NCBI RefSeq assembly: GCF_009674685.1
Contig: NZ_WKJI01000002.1
Location: 186,001-250,000 of the forward strand
Length of the DNA stretch: 64,000 nt
Direction: 5' to 3'
Source: Pedobacter puniceum
GTDB lineage: Bacteria > Bacteroidota > Bacteroidia > Sphingobacteriales > Sphingobacteriaceae
Part shown: one piece after another, positions 1 through 64,000 of the stretch
Position numbering within the stretch: the stretch's first letter is position 1
Layout: each line of letters starts with the position of its first letter
The notes under the pieces: model-generated
Told to the model about the DNA's origin: nothing
Seen by the model: only the letters and a program-made list of their open reading frames with translations
Database searches by the model: none
Made by a program: the position numbers and the translations under genes

Positions 1-1267
1 CCGATACATGCCTGGCCCAAATACCATAAGCCGGAATAGTTGGCTTAAAAGTGCTGATTTCTGGATAGGCTGTTTCTGCTTCTGGTACTACTTGCCTAGC
101 ATGTTTGGCATTACCACCTCCTGCTATTCTGATGTCTATATTTTCTAATGTTAGATTTTTAATGTCATGCCCCGGTACGCCAGTAATTAAAATGCCACTT
201 GGTGGATCTATTTGTGCAGGATTGGCAGCTTTAGCATTTACATTTCTGATGCTTACATTTTCTATTACTCCGGTTTTTTGTTTGGTATCACTATCTTTTC
301 TAAAAACGTTAAGACGAGAACCTAATCTAATGAGCATTGGGGTACGCACATTATTCATGGTGATGTTAGATATTTCTACATTACGTATTTGTGCGCCATC
401 AACACTGTTAATTTTAATACCTCCATTTCTAGTATCATAGATATAAACATCAGATATTTTGATGTTTTCGAAAGGCGCCATAGACTCGGTGCCAAACTTT
501 ATACCGCCATGGTTACTGGTAATTCTTAAACCTTTTACTTCTATGTTTTTACAAGCCATTTGGCTCCAGGTGGTTTTAAAGCATAAACCATCGTCACCGG
601 TATCAATATCACAATTGAATATTTTTACGTCTTGCGAGCAATCAATATCAAAACCATCATTATTACCTAAGCCACGACTTTTAATGGTAACACCCGAAAT
701 GTCTATACCTTTACAAGCAAAAAAGTGGGTAGTCCACGCGGTAGAATTAATCAGTTTCACATCTTTAACAACAATACCTGTACTTCTTACAAATCTTACC
801 AAGAAAGGTCTTTTACCTCTTCCGCCTGATGCTAAAACATCTTTCCCTCTGCCATTTATGGTTCCTCCACCAATGATGCCTACATTTTTAGCATCAACTG
901 CACCAATAAAACAGTAGCCCATTAAAGCTCCATTACCGGTTCTAAAAGCGTCTACCATTTGGTAATCTGCAATATTTTTACTGCCCAATAATTCTGTTTT
1001 TTCTGATAAAGAAATGGTGATATTATCTTTTAATAAAATAGTACCTGAAACATATTTACCTGCAGGAAAATGTAAAAGAGCACCACCTTTTTTACTGTAA
1101 TCATCAATTAACTTTTGAATAGCCTTCGTGTTTACCACATTGGTATCGGCAACTACGCCATGCTTGGTAACATCAACTATAACTGTTTCTGAAGCTTTTA
1201 CAGCTGTTCGGTTTATTGTAAGTAGTAAAAATGCTACGCTTAATACTTTAATAATGCTTTTTAACAT
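1..1267 (-). CDS. GH28 family polygalacturonase-like glycosidase, partial (C-terminus beyond left edge)
   Basis: The ATG is the complement of 1265-1267 and the frame stays open to the window edge, so about 422 residues are visible and the C-terminus is missing. The N-terminus has a hydrophobic signal segment (VLSVAFLLLTINRT). Then a Pectate_lyase_3-type start (FPAGKYVSGTILLK) leads into a right-handed beta-helix. GH28 landmarks occur in order: NNDGFDID near residue 200 (family NTD), DTGDDGLCFKT near 225 (the DD pair), SNHGGIKFG near 250 (GHG, with the order N-H-G-G) and GGIKIN near 280 (RIK region, with the Arg replaced). The family cleaves galacturonide bonds in pectin, endo or exo. It follows the GH29 gene by 7 bp and is the last visible gene of the side-chain operon. 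Substrate may be rhamnogalacturonan or another glycan because the GHG/RIK motifs are atypical; family assignment is firm. Confidence 0.88.
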   Translation of the reverse strand, partial: MLKSIIKVLSVAFLLLTINRTAVKASETVIVDVTKHGVVADTNVVNTKAIQKLIDDYSKKGGALLHFPAGKYVSGTILLKDNITISLSEKTELLGSKNIADYQMVDAFRTGNGALMGYCFIGAVDAKNVGIIGGGTINGRGKDVLASGGRGKRPFLVRFVRSTGIVVKDVKLINSTAWTTHFFACKGIDISGVTIKSRGLGNNDGFDIDCSQDVKIFNCDIDTGDDGLCFKTTWSQMACKNIEVKGLRITSNHGGIKFGTESMAPFENIKISDVYIYDTRNGGIKINSVDGAQIRNVEISNITMNNVRTPMLIRLGSRLNVFRKDSDTKQKTGVIENVSIRNVNAKAANPAQIDPPSGILITGVPGHDIKNLTLENIDIRIAGGGNAKHARQVVPEAETAYPEISTFKPTIPAYGIWARHVS

Positions 1268-1274
1268 GCTTATA

Positions 1275-2825
1275 TTATTCTAAAATTAATTCCCAGGTTT
1301 GCTTGCTCTTATCATCAGTTTTTATTTTAAAGACAAGTGCATAATCGGCATCTAAATTTTTAGGTAATTGAATATTTAAAGCCTCTGGAGTTTGTTTCCA
1401 GATTAGCTTTTCTGTTGTACCTAAAAGTTGAATATCCTCTATTTTGTTAACCAATGTAAGGTTTGATGCTAAAGACTTGATATTAACTTCTTTTTCAGGG
1501 ATTTTAAGTACAAAAGCATAGACATACCCATTTCGGGTTGTAAAGCGTATATCTTGTTCTGTATAAGGTTTTCTTTGCTCTTGAAAAGCGCCAGAAGTTA
1601 CTTTGGTAGGCCCCTCGCCATAAACTAACCAAGGGCGACTTGCGTAAATACCTTCACCATTAATTTTAAGCCACCCACCCAATTGTTTTAAGATTTGAGC
1701 TTGATTTTCTGGCAAAGTACCATCACTTCTTAAACCAACATTTAGAAGTAGATTACCATTTTTACTTACAATATCAATTAAATTGCCTACTAAAACATCA
1801 ATGGTAAATTGCGGTTCGGTTTTACGGTAAAACCAACCTCCTGATAAGTCAGTATCTGTTTGCCAAGGTAAACGCTGCAAAGCATCAGATTGCCCACGTT
1901 CTATATCCCAAACAAAAGCTCTTTTATCTGGCCCATGTTTTAAATTCATAACGGCTTCTAGTTTACCATTATGCTTTTGGATATTACTGTTATAAAAGTG
2001 TGAAGCTAAATCCAAACCATATGTCATACCTTTATTGGTACCAGGTAAAGACCCATCAAAATAAAGTAAATCGGGTTTATACTTATCTACAAGTTCTAAT
2101 GTTCTGCTATACCACACTTTCATCCAAGCTTCATCATTCATGTAATCTAAGCTGTAGTTGCTATTGTAGAAATCGGCATATTTAGGATTTTTACCATCAA
2201 ATTTTCTTGAGGTTTGAAAGAAAGAAGCCACTCTATCAAGATGCGTTGATACCCCGAATCTTACACCCTGACGTTCAGCGGCTTCTTTCCAACCTTGAAT
2301 AATGTCTTTTTTGGGCCCCATAGCTACAGCATTCCAACGATGTTGAGAATCGTACATATCAAAATTATCATGATGTACTGCTACTGGTACTATATATTTT
2401 GCACCACAGGCTTTATAGAAAGCTACTAGAGAATCAGGATTCCATCGTTCTGCCTTAAACATAGGGATGAAATCTTTATAACCAAATTTATTTGGATGCC
2501 CATAGCGCTTGGTATGCCATGCTAATAGTTTTTCTGCTTGTACACTTCTTTCATGTCCAGGAGGATACTCTCCAGGGCCATACATGTATCTGCCGTAATG
2601 TGAGCCACCATATTCTCTATTTTCATCTATAGCAGCCATAATACCCCAGTGCATAAAAATCCCAAATTTGGCATCTCTAAACCAATCAGGGGTTTTATAA
2701 TTTTGCGCTAATGATGACCAACTAGATTCAAATTTTGGCTGAGCTATTAAACTATTAACACTTAAAAAGCATCCTGAAACAAGACACAGAAGAGTTTTCT
2801 TAACTGTTTTATGAGTATCAACCAT
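1275..2825 (-). CDS. GH29 alpha-L-fucosidase, secreted
   Basis: A 516-residue protein with a signal peptide (TLLCLVSGCFLSVNSLIAQ, about residues 11-29). GH29 signatures are FGIFMHWG near residue 54, the substrate-binding HHDNFDMYDSQ region near 150, and KPDLLYFDG near 255, whose Asp is the expected nucleophile of the retaining mechanism. GH29 enzymes remove terminal alpha-L-fucose; in pectin and xyloglucan breakdown they act on side chains. The gene is 7 bp upstream of the GH28 gene and 202 bp after GH88, so it could be read through or have its own promoter in that gap. The final residues form a beta-sandwich typical of the family C-terminus. Family is certain; linkage specificity is not visible from sequence. 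Confidence 0.93.
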   Translation of the reverse strand: MVDTHKTVKKTLLCLVSGCFLSVNSLIAQPKFESSWSSLAQNYKTPDWFRDAKFGIFMHWGIMAAIDENREYGGSHYGRYMYGPGEYPPGHERSVQAEKLLAWHTKRYGHPNKFGYKDFIPMFKAERWNPDSLVAFYKACGAKYIVPVAVHHDNFDMYDSQHRWNAVAMGPKKDIIQGWKEAAERQGVRFGVSTHLDRVASFFQTSRKFDGKNPKYADFYNSNYSLDYMNDEAWMKVWYSRTLELVDKYKPDLLYFDGSLPGTNKGMTYGLDLASHFYNSNIQKHNGKLEAVMNLKHGPDKRAFVWDIERGQSDALQRLPWQTDTDLSGGWFYRKTEPQFTIDVLVGNLIDIVSKNGNLLLNVGLRSDGTLPENQAQILKQLGGWLKINGEGIYASRPWLVYGEGPTKVTSGAFQEQRKPYTEQDIRFTTRNGYVYAFVLKIPEKEVNIKSLASNLTLVNKIEDIQLLGTTEKLIWKQTPEALNIQLPKNLDADYALVFKIKTDDKSKQTWELILE

Positions 2826-3027
2826 GATGATTTAAAAGCTAAGCATTTAAAGTATGGGTATTTACCTTTTAAAATAAGGTGGCATACTTACGCTAGTTGT
2901 ATAATTGATTAAATCAAATAAACAGTAATTTTAGCTTAAATCGCTACTAAAAATTAGCTATTAAGTAAGTTATTTTGGCAGATTTTTGCAGTTAAAAAAC
3001 AATGTTTTTCATAGGTAAATGATTAAC
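2826..3027. other. Intergenic gap between GH88 and GH29
   Basis: This 202-bp AT-rich gap is the largest inside the side-chain operon. It holds no gene-length open frame and no copy of the GCAATCGWTRCCGG motif. A short AT-only inverted repeat near 2994-3009 is too weak to be called a terminator. An internal promoter for the GH29-GH28 pair is possible but I cannot point to a convincing box. Confidence 0.4.
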
Positions 3028-4215
3028 TTATTTTAACTGTCTTTTTCTTAATAAAGCTTCTAAATAATAGTAATCGGCATAGTTTAAAGGCACATCAACC
3101 TCGCTGTTAGAAGGTGCAGAACCTGTACTGTGTAACAAGATAAAGCCTTTAGCTTCGCCAACCGGAGCGATGTATTTTGTACTTAAACTGTGTAGCATTT
3201 TATCTGCTTTTTGTTGATAATACGACTTCTTATCGCGTGTGTAGGTACTTAACTCGTACAAGCTTGATGCTACAATAGCTGCTGCAGATGCATCACGAGC
3301 TTCGTTAGGTATTTTTTTAGAATCAAAATCGCAATAAGGCACTAAATCTTCTGGTAAATTTTTATGGTTAAGATAAAACTTAGCAATATTTTCTGCCTGA
3401 GCTAAATAAACAGGGTTTTTAGTTTCTCTGTAACATAAAGTATAGCCATATAGTGCCCAAGCTTGCCCTCTAGACCAGGCCGACTCGTGAAAATATCCTT
3501 GGTGCGTATTTTTCTTTAGCACCGCACCTGTATTTGGGTCATAATCTATTACGTGGTACGAACTGTAATCTGATCTAAAATGATTTTTCATAGTGGTATT
3601 GGCATGGGTAACCGCAACTTTATAAAAAGAAGAATCACCAGTTAATCTTGTAGCTGCAAAAAGCAATTCTAGATTCATCATATTATCAATAATCACTGGA
3701 TTTACCCATTTATCCCTACTATGGTCCCAAGATAAAATAACTCCGGTTTTAGGGTTAAACCTGGTCATTAAAGTTTTAGCAGACTGTATAATTACATCTT
3801 TATAATGTGGGTCATTGGTTAACCTGTAACCTGTACCAAAACTGCAATAAACTTTAAAACCCATATCATGAGTTGTTCCGTTTGTTTTCTCTTCCTCAAT
3901 ATCTGCAGTAAACTTCTTAGCTTCTGTAAACCAGGTTTTGTTTTTCTTATTATTCTCGTGTAAAAACCAAAGTACACCAGGGAAAAAACCGCTAGTCCAA
4001 TCTCTAGAAGCTACTAACTTTAACTCTCCATTTTCTATAGTACGCGGCGAAACCAGCTTTTTGTTAGTTGTTTTAGCTTTAGCTTTTTCTACTTCTGTAA
4101 GCATTACTGCTGTTTGCTTTTCGGCATGTTTAAAGGCCTTTTTAATATTTACTTTTTGTGCAAAAGCAATATTACTTAATAAGGCTAACGTAAGAATCAG
4201 TTTAAAATATTTCAT
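3028..4215 (-). CDS. GH88 unsaturated uronyl hydrolase
   Basis: A 395-residue secreted protein (signal peptide FKLILTLALLSNIAFAQ). The alpha/alpha-barrel signatures of GH88 are clear: ASRDWTSGFFPGVLWFL near residue 70, THDMGFKVYCSFGTGY near 115 with the catalytic Asp, SYHVIDYDP near 220, and SAWSRGQAWALYGY near 250. The family hydrolyses the 4,5-unsaturated uronic acid left at the non-reducing end by polysaccharide lyases. That fits the PL1 and PL9 lyases elsewhere in the window, although classic GH88 substrates are glycosaminoglycan-type and some members act on unsaturated rhamnogalacturonan or glucuronate side chains. It lies 24 bp after GH31 in the same operon and probably works in the periplasm. 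Confidence 0.93.
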   Translation of the reverse strand: MKYFKLILTLALLSNIAFAQKVNIKKAFKHAEKQTAVMLTEVEKAKAKTTNKKLVSPRTIENGELKLVASRDWTSGFFPGVLWFLHENNKKNKTWFTEAKKFTADIEEEKTNGTTHDMGFKVYCSFGTGYRLTNDPHYKDVIIQSAKTLMTRFNPKTGVILSWDHSRDKWVNPVIIDNMMNLELLFAATRLTGDSSFYKVAVTHANTTMKNHFRSDYSSYHVIDYDPNTGAVLKKNTHQGYFHESAWSRGQAWALYGYTLCYRETKNPVYLAQAENIAKFYLNHKNLPEDLVPYCDFDSKKIPNEARDASAAAIVASSLYELSTYTRDKKSYYQQKADKMLHSLSTKYIAPVGEAKGFILLHSTGSAPSNSEVDVPLNYADYYYLEALLRKRQLK

Positions 4216-4239
4216 TTTATATTCAATTTTGGGCTTTTA

Positions 4240-6393
4240 TTATTTCTTTGTCATGTAGGTAAAACTTACTTTACCAATGGTATTAGGTTTACCTTTTTCT
4301 GGTGCTGATATTGACCCTTTAAATGTTCCGTTTTTCTGTTTTTCTACCTTAATTTGTCTCCAGCTGTAAGCACCTTTTTCGTAATTGAAGGTTTCTCCAT
4401 CATCATCATAAAGCATAAAAGAGTTTGGTTTTTCACCATAAAATCTAACTTCTAAATCAACTTTCTCATTCAATTTTGGAGCATGTAATTTGGCAGGCAT
4501 CATAGGTATAATACCGCCATCTTTAACAAAAACCGGAATTTTATCTAAACCTGGTGTTACAGTAATTACTTTACCATCGCCAACAAAATCTCCGGTATAG
4601 AAATCATACCATTTACCTTTTGGTAACACTACTTTTCTTGAAGTTTGGCCAGTAAACATTGGGGCTACTAATAAATAATCGCCAGCCATGTATTGGTCTT
4701 TAATTTCTCTAGAGGTAGCTTCTGCATAAGGGTTTTCTTCTAGATTAACATTTCCTGAAACAACTTCTTTTTTAGCTTCTTGCTGGAAACCTTCTTCTAA
4801 ATTCATCGCTCTAAAAGGAGGGATTCCTTCAAAATGATATTTAGCAAAAGTAGTATACCAGTAAGGCATCATTTTCATCCTCAGTAATGAGAATTCTTTA
4901 ACTTGCTCGGCAACGTCTGGGTAAGTCCAAGGTTTTGTGCCGGATGACCAAGCGTTAATCATGGCCATTGGAGAAAATACATTAGATTGAAATCTTCTTA
5001 ACCATTCTTCGCCAGTTTTTGATGCCCTAACTTCTGGTGTCCAGAGTACGCCAGAGAAACCGCTATTGATTAAAGCGGTAATAAAGTCTTCGTGGTTGTA
5101 ATAATCATTGTAGATAACATAAGGGAAAGAAGTACCTCCTCCGTTTGATGCTCTTACTAAACCAAATGTCCTTTGGTTGCGCTCTTTAAATAATTCTGAA
5201 GTATAACGTTGAACCATTAAACCATAAGTTTGTCTCATTTGCTCGGCAGAAACTCCGGAAGGAAACTTTGCTATATCTGGCCATAAATGATAATCGTAAC
5301 CATCAACCTCATCTATTTTGTATCCGCTTACGCCGATGTCTATTTGGTCTTGCTTAAGCTGATTGAAGAATATTTTTCTGGCTTCTGGCAAATTAAAATC
5401 AGGAACTGCACCACGCCAAACTGTATGTGAACCTGTTAAGGGTCTTATCTCTTTATAAAAACTAGCTTTTGGCGATACGTAAGGATTTATCCATAGGTTT
5501 AACCTGATGCCTTTATCAAGCATTTCTTTTACAAAAGCCTGCGGGTTTGGATATCTGCCTTTATCCCAAGTAAAACTTCCTGGATAAGCCCAACTTTGCC
5601 AACCTGGCTCTAAACCAACAAAATCTAATGGATAACCTTTATCCTGAAAGGCTTGAACTTCTTCTTTTACTTCAGCGTCGGTAAATTTTGTTTTAACACG
5701 TTGTGTAAAGCCTAAACCCCATCTTGGTGGTAAATAACCTCCACCATTAAATAAGTTGTAGCGTTGCATCACTTGCAACGGTTTTGGACCTGCAAAAACA
5801 TAAAACTCTACTCCTTCGGCTGGTACTAAAATCTCAACAGCATCAGAAGTATTTCTTGATTGCCAGTTTTTACCAGCTGTTCTATCCACAGGTTCTGCTG
5901 GGAAAATAGGGCTATCTTTTCTTAAACTTGTGCCTGCCCATACTTTAATATATCTGGCCGAATTGATAAAAACACCATAACCTTTAGATGACATGTAAAA
6001 AGGCACTGGTGCATGGGTACGTCCGTTATCTTTACCACCATAGTGGTCTACATGCAATTCTAAAACCTTAGCTCTTTGATGTACGGTTTGAAAGTTTAAA
6101 CCAAAGCCATAAAGCTGTTCTTCTAAATCCAAAGGAAAACTTAAAAAAGTTTTTCCGTCTTGTAATTCAAACTTAATATCAGCTTGTTGAAGCGGAAAAG
6201 TTGCACTCCCTACCTTAGCTAAAGCAGTTGCATTTGGCTTTGCGCCTGATGCCTTTAATAAATCAAAATTTTCTGGCTTTCCGGCTACACCTTTCCATAC
6301 ACCGGGATAAACTTCTGTCCATTGTATAGCTTGAGGAAATGCTTGTATAACAATAAAACAAAGGCAGATAGCTAATAAACTTATTTTCTTCAT
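4240..6393 (-). CDS. GH31 family alpha-glycosidase (alpha-xylosidase/alpha-glucosidase-like)
   Basis: A 717-residue secreted protein (signal segment ISLLAICLCFIVIQAFPQ). It has the N-terminal galactose-mutarotase-like sandwich, then a TIM barrel with GFTQRVKTKFTD and DFVGLEPGWQSWAYPG. The segment GVSGYKIDEVDGYD near residue 355 carries the nucleophile Asp (KID). FGLVRASNGGGTSFPYVIYNDYY near 425 is the acid/base region, and a GH31 C-terminal domain with LLVAPMFTG and DDDGETFNYEKG follows. Family members remove alpha-linked xylose, glucose or galactose from glycan ends. The gene sits 9 bp after the upstream beta-helix gene and 24 bp before GH88, within the side-chain operon. The substrate cannot be read from sequence; a xyloglucan or pectic side-chain alpha-glycoside is the natural guess. 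Confidence 0.9.
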   Translation of the reverse strand: MKKISLLAICLCFIVIQAFPQAIQWTEVYPGVWKGVAGKPENFDLLKASGAKPNATALAKVGSATFPLQQADIKFELQDGKTFLSFPLDLEEQLYGFGLNFQTVHQRAKVLELHVDHYGGKDNGRTHAPVPFYMSSKGYGVFINSARYIKVWAGTSLRKDSPIFPAEPVDRTAGKNWQSRNTSDAVEILVPAEGVEFYVFAGPKPLQVMQRYNLFNGGGYLPPRWGLGFTQRVKTKFTDAEVKEEVQAFQDKGYPLDFVGLEPGWQSWAYPGSFTWDKGRYPNPQAFVKEMLDKGIRLNLWINPYVSPKASFYKEIRPLTGSHTVWRGAVPDFNLPEARKIFFNQLKQDQIDIGVSGYKIDEVDGYDYHLWPDIAKFPSGVSAEQMRQTYGLMVQRYTSELFKERNQRTFGLVRASNGGGTSFPYVIYNDYYNHEDFITALINSGFSGVLWTPEVRASKTGEEWLRRFQSNVFSPMAMINAWSSGTKPWTYPDVAEQVKEFSLLRMKMMPYWYTTFAKYHFEGIPPFRAMNLEEGFQQEAKKEVVSGNVNLEENPYAEATSREIKDQYMAGDYLLVAPMFTGQTSRKVVLPKGKWYDFYTGDFVGDGKVITVTPGLDKIPVFVKDGGIIPMMPAKLHAPKLNEKVDLEVRFYGEKPNSFMLYDDDGETFNYEKGAYSWRQIKVEKQKNGTFKGSISAPEKGKPNTIGKVSFTYMTKK

Positions 6394-6402
6394 GATGAAA
6401 TA

Positions 6403-7920
6403 TTACTTTAAATTTTTACGAGCATTTAATTGCGCTATGTACAAAGAACTTGGCTGTAAGCCTTCTTTATTTTGTCCTTCCCACTCACCATCCGGACGGT
6501 CGCCAAGTTTGGTATTGATTCTTTTTTCTGCTATGACACCAATAGCATAGTTTTTACCACTTACATAAGGGTTTTGTAGAGTTATTTCTTTAGCTCGGCA
6601 ATTCCAAAACACTTGGTTTACGCCAGCCCAACCATGTCCCGTACCAGAGTTTCCTCTGTCTTGAACATTCATCTGCCCGTCTGTTACTACGTTATCATAA
6701 AGAGTACCCATTGTCCAACGGTGGTGCGGACCAATATCTGAATGGGTTTTAGATGCTTTACAATTGTAAAATACATTTGGTCCAAGAACTTGAGCAGCTG
6801 TAACATAATCATGTCTGCCCTCAGTAGTTTCTAAATTCATAAAGAGGTTTTGCTGTCCGACGTTGTTAAAAGAATAACGTCTTCCACCAGTTATTTGCGA
6901 TTTTCCATCTAAACATTTAGAATCAATTACAGTAACTTTCTTGGCGCCTCTTTCTAAACTTACGCAAGAGTATCCAAAATATTTAGAAACGATGTTTCTA
7001 GCCCAAGCATTCTCAACCTTATTAAATTGTACAGCTATCCAGCCATGCTCTTCATCGGTATCATTGGCATACTCTGATTGTATCTCTAAATTTTCTATAC
7101 CTACTTCTTTAATTCTTCCTGTAAAAGTATATTTATAAACTTCGCCACCACCGTATTGTGCTTCCATAGCCATAACTATAGGATTATCAATAAAAATAGT
7201 ATTGCCTTCTATTTTGGTTATTTTACGCTCGAAAGGGAAATTATAGGATTTAGTATCCCACTGTCTGGTGTCTGATTTGGGAACAATTTTATCCATTTTT
7301 AAATCAGCAATCCATTTTTCTGTAGCTGGCCTGTACACAATAATATCATCTCCAACCTGATAATCTTTAGCAGATTTCACTTTAAAAGATTTAGCACCAA
7401 CAGGGACATAATCATCAGTAATTTTTACCCTTGTGCCATTAACTTCTTTAACATCGCCATCACCAGAAACCACAATTAGGTTTCTTTTCAACTTTCCTGT
7501 GGCAACCAAAACAGTCCCTTTTTCTCCTCTTAACACTATACCGCCCGTATTAATCCTAATAACACCGGGTATTTTATAAGTTCCCTTTTTGAGTAATATA
7601 GCCCCACGATGCCCCATGCTGTTGGGCTTTAATTTTGCCACTTCATCTATAGCTTGCTGTATTAGCTTTTCGCTATCGCCAGATGTTGGTACAGTAAGTG
7701 TTTTTACAACTTTAACATCAGGAATTGCTTTATCTCCGTGGTGATAGCCCACTCGGCTAAAATCTGGAATGGTATTCCCTTGCTTATCTGGGAAATAGGT
7801 AATACTACCATCGGCGTTAAGCTTTAAAAACTTAGACTGCCACGTTGCATTAGAAAATGCAAAGAGAAGTGTAGTGGTAATTGCTACCAACAAAAAAAAC
7901 TTTAAAGGATGTAATTTCAT
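6403..7920 (-). CDS. Secreted right-handed beta-helix protein, uncharacterised family (copy 1)
   Basis: The frame is open to an ATG at 8013, but 31 extra residues there would precede a good signal peptide starting MKLHPLKFFLLVAITTT. I place the start at the ATG complementary to 7918-7920, giving 505 residues. The N-terminus has FSRVGYHHGDKAIPDV, then a Pectate_lyase_3-like entry (IQQAIDEVA, GAILLKKGTYKI, GIVLRG) and a long parallel beta-helix. Motifs GRHDYVT, SDIGPHHRW and GTGHGWAG are identical or nearly so in the paralog at 15599-17287, so these His/Arg/Asp residues probably form the active or binding site. I do not recognise a characterised CAZy family. It is 9 bp from GH31 and 26 bp from GH95. 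It could be a lyase or hydrolase on a pectic side chain. Confidence 0.75.
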   Translation of the reverse strand: MKLHPLKFFLLVAITTTLLFAFSNATWQSKFLKLNADGSITYFPDKQGNTIPDFSRVGYHHGDKAIPDVKVVKTLTVPTSGDSEKLIQQAIDEVAKLKPNSMGHRGAILLKKGTYKIPGVIRINTGGIVLRGEKGTVLVATGKLKRNLIVVSGDGDVKEVNGTRVKITDDYVPVGAKSFKVKSAKDYQVGDDIIVYRPATEKWIADLKMDKIVPKSDTRQWDTKSYNFPFERKITKIEGNTIFIDNPIVMAMEAQYGGGEVYKYTFTGRIKEVGIENLEIQSEYANDTDEEHGWIAVQFNKVENAWARNIVSKYFGYSCVSLERGAKKVTVIDSKCLDGKSQITGGRRYSFNNVGQQNLFMNLETTEGRHDYVTAAQVLGPNVFYNCKASKTHSDIGPHHRWTMGTLYDNVVTDGQMNVQDRGNSGTGHGWAGVNQVFWNCRAKEITLQNPYVSGKNYAIGVIAEKRINTKLGDRPDGEWEGQNKEGLQPSSLYIAQLNARKNLK

Positions 7921-8040
7921 TTTATAATTGGTTACTATGGGTGTACCAAATAAACGGCATTTTTGCGGTATAAAAATCACATCAATTACCTTAAAAATAA
8001 GCTGAATTAACATCCTATAAGATTGTTACAAATTCAAGTT

Positions 8041-10626
8041 TTATAAAGGTACAATCATGTACTTCATCCCTTTTTGAGTGTTAAAATCGATAGTAAATTC
8101 TTTTGAAGTATTTAAGTCTGGTAGTTTCGCTTGTGCTACTTTATCGTATTTAACATCATCAAAATGATAATATAAAGGATTTGGATTTTTACCAGATGCT
8201 GCCTTACTAGCTATACCCACAACTTTAACAGGTATCTTAGTGGTTAAACGGCAGTTTCCTCCTATGTGAGATACTAGAGTAGCTTGTGTTAACTGACCTT
8301 TATCCCAAGAAATATCTATGGTAAAATTTCCTCTCGCTTTAATTCCTTTAATTACACCTTTTTCCCATTCTTTAGGCAATGCTGGTAGTAAACTTATAGC
8401 GTCAGTATGGCTTTGCATTAACATTTCTATAACACCTGCTGTAGCTCCAAAATTACCATCTATCTGAAATGGCGGATGTGCATCAAATAAATTAGGATAG
8501 GTGCCACCACCGCTCATCTGGAAATTACTTAACTGGGCATTAGCACCAGCGCCACTTTCTTTCTTTTGTACAGGATCTATCTCGGTTAAACCGGCCTTTA
8601 ATATCTCTAAAGCTTTATTCCCATCTTGTAGCCTTGCCCACCAATTGATTTTCCAAGCCATAGACCAACCGGTACTGATATCACCACGGTGTATAAGAGA
8701 CTGCTTTGAGGCTGCTGCCAATTCTGGCGTATTCTGTGGAGTAATATGATTACCCGGAAACAAACCAAAAAGATGAGAAATATGTCTGTGTTTATCTTCA
8801 GGATCATCCCAATCTTTAAACCACTCTTGCAACTGCCCGTGTTTACCAATCTTGTAAGGATATAATTTCTGATAAGCATTTTCTACCCGAGCTCTTAAAG
8901 CTGCATCAACATTTAAAACCTTAGATGTATTTAAAAAAGCTGAAAAAAACTCTTTGGTGATACCCATATCCATAGTGGTAGCCATGCTCATCTCATATTC
9001 TTTACCATTTATTTTAAATACATTCTCTGGCGAGGTTGATGGGTTGGTAACCAAGTGTCCGTTAGCATCTTCTTGTAACCAATTTAATAAAAACTGGGCT
9101 GCACCTTTCATTAAAGGATAAGCTTTATTTCTCAAGAAATTAACATCGCCGGTATATAAATAATGGTCGTATAAGTGCATACAAAACCAAGGACTACCCA
9201 TTGCCCAGGCAGACCACCGTGGTGTTCCTCTAGGGTCCCAATCGTACCCACCTGTAGGTGATGTTTTAGCCCATATATCGGTATTATGATGTACTGCCCA
9301 CCCCTCATTAATCCCGTAATTGGTTTTTAGAGTTTCTTTTCCATTAACAGCTAATCTCCCAATAAAATCAAATAATGGAGCATGTAATTCAGAAAGGTTT
9401 CCGTTTTCTGCTGGCCAATAATTCATTTGTGTATTGATGTTAGCTGTATAATTACTACCCCAAGGTGGTTGTACTAAATCATTCCAGATACCTTGCAAAT
9501 TGGTTGGTAAAGAACCCGGTCTCGAGCCGGCTATCATCAAATACCTTCCAAACTGAAAATATAAAGCCTGTAAGCCTTGGTCGTTACCGCTAATACCTTG
9601 TCTTTGCAAACGGATATTAGTAGGTAATTTATCTAAATCTGAATTGCTTTTTAAAGTAAAACTTACACGATTAAACAGTTTTTGATGATCTGCTACATGC
9701 AACTGTTTCATCGCAGTATAAGACTTTACAAAAGCTTTGTTCATGTCTGCTTGTGCCTGTATAGCTGGGTTTTTACCCTCTAAACCTGGCGATTTATCAA
9801 AACCATTATAACTGGTAGCATCGGTAAGGTAAATGGTTACTGCATTTGCTTTACTCACCTGTAATTGATTTTGCAATGATTTAACCGAACCACCTTCTGT
9901 TTTAATTTTTAGATGAACTTCAAAAGTCATCCCTTCCTTTTCATCATAAACAATCTGTTCTGGTTCTGTACTTCTATGAGCTACATGCTTAGGCGCTTTA
10001 CCTTTTAATACTAAATAGTTAGCAGCATTTGCCCGTGTAACATACTTTAGTTTGCTATGTAGCTGAGTATTAAAGCTTATAGCATTTGGCTTATCGGCAG
10101 TTATGCGTATCAGTAAAACCCTATCGGGATGGCTAATAAAAGTTTCTCTGGTATAAGTAACTCCTCCTACTTTATAGGTAACCTTATGGATGGCTTTGCT
10201 TATATCTAACTCTCTTCTGTAAGTGGTAGCTGTAGAATCTTTAAAGTTAAAATCCAAATATAAATCTGCCATGGTGAGATAACGGGCAGAATAAGGTCCT
10301 TGTAAGTTCTTTTTCCAAATATCTGTTGCTTTACCATAATCTTCAGTATTGATAGCTTGCCTTACCATAGGTAAAGCTGCTACCCCTTTAGGATTATTAC
10401 CAGCGTTTGGATAACCAGACCATAAAGTATTATTATTGAGTTGCAGGCGCTCTTTGCTGACATTACCAAACACCATTGCTCCGGTTTTGGCGTTGCCTAA
10501 GGGTAAAGCCTCTTCCCAAACTCTGGCGGGGCTTTGATACCATAATTTATTTGAGTTCTCTTGAGCAGCAACTAAATACGACGATAAACTAGCAGCAACT
10601 ATCAGTAAAAAACGCGTTAACATCAT
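8041..10626 (-). CDS. GH95 glycosidase (alpha-L-fucosidase or alpha-L-galactosidase), copy 1
   Basis: The frame extends to an ATG at 10668 inside the upstream GH95 gene. The double Met complementary to 10621-10626 gives a clean signal peptide (MMLTRFLLIVAASLSSYLVA) and a 4-bp gap to the preceding stop, so I use 10626 (861 residues). GH95 motifs: LWYQSPARVWEEALPLGNAK at the start, NTLWSGYPNAG, TANINTQMNYWPAENGN (the N-x-N pair that positions the water in this family), NPSTSPEN with the proposed acid Glu, and [12 protein letters not shown] with its conserved Asp. The family inverts alpha-1,2-L-fucosides, and some pectin-locus members act on alpha-L-galactosides. It is a tandem paralog of the next gene but clearly diverged, suggesting different linkages. 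Confidence 0.92.
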   Translation of the reverse strand: MMLTRFLLIVAASLSSYLVAAQENSNKLWYQSPARVWEEALPLGNAKTGAMVFGNVSKERLQLNNNTLWSGYPNAGNNPKGVAALPMVRQAINTEDYGKATDIWKKNLQGPYSARYLTMADLYLDFNFKDSTATTYRRELDISKAIHKVTYKVGGVTYTRETFISHPDRVLLIRITADKPNAISFNTQLHSKLKYVTRANAANYLVLKGKAPKHVAHRSTEPEQIVYDEKEGMTFEVHLKIKTEGGSVKSLQNQLQVSKANAVTIYLTDATSYNGFDKSPGLEGKNPAIQAQADMNKAFVKSYTAMKQLHVADHQKLFNRVSFTLKSNSDLDKLPTNIRLQRQGISGNDQGLQALYFQFGRYLMIAGSRPGSLPTNLQGIWNDLVQPPWGSNYTANINTQMNYWPAENGNLSELHAPLFDFIGRLAVNGKETLKTNYGINEGWAVHHNTDIWAKTSPTGGYDWDPRGTPRWSAWAMGSPWFCMHLYDHYLYTGDVNFLRNKAYPLMKGAAQFLLNWLQEDANGHLVTNPSTSPENVFKINGKEYEMSMATTMDMGITKEFFSAFLNTSKVLNVDAALRARVENAYQKLYPYKIGKHGQLQEWFKDWDDPEDKHRHISHLFGLFPGNHITPQNTPELAAASKQSLIHRGDISTGWSMAWKINWWARLQDGNKALEILKAGLTEIDPVQKKESGAGANAQLSNFQMSGGGTYPNLFDAHPPFQIDGNFGATAGVIEMLMQSHTDAISLLPALPKEWEKGVIKGIKARGNFTIDISWDKGQLTQATLVSHIGGNCRLTTKIPVKVVGIASKAASGKNPNPLYYHFDDVKYDKVAQAKLPDLNTSKEFTIDFNTQKGMKYMIVPL

Positions 10627-10630
10627 TAGT

Positions 10631-13096
10631 TTAAAATTTAAAAGAGTAGGTTTTACCTGGTTTAGCATCTATATCAAATTCTTTTGATGCTTTTATACCC
10701 ACCGGATTTAATTTGGCTTCAGCAGCAATAATAGGTTTCTTAACTTCTGGAACTTCGTAAAAAGTATTAGCATTTAAGCCTTGAGCTTCTTTTAATCCTA
10801 GTGGTTTTATGCTCATTAAATCTTCATTAATTCTTAACCTGCAATTACCTGCTAAAGAAGATTTTATAGTTACTGATGTTAGCTTTTTATCCTTCCAGAT
10901 AATATCTATCTCGAAACCACCTCTGGCTTTTAAACCTTTTATACTTCCGCTAGGCCAATTATCTGGTAAGGCTGGTAAAATATGTAAAGCACCATCATGA
11001 GATTGCAAAAGCATTTCTGCGATACCTGCCGTACAGCCAAAATTTCCATCTATTTGGAATGGTGGATGTGCATCAAACATATTAGGGTAAGTACCCCCTC
11101 CGGTTACACTCATTGGCATAGCTGGATCTACCAATCGTAATTGGTCTGTTATTAATTTGTAAGCATGATTTCCATCTAAAAACCTAGCCCATAAATTTAC
11201 TTTCCAACCCATAGACCAGCCTGTTGCCGGGTCGCCACGGTACAATAAAGAAGTTCTAGCTGCATCAAATAGTTCTGGAGTTTTGTATGGAGATATTTGA
11301 TTACTAGGGTACAAGCCGTAAAGATGAGATACATGACGATGTTTATCATCTGGGCGGTCTAAATCCCACATCCACTCTTGTAATTGACTATGTTTACCAA
11401 TTTGCATAGGTGCTAATCGGGCTTGTGTAGCGGCTAGTTGTTTAGCAAAATCAGCATCAATACCTAAAATTTCAGCTGCCTTTATGGTCTTTCTAAACAA
11501 ATCAAACAAAAGCTGATTATCCATAGTTGCGCCTGCTGTTATAGAAACTCTTTGCTTAGCCACTTGTGTATTTTCTGGCGAGTTTGATGGCGATACTACT
11601 AGCCATTTATTTTTAGGCTCTTCTTGTAAAACATCTAAGTAAAATTCGCAAGCACTTTTTAATATCGGATAATGCTCTTTTAAAAAATTAACGTCTCCGG
11701 TAAACTCATATCTATCCCAAAGATGCTGACTCAGCCAAGTGCCTCCCATAGGCCATAAACCTGCATAAGGCCTATCAACAGGACCTGTAATTCTCCAAAT
11801 ATCTGTGTTATGATGCGCTACCCAACCTTTAGCACCATACATCAATTGGGCTGTTTCTTTTCCTGTTACAGAAATATCCTTAATTAATTTAAACAATGGC
11901 TCATGCAGTTCGGTTAAATTGGTAAGCTCGGCAGGCCAATAATTCATTTCTGTGTTGATGTTGATGGTATATTTACTATCCCAAGATGGATTAACCTGAG
12001 CATTCCAAATACCCTGTAAATTAGCTGGCTGTGTACCCGGTTGCGAACTTGATATTAACAAGTACCTACCAAACTGGAAATAAAGCGCTGCTAAATGCGG
12101 GTCGTTACTTTTAGCAAATTCATAAATTCTTAAGTTAGTTGGCTTCTTAACAGCATCATTAACGCCTAAATCTAATTTTACACGGTTAAAATATTGCTGA
12201 TAAAACTGAATATGTTTAGCTAATGCTTGAGGATAGTTTACCTGAACAGCTTTACTTAAATAAGCACTCGCTTTTGCTGAGGCATTACCTGAAACATCTT
12301 TATAATTAATAAAATTAGTTGCTATGGATACATAAATAGTAGCTGAGTTTGCATTTTTTACTCTCCATTGTTTATCTGAAAGTTGTGTTGTGCCACCATT
12401 GGCAAGTACTTTAACTTGAGCTTCAAATTTTACTTGACCTTTTTCACCTTCATGGTCTGATGATGTTCCGCTTAGGATAAGTTTTTGATTAGCTACTTTT
12501 TGCTCTCCCTCTAAAGGTGATGTTAAAGAAGCATTGAAAGTAATTTTACCTGCTTCGCTTGCGGTTAGCCTAACAATGATGGCTTGGTCTAAAAATGAAG
12601 AGAAAATCTCTCTTTTATAGCTCACTCCTTTTAGTTTATAGGTAACAGTTGCTACGGCCTTTTCGATATTTAAATCGCGGTAATAGTTTTGAACTTGCTC
12701 ATGCCCCGGAAAATCTAAAAATAAATCTCCAACAGGTTGATACATCATGCCACTATTTTTTTTAGGCATGAGTTCAACATCGGCCAAAGCCTGCGCTTCT
12801 ACAATTTTACTTTCTGCTAAGAGTTTTCTTACAGCAGGAATGGCTTTCCCAGACTCGGCAGTTACGTTATTATTTGGACCACCAGACCAAACTGTTTCTT
12901 CATTAAGCTGCAACTGTTCTTTAGCGGGGCCTCCAAAAATCATAGCACCTAAACGTCCGTTACCTATTGGCAAGGCTTCGTTCCAGTTGGCAGCAGGTTT
13001 ATCGTACCAAAGTTTTAAAGTTTTATCTAAACCAGCTTGACTAAAACTTACTTTAGAAAAAGCCATTAAAAGCAATAAGGAGATGTATTTCTTCAT
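10631..13096 (-). CDS. GH95 glycosidase (alpha-L-fucosidase or alpha-L-galactosidase), copy 2
   Basis: An 821-residue secreted protein ([16 protein letters not shown]). It shows the full GH95 set: [67 protein letters not shown] and [13 protein letters not shown]. The order and spacing match copy 1, so both look catalytically complete. The stop lies 4 bp before copy 1, and its own ATG follows the GH2 stop with only one base between (13096 and 13098), so translation is probably coupled. Two GH95 enzymes beside GH29, GH31 and GH2 indicate attack on fucosylated or L-galactosylated side chains such as those of xyloglucan or rhamnogalacturonan-II. Which copy takes which sugar is inference only. Confidence 0.93.
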
Positions 13097-13097
13097 C

Positions 13098-15560
13098 TTA
13101 TAAAGTTAATAATTCTGAAGGTACACCTTCTGATTTAACAGCAATGGTATTTTTGCCACCATTAGTTTTAACACTTATTAAAGCTCGGCCATTGTAGAAC
13201 TGCACATATCTAGAGCCTGTAGAAGTTCCTTGATTATCTATCAATTCACCATCTCCGGCTAAAGAAAAACGTACCCAATTTCTAGAATCTAAACAAGTTA
13301 CGCCATTAGCATCTTTAAGTTTTACTTCTATAGTAGCTTTACCATTTTCTTCAGCAATTTTACGTACTTCTAATTTTGCTGGAGCCCCCCATTGTCTGGT
13401 TTCGTATTCAAAAGTAATCTCGTCTTCTAAAACGGTTTTACCTTTTTTAGCAATTACCTTAACATGATTTTTACCTGCATTTGGCGCTACATTCCAACGT
13501 AAACCTGCCGCAGGGAAATCCTGACTGTTACGCTTTTTAACCCCCTGGCTTTTACCGTTTACAAACAATTCGGCCTCATCACAATTAGAGAAAACTTTAA
13601 TCATTTTTTCTTCTCCAGCTGCACCCCAACGTACAGGCCAAGTGTGTCCATAAATATGTACCATAGGCTTTTTGGTCCAGTAAGACTGGTAAACATAGAA
13701 AACCTCTTTTTTAGTGAAATCTCTTTCTACAACTCCTTTTTGGTTCATGTAAGGTACAGGGTTATCAGGCCTTACCGGGGTAGAAAAATCTTTGAAAGGC
13801 CATTGTGCAGTACCTGTTAGCCAAGGCATGGTTTCTTGTTCTTTCAAATGCCAATCAACTAGGTTTACGATGTAAGATTCGCTCCAATCACCATCTTTAG
13901 AAACCCTACTAGCACCACCAATTAAAGAAGCATCTCCGGCTCTTTCATCGGCGCCAACGCCAGTTTTAACTTTACGTAAAGCGTTATCAGGGTTTTCGGA
14001 ATGACGGCGAGCATGACCATCGCCACCCCACTCTACATGTAAAAAGTGTTTAACTTTCTTAAATTCTTCTTCAGAAACTTGCTTATATTCTGTATAAATA
14101 CCGCGATACCAGCCGGCCCAAATAGAAGGCGAGTAAACATCAACAATGTCTTTACAGAAATCGCATCTTCTAATGGCTGTTTTACGGGTAGGGTCTAAAG
14201 CATGTGAAAGATCATGAAGCTCTTTCATAAATACTCTGATTTTCTCTTTATCAAATTCCGGAAAATCTCCAGGCCAATCGTTCTCATTACCTAAACCCCA
14301 AATGATTATGGATGGATGATTATAATGCTGCTCAATCATGTTAGTGAGCATTCTACGAGCTTGTTGTTTATAAACATCGCCACCTAAACCACCACGACAC
14401 CAAGGAATTTCTTCCCAAACCACCATTCCTAAGCTATCGCATAAATTTAAGATGGTTCTAGATTGCTGATAATGACCTAAACGGATGAAATTGACACCCA
14501 TATCTTTCATCATCTTCATTTCGGTACGCATCATTTCATCTGTCATGGCGGCGGCAACTCCGGCATGGTCTTCATGACGGTGTGTACCTTGCAACAGCAA
14601 ACGCTTTCCGTTTAATAAAAACGGCCCTTTCTCTACAAATTCAAAATGTCTAAATCCTATTTTTTCTTGATGTTGATCTACACCATCAGCAGTTTTAACA
14701 TTTAATTCAACGGTATAAAGTGTTGGTTTATCGGTAGACCAAAGCTCGGCTTTAGCTACTTTTATATTAGCAATTTCTAAATCTTTACCCGTTAACTGAA
14801 TTTGCTTTTTTTGTGTATTGATAACTTTACCTGAGGGTGATATCAACTTAAGTTCTACCTCTGCATTGCTAGCGCTTTTAGGATTATAAAACCTAGCTTT
14901 TACATTTAAGGATGCATTTTTACCGTCTTTATCTACCGTGGCTAATGCAAAAACCTTATCAACCGAGAGCGCTGGTTTATAAACTAAATTTAAGTAACGA
15001 TAAATACCTCCGTAAAGGTTAAAATCAGATAAATCTGATGGAATAAGCTCTAAATCACGTGAGTTATCTGTGCGTATAGACAAAGGTATTTTACCTTTAA
15101 ACTGTTTTTGATAAACATCGGTCTTTTGGAAAGCAGCTACAGCATCGGTAATATCAACGGTAAATTCATCATATCCACCAACGTGAGAACCTACTTTTGT
15201 TTGATAGATATAAACATCGGTCTTTTGCCCAGCGCCTTCAAAATGTAATAAAGTTCTTCCTGTTTGATATGGATTTTTAACCTCTATTAAAGTTCTGTAC
15301 CAAGATGGTCCTTGGTAATAATTCATATCTGGGTCTACTGAATCTTCTGCGTTTACGCAATGTGGTAAACTTACTTTTTGCCATAGGGGTACACTTTCTG
15401 GGTTACCTGCGCCTACTGGTCTAACAGCTTCCCAAATACCTCCTAAATCTTGTTTTAGGAACTCCCAATTATCATTTAATCTTATTTTTTGTTGAGCAAT
15501 TACTGAATTTTGTAAGCCTATAACTACAAGGACTAGCCAAATGATATTTTTCTTTAACAA
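13098..15560 (-). CDS. GH2 family beta-glycosidase (beta-galactosidase/beta-glucuronidase type)
   Basis: An 820-residue secreted protein ([18 protein letters not shown]). It has the GH2 jelly-roll ([10 protein letters not shown]), Ig-like domain, TIM barrel with [10 protein letters not shown] and [11 protein letters not shown], the acid/base Glu in [11 protein letters not shown] near residue 425, and a probable nucleophile Glu in [10 protein letters not shown] near 520. C-terminal beta-sandwich domains follow. No ATG precedes the signal peptide in frame: the first usable start is TTG, complementary to 15558-15560, and the next in-frame Met lies after the signal peptide, so a TTG start is chosen by necessity. 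It removes a terminal beta-galactoside, beta-glucuronide or related residue. It sits between a beta-helix lipoprotein gene and two GH95 genes in the side-chain operon. Confidence 0.9.
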
Positions 15561-15598
15561 AGCGTATGATTTTAGTTTAAAGTAATGATTAATAAAAA

Positions 15599-17287
15599 TT
15601 AAGGATTAAAAGCACCTTCGCCAGCCCAGCTTTGAAGTTGGGCGGATATACTACCCATTCTTTGTGCTGGGATGGTAATATTATTTACGGCTGCATCGCC
15701 CAACCTATCTTTGAGTTGTGCTAAGTATAAGCTTCTTGGCTGAACATGGACATTGTTACTCTCAAAATAACCAGTGCCAGAAAACCTTAAACCTATAACA
15801 CCCACACCCCAATTTCTTGCTCCAGCAGGGCTATCAACTACAACATCAGAACTAACAGATCTACAATTCCAGAACATGGTTTGTGCTCCTGCCCAACCAT
15901 GGCCAGAACCCATATCGCGTCTGTTCCAAACTCTCATCTGGCCACCATAAATATTATCAAACAAAACTCCTGTAGCCCATCTATGATGTGGACCAATATC
16001 TGAGAAGGTTTGAACCGCAACACAATCTAGAAAGACATTTGGACCAGGTACTTTTGAACCTGTGACAAAATCATGTCTTCCACCTCTTGTAAAACAACGC
16101 TGAAATAAATTAAAAGATGCAGAATTTTCTAAGTTGAAAGAATATTTTCTACCTCCATCTGTAAGAGATTTCGGATCTAACATAGCACAATCTTCTACCG
16201 TATTGAAAACACAATTATCGCTAATAGAAACACAGGCATAACCAAAATATTGGGCCGTTACTCCTTTTACCCAGCAGTTTTCCGTTCTTGATAATTCTAT
16301 CCCAATCCAACCATGTAATTCATCAGTATCATTGTTAAAAACAGAAACCAAACGCATATTTTCTACTCCAGAATTTTGAATTCTGCCCGTAACGGTGTTT
16401 CTACCAACTCTACCTCCACCATGCCTAGTCTGAATAGGTTCTACCATAGGAGCATTTAAAGTGATATTATTACCACTTATGGCCGTAACAATACGCTCGT
16501 AAGACATGTTATAACCGGTTGCTGTCCATCCATATTGTGCCATTTCCAATAAATCAATCCAAGCTTGATTTGGAGTTCTTGTAACTAATACCTTATCACC
16601 TACAGTTAAGCCGTTTGTATTTTCTAAGTTAAATGATTTTACGCCCGTTGGAACATAACTATCGGTAATTAGCCTTCTTGAGCTTGAAATTTCTCCAAAA
16701 CCAGAACCGCTTCCTTTTACCTCAATAAGCGTATGCTGGGCTCTTCTGGTAGCTCTTAAAATCGTTCCAGACGCACCTTGCCCTACACCCCTTAGCACTA
16801 CTCCGCTAGCTTCAATGGTTAATGTTCCTTCTATGTCATAAGTTCCGGCATTTAGCAAAATAGCACCTCTAAAACCATTAGCTCCAACAGGTAAGGCCTC
16901 AACTTCATCTATTACTTGTTGAATTCTAGCTCTATTATCTCCAGACTGCGGAGATAAGGTTCTCACTACTGGAACAGCAGGAATAGCTACGCCTCCGCCA
17001 CCATAACCAGCATTTGAAAAATCAGGAACTTGATTGATTTTATCTGTTTCGCCTTGGTTTACATAAGTGTTATATGCTAATTTACCATTAGTAGCCACAT
17101 AAACTAAAGAAGTAGTATTTGCAGGCGGCGGTGTTGGTGTAGGTGTAACCGGAGTTTCCTCTTTTGGTGGTGCTTCCTCTTTTTTTGCAACTTCTTTCTT
17201 TTTACAAGAAAAAACGGATAAAATAAGTAAAAGCGTAAGAATCTTTAAAGAAGGTATAGTTTTAAAACTGAATATCTTTCTCATCAT
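15599..17287 (-). CDS. Lipoprotein right-handed beta-helix protein, uncharacterised family (copy 2)
   Basis: A 562-residue lipoprotein: the hydrophobic segment ends LILSVFSCKKK, a lipobox, and is followed by a Lys/Glu/Pro/Thr-rich tether of about 35 residues, consistent with display away from a membrane. The rest parallels the protein at 6403-7920: PDFSNAGYGGGGVAIPAVP, the GAILLNAGTYDIEG strand, then GGRHDFVTGSK, SDIGPHHRWATG and GSGHGWAGAQTMFWNC. These shared His/Arg/Asp motifs sit on consecutive helix turns and mark a likely catalytic groove. No known enzyme family is recognised. One copy is a soluble secreted protein and the other a lipoprotein, so they may act at different sites on the same substrate. 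Located 7 bp after the cytochrome gene. Confidence 0.75.
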   Translation of the reverse strand: MMRKIFSFKTIPSLKILTLLLILSVFSCKKKEVAKKEEAPPKEETPVTPTPTPPPANTTSLVYVATNGKLAYNTYVNQGETDKINQVPDFSNAGYGGGGVAIPAVPVVRTLSPQSGDNRARIQQVIDEVEALPVGANGFRGAILLNAGTYDIEGTLTIEASGVVLRGVGQGASGTILRATRRAQHTLIEVKGSGSGFGEISSSRRLITDSYVPTGVKSFNLENTNGLTVGDKVLVTRTPNQAWIDLLEMAQYGWTATGYNMSYERIVTAISGNNITLNAPMVEPIQTRHGGGRVGRNTVTGRIQNSGVENMRLVSVFNNDTDELHGWIGIELSRTENCWVKGVTAQYFGYACVSISDNCVFNTVEDCAMLDPKSLTDGGRKYSFNLENSASFNLFQRCFTRGGRHDFVTGSKVPGPNVFLDCVAVQTFSDIGPHHRWATGVLFDNIYGGQMRVWNRRDMGSGHGWAGAQTMFWNCRSVSSDVVVDSPAGARNWGVGVIGLRFSGTGYFESNNVHVQPRSLYLAQLKDRLGDAAVNNITIPAQRMGSISAQLQSWAGEGAFNP

Positions 17288-17294
17288 GATTATT

Positions 17295-17765
17295 TTATTT
17301 TTTACTATTTGCCCTAACTGCTTTTACTTGAGCAGCAGTTATAGCACTGGCCTTATTTTGAAAGCTGTTTCTTACATAGGTAAGTACATCAGCAACTTGT
17401 TGGTCGGTTAAAAAAGCCATAGCAGGCATAACGTTAGAATAGGTTTCACCATCAATCTCTACACCTTCACTTAAACCTTTTAAAACGATGTTAATTAAAC
17501 GAGTTTGATCTCCTAAAACATAAACTGTTTTACTTAAAGGTGGGTTTAAACCGGGTACACCTAAACCATCGGCCTGATGACAAACAGCACAATATTGGGT
17601 GTAAACTACTTTACCGTTATTAATAGAATTTTGCATACCAGCGGCTACTGGGGCTGCTTTTGATACCGCTTTTTTAACAGGTGCCTTAGATTTGCTTTGA
17701 GCAAAAGCTGAAATTGACATTACTAAAACCAATAATAAACTGGCTATTAACTTATTTACCATCAT
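17295..17765 (-). CDS. Periplasmic c-type cytochrome, single haem
   Basis: A 156-residue secreted protein (IASLLLVLVMSISAFAQ). The mature part has one haem-binding CAVCH motif in VYTQYCAVCHQADGLG near residue 60 and a likely distal Met in SNVMPAMAFLTDQQ, giving a class I cytochrome c fold of about 100 residues. Before it lies a Lys/Ala-rich linker. Its start overlaps the end of the sugar-dehydrogenase gene by 14 bp, so the two are almost certainly co-translated. The cytochrome is then the natural electron acceptor for that dehydrogenase, passing electrons on to the respiratory chain. Function as a partner is inference from the overlap. Confidence 0.9.
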   Translation of the reverse strand: MMVNKLIASLLLVLVMSISAFAQSKSKAPVKKAVSKAAPVAAGMQNSINNGKVVYTQYCAVCHQADGLGVPGLNPPLSKTVYVLGDQTRLINIVLKGLSEGVEIDGETYSNVMPAMAFLTDQQVADVLTYVRNSFQNKASAITAAQVKAVRANSKK

Positions 17766-19044
17766 ATACTATTCTAAAAATTGTTCCTTTCTTATCTTCA
17801 CTTATGTATAAAGAACCATCTGGCCCTTGTGCTAAACCACAAGGACGATACTTTGCTTGGCTAGTAGAAGTAATGTTTTCTGTACCTGCAAAATTGTTGG
17901 CGAAAATTTCCCATTCGCCAGAAGGTTTACCATTTTTAAAAGGTACAAAAGCTACAAAAAAGCCTTCTTGCTTTAACGGAGCTCTATTCCAAGAACCATG
18001 AAAAGCTACAAAAGCTCCATTTTTATACCTTTCAGGAAACTGGTTACCTGTATAAAACAGTAGTGCATTTGGCGCTAGATGCGCCGGAAAAGCTACTACA
18101 GGATCAATAAAAGAAGGGTCGGCTTCCTTTTTACCATCGCCACCGTATTCTGGTGCTAAAATTTTCTTTTTTTGGATTGGATCGTAATAGCTATATGGCC
18201 ATCCGGCATTATCACCCTTTTTTATCATAAACATACATTCTGCAGGTAATTCTGCATTTGCTTTATCATCATATAAATCAGGAAAAATACTACTTAAGTT
18301 ATCTCTGCCATGTTGCATCACAAATAAGGTGTTGTTTTCTGGATTCCAATCTAAACCCATCACATTACGCAAACCTGTTGCATATCTTACACCTTCTTTG
18401 TAAGATTGATTTAACTTATCTGCTTTAAATTGCCATATCCCCCCAGCAGAATCTAAAGTTGGGCAATTAGGAATACCCATAGAGCCTTTTGCCCTGTTCT
18501 GGTACTGACAAGAGTTTGATGGCGAACCTATGTTTACATAAATATTGTTATTGTTATCTAAAACTATAGATTTTGTGTTGTGCTGCCTTTTATTAATTAA
18601 GCCAGTTACTAACTTTTCAGGCTTATCTGGTGTAATCACCTCGTAATTATGGTTAAGTTGATATCTAAAAACCTCTTCGTCTGAACTGGCATACAAATAA
18701 TTATTTTTCAAAAAAATTCCAGTTCCAATATAATCTCCAAAACCAATTTGCTCATCAACTTTGCCATCGCCATTATTATCTTTTAAGTGATATATGGTTT
18801 TTTCATTTAAAGCCTTACTTAGCTTTACATAAATATCGCCTTTAGGGGTTACAGTTAAATGTCTAGCTTTCCCTAAATTTTCTGCAACTATTAATGCCCC
18901 AAAACCTTTAGGCAAAACTAGTCCAGCGTTATCCTGATCAGGCGATACTTTTACAGGCTTTAATGATTTAGGGTTATCACTTTTAAAAGAAGAGAAGATT
19001 ATAATACCAATGATTTGTACGATAAGAAATGTATAGCGCTTCAT
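17752..19044 (-). CDS. PQQ-dependent sugar dehydrogenase-like beta-propeller (sorbosone dehydrogenase family)
   Basis: A 430-residue exported protein (TFLIVQIIGIIIFSSF at the N-terminus). Propeller repeats typical of the soluble glucose/sorbosone dehydrogenase family are seen: GFGALIVAENLGKARHLTVTP, RYATGLRNVMGLDWNP, LFVMQHGRDNLS, KGDNAGWPYSYYD, FVAFHGSWNRAP and a closing GLAQGPDGSLYISED. Family members oxidise aldoses or aldosones using PQQ, although many Bacteroidota homologs have no proven cofactor. It is the first gene of the side-chain glycosidase operon and overlaps a cytochrome c gene by 14 bp. This suggests periplasmic oxidation of a sugar released by the glycosidases. No PQQ biosynthesis genes are in the window. 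Confidence 0.85.
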   Translation of the reverse strand: MKRYTFLIVQIIGIIIFSSFKSDNPKSLKPVKVSPDQDNAGLVLPKGFGALIVAENLGKARHLTVTPKGDIYVKLSKALNEKTIYHLKDNNGDGKVDEQIGFGDYIGTGIFLKNNYLYASSDEEVFRYQLNHNYEVITPDKPEKLVTGLINKRQHNTKSIVLDNNNNIYVNIGSPSNSCQYQNRAKGSMGIPNCPTLDSAGGIWQFKADKLNQSYKEGVRYATGLRNVMGLDWNPENNTLFVMQHGRDNLSSIFPDLYDDKANAELPAECMFMIKKGDNAGWPYSYYDPIQKKKILAPEYGGDGKKEADPSFIDPVVAFPAHLAPNALLFYTGNQFPERYKNGAFVAFHGSWNRAPLKQEGFFVAFVPFKNGKPSGEWEIFANNFAGTENITSTSQAKYRPCGLAQGPDGSLYISEDKKGTIFRIVYDGK

Positions 19045-19130
19045 AATTTAACTATCAAATTAAGGCATACAGAAAACGTCTGACCGACCTTATTGTAAAA
19101 TTTAGAATTATATTAACTTAGGATGAATAA

Positions 19131-19138
19131 CAAAGCTA
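19131..19138 (-). promoter_or_regulatory. Putative -7 box (TAGCTTTG) for the side-chain glycosidase operon
   Basis: The complement reads TAGCTTTG, an exact match to the Bacteroidota TAnnTTTG consensus. It would place the transcript start roughly 80 nt before the dehydrogenase ATG at 19044. No clear TTTG -33 element at ideal distance was found, so this is a consensus match only. Confidence 0.45.
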
Positions 19139-19268
19139 ACTTTTAAAGTAAACATATGGTTATGCTGAATTAGCAATTTATGCAGTACTATTGGCAACCT
19201 TATCTTTTTACAAGCTTTGTTGACGAAGAAAAATCAGTAAAAAACCCTTAAAAACACCCTTGTTTTTA

Positions 19269-19282
19269 CGAAATCGATTTCG
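19269..19282. promoter_or_regulatory. Perfect 14-bp palindrome, possible operator
   Basis: CGAAATCGATTTCG is its own reverse complement. It stands alone in the divergent region, about 225 bp before the operon start on one side and 198 bp before the araC-type gene on the other. A central CG pair flanked by A/T arms is typical of LacI/GntR-like sites. It lacks the CCGG centre of the four-copy motif, so I treat it as a separate site. Confidence 0.4.
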
Positions 19283-19479
19283 ATTAATAATAAGAAAATA
19301 TATTTTTAAAAAAGAACTTATATTAACTAAAAGTGTTTTTAAATATTAATTTTAAAATATAATTATAAAAAAGTAAATTATATTTAATTATCAAGAATCA
19401 ATTCCTACGTCACAACCCTAGTAAGCATTGATTGTAGAGCCTTGTTGGTTTATAATTGCATTAACCAAAAATTAAACCA

Positions 19480-20373
19480 ATGAAACCACAACTTTTAAAA
19501 GTGACCTCCGGTCCTGTACACTCATTTAGTGTGAGGCAAGACTTAGTCCCAAACATCAACAACAGATGGCACTATCATCCAGAATTAGAGCTTATTCATT
19601 TTAGAGCTGGCAAAGGAACTCAATTTATCGGCGACAGCATTAAAAGGTTTGGTCCTGGAGATATTGTATTGGTAGGTTCTAATTTACCACATTATTGGAG
19701 GTATGATGATTTGTACTCTCATGAAAGCCCTAAGTTAACGGCTGAATCTAGAGTTGTACATTTTAATGAAAATTTCTGGGGCGAAGCTTTTTTAAATCTT
19801 CCTGAAAATAAAATCTTCAGGACCTTATTTGAGAAAGCTAAAAGAGGTATACAAATTAAAGGGAAAACAAGGGTTAAAGTGGCCGAGTGTTTAGAAAAAT
19901 TATTATATACAGAGGGTCCAGAAAGAATCATGATTTTGATGGAAACACTTTTAACCATAGCGCAGTCTCAGCAAATTAGTCTTTTATCATCTATAGGCTA
20001 TAATAACGAGCTTGAAGAGAATGAAAATGATAGAATGACTTTAATTTATGAATATACATTAGCTAATTTCCGTAAGAAAATACAATTAGAAGAAATTGCA
20101 GAAATAGCACACATTAGCCCTAATTCTTTTTGTAGATATTTTAAATCAAGAACAAGAAAAACCTATTCGCAATTCTTGCTTGAAATAAAAGTGGGACAAG
20201 CATGTAAATTACTGATGGAAAATAACCTTTCTATTAAAGAGCTATGTTACGAAAGTGGCTTTAATAATTTTGCAAGCTTCCATAAATATTTTAAACAAAT
20301 AACAGGGCTTAGTCCGTTAAGCTATAAAAAGGAATTTAACCAAACCAGTTATAATTCTTTGCAGAAAAACTAA
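19480..20373 (+). CDS. AraC-family transcriptional regulator with N-terminal cupin domain
   Basis: A 297-residue cytoplasmic protein. Residues about 20-95 form a cupin sensor (NNRWHYHPELELIHF, FGPGDIVLVGSNLPHYWR). Residues about 185-290 form the double helix-turn-helix of AraC/XylS proteins (LEEIAEIAHISPNSFCRYFK and IKELCYESGFNNFASFHKYF followed by the family ending GLSPLSYKKEF). It is divergent from the glycosidase operon and 88 bp upstream of the PL7-like gene, with a terminator-like hairpin between them. It is the best candidate for regulating the side-chain operon, by sensing a released sugar. The effector is unknown. Confidence 0.93.
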   Translation: MKPQLLKVTSGPVHSFSVRQDLVPNINNRWHYHPELELIHFRAGKGTQFIGDSIKRFGPGDIVLVGSNLPHYWRYDDLYSHESPKLTAESRVVHFNENFWGEAFLNLPENKIFRTLFEKAKRGIQIKGKTRVKVAECLEKLLYTEGPERIMILMETLLTIAQSQQISLLSSIGYNNELEENENDRMTLIYEYTLANFRKKIQLEEIAEIAHISPNSFCRYFKSRTRKTYSQFLLEIKVGQACKLLMENNLSIKELCYESGFNNFASFHKYFKQITGLSPLSYKKEFNQTSYNSLQKN

Positions 20374-20417
20374 GCATCATTACCCTACATCAATTTTTCA
20401 AACTAAGTAAAACAATC

Positions 20418-20440
20418 AAAAGCCCTTTAATGGGCTTTTT
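20418..20440 (+). terminator. Rho-independent terminator after the AraC gene
   Basis: AAAAGCCC at 20418-20425 pairs with GGGCTTTT at 20432-20439 across a short loop, followed by a T run. It lies 45 bp after the regulator stop and just before the PL7-like gene, so that gene probably has its own promoter or depends on read-through. Confidence 0.75.
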
Positions 20441-20461
20441 GTTCATCCAACAATTATAAAA

Positions 20462-21244
20462 ATGAAAAAAACATTATTATTCTTAACATTTATTACGCTA
20501 AGCGGCCTAAGTGTTTCTGCCCAAATAGGTAAAAACTGGACTGAAGTTACCAAAAGAGAAGAAGGCCGATTTAAGATACAATTAGAGAATTTCAAAAAAC
20601 CATCAGGAGATAATACTCCTTTTAGCTGGCCTAGAACTACCGCTTTCGCTGATAAAGACGGTAAAGAATTGCCTACATTAAGTGCAGATGTTACCACCCA
20701 TTATCATTGGAACCCAGCATTAAACACACATACTTTCACTTTGGTTAAGTTCCCTGGTAATAGATCCGAGATTAGAATTCATGATAATTACAGAACAGGC
20801 TCAAGACAATTTGAAGGCTATATTACCATGAATGATAAACTAGACAAACAAGCAGTTTTCCAGCTTTTTGGTAGTGCAGAAGGGGCTACACAAATGCAAA
20901 TTAGGGGTTTTGGAAACCGTAATGGTGGTTCTTTAGAAGTAACCTTTGATACCAAAATGCCTTCATCTGGTAATAAAGTAATTGCAACTAACATCAATAA
21001 TAAAGAAGTAAGGATAAATGTTATCCATTTACAAGAGGATGTTGGTGATGCCGTAATTGTTTATGTTGATGGCGTAGAAAAGTTTAGATTTAAAGACGGC
21101 GAAACCTTAAAAGATGGCAAAGAATTCATGAATTACATGAAGTTTGGTGTGTATGGTAGAGAGCAAGACGGCGAATTTGATGGTGTTACCAATATGCAAA
21201 CCAAATGGAGAAATGTGAGATTATGGGAAGGTGGACAACCGTAA
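20462..21244 (+). CDS. Secreted PL7-like (alginate lyase-2 superfamily) jelly-roll protein
   Basis: A 260-residue secreted protein (LLFLTFITLSGLSVSAQ). The concanavalin-like jelly roll carries RSEIRIHDNYRTG near residue 100, resembling the PL7 R-S/T-E-L-R motif, and YMKFGVYGREQDG near 223, resembling the YxKxGxY motif. The family's catalytic Gln-x-His segment is not seen: the matching strand reads AVFQLFGSAEG. So the fold assignment is reasonable but activity on alginate or polyuronate is doubtful. It might be a binding protein or a lyase with another mechanism. It follows the AraC gene after a hairpin and precedes an unrelated housekeeping gene. Confidence 0.65.
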   Translation: MKKTLLFLTFITLSGLSVSAQIGKNWTEVTKREEGRFKIQLENFKKPSGDNTPFSWPRTTAFADKDGKELPTLSADVTTHYHWNPALNTHTFTLVKFPGNRSEIRIHDNYRTGSRQFEGYITMNDKLDKQAVFQLFGSAEGATQMQIRGFGNRNGGSLEVTFDTKMPSSGNKVIATNINNKEVRINVIHLQEDVGDAVIVYVDGVEKFRFKDGETLKDGKEFMNYMKFGVYGREQDGEFDGVTNMQTKWRNVRLWEGGQP

Positions 21245-21327
21245 ACCTTTGCTAGAACGATATCCTCACAAATAATAAGGATAAATCATATTAAATCATC
21301 ATTTTTGCGTTTTAATTGAGCTAGCAA

Positions 21328-22281
21328 ATGCTAACAACAGATATAAGCAAGGCAAAAGAAGCGCTTGAGAATGATGATTTAATTGCTATCCCTACTGAAA
21401 CAGTTTACGGTTTGGCCGGAAATGCTTTTAGTGATAGTGCTGTAAAGAAAATATTTGATTTAAAGCAAAGGCCACATTATAATCCCTTAATTGTTCATAT
21501 TCCATCAGTAGACTTCTTAAATAAAGTTGCTAAAGATATACCTCCTATAGCTTTAACATTAGCTCAACATTTTTGGCCAGGACCATTAACCTTAGTCTTA
21601 AAAAAGCAGCCAACAGTACCAGATATGGTTACTGCAGGTAAAGATACAGTGGCTGTTAGGATGCCAGACCATGCTTTAACCTTAGCTTTATTAAAAGAAT
21701 TAGATTTTCCTTTGGCAGCACCTAGCGCCAATCCGTTTGGATGTATTAGTCCTTCTACGGCCGAACATGTTTATAACTATTTTCATGATACTTTACCTGT
21801 AATTTTAGACGGAGGCCCCTGCCAGAAAGGAATAGAATCTACCATTATTGGGTTTGAAAACAATGAGCCTATCCTTTACCGCCACGGATCTTTAGCTATA
21901 GAAGATATAGAAAACCTAATTGGACCAGTTAAAACCAACACGCTTAATAATGCTAACCCACAAGCGCCCGGAATGCTTTCTAAGCATTATGCACCCAAAA
22001 CAAGAACCTATTTAACTGATGATATTTACAAATCACTTGCAGAATTTGAAGGAAAAAGAATAGGTGTTATGATGTTTAGGGATAAAGTAACCGGTAAAGA
22101 TATTGTACATCAAGAAGTATTATCTTTAAATGGAGATATGAAAGAAGCTGCAAGGAATCTATATAAAGCCATGCATATTTTAGACCATCAAGAACTTGAT
22201 GTGATTATAGTAGAAAAATTCCCTGATATTAACCTGGGAATAACCATAAATGACAGGTTAAACCGGGCTACAAAACTTTAA
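21328..22281 (+). CDS. L-threonylcarbamoyladenylate synthase, Sua5/YwlC type
   Basis: A 317-residue cytoplasmic protein. Residues about 1-200 are the YrdC/TsaC domain with IPTETVYGLAGNAF, KIFDLKQRPHYNPLIVH, WPGPLTLVL, VAVRMPDH and PLAAPSANPFGCISPSTAEHV. Residues about 210-317 are the Sua5 C-terminal domain after the linker APGMLSKHYAP. The enzyme makes threonylcarbamoyl-AMP from threonine, bicarbonate and ATP for tRNA t6A37 modification. It is a housekeeping gene, convergent with the uxaA operon and separated from it by a hairpin, and unrelated to pectin use. Confidence 0.96.
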   Translation: MLTTDISKAKEALENDDLIAIPTETVYGLAGNAFSDSAVKKIFDLKQRPHYNPLIVHIPSVDFLNKVAKDIPPIALTLAQHFWPGPLTLVLKKQPTVPDMVTAGKDTVAVRMPDHALTLALLKELDFPLAAPSANPFGCISPSTAEHVYNYFHDTLPVILDGGPCQKGIESTIIGFENNEPILYRHGSLAIEDIENLIGPVKTNTLNNANPQAPGMLSKHYAPKTRTYLTDDIYKSLAEFEGKRIGVMMFRDKVTGKDIVHQEVLSLNGDMKEAARNLYKAMHILDHQELDVIIVEKFPDINLGITINDRLNRATKL

Positions 22282-22282
22282 T

Positions 22283-22315
22283 AAAAAAGCCGGAATGCAT
22301 TTGCATAACCGGCTT
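22283..22315 (-). terminator. Terminator between convergent Sua5 and uxaA genes
   Basis: AAGCCGG at 22287-22293 pairs with CCGGCTT at 22309-22315, and an inner ATGCA/TGCAT pair extends the stem. On the minus strand the stem is followed by a run of T, so it mainly ends the uxaA operon. It may also stop the plus-strand gene, whose stop codon is adjacent. Confidence 0.8.
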
Positions 22316-22338
22316 CCCTCTCCATTTAATTATAATTT

Positions 22339-23991
22339 CTATAAAGAAACACCACGTTTCCAAGGAATAAAATCATCCTGACCGTGTTTTACAGCGCAAA
22401 CTTCAATTTCACCGCTGGCAACTGCAATTACATAATCTAAAATTCTTGCTCCGGCTTCTTCAATAGTTTCTTCGCCTTCGATAACCGTACCTGTATTGAT
22501 ATCAATAATATCGCTCATACGGTTATATAAAGTGGTATTGCTTGATAATTTTACAACTGGCACAATTGGGTTTCCGGTTGGAGTACCTAAACCAGTGGTA
22601 AACAAGACCACATTGGCGCCCGAGCCAACTTCTGCCGTTGTACTTTCTACATCATTACCTGGTGTACAAAGTAAATTGAGACCTGGCTTTGTTACCTTTT
22701 CAGGATAATCTAGCACCTCTACTACGGGTGATGTACCACCTTTTTTAGCTGCACCGGCAGATTTAATAGCATCGGTTATTAGACCATCTTTGATATTTCC
22801 TGGAGATGGATTCATATCAAAACCAGAGCCTGCTTCTTCTGCTCTTTTTTCGTAAGTACGCATCAGGTTAGAGAAGCGCTCTGCTTGTTCTACCGTAGTA
22901 CATCTATCGCTTAAGTTTTGCTCTACGCCGCAAAGCTCAGGAAACTCTGCTAAAATTACTGTACCACCTAAAGCAACTAATAAATCAGAAGTATAGCCTA
23001 TAGCCGGATTTGCAGAAATACCAGAAAAACCATCAGAACCACCGCACTCTAAACCTATAGTAATTTTACTTAGCGGAGCTGGTTGACGTGTACACTCGTT
23101 GGCTTTAGCTAAACCTGCTAAAGTTTGTTTGATAGCCCAAGAAAGCATATCAGCTTCAGTTCCAATTTTTTGTTGCTCTAAAATGTATAAAGGTTTAGAA
23201 AAATTAGGGTCTCTTTTAGCAATTTCCGACTGTAAAATAGATACCTGAGCGTTTTGGCATCCTAAACTTAAAACAGTTGCGCCAGCACAATTTGGATGCG
23301 TTATATATCCGGCTAAAAGACCGCATAAAGTTTCTGAATCTTGCCTGATACCGCCACAACCGCCTTCGTGTTTTAAGAATTTAATACCGTCTACGTTAGG
23401 AAAAACACGCTCAGTTTTCTGATGAGTTTCTTCTACAAAAACTTCGGCCTGTAAAAGCTCATCTGTTTTTGCTCCGTTTTTATAAAGAGCTATCAGTTGC
23501 TCTGCTTGTGATTGATAGTTGTTTTTCCTTTTGTAACCTAAGCTTCCGGTTAAGGTTTCTTGTAGCACATCAATATTTCTGTTTTCGCAAAAAACCATCG
23601 GGATAACCAACCAATAATTTGCTGTACCTACGCTACCATCTTCGCGGTGGAACCCCATGAAAGTACGATTTTGCCATGCAGAAACATCGGGTTTAACCCA
23701 ATCTGTTTTACGCTCTCCGGTTTCAAAACCTAAAGCAGCATGCTTAAGATTCGAAGTGGTTATAACGTTTCCTCTTTTCAAATCTGTTTGTGCTTTACCA
23801 ACCAAAACACCATACATGATAACCTCTTCTCCTGCTTTTAAATCAGTAGTAAGAAATTTATGTTTGGCCTGTACATCGTCTAAAACGGTATAATTTTCAT
23901 TTTGGTAGCTTAATTGTTCGCCTGCTTTAATATCAGTTAAGGCAACAATTACATTATCATTTGGATGAACTTTTAAAATACGTTGTCTCAT
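22339..23991 (-). CDS. uxaA: Altronate dehydratase UxaA
   Basis: A 550-residue cytoplasmic enzyme. Residues about 1-95 form the SAF domain (HPNDNVIVALTDIKAGE) and the rest is the UxaA/GarD catalytic region, with MGFHREDGSVGTANYW, HEGGCGGIRQDSETLCG, LSLGCQNAQVS, LECGGSDGFSGISANP and FTTGLGTPTGNPIVP. It dehydrates D-altronate to 2-keto-3-deoxygluconate in galacturonate catabolism. The conserved Cys/Glu/His residues that hold the Fe2+ are present in these motifs. It follows uxaB by 2 bp and is the last gene of the unit opening with GH28 at 29167. Confidence 0.96.
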   Translation of the reverse strand: MRQRILKVHPNDNVIVALTDIKAGEQLSYQNENYTVLDDVQAKHKFLTTDLKAGEEVIMYGVLVGKAQTDLKRGNVITTSNLKHAALGFETGERKTDWVKPDVSAWQNRTFMGFHREDGSVGTANYWLVIPMVFCENRNIDVLQETLTGSLGYKRKNNYQSQAEQLIALYKNGAKTDELLQAEVFVEETHQKTERVFPNVDGIKFLKHEGGCGGIRQDSETLCGLLAGYITHPNCAGATVLSLGCQNAQVSILQSEIAKRDPNFSKPLYILEQQKIGTEADMLSWAIKQTLAGLAKANECTRQPAPLSKITIGLECGGSDGFSGISANPAIGYTSDLLVALGGTVILAEFPELCGVEQNLSDRCTTVEQAERFSNLMRTYEKRAEEAGSGFDMNPSPGNIKDGLITDAIKSAGAAKKGGTSPVVEVLDYPEKVTKPGLNLLCTPGNDVESTTAEVGSGANVVLFTTGLGTPTGNPIVPVVKLSSNTTLYNRMSDIIDINTGTVIEGEETIEEAGARILDYVIAVASGEIEVCAVKHGQDDFIPWKRGVSL

Positions 23992-23993
23992 GG

Positions 23994-25505
23994 TTATGCC
24001 TGTGCTTTACTGTTTTTAAATTGTTTCAATAAAGTACTTACTGATGATTTTTTTATTTCTTCGTAATACTTGTTAACTGCTTTTACAAAGCCCGGAAGCT
24101 CGGCTAAAGAATCTCCCCAGATGAAATTATCAGCTAGAATAGCTTCAACCTTTTTGTCTTGATGTTTTTGCAACATATCAATCACATAAGCGGCTTTATC
24201 ATCATTGATATGATATTTTACGCCGTTTAGCTCGCCATAAAATTTATCGCCTTCTTGCTTTCCTTCAATAAAACGAATGTATGCTGCAAAACCAAAAGCA
24301 ATTAATTGCGGTACATGTGTAAATTTCTTGTAGTGGTTTAACAATACTGGTACTACCCTCATCTTTAGTTTAGAGGTATAGTTCATACTAATACTTAACC
24401 ATTGGTGTTTGATGTGTGGGTTTCTGAACCTGTCTAAAACTTTATCGGCAAAATCATCTGTAACATCGCTTGTAACCTGATAAGGTATGGCAGGTGCTAT
24501 TTCTTCCTTCATTAAATCGGCAATGAAAGTTTCCATCTCCTCATTATCCATAGCTAATTTTACAGTCTCAAAACCGGCTAAGTAGGCTACCCCACAGCTG
24601 ATGGTGTGTGTACCGTTTAATAAACGTAATTTTAACTCGCGGTGTAGATTGATATCAGGAGTGATGACTACGCCTTTATCCGCCTCGGCAAAAGAAAGCT
24701 TTTGCTTTACTTTTTCATTGCCCTCTATAGCCCAAAGACTATAAACTTCAGACATGGTAAGTAAATTATCGGTGTAACCTAATTCTTGTTGTAGATTTTC
24801 TAAAGCGGCAGCATCAGGTTTACCGGGTACAATCCTATCTACTAAAGAATTACAAAATTGATTGCTGTTTTGCATCCAATTCATGAAATCTTGTGGTAAT
24901 TGGTTTTTCTTAGCTTGCTTTAAAAGGATGTCTTTTAACTTGGTGGCATTATCAGGAATAAGCTCCGTAGGAACAATAACTAAACCTCTGTCTTCTGCGC
25001 CATTAAATATTTTATAACGATGAAATAAAACGGCTAACAACTTTCCGGGGAAAGATACTGGAGGATGTGCATGAACATCGTCTTCTACCAATTGAATTCC
25101 TACTTCTGTAGTATTTGATATGATAACTTGAAGATGTGGTGAAGCAGCAAAATCTAAAACTTCTTGCCATTGTGTACCAGCCACTAAAACTTTACTTATA
25201 GAAGCATTGATGATATTTTCTTCTATTTTCTGTCCGTTTTCTATACCGCGTACACAAACGGTGTATAAAGAGTCTTGCTCATCAAATTCTTTGGTAGAAC
25301 CTGTATCGGTAGATTTAACCACTACAACTCGGCCATTAAAAATTCCTGCTTTATTGGCCTTATCTATATAATAATCTGGCAAACCGCGTAATAACACGCC
25401 GGTGCCAAATTGTAATACTTTAGCAGGTAAATCAAATATATCAGCATTTGGCTTACCTACCACTTGAGCGTTAATGTTTTTTAAATTGCTTTGTGATAAT
25501 TGCAT
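23994..25505 (-). CDS. uxaB: Tagaturonate reductase UxaB
   Basis: A 503-residue cytoplasmic dehydrogenase of the mannitol dehydrogenase/polyol family. The N-terminal Rossmann region has VLQFGTGVLLRGLPDYYI near residue 30 and the C-terminal helical domain has LRLLNGTHTISCGVAYLAG near 290, with the catalytic Lys/Asn/His region expected around LRLLNGTH. It reduces tagaturonate to D-altronate with NADH, the step between UxaC and UxaA. The next gene, uxaA, begins 2 bp after the stop. UxaC is encoded in a separate unit at 59480-60886, so the pathway is split over two operons. Confidence 0.95.
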   Translation of the reverse strand: MQLSQSNLKNINAQVVGKPNADIFDLPAKVLQFGTGVLLRGLPDYYIDKANKAGIFNGRVVVVKSTDTGSTKEFDEQDSLYTVCVRGIENGQKIEENIINASISKVLVAGTQWQEVLDFAASPHLQVIISNTTEVGIQLVEDDVHAHPPVSFPGKLLAVLFHRYKIFNGAEDRGLVIVPTELIPDNATKLKDILLKQAKKNQLPQDFMNWMQNSNQFCNSLVDRIVPGKPDAAALENLQQELGYTDNLLTMSEVYSLWAIEGNEKVKQKLSFAEADKGVVITPDINLHRELKLRLLNGTHTISCGVAYLAGFETVKLAMDNEEMETFIADLMKEEIAPAIPYQVTSDVTDDFADKVLDRFRNPHIKHQWLSISMNYTSKLKMRVVPVLLNHYKKFTHVPQLIAFGFAAYIRFIEGKQEGDKFYGELNGVKYHINDDKAAYVIDMLQKHQDKKVEAILADNFIWGDSLAELPGFVKAVNKYYEEIKKSSVSTLLKQFKNSKAQA

Positions 25506-25519
25506 TTTTGAGAGATTGT

Positions 25520-27451
25520 TTATTTTGAAGGTGTTAGCTTTAATAACCAGTGGAATAATTCTTTACCTGCAGTAAGATTATCAAAATCTGCAGGAAGCTT
25601 TCTGCCATCTACATATTCATTGTACAACCAAGGGTCTCCAACGGCAAATACCATTCCTTTACCATACTTAGCAGTTGCCATAACCACATCATTATTATGG
25701 GTTAAAACTGCCTTTGAAGGGCCTTGAAGTTGAAGGGTACTAATTTCTTTTAGGTATAGTTTCTTGGCCGATTTAAAAATTTCATTTCCGGCAGGAACAG
25801 GTATTGCACCCATTTCATATTGGTTGCCCGTTACCGGGTTTTTTAATTCTTTTTTATATCGAATGCCAAAAACTTCTGCCAGCTTGTTAAACTTATCCAG
25901 CTCGGCATTTTTTTCATCATTAGCCATCAGAACTAGAGTTCCACCTTGGCTAACCCAGTTTTTAATTTCCTGGATTGATGAAGCATCCATAAAATTAGGA
26001 TAAGCGGTTTCTTTCTCAGTATCTGGGTCTACAATGATATACACGTTGGCTTGAGCTAAATTAGCTGCTGTTGGCGCTGCTTTTAAAGTTGCCAATTTAG
26101 CTCCGGCATAAGTAATATGCTCTCCTAGTAAAGAAAAGCCATTATTATCCATTTCATCCCATATGTAATGGAAACTTTCTTGTTGGCCAATGATATTTTT
26201 GCGGAACTCGTTATTGAAATAATTATCTAACAAAACGGTTTTACCCTTGCCTACTTGAGGATTATTTCTGGTTTGCATTTCATTAGCAGCTAAGATGAAA
26301 GCGCCCATACCTTTAGGATCATCCTGAATAACTTTTTCGCTTAAATAGTACTCATAACTACCATCACGATAAGGTTTTCCACCCAAACCAGCTACACTTA
26401 CAGTACCGTTTAGGTGTAAAAAACCTTCAGCATCAGTCTCTAAAAATTGTTTCTGAATACCAGTATATGCTTTTTGAGCAACGGCTTCGTATTTTGTTGG
26501 TAAAACACCTAATCTTATACCCTTAGCTAAGGTGTAAACAAACATGCAAGATGCAGATGCTTCTAGGTAATTTCCTTTGCCATCAGGCATATTCATTACC
26601 TGATACCATAAACCACTTTTTTTATCTTGAGAGGCTTCTATAGCTGCTGCAAAGCGATTTAAAACAGCTACAATTTCTTCTCTTTTGGGATGATTTACTG
26701 GAAAATGGTCTAAAACATCAACCATAGCCATACCGTACCACCCCATGGCTCGTCCCCAAAAATGTGGCGAATTTCCGGTTTCTTTATTTGACCATTGCTG
26801 TTCTCTAGACTCATCCCAGCCATGATAAATTAACCCAGTTTTTGGATCGCGAGCAACTTTCTCTATATGTATAAATTGGTTAGCGATATCATTAAACGCT
26901 TCTGGCTCATTAAAAAGTTGCGCCCACTCTGCATAAAAAGGCATCCCCATGTATAAACCATCTAACCAAACTTGGTGCGGATATATTTTCTTATGCCAGT
27001 AGCTCCCTTCTTTTGTTCTAGGGTGCTCTTGCAATTGTTTTCTTAGTTGGGCTGCTGCTTTATAATACTTCTCTTTTCCTGTAACGCGGTAAAGCATCAA
27101 TAAAGCTCTTCCCGTACGGATATTATCAATATTATAATCAGCTAGTTTATAGGTTTTGATGGTTCCATCAGCCTCTACAAACATGTCCATACAACGTTGT
27201 ACGTAGTTGAAATAAGTAGCATCTGCAGTACTTTTCCAAACATTAGTGATACCCTCTAAGAAAACACCAGTTTCGTAAGTCCACTTTAATGGTCTGCTGT
27301 TATTTTCTATAGGAAAAGGCCATTTATGCATCACTGTTTTAGACAGCTCTTGTGCCAATGGCTTTTGCTGATTAGAAATCTGACGAGTTGTAGAACAAGA
27401 AGCTAAACCAATACTTCCTGCTAAAAATGCTATTATAAAACGCTTCATCAT
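25520..27451 (-). CDS. GH105 unsaturated rhamnogalacturonyl hydrolase with C-terminal amidotransferase-like domain
   Basis: A 643-residue lipoprotein (FIIAFLAGSIGLASCST lipobox). Residues about 40-380 are the GH105 barrel: RTGRALLMLYRVTGKEKYY, WLDGLYMGMPFYAEWAQLF, HGWDESREQQW, SPHFWGRAMGWYGMAMVDVL and GLWYQVM. It removes the unsaturated galacturonyl residue from lyase-made oligomers, usually rhamnogalacturonan-derived. Residues about 395-643 add a domain with VYIIVDPDTEKE, WVSQGGTLVLMAND and MVFAVGDPWLYNEY that resembles the ThuA/DUF4350 class I amidotransferase-like fold and is not needed for GH105 activity. It is 3 bp after GH28 and 14 bp before uxaB. Confidence 0.92.
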   Translation of the reverse strand: MMKRFIIAFLAGSIGLASCSTTRQISNQQKPLAQELSKTVMHKWPFPIENNSRPLKWTYETGVFLEGITNVWKSTADATYFNYVQRCMDMFVEADGTIKTYKLADYNIDNIRTGRALLMLYRVTGKEKYYKAAAQLRKQLQEHPRTKEGSYWHKKIYPHQVWLDGLYMGMPFYAEWAQLFNEPEAFNDIANQFIHIEKVARDPKTGLIYHGWDESREQQWSNKETGNSPHFWGRAMGWYGMAMVDVLDHFPVNHPKREEIVAVLNRFAAAIEASQDKKSGLWYQVMNMPDGKGNYLEASASCMFVYTLAKGIRLGVLPTKYEAVAQKAYTGIQKQFLETDAEGFLHLNGTVSVAGLGGKPYRDGSYEYYLSEKVIQDDPKGMGAFILAANEMQTRNNPQVGKGKTVLLDNYFNNEFRKNIIGQQESFHYIWDEMDNNGFSLLGEHITYAGAKLATLKAAPTAANLAQANVYIIVDPDTEKETAYPNFMDASSIQEIKNWVSQGGTLVLMANDEKNAELDKFNKLAEVFGIRYKKELKNPVTGNQYEMGAIPVPAGNEIFKSAKKLYLKEISTLQLQGPSKAVLTHNNDVVMATAKYGKGMVFAVGDPWLYNEYVDGRKLPADFDNLTAGKELFHWLLKLTPSK

Positions 27452-27454
27452 TTC

Positions 27455-29167
27455 TTATTTATTAATTTTTAGCGATTTTGGCTTTGCTCCGAAATTAAAT
27501 TTCACCTTATCTTTTGCTGTTATAACAGATGGGCCAGCAAGAGAGACAGCCTCAGTTCTATCACCCGATAAGGTTATCAGATTTTGGATTTCTGTATCTG
27601 ATTTTAAACCACTGATATTGATTTGCTTGCTATTTTCAACTAAAATCAAAGGATTAGTTTTATCACTTACCAAATGAATATTTTTTAAGTTGACGTTAGT
27701 AGCCTCTATCAGCTCGATACCAATTTTAGATTTGATGGTAACATCTTCCAAATTGACATTTTGGATATTCATTTCTGGAATTCCCCTCATGAAAATACCT
27801 TTCTCTGCACCTATACAAACTACATTTTTGATATAAAAATCTTTAAACTGCGGCGTAGCCTCTGTAACGGGTAAAAACTCTACTTTGGGTGCTGCTCTTT
27901 CTTCGCCAGCCATAGGCACTGGGTCTACTGCTGCATAGTACATATCAAACAAAATAGCATCGCCAGGGATATTTTTCATGAAAGTGTTAGCAATATATAT
28001 TTTCTCTACCACCCCACCACGACCGCGAGTTGTTTTAAATCGTAAGCCAATATCAGTACCTATAAAAGAGTTGTTGTAAACAAATAGGTTTCTTGCACCA
28101 CCAGACATCTCGCTACCAATAACAAAACCGCCATGAGCATGATAAACCACATTATTTCTTACAATTACTTCTTCTGTTGGCATCCCTCTTTTTCTACCCG
28201 CTTCATCTCTACCAGATTTAATACAAATACCGTCATCGCCGACATCAAAAACAGAGCCTTCTATCAGAACGTTTTTGCAAGACTCCACATCAATACCATC
28301 GCCATTTTGTGCATACCATGGGTTTCTTACCAAAATATTTCTTACCGTTAAATCTTGACACATTAAAGGATGAAGATTCCATGCTGGTGAGTTTTGAAAA
28401 GTAACGCCTTCTAACAATACTTTTTTACAGCTATTTAAAACCACCAAATTAGGGCGATAAAAATCTTTCAATTCTGTATAATCTTCTGGTTTGGTACCAG
28501 GCTTAATTACCGTTGCATCTTTTGTATTATAACCTTTCTGGTAACTTACTGATGGATACCATTTACTGCCATCTTTTTCTACCACTCCGCCAGAAGCCAC
28601 TAAATTTTTCCATTGCGATTCGTTTAACTTACTTTTCTTCACAAATCTCCAAGCATCACCATTGCCATCTATTATTCCGGCACCGGTAATAGCTATATTT
28701 TCTAAATTGTAGCCCGATATTGGCGCTTCATTAACCACAGCTGGTTTACCCTCCCAGCTACCTTCAATTAATTTATATTGGCTTTTATCTGTAGTAAAAA
28801 GTAATAGAGCGCCACTTCTTAAATGTAGATTTACGTTGCTTTTCAGGTAAAGAGGCCCAGTAAGCCAAACACCCTCATTTAGTACAACTACACCACCGCC
28901 ATTTTTATTACAAGCCTCTATAGCTTGGTTAATGCTGCTTGTGTTAAGCGTTACTCCATCTGGCTTAGCTCCGTATTTTACAATATCAAAAGTATCTTGT
29001 TTAAAAACAGGAGTTTTTATGATAGGCATTTTAACATTGAAAGTTTTTAAAAAAGCTAAAGAATCTGCTATTTGCTTTTGTTTGCTTTCTTGCCCTAAAG
29101 ATGAAGCAACAAGTGTAGAAAGCACTACCCCTGAAAATATTACTCTTTTAATCCCTTTAATAATCAT
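27455..29167 (-). CDS. GH28 polygalacturonase, secreted
   Basis: The frame can be extended to a TTG at 29191, but the ATG complementary to 29165-29167 starts a normal signal peptide (IKRVIFSGVVLSTLVAS), giving 570 residues. GH28 landmarks are complete: NGDGIDVESCKN (NTD site) near residue 295, DVGDDGICIKSGRD (DD pair) near 320, HAHGGFVIGSEMSGG (HG) near 350 and LRFKTTRGRGG (RIK region) near 380. This pattern is typical of exo- or oligogalacturonide-acting bacterial GH28. It opens the uxaBA operon and lies downstream of one of the four conserved operator/promoter modules. Likely periplasmic, producing galacturonate monomer for the Uxa pathway. Confidence 0.95.
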   Translation of the reverse strand: MIIKGIKRVIFSGVVLSTLVASSLGQESKQKQIADSLAFLKTFNVKMPIIKTPVFKQDTFDIVKYGAKPDGVTLNTSSINQAIEACNKNGGGVVVLNEGVWLTGPLYLKSNVNLHLRSGALLLFTTDKSQYKLIEGSWEGKPAVVNEAPISGYNLENIAITGAGIIDGNGDAWRFVKKSKLNESQWKNLVASGGVVEKDGSKWYPSVSYQKGYNTKDATVIKPGTKPEDYTELKDFYRPNLVVLNSCKKVLLEGVTFQNSPAWNLHPLMCQDLTVRNILVRNPWYAQNGDGIDVESCKNVLIEGSVFDVGDDGICIKSGRDEAGRKRGMPTEEVIVRNNVVYHAHGGFVIGSEMSGGARNLFVYNNSFIGTDIGLRFKTTRGRGGVVEKIYIANTFMKNIPGDAILFDMYYAAVDPVPMAGEERAAPKVEFLPVTEATPQFKDFYIKNVVCIGAEKGIFMRGIPEMNIQNVNLEDVTIKSKIGIELIEATNVNLKNIHLVSDKTNPLILVENSKQINISGLKSDTEIQNLITLSGDRTEAVSLAGPSVITAKDKVKFNFGAKPKSLKINK

Positions 29168-29284
29168 ATTCTTTTTGAAATTATAGGTCAAAAATTACCA
29201 GCTATTAGTTGTTTTAGCGTTAAAAAAGACCAGGTTTATAAGAATTTTAAAGGCTTTAAAATTTGATTAAATACCTTTAAACAA

Positions 29285-29292
29285 CAATTTTA
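29285..29292 (-). promoter_or_regulatory. TAAAATTG box of the GH28-uxaBA operon
   Basis: The complement reads TAAAATTG, one of four TAnnATTG boxes that sit 47-48 bp downstream of the shared operator motif. It is 117 bp before the GH28 ATG. No matching TTTG -33 element is evident, as would be expected for an activator-dependent promoter. Confidence 0.6.
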
Positions 29293-29340
29293 GCGAAAAA
29301 TAGGAAAGCATTTGAGTATTTAAGGGTATTTATTTGTGCA

Positions 29341-29358
29341 ATCGTTACCGGGAAGGTT
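29341..29358. promoter_or_regulatory. Conserved regulon operator, copy 1 (GH28-uxaBA)
   Basis: ATCGTTACCGGGAAGGTT, preceded by TGCA, carries the core GCAATCGWTRCCGG. Six of nine palindrome pairs match. The conserved half faces the TAAAATTG box, 48 bp away. The rest of the 331-bp gap (29168-29498) holds this site and the terminator of the SMP-30 unit and no gene. Confidence 0.75.
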
Positions 29359-29450
29359 TGCGTAAAAAATTAGAACAACTTTAGCATATTTTACATTTGG
29401 CAGACAAGATGAGCTAAATAAGATTTTCTTTTCTGCTTTTGAAAAGAAAA

Positions 29451-29483
29451 TCCCCTTTAATCTTGGATAAGATTAAAGGGGGA
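29451..29483 (-). terminator. Terminator after the SMP-30-like gene
   Basis: A 14-bp stem (29451-29464 with 29469-29482) and a 4-base loop. On the minus strand it is followed by a T-rich run. It lies 16 bp after the stop codon of the SMP-30-like gene and separates that unit from the GH28-uxaBA promoter. Confidence 0.85.
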
Positions 29484-29498
29484 AATATTAAAAATATT

Positions 29499-30320
29499 TT
29501 AGTCTAGCTTGAAAGCTAAAACAGAATTTTTAAGAAAAGTTGGAACATAAACGATACGCTTTACAGGATCATAACCAATATCGGCTGTATTAATTTTTTC
29601 TGTTCTGGTATCTAATAATTTTTCTACTTTACCACTTGTAGTTACGTAGTAAATTAAACCTCCCCAGCAAGAAACTAAAAACTCTCCGTCTTTAACGGGC
29701 TCTAATCCATCACCACCTAATTCTAAACCTTCAGCTAGTTTAGTAAGCTCTTTTTTAGCATTAGCTTTCCATAATTCTGGGCCGGCTAGCATATACAAAT
29801 CAGAACCGATAGCTTTTAAACCGTTTACGCTTTTAACATCGTTTAAATAAAGTTCAGGAACATTATTAACGATACGAAAAACCTTTCTTTTTCGTGTATC
29901 AGACACATAAACAACGCCTTTATCGTCTACAGTAACGTCGTTTAAAAACTCTGTTTCTGGCACTTCAATACGCTTGGTTATTTTAGCCGCTTTCATATCT
30001 ATCACTACAACCTCGGTTAAATCTGCAACGTACATGGTGTTTTTATAAACACCAATTCCTTTAGGTGCATTAAGGCCAGTTACCCAATTTAAATTGATGG
30101 ATTTACCATCTAAAGCTAACTTACCAATAGCACCTTTTTCATCTTTAACGCTACCGCCACCATCTATTTGCGAAACGTATAAAAGTTTCTCTTTAGCAGC
30201 GTAGTAAACAGATTCTGGTACCGGAATACTATCGGCAGATTTCCAAATTTGTGTAAGCTTATGCTGTGCATCAGCCTTTAAGGCTACAAAAAACAAAAAA
30301 GTAAAAAGTAGTTTTTTCAT
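29499..30320 (-). CDS. SMP-30/gluconolactonase-like beta-propeller, secreted
   Basis: A 273-residue secreted protein (LLFTFLFFVALKADAQ). It has a six-bladed propeller pattern: SIPVPESVYYAAKEKLLYVSQ, GLNAPKGIGVYKNTMYVADL, ETEFLNDVTVDDKGVVYVSDT and GGDGLEPVKDGEFLVSCWGG. This matches the SMP-30/gluconolactonase/LRE superfamily, though the canonical metal-binding Glu/Asn/Asp set cannot be confirmed by eye. It could hydrolyse an aldonolactone, which would suit the oxidised sugars made by the dehydrogenase at 17752-19044, or be a structural propeller. Last gene of the CE8-PL9-GH43 unit, 42 bp after CE8. Confidence 0.75.
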   Translation of the reverse strand: MKKLLFTFLFFVALKADAQHKLTQIWKSADSIPVPESVYYAAKEKLLYVSQIDGGGSVKDEKGAIGKLALDGKSINLNWVTGLNAPKGIGVYKNTMYVADLTEVVVIDMKAAKITKRIEVPETEFLNDVTVDDKGVVYVSDTRKRKVFRIVNNVPELYLNDVKSVNGLKAIGSDLYMLAGPELWKANAKKELTKLAEGLELGGDGLEPVKDGEFLVSCWGGLIYYVTTSGKVEKLLDTRTEKINTADIGYDPVKRIVYVPTFLKNSVLAFKLD

Positions 30321-30362
30321 GATGTTAGTTTATAATTTTCTTAAAACTAACTAATAGAATCT

Positions 30363-31343
30363 TTATTTAAAAGGCTGCCATCCGTTAAACACCTTAGACA
30401 GTGTATAAGCTCTCAGCTCTTTTTGCTTTAATTGATGTGCCCATTTTACTCTTTCTCGTACAAAGGCACCCAAGCCACTACTTCCATATTCTGCATAAAA
30501 AACGGTACTTTCATTTTTAGGGTCTCGCCAATTATCCCAACCTTCTGGTTTAATATGTTTATCCATAAAGGTGGATATAAATACCGTTTTAGCATGAGGA
30601 CGCCATGGCCTGCCTAAGAAAACTTTGGTAACTTTATCATCAGCGAAAAGCAATTTACAGTTCATAAATACAAAACCATACCTTGAATGGGAGGTAGTAG
30701 AAGCAGCAGTAATGTAAGAATCCTTTATGCTGATGATGTTACAGCTTTGAAACCATGCTGTTGCAGCTCCAAAGATAAAATCTGTAGTACCACTGATGGT
30801 GCAATTCTCGAAATAATTTCTTGCGCCATCCTTAGCAACATATAAAGTATCTTGATGACCTTTTATATCGCAATTTTTAACTGCGGTTCTATCGCCTTCT
30901 ATATGTAGCGCTACAGCCTGACCAACTGCACCAGCTGTGTTTTCTATAGTTAAATTTTGTAGTTCGCAATCGTTCCCTGCAATTAAGACGGTGTAAGAAG
31001 TATAAGTACTAAATTTTGGATTTCCGGTAATATCTGTCCCGGAGAAGATTTTACCAGAGTAATCTGCATGGCTAATGATGGTATTTTCTTTATTTTCTCC
31101 TTGCAGGATGATATTTCTTTTCCATGTTGGGATCACCAATTTTTCTTTATAGATACCCGGCTTTATAGTGATGGTGACTTTCTCTTCTGAATGGTCTCTT
31201 ACAGCATTTATAGCCTCTTGGATGGTTTTAAAATCTCCGCTACCATCTTGTGCTACCGTAAATTTTGATGGGTAAACTTTTGGTTGAGCTTGTGAAACGA
31301 TGATGCTTAAAAAACAGAAAAGAAAACCTAGAATATGCTTCAT
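30363..31343 (-). CDS. CE8 pectin methylesterase (copy 1)
   Basis: A 326-residue secreted protein (ILGFLFCFLSIIVSQAQ). Pectinesterase motifs are complete: the family start VAQDGSGDFKTIQEAINAV, AGAVGQAVALHIEGDR (first Gln), GHQDTLY (oxyanion Gln and acid Asp), TTDFIFGAA (nucleophile Asp) and FLGRPWRPHAKTVF (Arg). It removes methyl esters from homogalacturonan and so makes substrate for the pectate lyases. It lies 3 bp after a PL9 gene, so de-esterification and cleavage are co-produced. A paralog of the CE8 genes at 41422-42384 and within 34216-37944. Confidence 0.96.
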   Translation of the reverse strand: MKHILGFLFCFLSIIVSQAQPKVYPSKFTVAQDGSGDFKTIQEAINAVRDHSEEKVTITIKPGIYKEKLVIPTWKRNIILQGENKENTIISHADYSGKIFSGTDITGNPKFSTYTSYTVLIAGNDCELQNLTIENTAGAVGQAVALHIEGDRTAVKNCDIKGHQDTLYVAKDGARNYFENCTISGTTDFIFGAATAWFQSCNIISIKDSYITAASTTSHSRYGFVFMNCKLLFADDKVTKVFLGRPWRPHAKTVFISTFMDKHIKPEGWDNWRDPKNESTVFYAEYGSSGLGAFVRERVKWAHQLKQKELRAYTLSKVFNGWQPFK

Positions 31344-31346
31344 AAT

Positions 31347-32408
31347 TTAATCGAAAAAAGAAATGTTAGGTAAGCTACCATCTGCTTGACGAGGCTTTAA
31401 TAAATCCTGAATGTTTAAAACCTTTTGTTGAGCGGTAGGCTTTTGCCAGCTGTTATTGCTGATATCGGTTACATCGGCATTTATACTACCAACCTCACCT
31501 ATAACCTGAGTATTTTTTATAGTTAATTTTGATAATGGATTTTTACTTCCAAAACCCATATTGCTTTGCTTATTATCAAAAGCTAAACAATTTAACAAAG
31601 TAACTTCGCCGCGATTGCTGTTATGATCAAACCCCTTTTTTAAGTTACCCACTGCGATACAATTTTTGTAAATAGCATTGTGCTTAAGCAATTTATCATC
31701 GCTGCCGCCAGATTTAAAGCCATTTCCATCACCTCTGCCTGGTGTACCATCTTTTTGCATCCCATTTAAAAAAGCCCAGCAATTTTCGTAAGTAGTGGTA
31801 ATATTATCTGTCTTTTTGAGATAGCCATCCCAACCATCGTCTAAATTTTGCCAAGCCCTGCAACCTTTAAAAGTATTACCTGTACCGGCATCTAGTTTAC
31901 AAGCAAAACCATCGGCATTTTCTACTTTAGCATCTGCATTAAAATAAGAATCACAATTTAGGATGAGATTTTTAGTAGCACCGCCACTAATTTGTAAGCC
32001 AGTATCAGCACATTCTGAAAATGTGCAAAACTCAATGGTATTAAAACTTCCTCCGTTAATGATTAAGCCATTATCACCAGCATTAAAAACATCAATACCT
32101 TTTATATGCCAATAATGACCTCTTAAAGCTATACCTTGGTTAGCATCAGCTTCTAGCTGAGCAGAAAAATCAAATTTTGGTCGGTTTGCTAAATCGGCAG
32201 CCATTAATTTGATAGGCTTTTCAATAGTACCAGATGTATTTAAGTTTATACGAGCATCAAATTTATACTCGCCGCCCTTTATCAGAATAATATCTCCGGC
32301 TTTAGCTATTTTAACGGCAGCCAAAATTTCTGCAACATTATTTACTTGAATTTGTGCCTTTAAGGCGATGCTAAAAAGCAGTAAAAATGCGCTTAAAAAA
32401 TATCTCAT
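31347..32408 (-). CDS. PL9 pectate lyase (copy 1)
   Basis: A 353-residue secreted protein (LSAFLLLFSIALKAQ). The parallel beta-helix carries PL9 signatures: CDSYFNADAKVENADGFACKL, GCRAWQNLDDGWDGYL with the Asp cluster that binds Ca2+, and RGDGNGFKSGGSD containing the Lys expected to be the catalytic base. It cuts de-esterified galacturonan or rhamnogalacturonan backbones by beta-elimination. It is the compact form of the T9SS-tagged paralog at 37987-39723, with the same core but no C-terminal sorting domain, so it is likely periplasmic. It sits between GH43 and CE8 with gaps of 8 and 3 bp. Confidence 0.92.
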   Translation of the reverse strand: MRYFLSAFLLLFSIALKAQIQVNNVAEILAAVKIAKAGDIILIKGGEYKFDARINLNTSGTIEKPIKLMAADLANRPKFDFSAQLEADANQGIALRGHYWHIKGIDVFNAGDNGLIINGGSFNTIEFCTFSECADTGLQISGGATKNLILNCDSYFNADAKVENADGFACKLDAGTGNTFKGCRAWQNLDDGWDGYLKKTDNITTTYENCWAFLNGMQKDGTPGRGDGNGFKSGGSDDKLLKHNAIYKNCIAVGNLKKGFDHNSNRGEVTLLNCLAFDNKQSNMGFGSKNPLSKLTIKNTQVIGEVGSINADVTDISNNSWQKPTAQQKVLNIQDLLKPRQADGSLPNISFFD

Positions 32409-32416
32409 TATTTTAA

Positions 32417-34051
32417 TTATTTGATGGGTTCTACCTTAAACCAATCTACATCGGCATAGCCAGAGTCATTGATTTGTGTGTTTCTAACAGCATAAAGTCC
32501 AACTTTAGCACCTACCCATTTTCCTGGCAAAGCAGTAAAAGGCTCGGTAATAGGTAAAAACTTCTTATTATCTGTACTGTAAAACCATTTACAGATACCA
32601 CCATTACTAACCTGAACTCTGAAATACACAGTTTTAGTATCTATTTTATTAATGATACTTTCGACTTCTTCTTTACCCTTTACAGCTCCTTTACAAAGAC
32701 CATAGCCAAGATAGATACCATCCTTTTTGCTCTTGAGAAACAGGGTGCTATAATCTTGCCCTAAAATGATTAAGCCTACTTTTTCATTTTCTAACTTATC
32801 ATTTGGGGTAAAAGTAATTTTAGTTGTTACTTGAAAATTATCGGCAGGAAATTTCTGCCCTAAAATATTTGGAACATCCCATAGGCTTTTAGATTCTGCC
32901 GGAATTTGCTTGGTGTATAATCTTAAGTGGCCTTTATTACCGGCAAAAGCCCAAGTACCATCGGCATTTGCTTGCCATTGCCATTGCTTACCTAAAATTG
33001 GACTATTAAAATCATCAGACTCAACTGGTGTTTGCACAGGCCACGTTTTACCAACATTTGGCTTTTTATAAACTAAAACAGGTTCGCCTTTTCCATCGCC
33101 ATCTTTATCTTCACCAATAACTGGCCAGTCTTTTACCCATTTCATAGGTTGCAGGTGTAATACCCTGCCATAAGCTTCTTTGTCTTGAAAATGTAGAAAC
33201 CAATCTTCACCTGCTTGGGTATCAACCCAAGCGCCTTGGTGTGGGCCATTAATTGGGCTTTTGCCTTGGTCTAGAACATTCTTACGTTCATAAGGGCCAT
33301 AAATATTTTTAGACCTTAAAATAAGTTGCCAACCTGTAGGTACCCCACCAGCTGGAGCAAATATGTAGTAATAACCATTTCTTTTATAAAACTTAGGCCC
33401 TTCTATGGTTGGGTCATCCTCATGCCCATCATAAACAATTACACTTTGCCCGGTTACTTTGGTACCTTCTTGGTTCATGGGCGCAATGGCTATAACGCTT
33501 TTAATGCCTGCCCTGCTGCCTGCATAAGCATGTACGAGATAAGTTTTACCATCTTCATCCCAAAGCGGACAAGGGTCTATTAAACCTTTGCCCTCATAAA
33601 TTAATTCTGGTGTAGACCACGGACCAACTGGGTTACTGGCTTTGGTTACATAAATTCCAAAATCTGGGTCTGGATAATATATATAATACTCGTTTTTATG
33701 AAAACGTATAGCTGGTGCCCAAACACCATTACCATGTTGAACTTTCTTAAAAGTTTCGGCAGGGATTTGCTTTGGTAGAACATGCGTAAGGATAGTCCAG
33801 TTTACCAAATCTTTAGAGTGTAGTAAAGGCAAACCCGGTATATGGTTAAAGCTTGATGAAATCATATAAAAATCATCGCCTACGCGGATAGCATCAGGGT
33901 CTGAATAATCAGCATTTAAAACGGGATTTTTATATTTCCCATTGCCTAAATCGGCCACCCAAACTTTTGAAACATATTCCTGAGCAGAAATGGTTTGAAC
34001 AGAAAAGTAAGCTACAGATAGTAATAAGCTTTTAAGAAAATGTTTATTCAT
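32417..34051 (-). CDS. GH43 family beta-xylosidase/alpha-L-arabinofuranosidase with C-terminal beta-sandwich
   Basis: A 544-residue secreted protein (SLLLSVAYFSVQTISAQ). The five-bladed propeller shows the GH43 triad: DYSDPDAIRVGDDFYM near residue 49 (general base Asp), GLIDPCPLWDEDG near 160 (pKa-modulating Asp) and PTIEGPKFYKRNGYYY near 216 (acid Glu). Residues about 345-540 form the concanavalin-like GH43_C2 domain (DDFNSPILGKQWQW, VGLIILGQDYS, GLYAVRN). It removes arabinose, xylose or possibly galactose from pectic side chains. It is the first gene of the CE8-PL9-SMP30 unit, 27 bp after a conserved TAnnATTG box. Confidence 0.94.
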   Translation of the reverse strand: MNKHFLKSLLLSVAYFSVQTISAQEYVSKVWVADLGNGKYKNPVLNADYSDPDAIRVGDDFYMISSSFNHIPGLPLLHSKDLVNWTILTHVLPKQIPAETFKKVQHGNGVWAPAIRFHKNEYYIYYPDPDFGIYVTKASNPVGPWSTPELIYEGKGLIDPCPLWDEDGKTYLVHAYAGSRAGIKSVIAIAPMNQEGTKVTGQSVIVYDGHEDDPTIEGPKFYKRNGYYYIFAPAGGVPTGWQLILRSKNIYGPYERKNVLDQGKSPINGPHQGAWVDTQAGEDWFLHFQDKEAYGRVLHLQPMKWVKDWPVIGEDKDGDGKGEPVLVYKKPNVGKTWPVQTPVESDDFNSPILGKQWQWQANADGTWAFAGNKGHLRLYTKQIPAESKSLWDVPNILGQKFPADNFQVTTKITFTPNDKLENEKVGLIILGQDYSTLFLKSKKDGIYLGYGLCKGAVKGKEEVESIINKIDTKTVYFRVQVSNGGICKWFYSTDNKKFLPITEPFTALPGKWVGAKVGLYAVRNTQINDSGYADVDWFKVEPIK

Positions 34052-34077
34052 GATGATTATAAAATTGGCTTCTTTTG

Positions 34078-34085
34078 CAATTCTA
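34078..34085 (-). promoter_or_regulatory. TAGAATTG box of the GH43-PL9-CE8 unit
   Basis: The complement reads TAGAATTG. It is 47 bp from the conserved operator and only 26 bp before the GH43 ATG, giving a short leader of about 20 nt, unlike the 110-130 nt leaders of the other three copies. Confidence 0.6.
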
Positions 34086-34132
34086 CATAAAAAAATTCAA
34101 GATGTTGGAACTTCTGTCAGATAAACTATGCA

Positions 34133-34150
34133 ATCGATACCGGATATGCT
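34133..34150. promoter_or_regulatory. Conserved regulon operator, copy 2 (GH43 unit)
   Basis: ATCGATACCGGATATGCT, preceded by TGCA, carries the core GCAATCGWTRCCGG. The distal half is degenerate (4 of 9 palindrome pairs), but the half facing the promoter is intact, as in the other three copies. It lies between the terminator of the T9SS unit and the GH43 promoter. Confidence 0.72.
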
Positions 34151-34162
34151 AAACGCATAAAA

Positions 34163-34199
34163 TGAAAAAAAGGGTTTAAGTTCATAAACCTAAACCCTT
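34163..34199 (-). terminator. Terminator after the T9SS pectinesterase gene
   Basis: AAGGGTTTA at 34170-34178 pairs with TAAACCCTT at 34191-34199; on the minus strand the stem is followed by seven T. It lies 17 bp beyond the stop codon of the 1242-residue gene. Confidence 0.85.
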
Positions 34200-34215
34200 A
34201 ATTAAAGCTTATTCT

Positions 34216-37200
34216 TTATTGTTTGATAAATTTACTTGTAAATATTTCTTTACCGATATAGAGTTGGATGAAATAAACACCAGATTGAAGTGTAGAAACA
34301 TCAACTTTAGTTTGATTTTCTGATTTCAGTCCATCAATTTTTAAAACCTCTTTACCTAAACTATTAAAGATACTTAGTTTGCCAGTTGCTTTTGCTCCAA
34401 GATGAGAGATAGCCAGCTCAGAACTCACTGGATTTGGATAAATGATAGTCTGATTAATTGTAATATCAACCGCTTTTAAAGGACTATATTCAAACTTTCC
34501 ATCTAAATCTAATTGCTTTAAGCGATAATAACTAACACCTTTAAGAGGTGAGAAATCAGTAAATTGATAATTTAAATTACCACTCTTGTTTTGTGCTTTT
34601 ACATTACCAATCTTATTAAACACCTGTCCATCAACACTTCTTTCTATATCAAAACTTGCGGTATTGATTTCTTGTGTAGTAGTCCATTTTAAAGCAACCT
34701 CTTTACCTTGTCTTACAGCTTGTGCTTGAAAGCTTAAAAGTTTAAGAGGCAAAGTTTGATATGGCGTAGAAGCTAGACTTAAAGCGCCATACTCGCTTGC
34801 TGCCTGCACTGTATAAGTATAATTGGTATTACTAACAGCAGTATTATCTGTAAAACTATTGGTTAGTGAAAATCCTATCACATTATTATTTCTAGTAATT
34901 ACATACAAACGCGTATAAGGTACATCATTCCATGACAGGGTATTACCACTACGTTGCAAATTTGCAGGCTTATCTGGGGCTTCGGCTATTAACCTAGGAT
35001 CCCAAACATCACCACTTCTAAGAATTACATTTTCATAGGTATAACTTGCAGCCTCTGTATCAGTTAAAGATTTTTTAGCCACACCAGTTACTGTACTGGT
35101 TACGTTACCATTTGCATCTTTCACATCATACTCGTAATTAGAAATACGCTGACTTAAATCTACCGGATTACCTTGAGCATTAACAGTATTATAGTCTGCA
35201 AAAACAGCCGGAATAGCACCCATTTTATAATACCAACCAGCTGCATAAATTCCGGTTAATAGTTTGGTATTGATGAATACTGTTTTAGGAGCATTTTGCC
35301 AAGGACGACCGAAATAAGATGTTGCCCCAGATACAATAGACTCGTTAATGATACAATTACTAAATACATAACCCCAAGCTGTACCATTGCCATGACTTGG
35401 TGCTACAATATATCCGCCGTCTTTACGCGTCATGGTAATCGTATCTTTATCAAAAAACACATCGCCACCACCGTAAATAAAATCTACAGCACCTTCAATT
35501 TTAGAGTTTTTGATATAATGTCTATCAGCAATGCTGCTGTAGGCAGTTAAATAAGTATCTTGATAGCTTCTTAAGTAGCAATTATTCATTGCAAACTTAT
35601 CTGTTGTGGTATATAAAGCTAAAGCTTGTGGTCCTGCTTGCGTCTCGAAACCATAACTGTTTTCAAAAATAATATTCTCGAAATAGCAATCTTTTGAATT
35701 TACTACCATGGTAGCTCCTTGACTTACATGATATACCGTTGCACCGATGTTATTTGTACCAGATAATCTATTATCAGAAATGATAACCCCATTTCTACTT
35801 TGCCCTATTAAATGTATAAAGGGTTTATTGCTAGGAATATCATGGTGACCTGTGTATTTACCATTTTTAATAAAAATTACCCAAGGTGTGGTTCTTGATG
35901 CTGGTGCAGCAGCAATAGCATCTATAACCGAAGTATAATCACCCGAACCATCTTTTGCTACAACAGCGTCAAACAATTTTCTTGTAGGTTGTGAACGACT
36001 TGCAGTTGTAAAAGTTATAGTTGTACCAGCATAAGGGTTACCAGACATATCTGTTAAAGCGCCTGCAGGAACGGTAAAAGTATATGAAGTGTTGTAATTT
36101 AGTTTCTCGTAAGCAAAAGTTGCTGTTTTAGAACCAAAAACCGGTGTTAAGACAGTACTTCCAAGTGTAATATTACCTGTACCTGCTTTAACCTTTTCAT
36201 TAAATGTAAGCACTATAGATCCATTTATTGTTGCAGTAGAAGATGCCGACGCAGGAACGCTAGAAATTAATAAAGGTGCGTTGGTGTCGTTTACAATTTC
36301 TTTATCTGCAAAAATGAAGATATTGGTAAAAGCCGTCCCATCATTATCTGTTGAGTTTCCTAAAATAGGGCTAGAAGTATCAGCAATCCATTTTAAATAA
36401 ACTCTAGCTTGTCCTTCTGCTGCAACAGGTAAAGTAACATTTAAGTCTTTCCAAGCAGTATTGTAAACGCTTGTGATATCAACACTTGCAACATCTGTAT
36501 AGGTAATATCATCTAAAGAATATTGGAGTCTTTGTACAGAATAGGCTTGATAATTAGCCGTAATCATAGATTTTACCTGAATATTTTTATACCCGGTTGT
36601 TGTAAATTGTGCTTTTAAATACCTACGATTGGTTAAAAAATTAGCCGCTGCTGTCCAAAACCTTAAATTTGGATAAGCAGGAGAAAAAGAGCCAGTGTTA
36701 GATAACCAGTTTACAGCTGTGCCGTTTGGCTCATGAATAGATATCAACCCGGTATTACTAGACTCTGAGTAAAAATCTCCAGTACGGTTAATTTTAGGGT
36801 TCTCTGATTTAAAATCCCAGCCAACAATAAAAGGAATCTCATCAAAAGTTGCTGTAAAAGTTTTATCAGAATTAATAGTTACAATTTTTTGTAATGCTGT
36901 AGAATTATCATCCCAATAGCTAAAACTGGTTACCCGATTAGGAATAACCGTCATGGTTACTTCTGTACCTTCAACATATCTTCCATTTGTTGGGGCTGGA
37001 GATAAATTAACTTCACCCCAGTTAGAACCAATTTTATTAAGAGTAAAACTGTATGTAGTGAGGGTCTCAAAAACAGCTGTAATATTTTGTGAGGCATTTA
37101 CTGTGATTACGTACGGATTGGTTGTAGATAAATCTGCATTATTATCCGTATTAATCCATTTTACAAATCTATAACCAAAATTGGCTACTGCCTGTATACT

Positions 37201-37944
37201 AAGAGAAGAACCTTGTTCATAATCAGTACTGTTGGGAGTTTTAATAACTGTACCCGCACTATTATTATTAACTATTGTGTTAACGGTATAACGAGGTAAA
37301 ACAGGTGTAGTGTCATCTGCTATAACTCCTGTTAACTTAAAATCTTTAGAAGTAAAATATCTACCTGTTGAACCTGCCCATACATAAATTCTTATGGTGA
37401 GCGTTTTATTTTGACCTACTTCTATATTTGTGTTTATGTTAGCCACTTCTTGCCCCGTAAGTGGCGTTGTACTTGTATTTAATAAACTTACTGCCCCAGT
37501 TCCTGTATCATTAACATAACTTATATTGTTATAACTAATAGCCCCAGCAGAAGATGAGTTTAGAAAACCATTTAAAGAGTAAAAAACAGCCATTCTTGCA
37601 CCACTTGTTCCTCCTCCTAATGCACTAAAATTAATATTACTAATGGTAATTTTTTTACCTGCAGGTACAGTAACTGCATATTCAACATATGAATTTGCAT
37701 TATAACTAGTAGGTAAAGTAACAGTTGAGGCTACCCTTTGCCATCCTGTTACAGTTCCAAAAGTAGAGCCATATTGAACGCCAGATATAGCACTCCCTAA
37801 GTTTTGGTTACTTAATGTTAATCCTCCTCCTGATGCTGTTCCGGAAGTATTAGTTAATAGTGACCAAGTAGCTGTAACGCTTTGAGCCGAAGCACTATTT
37901 ACTAAAGAAATTAACAGGAATAAAACATAGATAATTCTTTTCAT
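34216..37944 (-). CDS. Multidomain CE8 pectinesterase exported by T9SS
   Basis: A 1242-residue secreted protein (IIYVLFLLISLVNSASAQ). Domains in order: residues about 22-210, an unassigned beta-rich module shared with the protein at 39797-41131; about 220-370, two divergent InlB-type repeats (FGYRFVKWINTDN, ITAVFE and FTATFDE); about 370-555, a jelly-roll-like module; about 560-655, an SbsA-type Ig domain (ITFTT); about 660-990, CE8 with AKDGSGDYTSVIDAIAA, GPQALALYTTTDKF, SYQDTYLTAYSS, GAVDFIYGGG and YFGRPWQNAPKTVF; about 1070-1160, an Ig-like module; and a final T9SS sorting domain (IIYPNPVSSELAIS). It de-esterifies pectin outside the cell. Last gene of its unit, 42 bp after PL9. Confidence 0.93.
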   Translation of the reverse strand: MKRIIYVLFLLISLVNSASAQSVTATWSLLTNTSGTASGGGLTLSNQNLGSAISGVQYGSTFGTVTGWQRVASTVTLPTSYNANSYVEYAVTVPAGKKITISNINFSALGGGTSGARMAVFYSLNGFLNSSSAGAISYNNISYVNDTGTGAVSLLNTSTTPLTGQEVANINTNIEVGQNKTLTIRIYVWAGSTGRYFTSKDFKLTGVIADDTTPVLPRYTVNTIVNNNSAGTVIKTPNSTDYEQGSSLSIQAVANFGYRFVKWINTDNNADLSTTNPYVITVNASQNITAVFETLTTYSFTLNKIGSNWGEVNLSPAPTNGRYVEGTEVTMTVIPNRVTSFSYWDDNSTALQKIVTINSDKTFTATFDEIPFIVGWDFKSENPKINRTGDFYSESSNTGLISIHEPNGTAVNWLSNTGSFSPAYPNLRFWTAAANFLTNRRYLKAQFTTTGYKNIQVKSMITANYQAYSVQRLQYSLDDITYTDVASVDITSVYNTAWKDLNVTLPVAAEGQARVYLKWIADTSSPILGNSTDNDGTAFTNIFIFADKEIVNDTNAPLLISSVPASASSTATINGSIVLTFNEKVKAGTGNITLGSTVLTPVFGSKTATFAYEKLNYNTSYTFTVPAGALTDMSGNPYAGTTITFTTASRSQPTRKLFDAVVAKDGSGDYTSVIDAIAAAPASRTTPWVIFIKNGKYTGHHDIPSNKPFIHLIGQSRNGVIISDNRLSGTNNIGATVYHVSQGATMVVNSKDCYFENIIFENSYGFETQAGPQALALYTTTDKFAMNNCYLRSYQDTYLTAYSSIADRHYIKNSKIEGAVDFIYGGGDVFFDKDTITMTRKDGGYIVAPSHGNGTAWGYVFSNCIINESIVSGATSYFGRPWQNAPKTVFINTKLLTGIYAAGWYYKMGAIPAVFADYNTVNAQGNPVDLSQRISNYEYDVKDANGNVTSTVTGVAKKSLTDTEAASYTYENVILRSGDVWDPRLIAEAPDKPANLQRSGNTLSWNDVPYTRLYVITRNNNVIGFSLTNSFTDNTAVSNTNYTYTVQAASEYGALSLASTPYQTLPLKLLSFQAQAVRQGKEVALKWTTTQEINTASFDIERSVDGQVFNKIGNVKAQNKSGNLNYQFTDFSPLKGVSYYRLKQLDLDGKFEYSPLKAVDITINQTIIYPNPVSSELAISHLGAKATGKLSIFNSLGKEVLKIDGLKSENQTKVDVSTLQSGVYFIQLYIGKEIFTSKFIKQ

Positions 37945-37986
37945 AATACTTGTTTTTATTTGATATTATTTTGAGCTAGTTCTTAT

Positions 37987-39723
37987 TTAGTTGATTTTTA
38001 AAAACTTTTGTATGAATAGCTTTTGATTATTTTTAATTAAATAGATTAAATAAATACTTGATGGTAAGTGTTGGATATTTATGGTGTTTTCACCTTCATT
38101 AAAGTTTAAAACTTGCTCTAAAACCTTCTGATTAATTAGATTCTCGAATATAATTTTGACACTTTGAGCATCATTTAACGCCCCCTTTATTTTAAGAATA
38201 TCCTTAGCCGGATTTGGATATACAGAAAGACCACTAGATTTTTTTGTAGATGATATTAATACCATATCACTAAAAGAAAATCTACCATCTTTATCATTTT
38301 GCTTCAGCTGATAGTATGAATATCCATCTATAGGGTTGTCATCAATAAACTCATAATAATGGGTACCAGAGGTGTTTTTTGCTTGTGTAGTATGGATTTT
38401 AATAAAATCAGTATTACTTCTTTTGTAAACTTCAAAATCTTGGGTGTTTACTTCATTAGTAGTTAACCATGATAATTTTACACCATATGGAGTTCTTTGA
38501 CCCTCGAATTTCAATAAATTTAAAGGCAAAGACGATACGTATTCAAAAGCGCCTAAATCTGGTGCTGAGCCTAAAAAAGGCAACCCTACTGAAGTTCCTT
38601 TATCTATTAAATCACTACCAGAAACCAATTTTAGAAAGTCAATATCAGGGAGGCTTCCATCTACTTTTCGTGGATTTTTTAATTCTGCAATATTTACACT
38701 TGCAAAATCTGTATTAGAAACAGTAACTGAAGGATTACTATTCCAACTACAATGTGTTACATCTAAAACTGTAGCAGTAACAGTGCCTGTTGTACCTAAT
38801 GTTAAAGTGTTTTTTATGACGAGTTTAGCCAAAGGATTTGTGCTTCCAAATCCCATATTGGTATTATTTTCTGTGGCCGAGCAGTTGTAAAGACTTACCT
38901 CGCCACGATTGCTATTATGATCAAATCCTTTTTTTACATTTCTTGCTGCTATACAATTTTTATAAATAGCATGATGCTTTAAATCTTTTAAATCACTACC
39001 TCCGGTTTTGAAACCGTTACCGTCGCCTCCACTTATAGCACCAGACTTTAGTTTCCCATTATCAAAAGCCCAACAGTTTTCATAAGTTGTGGTGATATTA
39101 TCTGTCCCTCTTAGATATCCATCCCAGCCATCATCAAGATTTTGCCATGCCCTGCAACCTCTAAAAATATTTCCGGTACCTGCATTCATTTTACAAGCAA
39201 ATCCATCTGCATTTTCTATCCCAGAATCGGCATTAAAATATGAATCGCAGTTTAAAATTAAATTAGAAGAAGAACCATTATCTATTTGTAAACCAGTATC
39301 ATAGCATTCTGAAAAAGTACAAAACTCAATAATATTATTATTTGATGTTTTAATTTGCATCCCATTATCACCAGCTTTAAAAACATCAATTCCTTTAATG
39401 TGCCAATAGTGTGCATTATCCAATAAAACGCCAATATTGCTACTATTTTCTGGCATTGCAGAGAAATCAAACCGAGGTCTTGAAGCACTACTTGGATTAG
39501 CCATTAAGGTAATTTTCTGTGTAGCATTGCCACTTTTATTCTTGATTTCTAATCTTGTGGTAAAGGTGTAAGTACCTCCGTTTAACAAAATCACATCTCC
39601 AGCAACAGCAGCTGTAATAGCACTCCTTAGCTCTGTAACGGTACTTACAGTATATTGTGCCGCAACTAAATGCTCAAAATTTAGACAAAAAACAACCCAT
39701 ATGAATAAGCAAAACTTTTTCAT
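37987..39723 (-). CDS. PL9 pectate lyase exported by T9SS (copy 2)
   Basis: A 578-residue protein with a signal peptide (FCLFIWVVFCLNFEHLVAAQ). Residues about 20-390 repeat the PL9 core of the gene at 31347-32408: FNADSGIENADGFACKMNAG, GCRAWQNLDDGWDGYLRG and GGDGNGFKTGGSD with the likely catalytic Lys. Residues about 405-495 form the same Ig-like module as the neighbouring T9SS proteins (LPLNLLKFEG, TNEVNTQDFEVY). A C-terminal sorting domain (LSVYPNPAKDILKI) then marks it as a T9SS cargo. It is thus an extracellular lyase for polymeric pectin. It lies between two other T9SS cargo genes; a terminator-like hairpin separates it from the upstream one. Confidence 0.92.
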   Translation of the reverse strand: MKKFCLFIWVVFCLNFEHLVAAQYTVSTVTELRSAITAAVAGDVILLNGGTYTFTTRLEIKNKSGNATQKITLMANPSSASRPRFDFSAMPENSSNIGVLLDNAHYWHIKGIDVFKAGDNGMQIKTSNNNIIEFCTFSECYDTGLQIDNGSSSNLILNCDSYFNADSGIENADGFACKMNAGTGNIFRGCRAWQNLDDGWDGYLRGTDNITTTYENCWAFDNGKLKSGAISGGDGNGFKTGGSDLKDLKHHAIYKNCIAARNVKKGFDHNSNRGEVSLYNCSATENNTNMGFGSTNPLAKLVIKNTLTLGTTGTVTATVLDVTHCSWNSNPSVTVSNTDFASVNIAELKNPRKVDGSLPDIDFLKLVSGSDLIDKGTSVGLPFLGSAPDLGAFEYVSSLPLNLLKFEGQRTPYGVKLSWLTTNEVNTQDFEVYKRSNTDFIKIHTTQAKNTSGTHYYEFIDDNPIDGYSYYQLKQNDKDGRFSFSDMVLISSTKKSSGLSVYPNPAKDILKIKGALNDAQSVKIIFENLINQKVLEQVLNFNEGENTINIQHLPSSIYLIYLIKNNQKLFIQKFLKIN

Positions 39724-39744
39724 TGAAATAAATGACAGAGAAAT

Positions 39745-39780
39745 AAAGGGCGTGACTTTTTAAAAGGAACACGCCCTTTT
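39745..39780 (-). terminator. Hairpin between the unassigned T9SS protein and T9SS PL9
   Basis: AAAGGGCGTG at 39745-39754 pairs perfectly with CACGCCCTTT at 39770-39779. On the minus strand the tail is TTTATTTC, so termination may be partial, giving more of the first protein than of the lyase and esterase downstream. No separate promoter is visible in the 73-bp gap. Confidence 0.7.
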
Positions 39781-39796
39781 GTTAAGGATGATTAGG

Positions 39797-41131
39797 TTAT
39801 TTTTTTAAGAATTTTAAAGATGATTTTATTCCTTTACCTTCTACCATGATGATATAAGTACCAGCTTGAAGCGATGAAACATTTACTTCTGTTGAGGTGG
39901 CGCTTAGAGCTATGGTCTGTTGTATTAACTTTTTACCTTGTAAGTTAACAATTGTTAATCGTGAAACTTCACCTGGATGACTTACACTTAACACACTACT
40001 TACAGGATTTGGATAGATTTTTACTGATAAACTAGACTTAACATTTGCAGAAACCACATCGCTATATTTAAATTTTCCGTCGTTATCAATTTGCTTTAAT
40101 CTGTAATACACTGTTGAAGCAGCAGGTTTATCATCTGAAAAGGTATATTGATGAATACCAGATGTGTTTTTACTTCTTACAGTGCCAATAGTTTTAAATT
40201 CTGTATGAGCTGTTCTGCTTTGAACTTCGAAATTTTTTGTATTAACCTCGTTAGTAGTTTTCCAATCTAAATTAACGGCACCTAAAGTTGATGGTTTAGC
40301 TGTGAAAGAAAGGAAGTCTAGGGGAAGAGGCTCATCAGTTGCTAGAGCGGCATCACTTGTTTTACCTGTTAGTGAAATTGACTCCCTAATCTGGATTCCT
40401 CTTGAACCCGTAGAAGAAGGCTCAGACCTCATAAAAGGATATAATCTAACACGAAATGTTTTACCAGGAGCAACATTAATTTGTAAGCCAGTAAATTTCA
40501 AAGTTATTTGATCTAAAGTTACTTGTCCACCGTCAGTACCTACCGTATTCCTATTTCTTCTTACCGTTAACCGATCTGCTGGAGTTAAAGCAACCTCTTT
40601 AACTTCTCCTGTGCTTCCAGATGTTTGCACCCAATAATTAGCTTTTTTATAGAAAAATTTAAAATCACTTTCAGCTGTCCCATCTACAGAATACCGAGCA
40701 ACCATACGTACGTCCCCAGATCCAAAAGCTATTAAAGGAACATTAATACTCGTTAATTGTAACCATTTACCATCGTCTGATTTCATCGTGAACTCTAAAT
40801 ATTCTGTTGGGTCGTAATTCCCTTCAGGTACTCCAGACCAAGGGAGTGATGGATTAGCAGCTGCAAGTGGATGGGGTATAGCGACCCTTAGCCACTTATT
40901 ATCAGCATCTGAAACTGCACCACTAGTAGTTTGATTAAACGCAAAAATTTTCATGGTAGCTCCCAATCCAGTTGTTGCCGAAATATTTGCAGAAGTAGTT
41001 GCAGGATTTATTGATAATGCAGTAGAAGATGGGACCCATATAGCAGAAACATCCGTTTGTGCTATAACTTGTAACGAACTAAATACTATTAGGGTTAAAA
41101 TAAATAAATAATTAAGTAATTTTTTAATCAT
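39797..41131 (-). CDS. T9SS-exported protein with unassigned N-terminal module, no recognised catalytic domain
   Basis: A 444-residue secreted protein (YLFILTLIVFSSLQVIAQ). Residues about 25-255 form a beta-rich module with YLEFTMKSDDGKWLQLTSIN, VRMVARYSVDG and APGKTFRVRLYPF. It aligns by eye with residues 22-210 of the T9SS pectinesterase (YVEYAVTVPAGKKITISNIN, ARMAVFYSLNG, GQNKTLTIRIYVW). Residues about 265-355 are the Ig-like module seen in both neighbours, then a T9SS sorting domain (VKIYPNPVSSVLSVS). I see no enzyme motif. The best guess is a cell-surface or released pectin-binding protein. It is the first gene after a conserved operator, so it should be the most expressed of the three. 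Confidence 0.8.
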   Translation of the reverse strand: MIKKLLNYLFILTLIVFSSLQVIAQTDVSAIWVPSSTALSINPATTSANISATTGLGATMKIFAFNQTTSGAVSDADNKWLRVAIPHPLAAANPSLPWSGVPEGNYDPTEYLEFTMKSDDGKWLQLTSINVPLIAFGSGDVRMVARYSVDGTAESDFKFFYKKANYWVQTSGSTGEVKEVALTPADRLTVRRNRNTVGTDGGQVTLDQITLKFTGLQINVAPGKTFRVRLYPFMRSEPSSTGSRGIQIRESISLTGKTSDAALATDEPLPLDFLSFTAKPSTLGAVNLDWKTTNEVNTKNFEVQSRTAHTEFKTIGTVRSKNTSGIHQYTFSDDKPAASTVYYRLKQIDNDGKFKYSDVVSANVKSSLSVKIYPNPVSSVLSVSHPGEVSRLTIVNLQGKKLIQQTIALSATSTEVNVSSLQAGTYIIMVEGKGIKSSLKFLKK

Positions 41132-41250
41132 AATCTAGAAATTAAAATTTATTAATTGGTTAATTTTTTAAAACCTAAAATTTAAAGGCATTAATGGAAA
41201 ATTGGCTTTACCAGAATGATTTTAAGCTTAGGTTTATTTAATTGGCTATC

Positions 41251-41258
41251 CAATTCTA
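41251..41258 (-). promoter_or_regulatory. TAGAATTG box of the T9SS unit
   Basis: The complement reads TAGAATTG, exactly 48 bp from the conserved operator and 119 bp before the start codon of the unassigned T9SS protein. Identical to the box in front of the GH43 unit. Confidence 0.62.
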
Positions 41259-41306
41259 CTAAGTTTTTAATTGAAAAACAGGCATTTAGGCAAATAAATC
41301 TATGCA

Positions 41307-41324
41307 ATCGTTGCCGGGAACGAT
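41307..41324. promoter_or_regulatory. Conserved regulon operator, copy 3 (T9SS unit)
   Basis: ATCGTTGCCGGGAACGAT, preceded by TGCA, is a near-perfect palindrome (8 of 9 pairs) with a CCGG centre. It lies between the terminator of the core PUL and the TAGAATTG box, filling most of the 290-bp gap before the CE8 gene. No gene is present in that gap. Confidence 0.8.
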
Positions 41325-41340
41325 GTAGTAAAAAGGAAAT

Positions 41341-41375
41341 AAAAAAAGACGATAGATTCTCAGGCCTATCGTCTT
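41341..41375 (-). terminator. Terminator of the core PUL operon
   Basis: AAGACGATAG at 41346-41355 pairs perfectly with CTATCGTCTT at 41366-41375; on the minus strand the stem runs into seven T. It lies 47 bp past the CE8 stop and ends the roughly 13.6-kb susC-led unit. Confidence 0.9.
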
Positions 41376-41421
41376 AGCTAACATTCAAAATACCACTTGT
41401 TTAAAACAAGTTTATCTTAGG

Positions 41422-42384
41422 TTATTTCGGAATCCAATCTTTTAAAATTAATTCCATTTTATAACTATCTATCTGATTTTCTGCTAATTGAAAAGACCAA
41501 CTTACACGTTGTTCTGGTTTAAAACCTTCGCCTTTGTTCTGATACTCGGCATAAAAAGCAGTACGCTTATTGCTTTCTTTACCCCAAAAATCCCAGCCTT
41601 CTGGTTTTATGTGTTTCCCTAAATCGCAATGGATAAAAACGGTTTTTGCAAAAGGACGCCAAGGCCTACCTAAATAAGTAGAATTTTCTGGCGCATCACC
41701 CGTGAGTTTACAATCTATAAATACATAACCGTACTTGATAGTATCTGGCGTTGACGCTGCGGTTACAAACGAGCCTCCTTTTTTACTGTAAATTTCGCAA
41801 GACTTAAATAAAGCGGTTGCTGCACCAAAAATAAAATCTGTTGTACCCTCTATATAACAGTTTTCATAATATTGCCTACTACCATATCCGTAGGTATAAA
41901 GTGTATCCTGATAGCCTAGAAATCTACAATTTTTAAAATGTATACGATCTCCAATGACCTGTACTGCTACTGCCTGTCCAACCGGACCAGATGAATTTTG
42001 AAATGTAATATTCTCGGCACTAAAATCATCCCCATAAATATAAAAAGAAGAAGACCCAGATGTACCAATGGGTTCACCAAATTTGTTAAGCTTGGCAGCA
42101 AAATCATCAAAAGTTAAAATCGTTTTTTCTTTACTTTCACCAATAAATTTTACCATTTTTTTTGACCCTGGTAAAATCAATTTCTCTTTGTAAACACCAT
42201 TTTTAATGTAAATAATGGTTGTTTGCTTTCTGAAATCAGGAACTGCGTTTATAGCCTCTTGTACGGTTTTAAAATCTCCTTTACCTTTTGCATCAACAAT
42301 AAAATGGTAATCTTTAGCTTTAGCTAGATGTATTTGAGATATAAACATCATCGAAAAGAAAAGATACTTTAAAAAATTACGCAT
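41422..42384 (-). CDS. CE8 pectin methylesterase (copy 3)
   Basis: A 320-residue secreted protein (YLFFSMMFISQIHLAKA). CE8 motifs: KGDFKTVQEAINAVPDF, SGPVGQAVAVQVIGDR, LGYQDTLYTYGYGS, GTTDFIFGAATALF and YLGRPWRPFAKTVF, covering both catalytic Asp, both Gln and the Arg. It is close to the CE8 at 30363-31343 in length and order, so a duplication is likely. The ATG overlaps the stop of the preceding CE12 gene by one base (TAATG), a sign of translational coupling. It is the last gene of the core PUL. Probably periplasmic, finishing de-esterification of imported oligomers. Confidence 0.96.
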   Translation of the reverse strand: MRNFLKYLFFSMMFISQIHLAKAKDYHFIVDAKGKGDFKTVQEAINAVPDFRKQTTIIYIKNGVYKEKLILPGSKKMVKFIGESKEKTILTFDDFAAKLNKFGEPIGTSGSSSFYIYGDDFSAENITFQNSSGPVGQAVAVQVIGDRIHFKNCRFLGYQDTLYTYGYGSRQYYENCYIEGTTDFIFGAATALFKSCEIYSKKGGSFVTAASTPDTIKYGYVFIDCKLTGDAPENSTYLGRPWRPFAKTVFIHCDLGKHIKPEGWDFWGKESNKRTAFYAEYQNKGEGFKPEQRVSWSFQLAENQIDSYKMELILKDWIPK

Positions 42385-43124
42385 TATTTTACAATATATG
42401 TTGTTAAACCAATTTGCTGTTTTTTTATCTCTTGCAGCACCAATTCGGCAATTCTTCTGGCACCATATTCGTTAAAATGAGTTCCGTCTTTAGCGCCTTC
42501 AGGATAATTAGGATGTAAGCCAGAAGGAAAATCAAGGAATAACAGTTTAGAGTCTTCATCACCAAATTGCTGATACAAGTTTCTACTCTTCTCATCCAAA
42601 TCAATAACCATAACGTTTTGCTCTTTAGCTAATACCCTAACCACATCAGAATAAAGCAAATGCGTTTGTTTAATTTTCCCCTCTTTATCAAAATATCTTC
42701 TAGAAACCGGAGTTAGTAAAATAGGCGTTGCTTTTTTTGCCTTAGTTTCATTGATAAACTCTAATAGATTTATTCTATAATCTTCCGGAGAAGTATATCT
42801 ATCCGGATGTTTCTGACTTTCATCATTATGCCCAAATTGTATAAAAACATAATCTCCTTCTTGCAAAGAATCTACAATTGGCTGCCAAAGATTTTCCTGT
42901 AAAAATGTTCTGGTACTTCTCCCATTTTTAGCCTTATTTTTTACTTGTACAGCATGGTTAAAATAGTTGGCAAAAGGCATTCCCCAGCCATGTTCAGGAA
43001 ATTTATTTGTAGGCTTTTGCGCCATGGTAGAGTCTCCAATCAACCAGATAGTTAAAGGCTTATCTTCTGTAAGTTTAAATGAACTTAAGATGAAAACAAT
43101 AGCTAAAATATAAATTCTTATCAC
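42384..43124 (-). CDS. CE12 rhamnogalacturonan acetylesterase (copy 1)
   Basis: A 246-residue secreted SGNH hydrolase (IYILAIVFILSSFK). Block I is WLIGDSTMAQ with the nucleophile Ser, block II is KNKAKNGRSTRTFL with Gly/Asn, block III is VFIQFGHNDE with Asn, and block V is DGTHFNEYGA with the Asp/His pair. It removes acetyl groups from rhamnogalacturonan or other pectin. The signal peptide begins at GTG (complement of 43122-43124), 2 bp after the upstream TAG, and no in-frame ATG fits, so a GTG start is chosen. A tandem paralog of the next gene, clearly diverged; the pair may differ in acetyl position. Confidence 0.94.
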   Translation of the reverse strand: MIRIYILAIVFILSSFKLTEDKPLTIWLIGDSTMAQKPTNKFPEHGWGMPFANYFNHAVQVKNKAKNGRSTRTFLQENLWQPIVDSLQEGDYVFIQFGHNDESQKHPDRYTSPEDYRINLLEFINETKAKKATPILLTPVSRRYFDKEGKIKQTHLLYSDVVRVLAKEQNVMVIDLDEKSRNLYQQFGDEDSKLLFLDFPSGLHPNYPEGAKDGTHFNEYGARRIAELVLQEIKKQQIGLTTYIVK

Positions 43125-43126
43125 GG

Positions 43127-43882
43127 CTATTTTTTTACAGGTTTAATGATTTTTGAGCTAATGGCTAAGTTTAACGATTTTATTTCTGCCAATACCAATT
43201 GCGCCATATACCGGGCTCCTAACTCGTTAAAATGTGTGTCATCTATTTTTCCACTTGGATAATTAGGATTTTGACCAGGCGCTAAATGATTAAATAAATG
43301 GGCAGATTTTTCTACCCCAAAATCTTGAAGTAGTTTCATGCTACTAACAGATAAATCTATCAAAGGGACTTTATTTTTTTTAGCCACTTCTCTTACCAAA
43401 GCAGCATAAACTTCGTGTGTATCTACAATCTTACCTTCAGCATTAAATTTTCTTCTGGCAACGGGTGTAATTAAAACGGGGATAGCTTTCTTTGATTTGC
43501 TTTCTTTTACAAACTTTAAAAGATTGGCTTTAAAATCCTTTTCAGTAGTATAGCTCTTTTTGCTTGGTACTTCATCATTATGCCCAAATTGGATAAATAC
43601 ATAATCTCCTTTTTTCAACTTATTTAAGATGGGCTGCCACCTGTTTTCTTCTATAAAAGTTCTGGTACTTCTACCGTTTTGTGCATGATTTTCTACCACT
43701 ACTGTAGAATCAAAAAAGTGAGTAAAAGGCATGCCCCAACCAGTTTCTGGATAAGCTTTTATACTTTTTTGAGACATGGTAGAATCGCCAATTAAATAAA
43801 GAGTTGTTTTATCTTTAGCTTGGTTAAAAGCTAAAACCATAACAGCCAAAAAAACAAAACTTATTTGTTTTAAGAATTTCAT
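43127..43882 (-). CDS. CE12 rhamnogalacturonan acetylesterase (copy 2)
   Basis: A 251-residue secreted SGNH hydrolase (FLKQISFVFLAVMVLAF). It carries YLIGDSTMSQ, ENHAQNGRSTRTFI, VFIQFGHNDE and DDTHFNELGA, so the Ser, Gly/Asn, Asn and Asp/His set is complete. It deacetylates pectin to expose the backbone to PL1 lyases whose genes lie directly upstream. The 11-bp gap from the PL1 gene and 2-bp gap to the second CE12 gene indicate one transcript. The Lys-rich C-terminus is short and shows no sorting signal. Confidence 0.94.
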   Translation of the reverse strand: MKFLKQISFVFLAVMVLAFNQAKDKTTLYLIGDSTMSQKSIKAYPETGWGMPFTHFFDSTVVVENHAQNGRSTRTFIEENRWQPILNKLKKGDYVFIQFGHNDEVPSKKSYTTEKDFKANLLKFVKESKSKKAIPVLITPVARRKFNAEGKIVDTHEVYAALVREVAKKNKVPLIDLSVSSMKLLQDFGVEKSAHLFNHLAPGQNPNYPSGKIDDTHFNELGARYMAQLVLAEIKSLNLAISSKIIKPVKK

Positions 43883-43893
43883 CTATTTATAAA

Positions 43894-45279
43894 TTACTTT
43901 GTTAAGCTATTGATGTATACTTCTAAGTTGGTATAATCTTTACTTAAATTATATAATTGATGGTCATCTGCCGATTTTGGATTTAACTTATTTTTAGTTT
44001 CCCAATCATCCGGCATACCGTCTTTATCTGTATCTACTTTTGCTTTTTCTGATGCTAAAAACGGCCAAGCAATTTTGCTTTCTTCGTAACTTGTGCCGTG
44101 TTTAAAGCCGCCTTGCACATCTATAATCCTACCCTTTTGCTTCTTCACATCATTAATCAATCTGCTATCTAAAGTATCTCTTCTGTAGCTTGCGCCTACA
44201 CCTTTTAAAACTACTTTATAAGCTTTTTTTGCCGATTGATTTTTACCATCCAAAACTTTAAAAGGATGTTTTAAAACAGCATTTTGTTTACTTAAACTAT
44301 CGGCTTTCTTATCAAACTGAATGCCTTTAAGATTATTTCTAGTGGTTTCTGATGATTTATAAACGCTGTTTCCGGCAACGTAAAACTGCCCGTGTTTACC
44401 ATTTTTGTCTACCGAAGGGTTAACAATTCTGTTAAATATATTTTGGTTGGTTGATGGCCCAAACTTATAGTAATTGTTAACGATATTGTATTTCCCTCCT
44501 TCGCCACCATAAACATTATTATGCCCCCAGTTATAGATTACGTTATTTCTAAAATCTACAAACTCATCTGTAGAACCTAAACGAGCTCCGTTAAATCTGG
44601 GTGTTCTGCTGTTACAATGGATAAAAAGATTATGATGTGCAGATAAATTTGAGCCTCCCCAAATACCTCCGTAACCGTGTTTTTCAAAATCAGTATCGCC
44701 TTCTTCAAAATGATAAGAATAATTTAGCGGTTCTGAAATGATATTCCATTGAAGGCTGGTACTATCGCCACCGTAAGCGGATAATACTTCATCGGTACTC
44801 CAACTTAAACTGCAATGGTCTATGATGATGTTTTTCCTTTTAGAAATACTCATGGCATCATCACTACCAGAGCCGGGTACTTTACCTCCATTTTGATAAC
44901 GGTCTCCCATTCTAAAACGTAAGTATCTAATGATGATATTATCACCAGCTAAACTTACCGGATAATCTGCAATACAGATACCATCGCCAGGTGCGGTTTG
45001 GCCAGCTATAGTTATATTTTTACTGATATTTAATCTAGATTTTAGATGAATGGTGCCAGAAACAGTAAAAACCACTATTCTGGGATGTTTAGCTGTAACT
45101 GCTACTCTTAAACTTCCCTCACCATCATCATCCAAGTTGCTTACAATGTAAACCTTCCCGCCTCTGCCACCGGTTGTATATTTACCAAAGCCCTCTGCAC
45201 CAGGAAAGGCTATAGGCTGCGCTATAACATCCATCATAAAGAAAAAAAAGATGGCAATTAAGCTATATATTTTATTCAT
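43894..45279 (-). CDS. PL1 pectate lyase, secreted (copy 1)
   Basis: A 461-residue secreted protein (SLIAIFFFFMMDVIAQ). The PL1 beta-helix shows GAEGFGKYTTGGRGG, DGEGSLRVAV, ITIAGQTAPGDGICI, IIIRYLRFRMGD, IIDHCSLSWSTDE with Ca2+-binding acids, and NSRTPRFNG with the expected catalytic Arg. The C-terminus has DTDKDGMPDDWE, an EF-hand-like loop found at the end of many Bacteroidota PL1 proteins. It lacks a lipobox, unlike its two neighbours, so it is probably periplasmic. Its ATG directly follows the stop of the next upstream gene. It cleaves polygalacturonate by beta-elimination. Confidence 0.95.
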   Translation of the reverse strand: MNKIYSLIAIFFFFMMDVIAQPIAFPGAEGFGKYTTGGRGGKVYIVSNLDDDGEGSLRVAVTAKHPRIVVFTVSGTIHLKSRLNISKNITIAGQTAPGDGICIADYPVSLAGDNIIIRYLRFRMGDRYQNGGKVPGSGSDDAMSISKRKNIIIDHCSLSWSTDEVLSAYGGDSTSLQWNIISEPLNYSYHFEEGDTDFEKHGYGGIWGGSNLSAHHNLFIHCNSRTPRFNGARLGSTDEFVDFRNNVIYNWGHNNVYGGEGGKYNIVNNYYKFGPSTNQNIFNRIVNPSVDKNGKHGQFYVAGNSVYKSSETTRNNLKGIQFDKKADSLSKQNAVLKHPFKVLDGKNQSAKKAYKVVLKGVGASYRRDTLDSRLINDVKKQKGRIIDVQGGFKHGTSYEESKIAWPFLASEKAKVDTDKDGMPDDWETKNKLNPKSADDHQLYNLSKDYTNLEVYINSLTK

Positions 45280-46761
45280 TTATTTAACTTGATTTTCTAT
45301 TATGGAGCTTACTAAGCTATTGATATAAACTTCAATATTATCATAACCAGTACTTAAATCTCTACTATTAGCATTGGCTTTGGTATGGTCTATTTTTTTT
45401 GCTTTTTCCCAATCATCTGGCATCCCATCACTGTCGGTATCAGTTAAAACTGCGGTTTGATTAAGTGTTGGCCAACCTCCTACATCTGTTTGTGTATCTA
45501 TGATACCATTGGTACTACCATTAGAACCTTGTGCGGTAAAAGTTTTATTTTTTACGTGTTGCACTATTCTGGTATCAACAGCATCTCTTTTATATGAGGC
45601 ACCTGCAAATTCTAATACTCGCTCATAAGCAGTAGTTGCTAATTGTGTAGTTACATTACTATTAATTTGTAAAGCGTTTGCTAAACGCATACTGGCTTTA
45701 TCTGCTTCTGAAACTGTACCATAACTGCTATGGAACTGATTATAAATGCCATAAACCCAATTATCATTGGTAGCTCTACTACTACCTTCTACAAAGTTGC
45801 CATCCACGTAGAATTTGCCCCAAATATCATATACTTCTGTTGTTGCGTCTTTATTCTTATCGATAGATAAAATACGTTCATTTTTTGTTGTAGCAGGACC
45901 AGGTCTATAATAATTATTTACGATGTTAACATTCATAGCTTCGCCGCCATACATACTATTATTTCCCCAATTATAGAATACGTTGTTTCTAATATCAACC
46001 AAATCTGTTAAAGCAAAGGATTTACCTGCTTCTTCCCCAAGTCTAGGATTTCTACTATCATGGTTAGCCATTAAATTATGATGAAAAGAGGCTCTTCTGC
46101 CGCCCCATATACCACCATAACCATGTGCTCCTTTGCCATGAACCGAGTTTCTTAAACTTTCTGCTATAATACACCACTGTAAAGTAAAATCTTCGTTTGC
46201 GTAAAAAGACACACATTCATCGGTAGACCAGCTCATAGAACAATGATCTACCATAATTTTCTTCCTAAATCTGCCACCTAAAGCATCGCCTTCTTGCTGA
46301 GCAGCATCGCCCATCCTAAACCTAAGAAATCTAATAATAACATTATCTGCGTCAACACCAACCTCATAATCTCTTAAACATATACCTTCTCCTGGTGCTG
46401 TTTGTCCAGCTATGGTAACATCGCCATTTCTTATAAGAAGTCGGCTTTTTAAAACAATAGTTCCAGAAACATCAAACACAATAATTCTTGCGCCTGTAGC
46501 CTCAATAGCTGCCCTTAAGCTTCCGGTACCTGCATCATTAAGATTGGTTACTTTTATAACTCTACCTCCACGTCCGCCAGTAATATCTTTAGCAAAACCT
46601 TCGGCACCAGGGAAAGCTAGTGCTGTTTCGGTAATTTTTACCGGTAAGTTGTTTTGAGGTATTACTGTATCTGTAAAACCAGTATTAACCTTATTCTTTT
46701 TACATGCTATGGTTGCAAACCCAATTAGTAACAACAAAATAAGCGAGGTATTATATTTCAT
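45280..46761 (-). CDS. PL1 pectate lyase, lipoprotein (copy 2)
   Basis: A 493-residue lipoprotein (LILLLLIGFATIACKKN). After a tether (NKVNTGFTDTVIPQNNLP) comes the PL1 helix: GAEGFAKDITGGRGG, VTIAGQTAPGEGICL, VIIRFLRFRMGD, MVDHCSMSWSTDE and NHDSRNPRLG with the catalytic Arg region. It ends DTDSDGMPDDWE. The first 70 residues are nearly identical in pattern to the next gene, showing a recent tandem duplication. The pair probably sits on the outer face of the cell and makes oligomers for SusCD. It is 11 bp after copy 3. Confidence 0.95.
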   Translation of the reverse strand: MKYNTSLILLLLIGFATIACKKNKVNTGFTDTVIPQNNLPVKITETALAFPGAEGFAKDITGGRGGRVIKVTNLNDAGTGSLRAAIEATGARIIVFDVSGTIVLKSRLLIRNGDVTIAGQTAPGEGICLRDYEVGVDADNVIIRFLRFRMGDAAQQEGDALGGRFRKKIMVDHCSMSWSTDECVSFYANEDFTLQWCIIAESLRNSVHGKGAHGYGGIWGGRRASFHHNLMANHDSRNPRLGEEAGKSFALTDLVDIRNNVFYNWGNNSMYGGEAMNVNIVNNYYRPGPATTKNERILSIDKNKDATTEVYDIWGKFYVDGNFVEGSSRATNDNWVYGIYNQFHSSYGTVSEADKASMRLANALQINSNVTTQLATTAYERVLEFAGASYKRDAVDTRIVQHVKNKTFTAQGSNGSTNGIIDTQTDVGGWPTLNQTAVLTDTDSDGMPDDWEKAKKIDHTKANANSRDLSTGYDNIEVYINSLVSSIIENQVK

Positions 46762-46772
46762 GTTAATGGAGC

Positions 46773-48272
46773 TTATTTGTATTGATTTTCTGTAATTGTT
46801 GCCACTATACTATTGATATAAACTTCAATATTATCGTATGCTGTACTTAAATCTCTACCGCTGGCGTTAGCTTTGGTATGATCTAATTTCTTTGCTTTTT
46901 CCCAATCATCGGGCATTCCATCACCATCGGTATCTAGCAAAACTGCTGTTTGTACAAGCGTTGGCCATCCACCTACATCCCCTTGTTTATCTATAATACC
47001 CGGAAGCCCCGAAATAGAACCGTTAAAAGTTGTTGTACCGTTTCTTACTTCATTTATAATTCTGGTATCAATTGCGTCTCGTTTTAAACTCGAACCAACA
47101 TAACTTAGTACTGCTGCATAAGCTTGTTCTGCGGTATGTACAGGTATAACAACAGCCTCAAATGGTGATGTTTTTTGTGCCATGGCTTTGGTAACTCCAG
47201 AATCAAAATCAACACCTCCGTTCCAATTATCTGCACTTACTGTAGGGTTTCCAAAAACAAAATTACCTGCGATATAAAAAGTACCATAACCAACACCATA
47301 ATCTGCAGGGTTTGTTGCTCCGGTAGTATTATCCTTAGAAACTTGCATAATTCTGTTTCTTCTGGTAGATGGGGTAGCCGGTCCGTATTTATAATAATTA
47401 TTTACCATATTATATTCGCCGTTCTCACCACCATAAGTACTATTACCACTCCAATTGTAAACTACGTTATTTCTATAGTCAATTTTATCGGCACCGTATT
47501 TACCTATCCCTGTACCACTACCACCACTGTATCTTTTACCACCATCAAAACGTGGGTTTCTATTGGTATGATGTGCTAATAAGTTATGATGAAAAGTAGC
47601 CGGACTTCCTCCCCAAATACCTCCATAACCATGTGCTCCTTTAGAGTGGCCAGAGTTATTCATACTTTCTGAAATGATGCACCACTGCATGGTAAAGTTT
47701 TTATTGTGATAGAAAGATGCTGTCTCATCTATAGACCAACTGATAGAACAATGGTCTAACACAATATTTTCTATTTCTCTGCCCCATAAAGCATCGCTTT
47801 CTATGGTTGCCACGTTGGTATCTCCCAACCTAAATCTCATATATCTGATGATGACATTGTTGGCAGCTATGTTAGTTTCATAGTCTTGCAAGCAAATTCC
47901 ATCACCAGGAGCTGTTTGACCAGCTATGGTGACATCGCCATTTCTTATTTGTAGACGACTTTTAAGTTTGATATTACCCGAAACTTCAAAAACGATTATT
48001 CTAGGGCCAGTAGCATCAACGGCAGCTCTTAAGCTTCCTGTACCACTATCGTTAAGATTAGTTACTTTAATAACTCTTCCTCCTCGCCCTCCGGTTGTAT
48101 TTTTACCAGCGCCTTCTGCACCTGGAAAAGCAACGGCTGTTTCTATAACTCTTTCAGGTAAATTTTCTTTCGGAATTACAGAATCTGTAAAGCCAGTATT
48201 AACCTTGTTCTTTTTACAAGAGGTAAAGCAGAACAGGGCTATCACTATAAAGCTTAAAATATTTTTTGACAT
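46773..48272 (-). CDS. PL1 pectate lyase, lipoprotein (copy 3)
   Basis: A 499-residue lipoprotein (LSFIVIALFCFTSCKKN). It has the same tether as copy 2 (NKVNTGFTDSVIPKENLP) and the PL1 motifs GAEGAGKNTTGGRGG, VTIAGQTAPGDGICL, VIIRYMRFRLGD, VLDHCSISWSIDE and HHTNRNPRFDGG. Note SWSIDE instead of SWSTDE and an inserted loop after NPRFDGG (KRYSGGSGTGIG), so substrate preference may differ from copy 2. It ends DTDGDGMPDDWE. A strong hairpin lies in the 61-bp gap from the preceding surface protein gene and may set its expression level. Confidence 0.95.
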   Translation of the reverse strand: MSKNILSFIVIALFCFTSCKKNKVNTGFTDSVIPKENLPERVIETAVAFPGAEGAGKNTTGGRGGRVIKVTNLNDSGTGSLRAAVDATGPRIIVFEVSGNIKLKSRLQIRNGDVTIAGQTAPGDGICLQDYETNIAANNVIIRYMRFRLGDTNVATIESDALWGREIENIVLDHCSISWSIDETASFYHNKNFTMQWCIISESMNNSGHSKGAHGYGGIWGGSPATFHHNLLAHHTNRNPRFDGGKRYSGGSGTGIGKYGADKIDYRNNVVYNWSGNSTYGGENGEYNMVNNYYKYGPATPSTRRNRIMQVSKDNTTGATNPADYGVGYGTFYIAGNFVFGNPTVSADNWNGGVDFDSGVTKAMAQKTSPFEAVVIPVHTAEQAYAAVLSYVGSSLKRDAIDTRIINEVRNGTTTFNGSISGLPGIIDKQGDVGGWPTLVQTAVLLDTDGDGMPDDWEKAKKLDHTKANASGRDLSTAYDNIEVYINSIVATITENQYK

Positions 48273-48291
48273 GACTTTTGAATAGAAGTTT

Positions 48292-48327
48292 TAAAAGCAG
48301 GAGTGCCAAAAAGCCTCTCCTGCTTTA
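48292..48327 (-). terminator. Internal hairpin within the core PUL, after the surface lipoprotein gene
   Basis: TAAAAGCAGGAG at 48292-48303 faces CTCCTGCTTTA at 48317-48327. On the minus strand it is followed by TTTTAAAAC, a weak tail. It falls between the susCD-surface-protein block and the lyase/esterase block, so it may work as a partial terminator or as a 3' end stabiliser rather than a full stop. Confidence 0.65.
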
Positions 48328-48333
48328 TAATAT

Positions 48334-49935
48334 TTATTTACGCCATCTAGGGTCTCCAGAATCAGATTTCCCTATAAAGGAATTATCTAGGATGGTGAAA
48401 TTACCATTATCTGGATTGGTGAATAATGCAGTGCTTGCATTATTATAATCTATGATATTAGGAATAGCATTAGCAGAAATTACAGCATCAGTAGTTTTAT
48501 AAGAATTTACTACCACCAAAGAAGTTCCTCCGTAACGTATGCCTCTTGCAGATGCCGTAGGAGATAAAGTTTTACCAATAATATTGTTCTTGAAAGAGAA
48601 AGTAGTTACGTTTTGCGCATTATAATCAATAAGATATCTTGCGTTACCAACAACATTGTTAAAGGTATTATTCTCTATAATTAAAGCATTTGTTGGTGCC
48701 AGGTTATGCAATATTAAACCATAACCTATTTTATAAAATGTGCTATTGGTAATAGTGATATTATTGATTTTACCTGTAGCTACGTTGGTATTTATAAACG
48801 CATAAGTACCATTAGAGGCATTATCGCCAATATCATAAACAATACATTTATTAACGGTAAACTTATCTATAGTAATTGGGTTTGCACCTTGCATACGCAT
48901 TGGCGTATTTACAAAATTCCTGATGATACAGTTTTCAAATATTATTTCTGTAGTGTTAGAAGAAAGACTTTGGTTAAATATATAATTACGCTTAGCCTTT
49001 GTTGGGTCTCCAAATTGATAACCGCTTAAATCTATATTTTCAAATTTAATAGTGCCATGGGCTGCACCAAGTGTTATCCCGTTTAAAGCTACTATTGGCT
49101 TATTTGGCCCATCTTGACCGTAAATGGTAATAGACGTATTGGCTGGTAAAACAACCGTGTTATCTGAGCTATAAACAGAATTTTGTAATAGTACAAATAT
49201 AGTCCCATTAGCAGCATTCTGTAATAAAGCAGCTAAATCATCTGTTGCTCCAACATTAACAACATTGGGTCCAGTTGGTAATAGTGATAAAGTACGGAAT
49301 GGCTGAGAACCCCTAATAGAATTATTATAGTATAAAACTGCTGTATAACCATTGTCTGGAGTTAAACCAGTGATAGTTTTTGTTCCTGCTGCTTTTTCTT
49401 GAGCCGAGATATCATACCTGTTTGTTCCAATCATGAAATGAGAAACTTGATTAGGTATTCTCCATTTTAAAACTACTGTAGTTGTGGTTACATCGGCAGG
49501 AGTTACATTTAGCATAATTTGCTCTGTGGCTGTTTTAAAAGTAACAGCTGTCCATTGCGATTCATTTTTAACATCGGTAGTATCTATACCTTTTATTCTT
49601 GCAGAATATCTGGTTGTAGGATCTAACAAATCTGGGATTTCAAAACTATATCCGTTTGCAGTTTTAACACCTTGAGTTTTATAAGTACTTACAATCTGCG
49701 AAAACTGCAAACTATCCTTACTTAATTCAACCACATAAGAATTTGTAGCTGGCTTGCCTTTCCAAGTTAAGGTTGCTGTAACACCGCTTACAGAAGCAGT
49801 TAATTCTGAAGGACGAAACAGTCTATCAAAACTTTCATCAACCTCCCATTCTAAAGTTTTTTTACAGGAAGACAATCCTGTTATGATTAAGCCTATAACA
49901 AAGACTTGTAAAAATATCTTCTTTATTGTTTTCAT
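48334..49935 (-). CDS. Surface lipoprotein with fibronectin type III domains and beta-helix (DUF4957/DUF5123-like)
   Basis: A 533-residue lipoprotein (VIGLIITGLSSCKKT). Residues about 40-135 and 140-215 are two FnIII-like domains (RPSELTASVSGVTATLTWKG and VTTTTVVLKWRIP). Residues about 225-530 are a right-handed beta-helix with VVLPANTSITIYGQDG, FENCIIRNFVNTPMRMQGA and a final TNPDNGNFTILDNSF typical of the DUF4957/DUF5123 pair found in pectin PULs. No lyase Arg motif is evident. Its place right after susD, 13 bp away, is the usual position of a surface glycan-binding protein, which I think it is; weak lyase activity cannot be excluded. Confidence 0.8.
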   Translation of the reverse strand: MKTIKKIFLQVFVIGLIITGLSSCKKTLEWEVDESFDRLFRPSELTASVSGVTATLTWKGKPATNSYVVELSKDSLQFSQIVSTYKTQGVKTANGYSFEIPDLLDPTTRYSARIKGIDTTDVKNESQWTAVTFKTATEQIMLNVTPADVTTTTVVLKWRIPNQVSHFMIGTNRYDISAQEKAAGTKTITGLTPDNGYTAVLYYNNSIRGSQPFRTLSLLPTGPNVVNVGATDDLAALLQNAANGTIFVLLQNSVYSSDNTVVLPANTSITIYGQDGPNKPIVALNGITLGAAHGTIKFENIDLSGYQFGDPTKAKRNYIFNQSLSSNTTEIIFENCIIRNFVNTPMRMQGANPITIDKFTVNKCIVYDIGDNASNGTYAFINTNVATGKINNITITNSTFYKIGYGLILHNLAPTNALIIENNTFNNVVGNARYLIDYNAQNVTTFSFKNNIIGKTLSPTASARGIRYGGTSLVVVNSYKTTDAVISANAIPNIIDYNNASTALFTNPDNGNFTILDNSFIGKSDSGDPRWRK

Positions 49936-49948
49936 AACTGTTTATCTA

Positions 49949-51802
49949 TTAAAAGTTATATCCGTTTTTAAGAGTACCCTGAGATTCGCTAATAACAGAA
50001 TTAGGAATTGGGTATAAATGCCTGTTTTCTACACCTGCCGAGTTAAGACCGCTGCTAAATAAATCTATACGCTCTATATAACTGGTGATATTTGCTGCTG
50101 TTGAACCAGATAACCATGGTATTCTAGTAAAACCTGCTATATCTACAGCTCCACGATCTGTGTAGAAGTTTATGGTTGATTTTTCTAAGATTTCGTTATT
50201 AGTTTCATATTTATAAAATAAGAACTTTGGTAAAGCATCATAAGGAGCTGTACCGGCTAACATTTTCTTGAAATCATCTCTTTGCTTCTGAATTTTAGCG
50301 GTTAATAAGTTCCAACGAATTAAATCATACTTACGAATAGCTTCTCCGCCAAATTCAAATGCTCTTTCATCAACAATAGCATTAAAAAACGCCGACTCGC
50401 TATTAAGTGCATCAACATAAGCTTCTACTTTTGCAGGACGATCTGCCTCTATAAATGCTCTTCTTCTTACTTGTTTCAAGGCTAATTTAGCAGCAGCAGT
50501 AGGCGCTCCGTTAAGTGCATTTTCTGTTTCTGCAAACATTAATAAGATGTCTGAGTAGCGCATTACTGCCCAATTGATACCGTATCCAAATTTTCCCTGA
50601 GCTGCTTTATTTAGCGCAGACCATTTTTCGCCCATAAAACGTTGATCCCATTTAGCAAAATTGTAAGACAAAGGGTTGGTTTGGAATATCTCTTTTACAT
50701 CGCCCGCACTATTGCTATAAGTATAATAAGCTATGGTGTTATCTCTTCTTATATCTTTGGCATCAAACATGTAGAAATAATAAGCCGTTGTATTTACCAC
50801 ATTGGCATTATTACCAAAACCGTATTTAGCATTGGTGTAAAACCTAATTCCTATAGAATAGCCCATCTCGCCACTTCTTCCTAAACCATGTGCTACCTCA
50901 AATAAGTTCTCATTAAAAGTACCATCAAGTTCTAAACGGCATAATTTTTTCCAGACATCTATATAGTTGTTATTTAACTGATGCACTCCTTGTTGCATCA
51001 CCTCACTACATTTCTGATTGGCCAATTGGTAATATTTTCTCCAATCGCTACCTCTTTCTGTAGGGAAACCCGGTTTGTTTCTGATAGAATATCCACCTCT
51101 AAACAAGGCTATTCTGGCAGTTAAACCTTTGATAAAGCCTTTAGTTACACGCTCTACACTTGTATAATTACCTTGTTTAACCCAAGGAACATATTTTTCT
51201 GCCTCTAATAAATCAGCAATGATGTTGTCATAAATAGTATCTCTATCGGTTACTGGTAGGTAAACGTTAGAAAGATCAAACTTTGTAGGCTCTGCTTTAT
51301 AAGGTACATCGCCCCAATTTTTAACCAATTCAAAATAAGCTAAAGCTCTTAGGGTTAAAGCCTCACCCAAGTAGGCTTTCATTTTGGTAGAATCGGCAGT
51401 AGACATTACCGGACTTTTTTTAATCCCATCGATACAAAGATTAGCTCTTTCTATCATCTTATAAATTAATGTCCACTCTCTTGAGATAGAGTTATTATCA
51501 GGTGTACCTAAATAATTTGATAATCCACGGTTAGTATTTTCTTTATAACTGTTTGCATCTGCGCCAACAATCTCTATATCAGAATTGGTGGCATAATTAA
51601 GTGATAACCTTGCAGAATACATTTGGTCTTGTGTAAGCAAAGCATATATACCAGTAACAGCATAATCTGTATAAGTTGGCGATGTAAACACCAAATCTGA
51701 TGTAAATTCTGATGGTGATGAGGTATCTAAATAATCTTTATTACAAGATACTATGCTAAAGCTAGTTAAAGCTAATATTGCTATTAATATTCTCTGTTTC
51801 AT
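49949..51802 (-). CDS. SusD-like outer-membrane glycan-binding lipoprotein
   Basis: The frame is open to an ATG at 51814, but the ATG complementary to 51800-51802 starts the lipoprotein signal cleanly (MKQRILIAILALTSFSIVSC), so I use it: 617 residues. SusD/RagB features are the lipobox Cys, an N-terminal YLDTSSPSEFTSD segment, the TPR-rich helical core (AYLGEALTLRALAYFELVKNWGD) and the C-terminal RYSDILLMFAE and DERAFEFGGEAIRKYDLIRW. It caps the SusC channel and captures pectic oligosaccharide. It begins 11 bp after the susC stop. Confidence 0.95.
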   Translation of the reverse strand: MKQRILIAILALTSFSIVSCNKDYLDTSSPSEFTSDLVFTSPTYTDYAVTGIYALLTQDQMYSARLSLNYATNSDIEIVGADANSYKENTNRGLSNYLGTPDNNSISREWTLIYKMIERANLCIDGIKKSPVMSTADSTKMKAYLGEALTLRALAYFELVKNWGDVPYKAEPTKFDLSNVYLPVTDRDTIYDNIIADLLEAEKYVPWVKQGNYTSVERVTKGFIKGLTARIALFRGGYSIRNKPGFPTERGSDWRKYYQLANQKCSEVMQQGVHQLNNNYIDVWKKLCRLELDGTFNENLFEVAHGLGRSGEMGYSIGIRFYTNAKYGFGNNANVVNTTAYYFYMFDAKDIRRDNTIAYYTYSNSAGDVKEIFQTNPLSYNFAKWDQRFMGEKWSALNKAAQGKFGYGINWAVMRYSDILLMFAETENALNGAPTAAAKLALKQVRRRAFIEADRPAKVEAYVDALNSESAFFNAIVDERAFEFGGEAIRKYDLIRWNLLTAKIQKQRDDFKKMLAGTAPYDALPKFLFYKYETNNEILEKSTINFYTDRGAVDIAGFTRIPWLSGSTAANITSYIERIDLFSSGLNSAGVENRHLYPIPNSVISESQGTLKNGYNF

Positions 51803-51813
51803 AATCAACTTCA

Positions 51814-54800
51814 TTAAAATGTAACATTAATTCCTCCAATAAATGAGCGACTCTTTGGATAAGCAGAGTAGTCTACTCCTGGCGTTACAGGTGGGTTTCT
51901 TCTGGCGTCCACCTCTGGATCAAAACCTGTATAGTTGGTAATGATAAACAAGTTATAACCAGTTACATACAATCTTAAATTACTCATACCTAATCTTTTA
52001 GAAACCTTATTAGGTAAGGTATAGCCTAATGTTAAAGTATTTAATCTTAAGAAAGACCCATCTTCTATAGCCCAAGAATGTAAAGGAGTTTGTGTCATTA
52101 ACGGATGCCAAATAGAAGCATTTTGATTAAGCTCTTGTAATCTTTGTGGATCTCCAAATCTGCCATAAGCAATATTATTACCTGTTAACGGATCAATAGT
52201 AGTAAACCTATTATTGATACTCATTTCTGATGTTAAGTTTTGATATCTCCTAGATAAAAGGAAAGAGGTAAAATCTAATTTATTGGCATTGTAAATACTG
52301 TTCCCATAAGTCCAGTTGAAAGCCGCAAACAAATCAAATGCTTTATATTTTGCTACCAAGTTAAAGCCACCAATATGTTTTGGGTTTGAGTTACCAATAA
52401 CCGTTCTATCAAAACTATTGATTACACCATCAGGCACCCCGTCAGGACCGCTTATATCTTTAAACTTAAGAGTTCCTGGGCCAAAATAATTTGCAGAAAT
52501 TAAAGCACTGTTATTTGGTACGCCTGATACAAGATCCCATTTTTGAGCTCCTGCATTCCAAGTAAAATCATTAAATGAATACATCCCATCGGTTACATAT
52601 CCAAACATTTGCCCAACTGGCAAACCTTGTTGTATGAGATAGTCTTCAAGAGGTTGTGCTGTACCATTCCAACCAGAAGTAAATAACTTGAAGTTAGCAT
52701 CTCCATTTTTATACTCTTCAACTCTATTTCTATTGATACCAAAATTAACAGATGCAGAAAGCTTAAAATCTTTTTTATCAATGATATAACCATCCAAGGT
52801 TAGCTCAATACCTCTGTTTGAAGTACTGCCAAAGTTTTGGTATTGACTAGGAAAACCAGAGCTTTGTGCTAAAGGCGCTTGTACTAATAAATCTTTAGTT
52901 TTATTTAAATAAGCATCAAAAACTACATTAATCCTTCCGTTAAATAAACTTGCATCTAAACCAACGTTACTGTTAACAGTAGTTTCCCATTTTAATTCTG
53001 GATTATATAAAAAGTTACCCGGGATAAAGTTGCTAGACTCTACCTCGTTCAAGAAATATGGCTTGTTTTCATTATTGGTGGTATAAATAGATTGCCAAGC
53101 ATTATTTGGAATTCTATTATTACCCGTACTACCATAACTAGCTCTTAATTTTAATTGTTGTAACCAATCTGCTTGGGATTTTAGGAAATTTTCCTCAGTC
53201 ATTTTCCAAGCTACTGCTACTGAAGGAAAATATCCCCAACGGTTACCCGGAGCAAATTTACTTGAACCATCTGCTCTTAAAGTACTGGTTAGGATGTATC
53301 TATTTTTAAAAGTATAGTTTAATCTTCCAAAATAAGATGATAAACGATCATCCTGAGAAATATAGCTTACTGTTGGTATTGCTGTACCAAAATTAAAATT
53401 TGCTAATACATCATCAGCACTCATATCTACCGGGAAAAATCTAGACTCATTGGTAACTGATTTAAAACCCGATGATAAAAGTTCTTGACCTGCTACAACA
53501 TTTAAAGCATGATTTTTACTTAAAAATTTATTGTTATCATAAGTAAAATAGTTAGCTACACGGTAGGAATTGCCATTTAAAGAGGATACATTTCCTATAG
53601 GCTGCCCAGCATAATTTCTAGCATTTGAGGTTGCCGGCCCCCAAACGTTATCTGTTTTATCGTATCTAAATTCGTATCCACCTTCGGTTCTGAAAGAAAA
53701 CTTCTTGGTGATTTTCCATTTTAAGCCCGCGTTTAAGTTGTTATTAAACCTGTATTGCTTTTTATATTCATCCAGAGCAGATTCTACCGGATTATACAAT
53801 AAACTTTGAGTTTCTGCATCAATAAAGTCATCATCATCTACCAATGATTGTTCAAAACCTCTTAAACCTCTTGTTGGTGCATATTTTATAGAGTTTCTTA
53901 AACGTGTAGTAGCTCCAGAGCCAACGTTTACACCCGCACCGTCTATTAATAAATAAGATAATCTTGTATTAAAGTCTACACTTAGTTTAGATGAGATATC
54001 TGTATTGAGTTTAAAATTTAAGTTGTTACGCTCGTAACCAGAGCCTATCATCACACTTTGTTCTTTATTTCTTGTTAAACCAAAGTTGTATCTGGTATTT
54101 TTTGAGCCTCCACTAATTCCTAAATTATAAAACTCTTGAGAAGCGTTTCTACCAAATACTTGGTCTTGCCAATTACTTCCTTGAACTGATTTATAGATGT
54201 CTAAATCTTGATAAACCCCATAATAATTTTGAAAGGTAGTAGTTTGATCAAGTTCGTATTGATATAATACGTACTCGTAAGGACTCAAAGCCTCTAGCTC
54301 TTTAGTAATGGTTCTAAAACCAGCATAAGCATTAGCCGTTACACTAATTTTCCCTTCTTTTCCTTCTTTAGTTGTGATAACAATTACCCCATTTGCCGCT
54401 CTAGAACCATAAATAGCGGTTGAAGCAGCATCCTTTAAAAAAGTAATATTTTCTATATCTGATGACGCTATGTTGTTGATACTACTTACCGGAAAACCAT
54501 CCACAATATAAAGAGGTGAGTTATCTTGTGATATAGAACCTCCTCCTCTTAACCTTACTTTAATTTCGGCATCAGGAGAACCTTCTGTGGTAACGACCTG
54601 TAAACCAGCAATTTTTCCTGTTAAGGCTTCTGCTACGTTTGGAACTGGAACTTTAGCTAATTCTGAACCTGTAACAACACCAACAGAACCTGTTAAATCA
54701 CTTTTTTTAACAGTACCATAACCAACAACTACAACTTCATCTAAAGATTTAGTATCATCTTCTAAAGTGATATTGAAATTATTTTGACTACCAACCGTAA

Positions 54801-55050
54801 TTTCTTTTGATTTAAAACCAATGTATCTTACAACTAGTACTGTGTTACCTACACTTGGGATATTTAACTTAAATGAACCATTAACATCTGTAGTAGCTCC
54901 TTGGCTGGTTCCTTTTATGCCTACACTTACACCTATGAGAGCCTCCCCAGACTTGTCAATTACTTTACCGGTGATTTGTCTTGTCTGTGAGAAAGCAGAC
55001 ATCGCAATGACGCTTAGCAAGACTAAAAACAGTAGAAATCGTTTAATCAT
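51814..55050 (-). CDS. SusC/RagA-type TonB-dependent outer-membrane transporter
   Basis: The frame extends to a GTG at 55074, but the ATG complementary to 55048-55050 begins the signal peptide (RFLLFLVLLSVIAMSAFSQ), giving 1078 residues. After the signal come a carboxypeptidase-like beta-sandwich (TRQITGKVIDKSGEALIGVS), the TonB box region (DEVVVVGYGTVKKSDLTGSV), the plug (GKIAGLQVVTTEGSPDAEI, GSRAANGVIVITTK) and a 22-strand barrel closing with YPKSRSFIGGINVTF. No STN domain, so no direct anti-sigma signalling. It imports pectic oligomers with SusD. The first gene of the core PUL, 140 bp after a TACCATTG box. Confidence 0.96.
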   Translation of the reverse strand: MIKRFLLFLVLLSVIAMSAFSQTRQITGKVIDKSGEALIGVSVGIKGTSQGATTDVNGSFKLNIPSVGNTVLVVRYIGFKSKEITVGSQNNFNITLEDDTKSLDEVVVVGYGTVKKSDLTGSVGVVTGSELAKVPVPNVAEALTGKIAGLQVVTTEGSPDAEIKVRLRGGGSISQDNSPLYIVDGFPVSSINNIASSDIENITFLKDAASTAIYGSRAANGVIVITTKEGKEGKISVTANAYAGFRTITKELEALSPYEYVLYQYELDQTTTFQNYYGVYQDLDIYKSVQGSNWQDQVFGRNASQEFYNLGISGGSKNTRYNFGLTRNKEQSVMIGSGYERNNLNFKLNTDISSKLSVDFNTRLSYLLIDGAGVNVGSGATTRLRNSIKYAPTRGLRGFEQSLVDDDDFIDAETQSLLYNPVESALDEYKKQYRFNNNLNAGLKWKITKKFSFRTEGGYEFRYDKTDNVWGPATSNARNYAGQPIGNVSSLNGNSYRVANYFTYDNNKFLSKNHALNVVAGQELLSSGFKSVTNESRFFPVDMSADDVLANFNFGTAIPTVSYISQDDRLSSYFGRLNYTFKNRYILTSTLRADGSSKFAPGNRWGYFPSVAVAWKMTEENFLKSQADWLQQLKLRASYGSTGNNRIPNNAWQSIYTTNNENKPYFLNEVESSNFIPGNFLYNPELKWETTVNSNVGLDASLFNGRINVVFDAYLNKTKDLLVQAPLAQSSGFPSQYQNFGSTSNRGIELTLDGYIIDKKDFKLSASVNFGINRNRVEEYKNGDANFKLFTSGWNGTAQPLEDYLIQQGLPVGQMFGYVTDGMYSFNDFTWNAGAQKWDLVSGVPNNSALISANYFGPGTLKFKDISGPDGVPDGVINSFDRTVIGNSNPKHIGGFNLVAKYKAFDLFAAFNWTYGNSIYNANKLDFTSFLLSRRYQNLTSEMSINNRFTTIDPLTGNNIAYGRFGDPQRLQELNQNASIWHPLMTQTPLHSWAIEDGSFLRLNTLTLGYTLPNKVSKRLGMSNLRLYVTGYNLFIITNYTGFDPEVDARRNPPVTPGVDYSAYPKSRSFIGGINVTF

Positions 55051-55189
55051 AATTTTGTTTATAATTTTTAACACTTTAGGTTAGAGTTATTAAAACCGCA
55101 TGAATAAAAATCATGATAGACCAGCTTTTTCAAGTGGAAATCTTGCTATGAGTAGGTGTAAAATGATATGTTTATTTAATTGGCTTGAA

Positions 55190-55197
55190 CAATGGTA
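55190..55197 (-). promoter_or_regulatory. TACCATTG box of the susC operon
   Basis: The complement reads TACCATTG, 48 bp from the perfect operator palindrome and 139 bp before the susC ATG. It differs from the other three boxes only at the free positions 3 and 4. Confidence 0.6.
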
Positions 55198-55245
55198 AAC
55201 AGTTTTTAAAGAAAAAAAAAGTATCTACTTTAAAAAAACTACGCA

Positions 55246-55263
55246 ATCGATGCCGGCATCGAT
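55246..55263. promoter_or_regulatory. Conserved regulon operator, copy 4 (susC / lacI intergenic), perfect palindrome
   Basis: ATCGATGCCGGCATCGAT is a perfect 18-bp palindrome preceded by CGCA. It lies between divergent susC and the LacI-family gene, 97 bp before the chosen lacI start and in the 309-bp gap 55051-55359, which has no gene. It is the strongest copy of the motif found before four units. The gene next to it encodes a LacI protein, the family that typically binds palindromes with a central CG. Confidence 0.85.
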
Positions 55264-55359
55264 ACCGTAAATGTCAGCTAAACATTTTTTCAACTTTAAA
55301 AGGCTTTTATGTATATTTTTTCTAAATTTATCTTGAAGCTTTTTAAACCACTTAGCCTA

Positions 55360-56367
55360 ATGTTTAAACCTACTACGATAAAAGATATAGCCAAAGCTTT
55401 AAATCTATCTACTTCAACGGTTTCAAGAGCCTTAAGAGGCGGTTATGAAATTAGTGAAGAAACAAAAAAAATAGTTTTAGACTATGCCGAGAAAGTTAAT
55501 TTCAAAAGAAATCCTATAGCCTTAAGCCTTAAAGAAAGAAGAAGTTATTCTATTGGAGTTATTGTTTGCGAAGTTGCCAATCAGTTTTTTTCTCAAGCTA
55601 TAGATGGTATAGAATCTGTTGCTTATAGCAAAGGTTACCACGTCATTATCTCACAAACTCATGATAGTTATGACCGAGAAGTGATTAACGTAGAACACTT
55701 AGCTAACCGTTCTATTGATGGCTTATTAGTTTCTTTAAGTGCAGAAACTAAAGATTATAGCCATTTAGAAAAATTACATGAGCAAGGCTTACCTATTGTC
55801 TTTTTTGATCGGGTTTTAAACTCGATGAATACTCATAAAGTATCAAGTAATAATGTAAAAGGTGCTTTTGAGGCTACAGAATTTTTAATTAAGAAGGGAT
55901 GCAAGCGTATTGCCCATTTAGCAAACGCCTCTCAACTTTCTATTACTGCCGAAAGACAAAAAGGCTATGAAGAAGCTTTAAAAAAACATAATATCCCGGT
56001 AGATGATAAATTAATAAAATACTGCAAACACGGTGGAAGAGATAAAATGGAAGTAGAAATTGCCGTAAGAGAATTTATTGATCATGACCCTCCAGACGCC
56101 ATTTTTGTTGCCAGCGATAGACTTAGTACTGGCTGCTTAAGTACTTTAAAAAAATATGCTACAAATAGTAATATTCTGGTTGCAGGCTTTAGTAACTCAG
56201 AATTGGTAGAGTTGTTAAACCCTTCTTTGTCATATATCAGACAACCTGCTTTTGAGATGGGTAAAAAAGCTACCGAAATGCTTATTAATATTATCGAAAG
56301 TAAATACCCTATTGAAGAATTTGAATCTATAATGTTAGATACTACGCTTCATCCAAACGGTGCATAA
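55360..56367 (+). CDS. LacI-family transcriptional regulator of the pectin regulon
   Basis: The frame starts at an ATG at 55309, but LacI proteins begin just before the helix-turn-helix, so the ATG at 55360 (MFKPTTIKDIAKALNLST) is preferred: 335 residues. HTH: TTIKDIAKALNLSTSTVSRA; hinge region: YAEKVNFKRNPIALSL. The effector domain is of periplasmic-binding type (YSIGVIVCEVANQFFSQAIDGIE, GLPIVFFDRV, DAIFVASDRLSTG, GFSNSELVELLNPSLSYIRQP). It is divergent from susC with a perfect operator between them and is the best candidate to bind all four copies. The effector is likely an intermediate such as galacturonate or KDG, but this is inference. Confidence 0.93.
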   Translation: MFKPTTIKDIAKALNLSTSTVSRALRGGYEISEETKKIVLDYAEKVNFKRNPIALSLKERRSYSIGVIVCEVANQFFSQAIDGIESVAYSKGYHVIISQTHDSYDREVINVEHLANRSIDGLLVSLSAETKDYSHLEKLHEQGLPIVFFDRVLNSMNTHKVSSNNVKGAFEATEFLIKKGCKRIAHLANASQLSITAERQKGYEEALKKHNIPVDDKLIKYCKHGGRDKMEVEIAVREFIDHDPPDAIFVASDRLSTGCLSTLKKYATNSNILVAGFSNSELVELLNPSLSYIRQPAFEMGKKATEMLINIIESKYPIEEFESIMLDTTLHPNGA

Positions 56368-56404
56368 AAAAAGCTGCCTCTCTTATCAAAAAGGCAGCTT
56401 TTTT
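56366..56404. terminator. Bidirectional terminator between lacI and exuT-like gene
   Basis: A run of A then AGCTGCCT (56372-56379) pairs with AGGCAGCT (56392-56399) then a run of T, so either strand yields stem plus U tract. It serves both convergent genes, whose stops are adjacent. Confidence 0.92.
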
Positions 56405-56425
56405 AGCTAAAGTTAAAAGCATAGA

Positions 56426-57787
56426 TTAAATCTCTACAGCTTTCATTTTTGGCACTAAAGTTTTCATTACAGACCAAGCTACTACATAAGCCAAAGCACA
56501 AATAGTAAACATTATGGTATAACCTGTTTCTACATGTCCAAGTTTCTCATAATAATCAAACAAGTATCCACCTAGCTTACTCATAACTACACCACCTAAA
56601 CCTCCGGCCATACCGCCAATACCTGTAACAGATGCTACTGACTTCTTAGGGAACATATCAGAAACTGTTGTAAAAATATTAGCAGACCAAGCTTGGTGTG
56701 CTGAAGCTCCAATACCAATTAATAATACAGGGAACCAGAAGCTTATTTCACCTAAAACAGGTGCTAAAAGTACTACCAATGGGAATAAAGCAATAATAAA
56801 CATAGCTCTCATTCTTCCATCATATGGTTTATAACCTTTATTGATAAAATACATAGGGAAAGCACCTCCACCTATACTACCAAACATGGTCATACTATAA
56901 AGTATAGAAAGTGGCAACATAATATCCGTACCTGTCATACCGTATTGTGCTTTAAGGTAAGCTGGTAGCCAGAACAAAAAGAACCACCATACACCATCAG
57001 TCATGAATTTCCCAAAAGCAAAAGACCATGTTTGTTTAAATCCTAATAGCTTAAACCACGATACTTTTTCTACTACTTCATTTGTAGTGTCTACTTTTTG
57101 ATCTTCAATATCACTGTTGATGTAAGCTCTTTCAGCTTCACTTAAGCGAGAAGACTTAGCAGGAGTTTCATAAAGCCAAAACCAAAACAATAGCCATAAA
57201 AAACCAATTGCTCCAATTATCCAAAAAGTAAGTTCCCAACCCCAATGTGAAGCTACCCAAGGCACTGTTATAGGTGCTAAAATAGCTCCTACGTTTGAGC
57301 CAGAATTAAAAATACCTGTGGCAAGTGCCCTCTCCTTTTTAGGAAAATACTCTGCAGTAGCTTTAATTGCAGCAGGAAAGTTACCAGACTCTCCAAACCC
57401 TAATAGCGCTCTTGCTATCATGAATCCTATAACAGAAACTGGTAAAGCAATACCAAGAGAAATAAAGAGAGGAGATGCTAATTCGCCTAAAGCCTCTGCA
57501 TAAGCGTGAATAATAGCGGCTAAAGACCAAATGATTAAAGCCCAAGCAAAACCCCATTTAGTTCCTAATTTATCAATTAAACGCCCTGCAAAAAGCATAG
57601 AAATTGCATACGCAAACTGAAAAACAGCTGTAATATTGGCATAATCAGAATTTGTCCAGCCAAATTCTTCTGCAAGCAACGGTTGCAGTAAACTTAATAC
57701 CTGCCTATCCAGATAATTAACTGTAGTGGCAAAAAATAAAAGCGAACATATTGTCCACCTGAATTTCCCTATTTTTTCGTTCATCAT
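56426..57787 (-). CDS. exuT: MFS hexuronate transporter, ExuT-like
   Basis: A 453-residue inner-membrane protein of the anion:cation symporter family with about 12 predicted membrane helices. Landmarks: VNYLDRQVLSLLQPLLAEEFGWTN at helix 1, FAGRLIDKLGTKWGFAWAL, ARALLGFGESGNFPAAIKATAEYFP with GFGES, and AHQAWSANIFTTVSDMFPKKS near the C-terminal half. These match hexuronate/galacturonate transporters. It is the last gene of the uxaC-kdgK-eda unit, 27 bp after eda, so it imports galacturonate or glucuronate released in the periplasm. The exact uronate is not proven. Confidence 0.9.
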   Translation of the reverse strand: MMNEKIGKFRWTICSLLFFATTVNYLDRQVLSLLQPLLAEEFGWTNSDYANITAVFQFAYAISMLFAGRLIDKLGTKWGFAWALIIWSLAAIIHAYAEALGELASPLFISLGIALPVSVIGFMIARALLGFGESGNFPAAIKATAEYFPKKERALATGIFNSGSNVGAILAPITVPWVASHWGWELTFWIIGAIGFLWLLFWFWLYETPAKSSRLSEAERAYINSDIEDQKVDTTNEVVEKVSWFKLLGFKQTWSFAFGKFMTDGVWWFFLFWLPAYLKAQYGMTGTDIMLPLSILYSMTMFGSIGGGAFPMYFINKGYKPYDGRMRAMFIIALFPLVVLLAPVLGEISFWFPVLLIGIGASAHQAWSANIFTTVSDMFPKKSVASVTGIGGMAGGLGGVVMSKLGGYLFDYYEKLGHVETGYTIMFTICALAYVVAWSVMKTLVPKMKAVEI

Positions 57788-57814
57788 TTTAATTTTGGTT
57801 TATATAATTTGGAT

Positions 57815-58471
57815 TTATTTACAAAGTTTTATGAGCCTAAAAGCTTCAGCTGTATTTTTTGCTAACTCATCTAAAGCTCTGTTTTGCATTACATCTTTAC
57901 TGATAAGTTTGCTCCCCATTCCTACTGCAGAAACTCCGGCTTTAAACCATTCTCTAATATTTTTTTCTTCGATTTCTACACCGCCTGTTGGCATAAAATG
58001 CTGCCCAACAAAAAGTTCTCTTATAGCACTTACAAAACCAGTTCCTAAAACATTTGCCGGGAAAAGTTTAATCAATAATGCGCCAACTCCTTGTGCGGTA
58101 CTAATTTCTGTAGGTGTCATACAGCCTGGTATCCAAAGCATATCAAGACTATTAACCAATTCGCCTACTGCAACATTTACCGTAGGGCAAACAATATAAT
58201 CTGCACCAGCATCAATAAAATCTTGTGCTTCTTTGGTGTTCTTAATGGTACCTATACCCAAATAAAAATCAGGAAGATCTTTTAATTGTGATTTTAGATA
58301 TCTAAAATTTTCTAAAGCAGCAGGACCACGGTTGGTGTATTCTAGCGTTTTTACGCCTGCTTGGTATAAGGTTTTAATGATATCTAAACTTAGCTCTTTA
58401 TCTTCATGATAAAACAGAGGCAGCATCCCCTGGCCAATAATGGTGTCTAAGACAGTTTGTTTATGAGGCAT
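57815..58471 (-). CDS. eda: 2-dehydro-3-deoxyphosphogluconate (KDPG) aldolase
   Basis: A 218-residue cytoplasmic TIM-barrel enzyme of the KDPG/KHG aldolase family. The catalytic Glu lies in VKTLEYTNRGP, the Schiff-base Lys in ALLIKLFPANVLG, and the phosphate site in MPTGGVEIE and AVGMGSKLIS. The DYIVCPTVN loop replaces the more usual IVSPG. It splits KDPG into pyruvate and glyceraldehyde-3-phosphate, ending uronate catabolism. It overlaps the end of kdgK by 11 bp, so the two are co-translated. Confidence 0.93.
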   Translation of the reverse strand: MPHKQTVLDTIIGQGMLPLFYHEDKELSLDIIKTLYQAGVKTLEYTNRGPAALENFRYLKSQLKDLPDFYLGIGTIKNTKEAQDFIDAGADYIVCPTVNVAVGELVNSLDMLWIPGCMTPTEISTAQGVGALLIKLFPANVLGTGFVSAIRELFVGQHFMPTGGVEIEEKNIREWFKAGVSAVGMGSKLISKDVMQNRALDELAKNTAEAFRLIKLCK

Positions 58472-59480
58472 AGTCTTTTATAGTTTGTAATATTTCTTCT
58501 TTAGTTGTTGATGTTGAATCTGTTGGGATGAAAAGCTTTTTAAAAGCTGCCGCCGTTGCAAATTCTAAAGTATCTTGTGTGCTATAGCCAGATGATATAC
58601 CAAAGAGTAAACCACCCATAAAGGTATCTCCACTTCCTACTTTATTAATGATTTTATCTACCTGATATTGTTGAGATACATGTAGTTTGGCCTCTTTATA
58701 AAACGTGGTATAGTAATTAATACCTTCACCGTTTTCAAACCTGAAGGTATTAGCTACTGCTTTACAGTTAGGAAATTTACTCATAATCTCCAAGGATGTT
58801 TTTTCTGCATGTTGAAGATAAGCGTTCTTAGCATCTTGAGTTATCAAAGCATCATCTAATGCCGTACCTAACATTTGATGAGCTGCCCATAAATTACCCA
58901 TGATTAAATCGCAATAAGAAGCAATTTCTGGCATAACTTCTACTGGTTTTTTACCATACTTCCAAAGCTTAGCTCTATAATTTAAATCCAAAGAAACGTG
59001 TATACCTCTCGCTTTACAAGCTTTTACAGCCTCAAGGCAAACGTTTGCAGCATTTTGCGAAACAGCAGGGCATATGGCGCTAAATTGAAAATGACTTATA
59101 CCTTCTAGTACTTTATCCCAATTTACATCACCAGGTTTTAAAGCATAAAAAGATGAATATGCCCTATCATAAATTACACCTGCACTTTTTAAATCTCTAC
59201 CTTGGGTAAGGTAATAAATTCCTATACGCTCTCCCTGTAATGCAATTCTTGAAGCATCAATATTTAAATTTTCTACATAACCTAGAATTTCTTTGGTAAG
59301 ATCATGATCTGGCAAGGCAGTAAAGAAAGATACATCAGCACCCCAAATGGCTAAGCCGGTAGCTACATTTAGCTCGGCTCCGCCAACAAAAATTGGGATC
59401 TCATTATTTTTTAACCATTCGCCGTTTGCATCCGGAGAAATTCTTAGTAATAACTCACCAAAGGTTAATATTTTGCTCAT
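58461..59480 (-). CDS. kdgK: 2-keto-3-deoxygluconate kinase
   Basis: A 339-residue PfkB-family sugar kinase. Motifs: TFGELLLRISPD at the N-terminus, the binding motif FVGGAELNVATGLAIWG near residue 30, and VNKVGSGDTFMGGLLFG near 285 (DTF in place of the more frequent DAF) with the catalytic Asp. It phosphorylates KDG to KDPG, the substrate of the overlapping eda gene. Its stop overlaps the eda start by 11 bp and its own ATG overlaps the uxaC stop by one base. The step links UxaA, encoded 35 kb away, to Eda. Confidence 0.94.
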   Translation of the reverse strand: MSKILTFGELLLRISPDANGEWLKNNEIPIFVGGAELNVATGLAIWGADVSFFTALPDHDLTKEILGYVENLNIDASRIALQGERIGIYYLTQGRDLKSAGVIYDRAYSSFYALKPGDVNWDKVLEGISHFQFSAICPAVSQNAANVCLEAVKACKARGIHVSLDLNYRAKLWKYGKKPVEVMPEIASYCDLIMGNLWAAHQMLGTALDDALITQDAKNAYLQHAEKTSLEIMSKFPNCKAVANTFRFENGEGINYYTTFYKEAKLHVSQQYQVDKIINKVGSGDTFMGGLLFGISSGYSTQDTLEFATAAAFKKLFIPTDSTSTTKEEILQTIKDYAS

Positions 59481-60886
59481 TATAAATTAAAGTATTGTTT
59501 AGCGTTATAGTAGCAGATATCTTTAACAATTTGTCCAATCCATTTTTCATCATCAGGAATTTGGCCATTCTCCATCTCGGCACCTAAAAGGTTACATAAT
59601 ATTCTTCTGAAATACTCATGTCTAGAGTAAGAAAGGAAACTTCTAGAATCTGTTAACATCCCAACGAAAGTACTTAAAACTCCCATATTTGATAGAGAAT
59701 TCAATTGTTTCTCCATACCGTCTTTTTGGTCTAAAAACCACCAGCCAGAACCAAATTGCATCTTACCTTTTGTTTTACCATCGGCAAAATTTCCTATCAT
59801 GGTAGCAAAAACATCGTTATCTGCTGGGTTAAGGTTATAAAGAATGGTTTTGGTTAATTGGTCTTCTAAAGAAAGATTACCTAAGAAATTAGAAAGGCTT
59901 TCGGCTTGTTTAAAATCGGCGATAGAATCGTATCCGGTATCAGGACCTAATTTTCTCATCATACCATGGTTATTGTTACGTATAGCACCCAAATGGAATT
60001 GCTGTACCCAACCTTTTTCATGATAAATTTTGCCTAACTCTGTTAAAACGTATCCCGCAAAAGCATCGGTATCAGAGAAAGTATCTACATCACCAGCTAA
60101 AAGCTTTTTATATTCTTGTTTTTGGGCATCTGTTAAAGTTAACTTTGATGGAATAGCTTGTAAACCATGGTCAGAAATACTTGCACCATGAGCCTCAAAA
60201 TAATCAACCCTATTTCTTAATGCTGCAATTAAAGACTCTACATCTGTAATTTGTATCCCCGATGCTGCTGATAATTTCTGGATATAAGCTCTGTAAGCAT
60301 TTACATCGCCAATTAATAAAGATTTATCCGGACGGAAAGATGGTTTTACTTTAATTGCAAAGCCACTTTCTTGTAATTGCTTATGGTATTTTAAATCATC
60401 ACAAGGATCATCTGTAGTACCTACCATCACCACATTAAACTGTGTTAATAAACCTTGTGTGCTAAAACTATCTTGACTTAACAGCTCATTTGCATGACTA
60501 TAAATTTTAGATGCCGATTGCTCGTTTAAAAAGCTATGAACCCCAAAAGGATTCTTAAGCTCCATATGTGTCCAATGAAAAAGTGGGTTTCTTACCGTAG
60601 CCGGAACTACTTTAGCCCAAGCATTAAATTTTTCCTCGTCAGAAGCATTACCGGTTATATAATTTTCATCTACACCAAGAGCTCTCATGGCTCTCCATTT
60701 GTAATGATCTCCTTTTAACCAGATTTCTGTTAAGCTGCTAAATTTTTTATTCTCTGCAATCTCTTGTGGAGGAAGGTGATTATGGTAATCAATAATAGGT
60801 AAATCTTTAGCATAATCATGATATAAAACCTTTGCCTGCTTGCTGTAAAGTAAAAAATCCTCTGGTATTACTGCGCCTTCTTTCAT
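59480..60886 (-). CDS. uxaC: Uronate isomerase (glucuronate/galacturonate isomerase)
   Basis: A 468-residue cytoplasmic enzyme of the amidohydrolase superfamily. Motifs: LPIIDYHNHLPPQEIAENK (HxH metal site) near residue 30, WKGDHYKWRAMRALGV-like stretch, VMVGTTDDPCDDL near 155, QFHLGAIRNNN near 300, and FVGMLTDSRSFLSYSRHEYFRR at the end. It converts D-galacturonate to tagaturonate and D-glucuronate to fructuronate. It is the first gene of its unit; uxaB and uxaA are in another unit with the shared operator, while no copy of that motif precedes uxaC. Confidence 0.95.
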   Translation of the reverse strand: MKEGAVIPEDFLLYSKQAKVLYHDYAKDLPIIDYHNHLPPQEIAENKKFSSLTEIWLKGDHYKWRAMRALGVDENYITGNASDEEKFNAWAKVVPATVRNPLFHWTHMELKNPFGVHSFLNEQSASKIYSHANELLSQDSFSTQGLLTQFNVVMVGTTDDPCDDLKYHKQLQESGFAIKVKPSFRPDKSLLIGDVNAYRAYIQKLSAASGIQITDVESLIAALRNRVDYFEAHGASISDHGLQAIPSKLTLTDAQKQEYKKLLAGDVDTFSDTDAFAGYVLTELGKIYHEKGWVQQFHLGAIRNNNHGMMRKLGPDTGYDSIADFKQAESLSNFLGNLSLEDQLTKTILYNLNPADNDVFATMIGNFADGKTKGKMQFGSGWWFLDQKDGMEKQLNSLSNMGVLSTFVGMLTDSRSFLSYSRHEYFRRILCNLLGAEMENGQIPDDEKWIGQIVKDICYYNAKQYFNL

Positions 60887-61281
60887 TTGGAAATTTCTGT
60901 TGTTTTTTGTTGCCTAATTCTATTATTTCTAACTGGTTGCTACGGCGATGCCAATTTGTAAAAAATATTGCTTATTTACACTATTAAATGTGGATTTTTT
61001 AGTTAAACCCATAAATTCTAATTCTTTTATAGATTTTTTATTACTTAAATTAGGATATAGAACACTTAGTGGTTACAATAATTTTAAACGATTAATGATA
61101 TTACTTTTTAAATAAACACCTAAGTGATAGCTATTTTAGGTTCAAATCAAATTAAAACCGATATAAAAGCTATTTTATTTATTAATTTCAGCCTCAATAA
61201 AAAAAATATTAATAACTTTTACCTTGCTTATTTGGTATAAGATTTTCTTAGATATATTTATTTAACAACACCTTAGTACTT
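60887..61281. other. Divergent intergenic region between uxaC and the acyltransferase-like gene
   Basis: A 395-bp AT-rich stretch without a plausible gene. It should hold the uxaC promoter (minus) and that of the 61282 gene (plus), but I find no convincing TAnnTTTG/TTTG pair and no GCAATCGWTRCCGG copy. The only GC-rich patch is near 60934-60951, with a poor inverted repeat. Confidence 0.4.
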
Positions 61282-62103
61282 ATGTTAATGGAGTCTTATT
61301 TAAACAAAGAGAAACCAGAAGTAAGGTTAAGAGCTTTTAGGGCTATAGATGACCCAGAAACTTGCGCCTTATTTGTAGAAGGACATAAAAATGTACTTAC
61401 CAGTATTGGAGTTACTAAGGTTACATCATCTAAAAATGAATGGGTAGATAACCCTGGTGCGTTTGTACTCATTGTAGAATCTTTAGATAAAAAAAAGGTT
61501 TATGGTGGCGTACGTATCCATGTTGCTGGTGGTAGCCAGCCATTACCTATTGAGGAAGCTACCAAAGCGCTAGATCCTGCAATAACCAATCTTGTTTATC
61601 AGTATGCCCAACAAGGTACGGGTGAGTTTTGTGGTCTTTGGAATTCTAGAGAAATTGCAGGTTATGGTGTTGGAAGTATCTTTTTATCAAGAGCTTGTGT
61701 GGCTATTTCTACGCAAATTGGCATTAAATCTATTTTTGCGCTTTGCGCTCCTTATACAGTACAAATGGGCATTAACTCTGGTTATGAAATAGAAACCAGT
61801 ATAGGTAACAATGGTACTTTTTACTATCCAAAATTAGATTTAATAGCTACAACAATGATTTTAAAAGATCCTGAGTTTTTAAGTAAAGCTGTAAACGAAG
61901 AAAGAGATGCTATTTTCAAACTTAGAGAGCATTTGAACATCACTCGTGTAGAAGAACTCAGGAAAAAGCAAATAGAAATACATTATGAAATACAAATCCC
62001 TAACCTTGAAAACTGGGATTTAAAAGCTGCAATAGCTAACACTTCTTTAAAAAATCCGGATTTAGAAAATAAAGACCTAGATGAATTTGATATCTTCTAC
62101 TAA
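61282..62103 (+). CDS. GNAT/N-acyl-transferase-like protein of unknown function
   Basis: A 273-residue cytoplasmic protein. The N-terminal half resembles an acyltransferase fold: VRLRAFRAIDDPETCALFVEGH, GAFVLIVESLDKKKVYGGVRIH, GEFCGLWNSREIAGYGVGSIFLSRACVAIS and SIFALCAPYTVQMGINSGYE, where RxxGYGxGS-like residues may bind the acyl-CoA phosphates. I do not recognise a named family. The acidic C-terminus is NLENWDLKAA followed by Asn/Leu/Asp-rich turns. It is 10 bp upstream of the ThiF-nitroreductase fusion, so the two probably work together, for example in making or modifying a small molecule. Unrelated to pectin by content. Confidence 0.65.
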   Translation: MLMESYLNKEKPEVRLRAFRAIDDPETCALFVEGHKNVLTSIGVTKVTSSKNEWVDNPGAFVLIVESLDKKKVYGGVRIHVAGGSQPLPIEEATKALDPAITNLVYQYAQQGTGEFCGLWNSREIAGYGVGSIFLSRACVAISTQIGIKSIFALCAPYTVQMGINSGYEIETSIGNNGTFYYPKLDLIATTMILKDPEFLSKAVNEERDAIFKLREHLNITRVEELRKKQIEIHYEIQIPNLENWDLKAAIANTSLKNPDLENKDLDEFDIFY

Positions 62104-62113
62104 ACCTTAAAAA

Positions 62114-64000
62114 ATGCCTGACCCAAACACTTCTCATTTTAGCATCAACAAACAACTTAAAGAAACTTACAAACCTTTAATTCTTAGAATTTACAAAAAA
62201 GAAGACCTTCAAATCTATCATCAATTATTTGAACAACAAGAAGTACAATTTGTACATGATGAAATATGGAGCCAGTTACAAGAACTTGTAAAATCTAAAA
62301 ATCCATCTATCAGATTAACAGAGGAGCTATTACAAAAACTTATTGATGAAGAACTTGGTACATTAAGTTTAGCGCATTATGGTGTTTGGGTATATTATCC
62401 TTGGAGTAAAAGATTAGTGCATTTACTTGATAAAGAAGCATTTATTGAGGTAAGAACAAACCGTAATCAGTATAAAATAACCAGAGCCGAAAGAGACACT
62501 TTAGGGACTAAAAAAATAGGAATTATAGGTCTATCTGTTGGGCAATCTATAGCACTTACCTTAGCTATGGAAAGAGGTTGTGGCGAGTTACGTTTGGCAG
62601 ATTTTGATACTTTAGAATTAAGTAATCTTAACAGAATTAGAAGCGGTGTAAGTAATTTAGGACTTTCAAAAGTGGTTATTGCTGCTCGTGAAATTTCAGA
62701 AATAGACCCTTTTTTAAATGTAGTTTGTTTTAAAGAAGGTTTAACAGAAGTTAATTTGGATGATTTCTTTTTAAAAGATGGTAAGCTAGACCTTTTAGTG
62801 GATGAATGCGATGGTTTAGATATGAAAATTATAGCCAGAGATAAAGCTAAAGCGTTGCAAATTCCGGTTTTAATGGATACCAGCGATAGAGGAATGCTTG
62901 ATGTAGAACGATTTGATTTAGAACCCAATAGAGAGCTGCTTCATGGTACAGTAAAAGGAATAAACCCGCAGAACATTAAAGAATTAAGCAATGAGGATAA
63001 AATCCCTTTGATATTACAAATGCTTGGTGCCGAAAATATTTCCTTAAGAGGAAAAGCATCTATGGTAGAAGTACAGCAAACCATCAATACATGGCCGCAG
63101 CTTGCTAGCTCTGTTACTTTGGGTGGCGCTGTAACCGCTGATGTAAGCAGAAGAATTTTATTGAACCAGTTTCATGCTTCTGGCAGATATTATATAGATT
63201 TAGAAGAATTAATTGCTAACCCAAAAGATGCTTCAACAGAACTTTCAACAGAAAGAACAAACCCTCATGAACCTTTATCTAAAGAAGATTTATTAAGTTT
63301 AGTAAAACAGGTAAACATCTCAAAAAGTAAGGATTTTATCCTTCCTGATATTGGCATTATTAAAGAACTAATCAGTGCTGCTTCGGCAGCCCCATCTACC
63401 GGGAATGACCAACCTTGGAAATGGCTTTTTCAGGACGGTTTTCTATATCTTTTCCATGAAGAAAATCGTTCTTATTCTTTCGGAGATTTTCAAAAAACGG
63501 CTTCATTTATCTCCTTAGGTGCCGCTTATGAAAACCTATATCTACAAGCTTTAAACCATAAGCTTGAAACTAAGATTAATTTTTTTCCTCTTCCTGGGAA
63601 TGAAAAACTTGTAGCAGCTATTCATTTTGAAAACTTAACTTTACTTTCAAATGCATTACTAAAAGAACTCTCTGCCTATATTTTTAAAAGATGTACTAAC
63701 CGTAATCCTTCTGTAAAACAACTTTTGCCAACAGAAAAATTAGACCATTTAAAAAACATCACCCAAACTATTCCAAACGTAAAGCTTCAATATTTCACTC
63801 AAGAAGATGAAATTAAGAAACTAGGAAAAATGATAGGTATTTGTGATAGGATACGTTTACTCAATAAAGAAGGTCATTACGATTTTGTGTACCGAGAGAT
63901 GAGATGGACCACCAACCATGCTGAACGAAGTAAAGATGGTATTGATATAAAAACTTTAGGGCTCAGCAACTCGCAACTTGCCGCATTAAGCATGATAAAA
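62114..64000 (+). CDS. ThiF/E1-like adenylyltransferase fused to nitroreductase-like domain (Rv1355c-type), partial
   Basis: The ATG at 62114-62116 opens a frame of 629 codons that runs past the right edge. Residues about 125-360 are a ThiF/MoeB/E1 domain: KKIGIIGLSVGQSIALTLAM (nucleotide loop), LRLADFDTLELSNLNR (the D and NLNR motifs), and LLVDECDGLDMKI. No CxxC zinc pairs are seen. From about residue 410 a flavin nitroreductase-like domain begins (IKELISAASAAPSTGNDQPWKW). The order matches the Rv1355c family, whose function is not established to my knowledge. The 10-bp gap to the acyltransferase-like gene suggests a two-gene module that adenylates a carboxylate and then performs a flavin-linked redox step. 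C-terminus not visible. Confidence 0.8.
   Translation, partial: MPDPNTSHFSINKQLKETYKPLILRIYKKEDLQIYHQLFEQQEVQFVHDEIWSQLQELVKSKNPSIRLTEELLQKLIDEELGTLSLAHYGVWVYYPWSKRLVHLLDKEAFIEVRTNRNQYKITRAERDTLGTKKIGIIGLSVGQSIALTLAMERGCGELRLADFDTLELSNLNRIRSGVSNLGLSKVVIAAREISEIDPFLNVVCFKEGLTEVNLDDFFLKDGKLDLLVDECDGLDMKIIARDKAKALQIPVLMDTSDRGMLDVERFDLEPNRELLHGTVKGINPQNIKELSNEDKIPLILQMLGAENISLRGKASMVEVQQTINTWPQLASSVTLGGAVTADVSRRILLNQFHASGRYYIDLEELIANPKDASTELSTERTNPHEPLSKEDLLSLVKQVNISKSKDFILPDIGIIKELISAASAAPSTGNDQPWKWLFQDGFLYLFHEENRSYSFGDFQKTASFISLGAAYENLYLQALNHKLETKINFFPLPGNEKLVAAIHFENLTLLSNALLKELSAYIFKRCTNRNPSVKQLLPTEKLDHLKNITQTIPNVKLQYFTQEDEIKKLGKMIGICDRIRLLNKEGHYDFVYREMRWTTNHAERSKDGIDIKTLGLSNSQLAALSMIK

Follow-up and report, generated by a model that had tools for sequence, protein, structure and literature searches.

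The 64-kb window (the whole stretch of DNA that was analysed) carries four units of genes encoded on the minus strand and, beyond them, a LacI-family regulator encoded on the plus strand. The first unit (22339-29191) encodes GH28 and GH88-family proteins, a tagaturonate reductase (uxaB) and an altronate/galactarate-dehydratase-family protein (uxaA); the second (29499-34051) GH43, PL9-like, CE8 and arylesterase-like proteins; the third (34216-41131) three T9SS-tailed proteins (one of unknown function, one PL9-like, one CE8); and the fourth (41422-55074) susC, susD, a DUF4957/DUF5123 protein, three unknown proteins, two GDSL esterases and a CE8 pectinesterase. The original prediction had named these units GH28-uxaBA, GH43-PL9-CE8, T9SS trio and susC, and these gene identities hold, with the addition of the GH88-family gene to the first and the extension of the last to the CE8 gene at 41422. 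No gene scanned in the 22339-60886 interval, where three proteins matched nothing, is an HTCS or ECF sigma/anti-sigma gene, and the cluster does not qualify as an HTCS- or ECF-sigma-controlled pectin locus. The lacI open reading frame spans 55309-56367, but alignments to homologues begin at about residue 17, which makes 55360 (MFKPTTIKDIA) the probable true start. Its product combines an N-terminal HTH with a periplasmic-binding-protein-like domain, as do members of the LacI/GalR family, with Pfam matches (PF00356 HTH, 1.6e-10; PF00532, 2.2e-22; PF13377, 1.3e-20) that are all above the curated cut-offs. CcpA, PurR, RbsR and Cra are its solved relatives, but it stays below the NCBIfam equivalog cut-offs for CcpA (152 bits of 442), Cra (150 of 385) and PurR (150 of 501).

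The motif GCAATCGWTRCCGG was recovered in exact form at the four predicted positions (29338, 34130, 41304 and 55243), always on the plus strand and ahead of minus-strand genes. With up to two mismatches, the window holds seven matches versus 0.47 expected (sd 0.67). The 3.9-Mb genome contains five exact copies versus none for the reversed control; at up to two mismatches there are 39 places (five exact, one with one mismatch, 33 with two) versus 51 for the control, and thus only the exact class stands out. Composites of GCAATCGWTRCCGG and a TAnnATTG box 44-45 bp downstream, which the original prediction proposed to search for genome-wide, number four, none of them outside the window. A chance motif was rejected on these genome counts and because none of 100 shuffles of the window reached seven matches. 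At the fifth genomic site the box, TAAATTCA, is weak, although it stands at an unchanged distance and is kept in four species (L005, L107, L169, L172); the hexuronate operon at 56426-60886 has no exact site.

For comparison, at least 112 exact sites were collected in relatives via one exact half including CCGG, from part of the places found, these being drawn from the first places of 120 genomes. A rescan without CCGG covered all the loci collected, including 37 regions chosen from the 66 rows with box-to-motif gaps of 44-46 bp, leaving out rows already included and rows resembling conserved coding sequence. Of 97 module rows, 15 without RY after the half-site were dropped and the remaining 82 were reduced to 61, at least two of which (L262, L306) resemble coding matches. 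The site in relatives spans 24 bp and is palindromic around a central CpG, with GCAATCGWTRCC and GGYAWCGATTGC meeting at the centre. The copy at 55246-55263 is a perfect palindrome beside the LacI-family gene, as described earlier, but the operator conserved in relatives measures 24 bp rather than 18. The CpG stands at the centre in 57 of the 61 modules; among loci whose retrieval did not rely on CCGG, the count is 18 of 21. A palindrome with a central CpG is a hallmark of LacI-family operators, and these sites have both traits. In the window the 24-bp operators, oriented on the minus strand, lie at 29338-29361 (operator 1, distal half 9/12), 34130-34153 (operator 2, distal half 5/12, near random), 41304-41327 (operator 3, distal half 8/12) and, between susC and lacI, 55243-55266 (operator 4, palindromic over its inner 18 bp). 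Each unit of 14-16 bp could instead be a complete dimer site with ATCGAT at its centre, but a single palindrome centred between the CC and the GG is favoured because perfect 24-bp palindromes occur in several genera. The half facing the promoter, said to be always intact, is so in 49 of the 52 sides with a box, in a sample collected via one exact half.

The gaps between the CAATnnTA box and the 14-mer are 45, 44, 45 and 45 bp in the window; the 48, 47, 48 and 48 bp given originally are the same gaps counted to the 18-bp site. These -7 boxes, all on the minus strand, are TAAAATTG at 29285-29292 (GH28 unit), TAGAATTG at 34078-34085 (GH43 unit, 56 bp from the operator centre), TAGAATTG again at 41251-41258 (T9SS unit) and TACCATTG at 55190-55197 (susC unit, 57 bp from the centre). 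In relatives the box mostly begins 56-58 bp from the operator centre, ahead of unrelated pectin genes (GH28, GH43, PL9-like, CE8, GDSL, mannitol-dehydrogenase family, SDR, GH2 and TonB receptor). Among 79 records whose promoter-facing half is exact, 46 have a TAnn[ATC]TTG box at 56-58 bp and 33 do not; of the 34 remaining records, 2 have one. When the gap was left free, 66 of the 150 matches listed had gaps of 44-46 bp, while the remaining 28 gap values shared 84. The offsets of 56-58 bp thus place the site at a fixed upstream distance, as in class-I-type promoters, and the suggestion that a fixed far-upstream spacing fits activation gains support, as regards the spacing, from about a dozen genera, which were assigned by hand from record handles.

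Between operator and box, RY directly follows the half-site in all 48 distinct sides with a box versus 5 of 34 intact halves within ORFs, and the A/T fraction on the promoter side is 0.87 versus 0.47 for those halves. The corresponding minus-strand tracts lie at 29326-29335 (AAATAAATAC, operator 1), 34118-34127 (A/T-rich, operator 2), 41292-41301 (operator 3) and 55231-55240 (operator 4, on the promoter side, 15-24 bp from the centre). At box base 5, where the module pattern excluded G, 46 of the 61 modules from 12 genera have A, 15 have C and none has T, whereas 424 other upstream regions show sense-strand enrichment only for T5 (114 vs 62; A5 58 vs 67). TTG/TTTG starts at 22-25 bp before the box number 15 in the 61 modules, where the background is higher, versus 31 in 97 control boxes, and TTG is absent at this distance from all four window promoters. 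The claimed lack of a -33 TTTG hence applies to the window promoters but not to the 61 modules, in which the -33 signal persists at a lower level than in controls. With base 5 never T and the -33 signal reduced, the core promoter is non-consensus, as in class-I-type promoters. A search for sigma70-type promoters near 54900-55500 gave two, versus 2.1 expected, and these were rejected.

The operator is linked to one particular group of regulators. When scanned with the R position relaxed to N, 26 of the 32 rows of one LacI clade with support 99/96 (24 of 30 distinct rows, given two identical pairs) have an operator unit in the 400 bp preceding lacI; the lacI genes of the remaining six lack one, as do all 25 other rows, which include six own paralogues. 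Mucilaginibacter homologues (about 55% identity), tried as operator holders, form a separate clade without a unit upstream of lacI. Among 18 genomes of the genus, the nine with a LacI orthologue hold 30 composites (two to four in each of the nine), versus three in the nine without (none in six, one each in three). One genome without an orthologue, G065, has kept a module that adjoins a short kduD-like frame and exuT-like frames; we read these as gene remnants, so that this module may be a relic rather than a counter-example. The proposal of a single LacI protein for all four units draws support from the clade-specific operator upstream of lacI, the co-occurrence in the genus and the pectin targets in relatives. 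The predicted binding of LacI to these sites is well supported by comparison, and one LacI-family regulator probably switches on pectin genes in the Pedobacter-like host and many relatives.

We consider it rather probable that this regulator is a class-I-like activator of a pectin regulon, acting from the 24-bp CpG-centred palindrome with the promoter-facing half as anchor. The LacI protein (55360-56367) would bind the palindrome as a class-I-like activator site, and the gene-facing half would anchor it at each target promoter. RY then leads into the A/T tract 15-24 bp from the centre, a possible dock for the C-terminal domain of RNA polymerase alpha, ahead of a -7 box TAnn[A/C]TTG that begins 57 (+/-1) bp from the operator centre. 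With this box at -12 to -5, its mapped position in Flavobacterium psychrophilum (PMC9723704), the operator centre would fall near -69. The core promoter appears weak (base 5 never T, slight -33 signal), and the bound regulator would be required for strong expression of the susCD, secreted pectinase and galacturonate genes. From geometry and promoter quality we infer activation, not repression, by LacI, and alpha-CTD contact may be made by way of the A/T tract; the effector is likely a uronate from pectin or a catabolic intermediate thereof. Such an on-switch would be unusual, because the family is best known for off-switches.

The main rival, which we hold to be unlikely, retains the same LacI and the same sites but has them repress, by upstream contact with RNA polymerase or by DNA looping, until a pectin intermediate releases LacI. 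The best-known LacI-family proteins are repressors, GalR represses by RNA polymerase contact from a -60.5 site, and contact repression likewise needs a rigid upstream position; every target gene is catabolic, and TTG at -33 is retained in some relatives (7 of 61 at offset 23). However, box base 5 is not the T for which other promoters in these genomes are enriched, and controls have the stronger -33 signal; both indicate weak promoters, for which a repressor is not needed. In the window each promoter has a single operator, with 5-14 kb from one operator to the next, an arrangement that gives no hint of looping, and the UP-element-type A/T tract, present on the promoter side only, suggests stimulation.

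Less probable still is that a different regulator binds the sites and that lacI is merely one target. The half-site is conserved over 12-14 bp, exceeding the classical LacI half-site of about 9-10 bp, which would suit another protein, but the linkage is specific to a single LacI clade and the CpG-centred palindrome has the look of a LacI-family operator. Moreover, no second regulator appeared among the genes scanned at 22339-60886 (three unknown proteins there had no Pfam match), and the LacI paralogue at C2:254666 was rejected as the regulator from its neighbours (FGGY-kinase, xylose-isomerase-like and SSF genes). Orthologous promoters of close species do resemble each other, with spacers that are nearly identical between G018, G091 and the window genome, but spacing inherited from duplicated or orthologous promoters, without mechanistic meaning, is very improbable given that the 61 modules are those left after removing any at least 75% alike over 68 bp, that the downstream genes come from unrelated families, and that four window boxes at one spacing have a chance of about 2e-9 by a crude independent-sites estimate.

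Class I activation of the CRP type combines a fixed upstream site, an intervening A/T tract and a weak core promoter, all in common with the modules described here, which differ in their predicted LacI-family activator, in the single half-site that would be enough at some promoters and in the Bacteroidota -7 box. GalR at galP1 is alike as a LacI-family dimer that contacts RNA polymerase from a fixed upstream position, but it represses there, whereas the promoters here look intrinsically weak. CcpA is a LacI-family protein able to activate. So are Cra/FruR and PckR, both described in PMC4052901, and GntH, the subject of work cited there; these four can activate from an upstream operator, as predicted here, but are global or dual regulators in other phyla, and the LacI protein here scores far below the CcpA and Cra cut-offs. 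The predicted LacI-family control of galacturonate and glucuronate use in Bacteroidota is shared with the Bacteroides hexuronate regulons of UxaR, KdgR and UxuR (Ravcheev 2013 PMC3878776; 2014 PMC4052901). The portions of these two papers drawn upon describe no activator geometry for the three regulators, and the first assigns the Bacteroides thetaiotaomicron pectin loci to hybrid two-component systems.

For the Sphingobacteriaceae, we put forward, as an evenly balanced proposal, that a LacI-family protein has turned into a dedicated class-I-type activator for which a lone promoter-facing half can suffice. It would work together with an A/T tract of alpha-CTD type and, at near-invariant distance, a non-consensus -7 box, in a portable module placed before pectin genes of unrelated kinds across about a dozen genera. 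Together, half-site, A/T tract and TAnn[A/C]TTG provide a signature predicting targets in other Sphingobacteriaceae genomes, and the module makes activator contact with the Bacteroidota RNA polymerase directly testable. A LacI regulon comprising susCD, secreted pectinases and galacturonate catabolism would represent a simpler, cytoplasmic-sensor design compared with hybrid two-component systems.

The four copies of GCAATCGWTRCCGG reported in the window (29338-29351, 34130-34143, 41304-41317 and 55243-55256) were recovered by a search of its sequence, all on the plus strand and each upstream of a minus-strand unit. These units encode GH28, GH88-family, UxaB and UxaA-like proteins (22339-29191); GH43, PL9-like, CE8 and arylesterase-like proteins (29499-34051); a trio of proteins with T9SS tails, among them a PL9-like and a CE8 protein (34216-41131); and SusC, SusD, a DUF4957/5123 protein, three proteins without a Pfam match, two GDSL esterases and a CE8 protein (41422-55074). 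A plus-strand lacI follows the susC unit. Past it, at 56426-60886, genes for an MFS transporter, a KDPG aldolase and a PfkB kinase together with uxaC form the inner hexuronate operon, with no exact operator found upstream in the window motif search, though it is part of the pathway. CAATnnTA boxes stand 45, 44, 45 and 45 bp before the four copies, and a scan of the genome (3.9 Mb, 10 contigs) for CAATnnTA-N44-46-GCAATCGWT returned exactly these four sites. The exact motif alone occurs five times genome-wide and the reversed pattern never; with up to two mismatches there is no excess over the control (39 versus 51 genome-wide).

The exact 14-mer is present in 120 of the 301 genomes of the family (G091 and G018 are close relatives of the window genome). 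Many of the 112 distinct exact sites, drawn from 80 fetched regions and earlier loci, are full palindromes (GCAATCGWTRCC-GGYAWCGATTGC). Among 113 gene-facing records, TAnnWTTG starts 57 bp from the operator centre 27 times, at 58 bp eight times and at 56 bp four times, any other offset occurring at most twice. TAnn[ATC]TTG lies at 56-58 bp in 46 of 79 records with an exact promoter-facing half versus 2 of 34 other records. A free-gap scan of the 301 genomes (gap 30-60) gave at least 150 matches; among the 150 listed, gaps of 44, 45 and 46 account for 18, 34 and 14, the gap-44 class being partly conserved coding sequence, and the remaining 28 gap values together for 84. The fifth exact copy in the window genome (C2:701096), beyond the window's own span of C2:186001-250000 and oriented like the others, lies upstream of a GFO/IDH/MocA oxidoreductase gene; this site is kept in four genomes (L005:1501, with loci L107, L169 and L172), and its box at precisely 57 bp, TAAATTCA, is weak.

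Rescanning without the CCGG requirement yielded 97 rows, 82 with RY, and from these 61 non-redundant modules in 12 genera. CpG stands at the operator centre in 57 of the 61; the fifth base of the box is A in 46 modules, C in 15 and never T, although the pattern permitted T. The distal half has at most 5/12 matches in 12 modules and 12/12 in 15 (random mean 3.5). RY directly follows the half on every one of the 48 distinct box-bearing sides. It does so on 14 of the 22 opposite sides that keep a near-intact half, at 24 of 31 intact halves that lie outside ORFs and lack a box at the site, and at 5 of 34 intact halves within ORFs. Over the ten bases that come next, A/T content in these four groups is 87%, 71%, 74% and 47%, respectively; RY and the A/T tract therefore go with promoters. 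Boxless intergenic sites are intermediate in both, and a number of them may work with boxes of another kind. Three loci (L220, centre 3084; L243, centre 12709; L283) each hold one palindrome with correctly spaced boxes on both sides, where one operator could serve two divergent promoters.

The LacI-family protein of the window very probably binds these operators. A tree of 57 LacI rows contains one clade of 32 (support 99/96), of which 26 have an operator unit within 400 bp upstream of lacI. None of the 25 rows outside this clade has one; they comprise six own paralogues, 16 members of the sister group (mainly Mucilaginibacter) and three distant rows. The nine genus genomes with an orthologue (at least 73% identity) hold 4, 3, 2, 4, 4, 3, 3, 3 and 4 composites, 30 in sum, including one without RY in G040; among the nine that lack it, three (G138, G075, G065) hold a single composite each and the other six have none. 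The G138 and G075 composites have a common sequence and no RY. That of G065 (L185, G065:C27:82500-88500) is a perfect module with RY that precedes apparent kduD and exuT remnants and adjoins a different LacI-family gene; with the orthologue absent from this genome, it is likely a relic. Mucilaginibacter sister lacI genes (L050, L052, L053, L054, L057, L076) share a conserved upstream stretch near TTTTTCTTATGTTTACT, which may be that clade's operator or promoter.

In relatives, the genes that follow modules were assigned by Pfam, 19 of 50 proteins being scanned. They encode GH28 (L113, L114), GH43 (L179, L220), PL9-like (L129, L211), CE8 (L207), GDSL (L217) and GH2 (L244) proteins, members of UxaB's mannitol-dehydrogenase family (L213, L229), an apparently KduD-like short-chain dehydrogenase (L109) and a TonB receptor (L222); GH88 (L240) and GFO/IDH/MocA (L190) proteins follow one-mismatch boxes, and one scanned protein (L239) had no Pfam family. 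An ECF sigma factor gene (L080/L194; G055:C34, palindrome near 16345) follows a full palindrome that has TAATATTG at a distance of 57 bp, so in one relative a sigma factor may be under the regulon's control. From gene content, our guess at the effector is a uronate intermediate.

In 424 upstream regions without an operator unit, TAnnTTTG occurs 114 times in sense and 62 in antisense, against 58 and 67 for TAnnATTG, so the general box carries T at base 5. Upstream of 97 control TAnnTTTG boxes, TTG/TTTG peaks at 22-25 bp (31 starts, background about 2 per offset); the 61 LacI modules have 15 starts there (background near 3 per offset), seven of them TTG at offset 23, and their -33 element is thus weaker rather than absent. 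The original observation of no -33 TTTG holds for all four window promoters, but across the 61 modules the element is only weakened. Repression by contact is the main rival to activation. The non-consensus -7 boxes and weak -33 signal argue against it, while a -33 that is weakened rather than missing slightly lowers our confidence in activation, which we still consider probable if the LacI-family protein binds. The bound activator would contact RNA polymerase directly, as the nearly rigid spacing upstream of unrelated genes indicates. At E. coli class I promoters the alpha-CTD sits between activator site and core; the A/T tract, between operator and core promoter, would be at a position suited to it. 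On the scale of the Flavobacterium psychrophilum box, where TAnnTTTG maps to -12 to -5 (PMC9723704), the A/T tract would span about -54 to -45, with the operator centred near -69.

The Ravcheev papers (2013, 2014; PMC3878776, PMC4052901) describe the LacI-family regulators UxaR, KdgR and UxuR in Bacteroides and place Bacteroides pectin loci under HTCS; a pectin locus legend for Gramella flava names an exuR repressor (PMC5306329). Among the papers listed by our searches of open-licence PMC text, none showed a polysaccharide or pectin locus of Bacteroidota activated by a LacI-family protein, which, being limited to that text, is weak evidence for novelty. The finding itself is sound and extends further than first claimed, to a predicted LacI-linked pectin regulon spread over roughly a dozen genera within the family, whose promoters, judged from sequence, are on balance likely to have an activator-type architecture.
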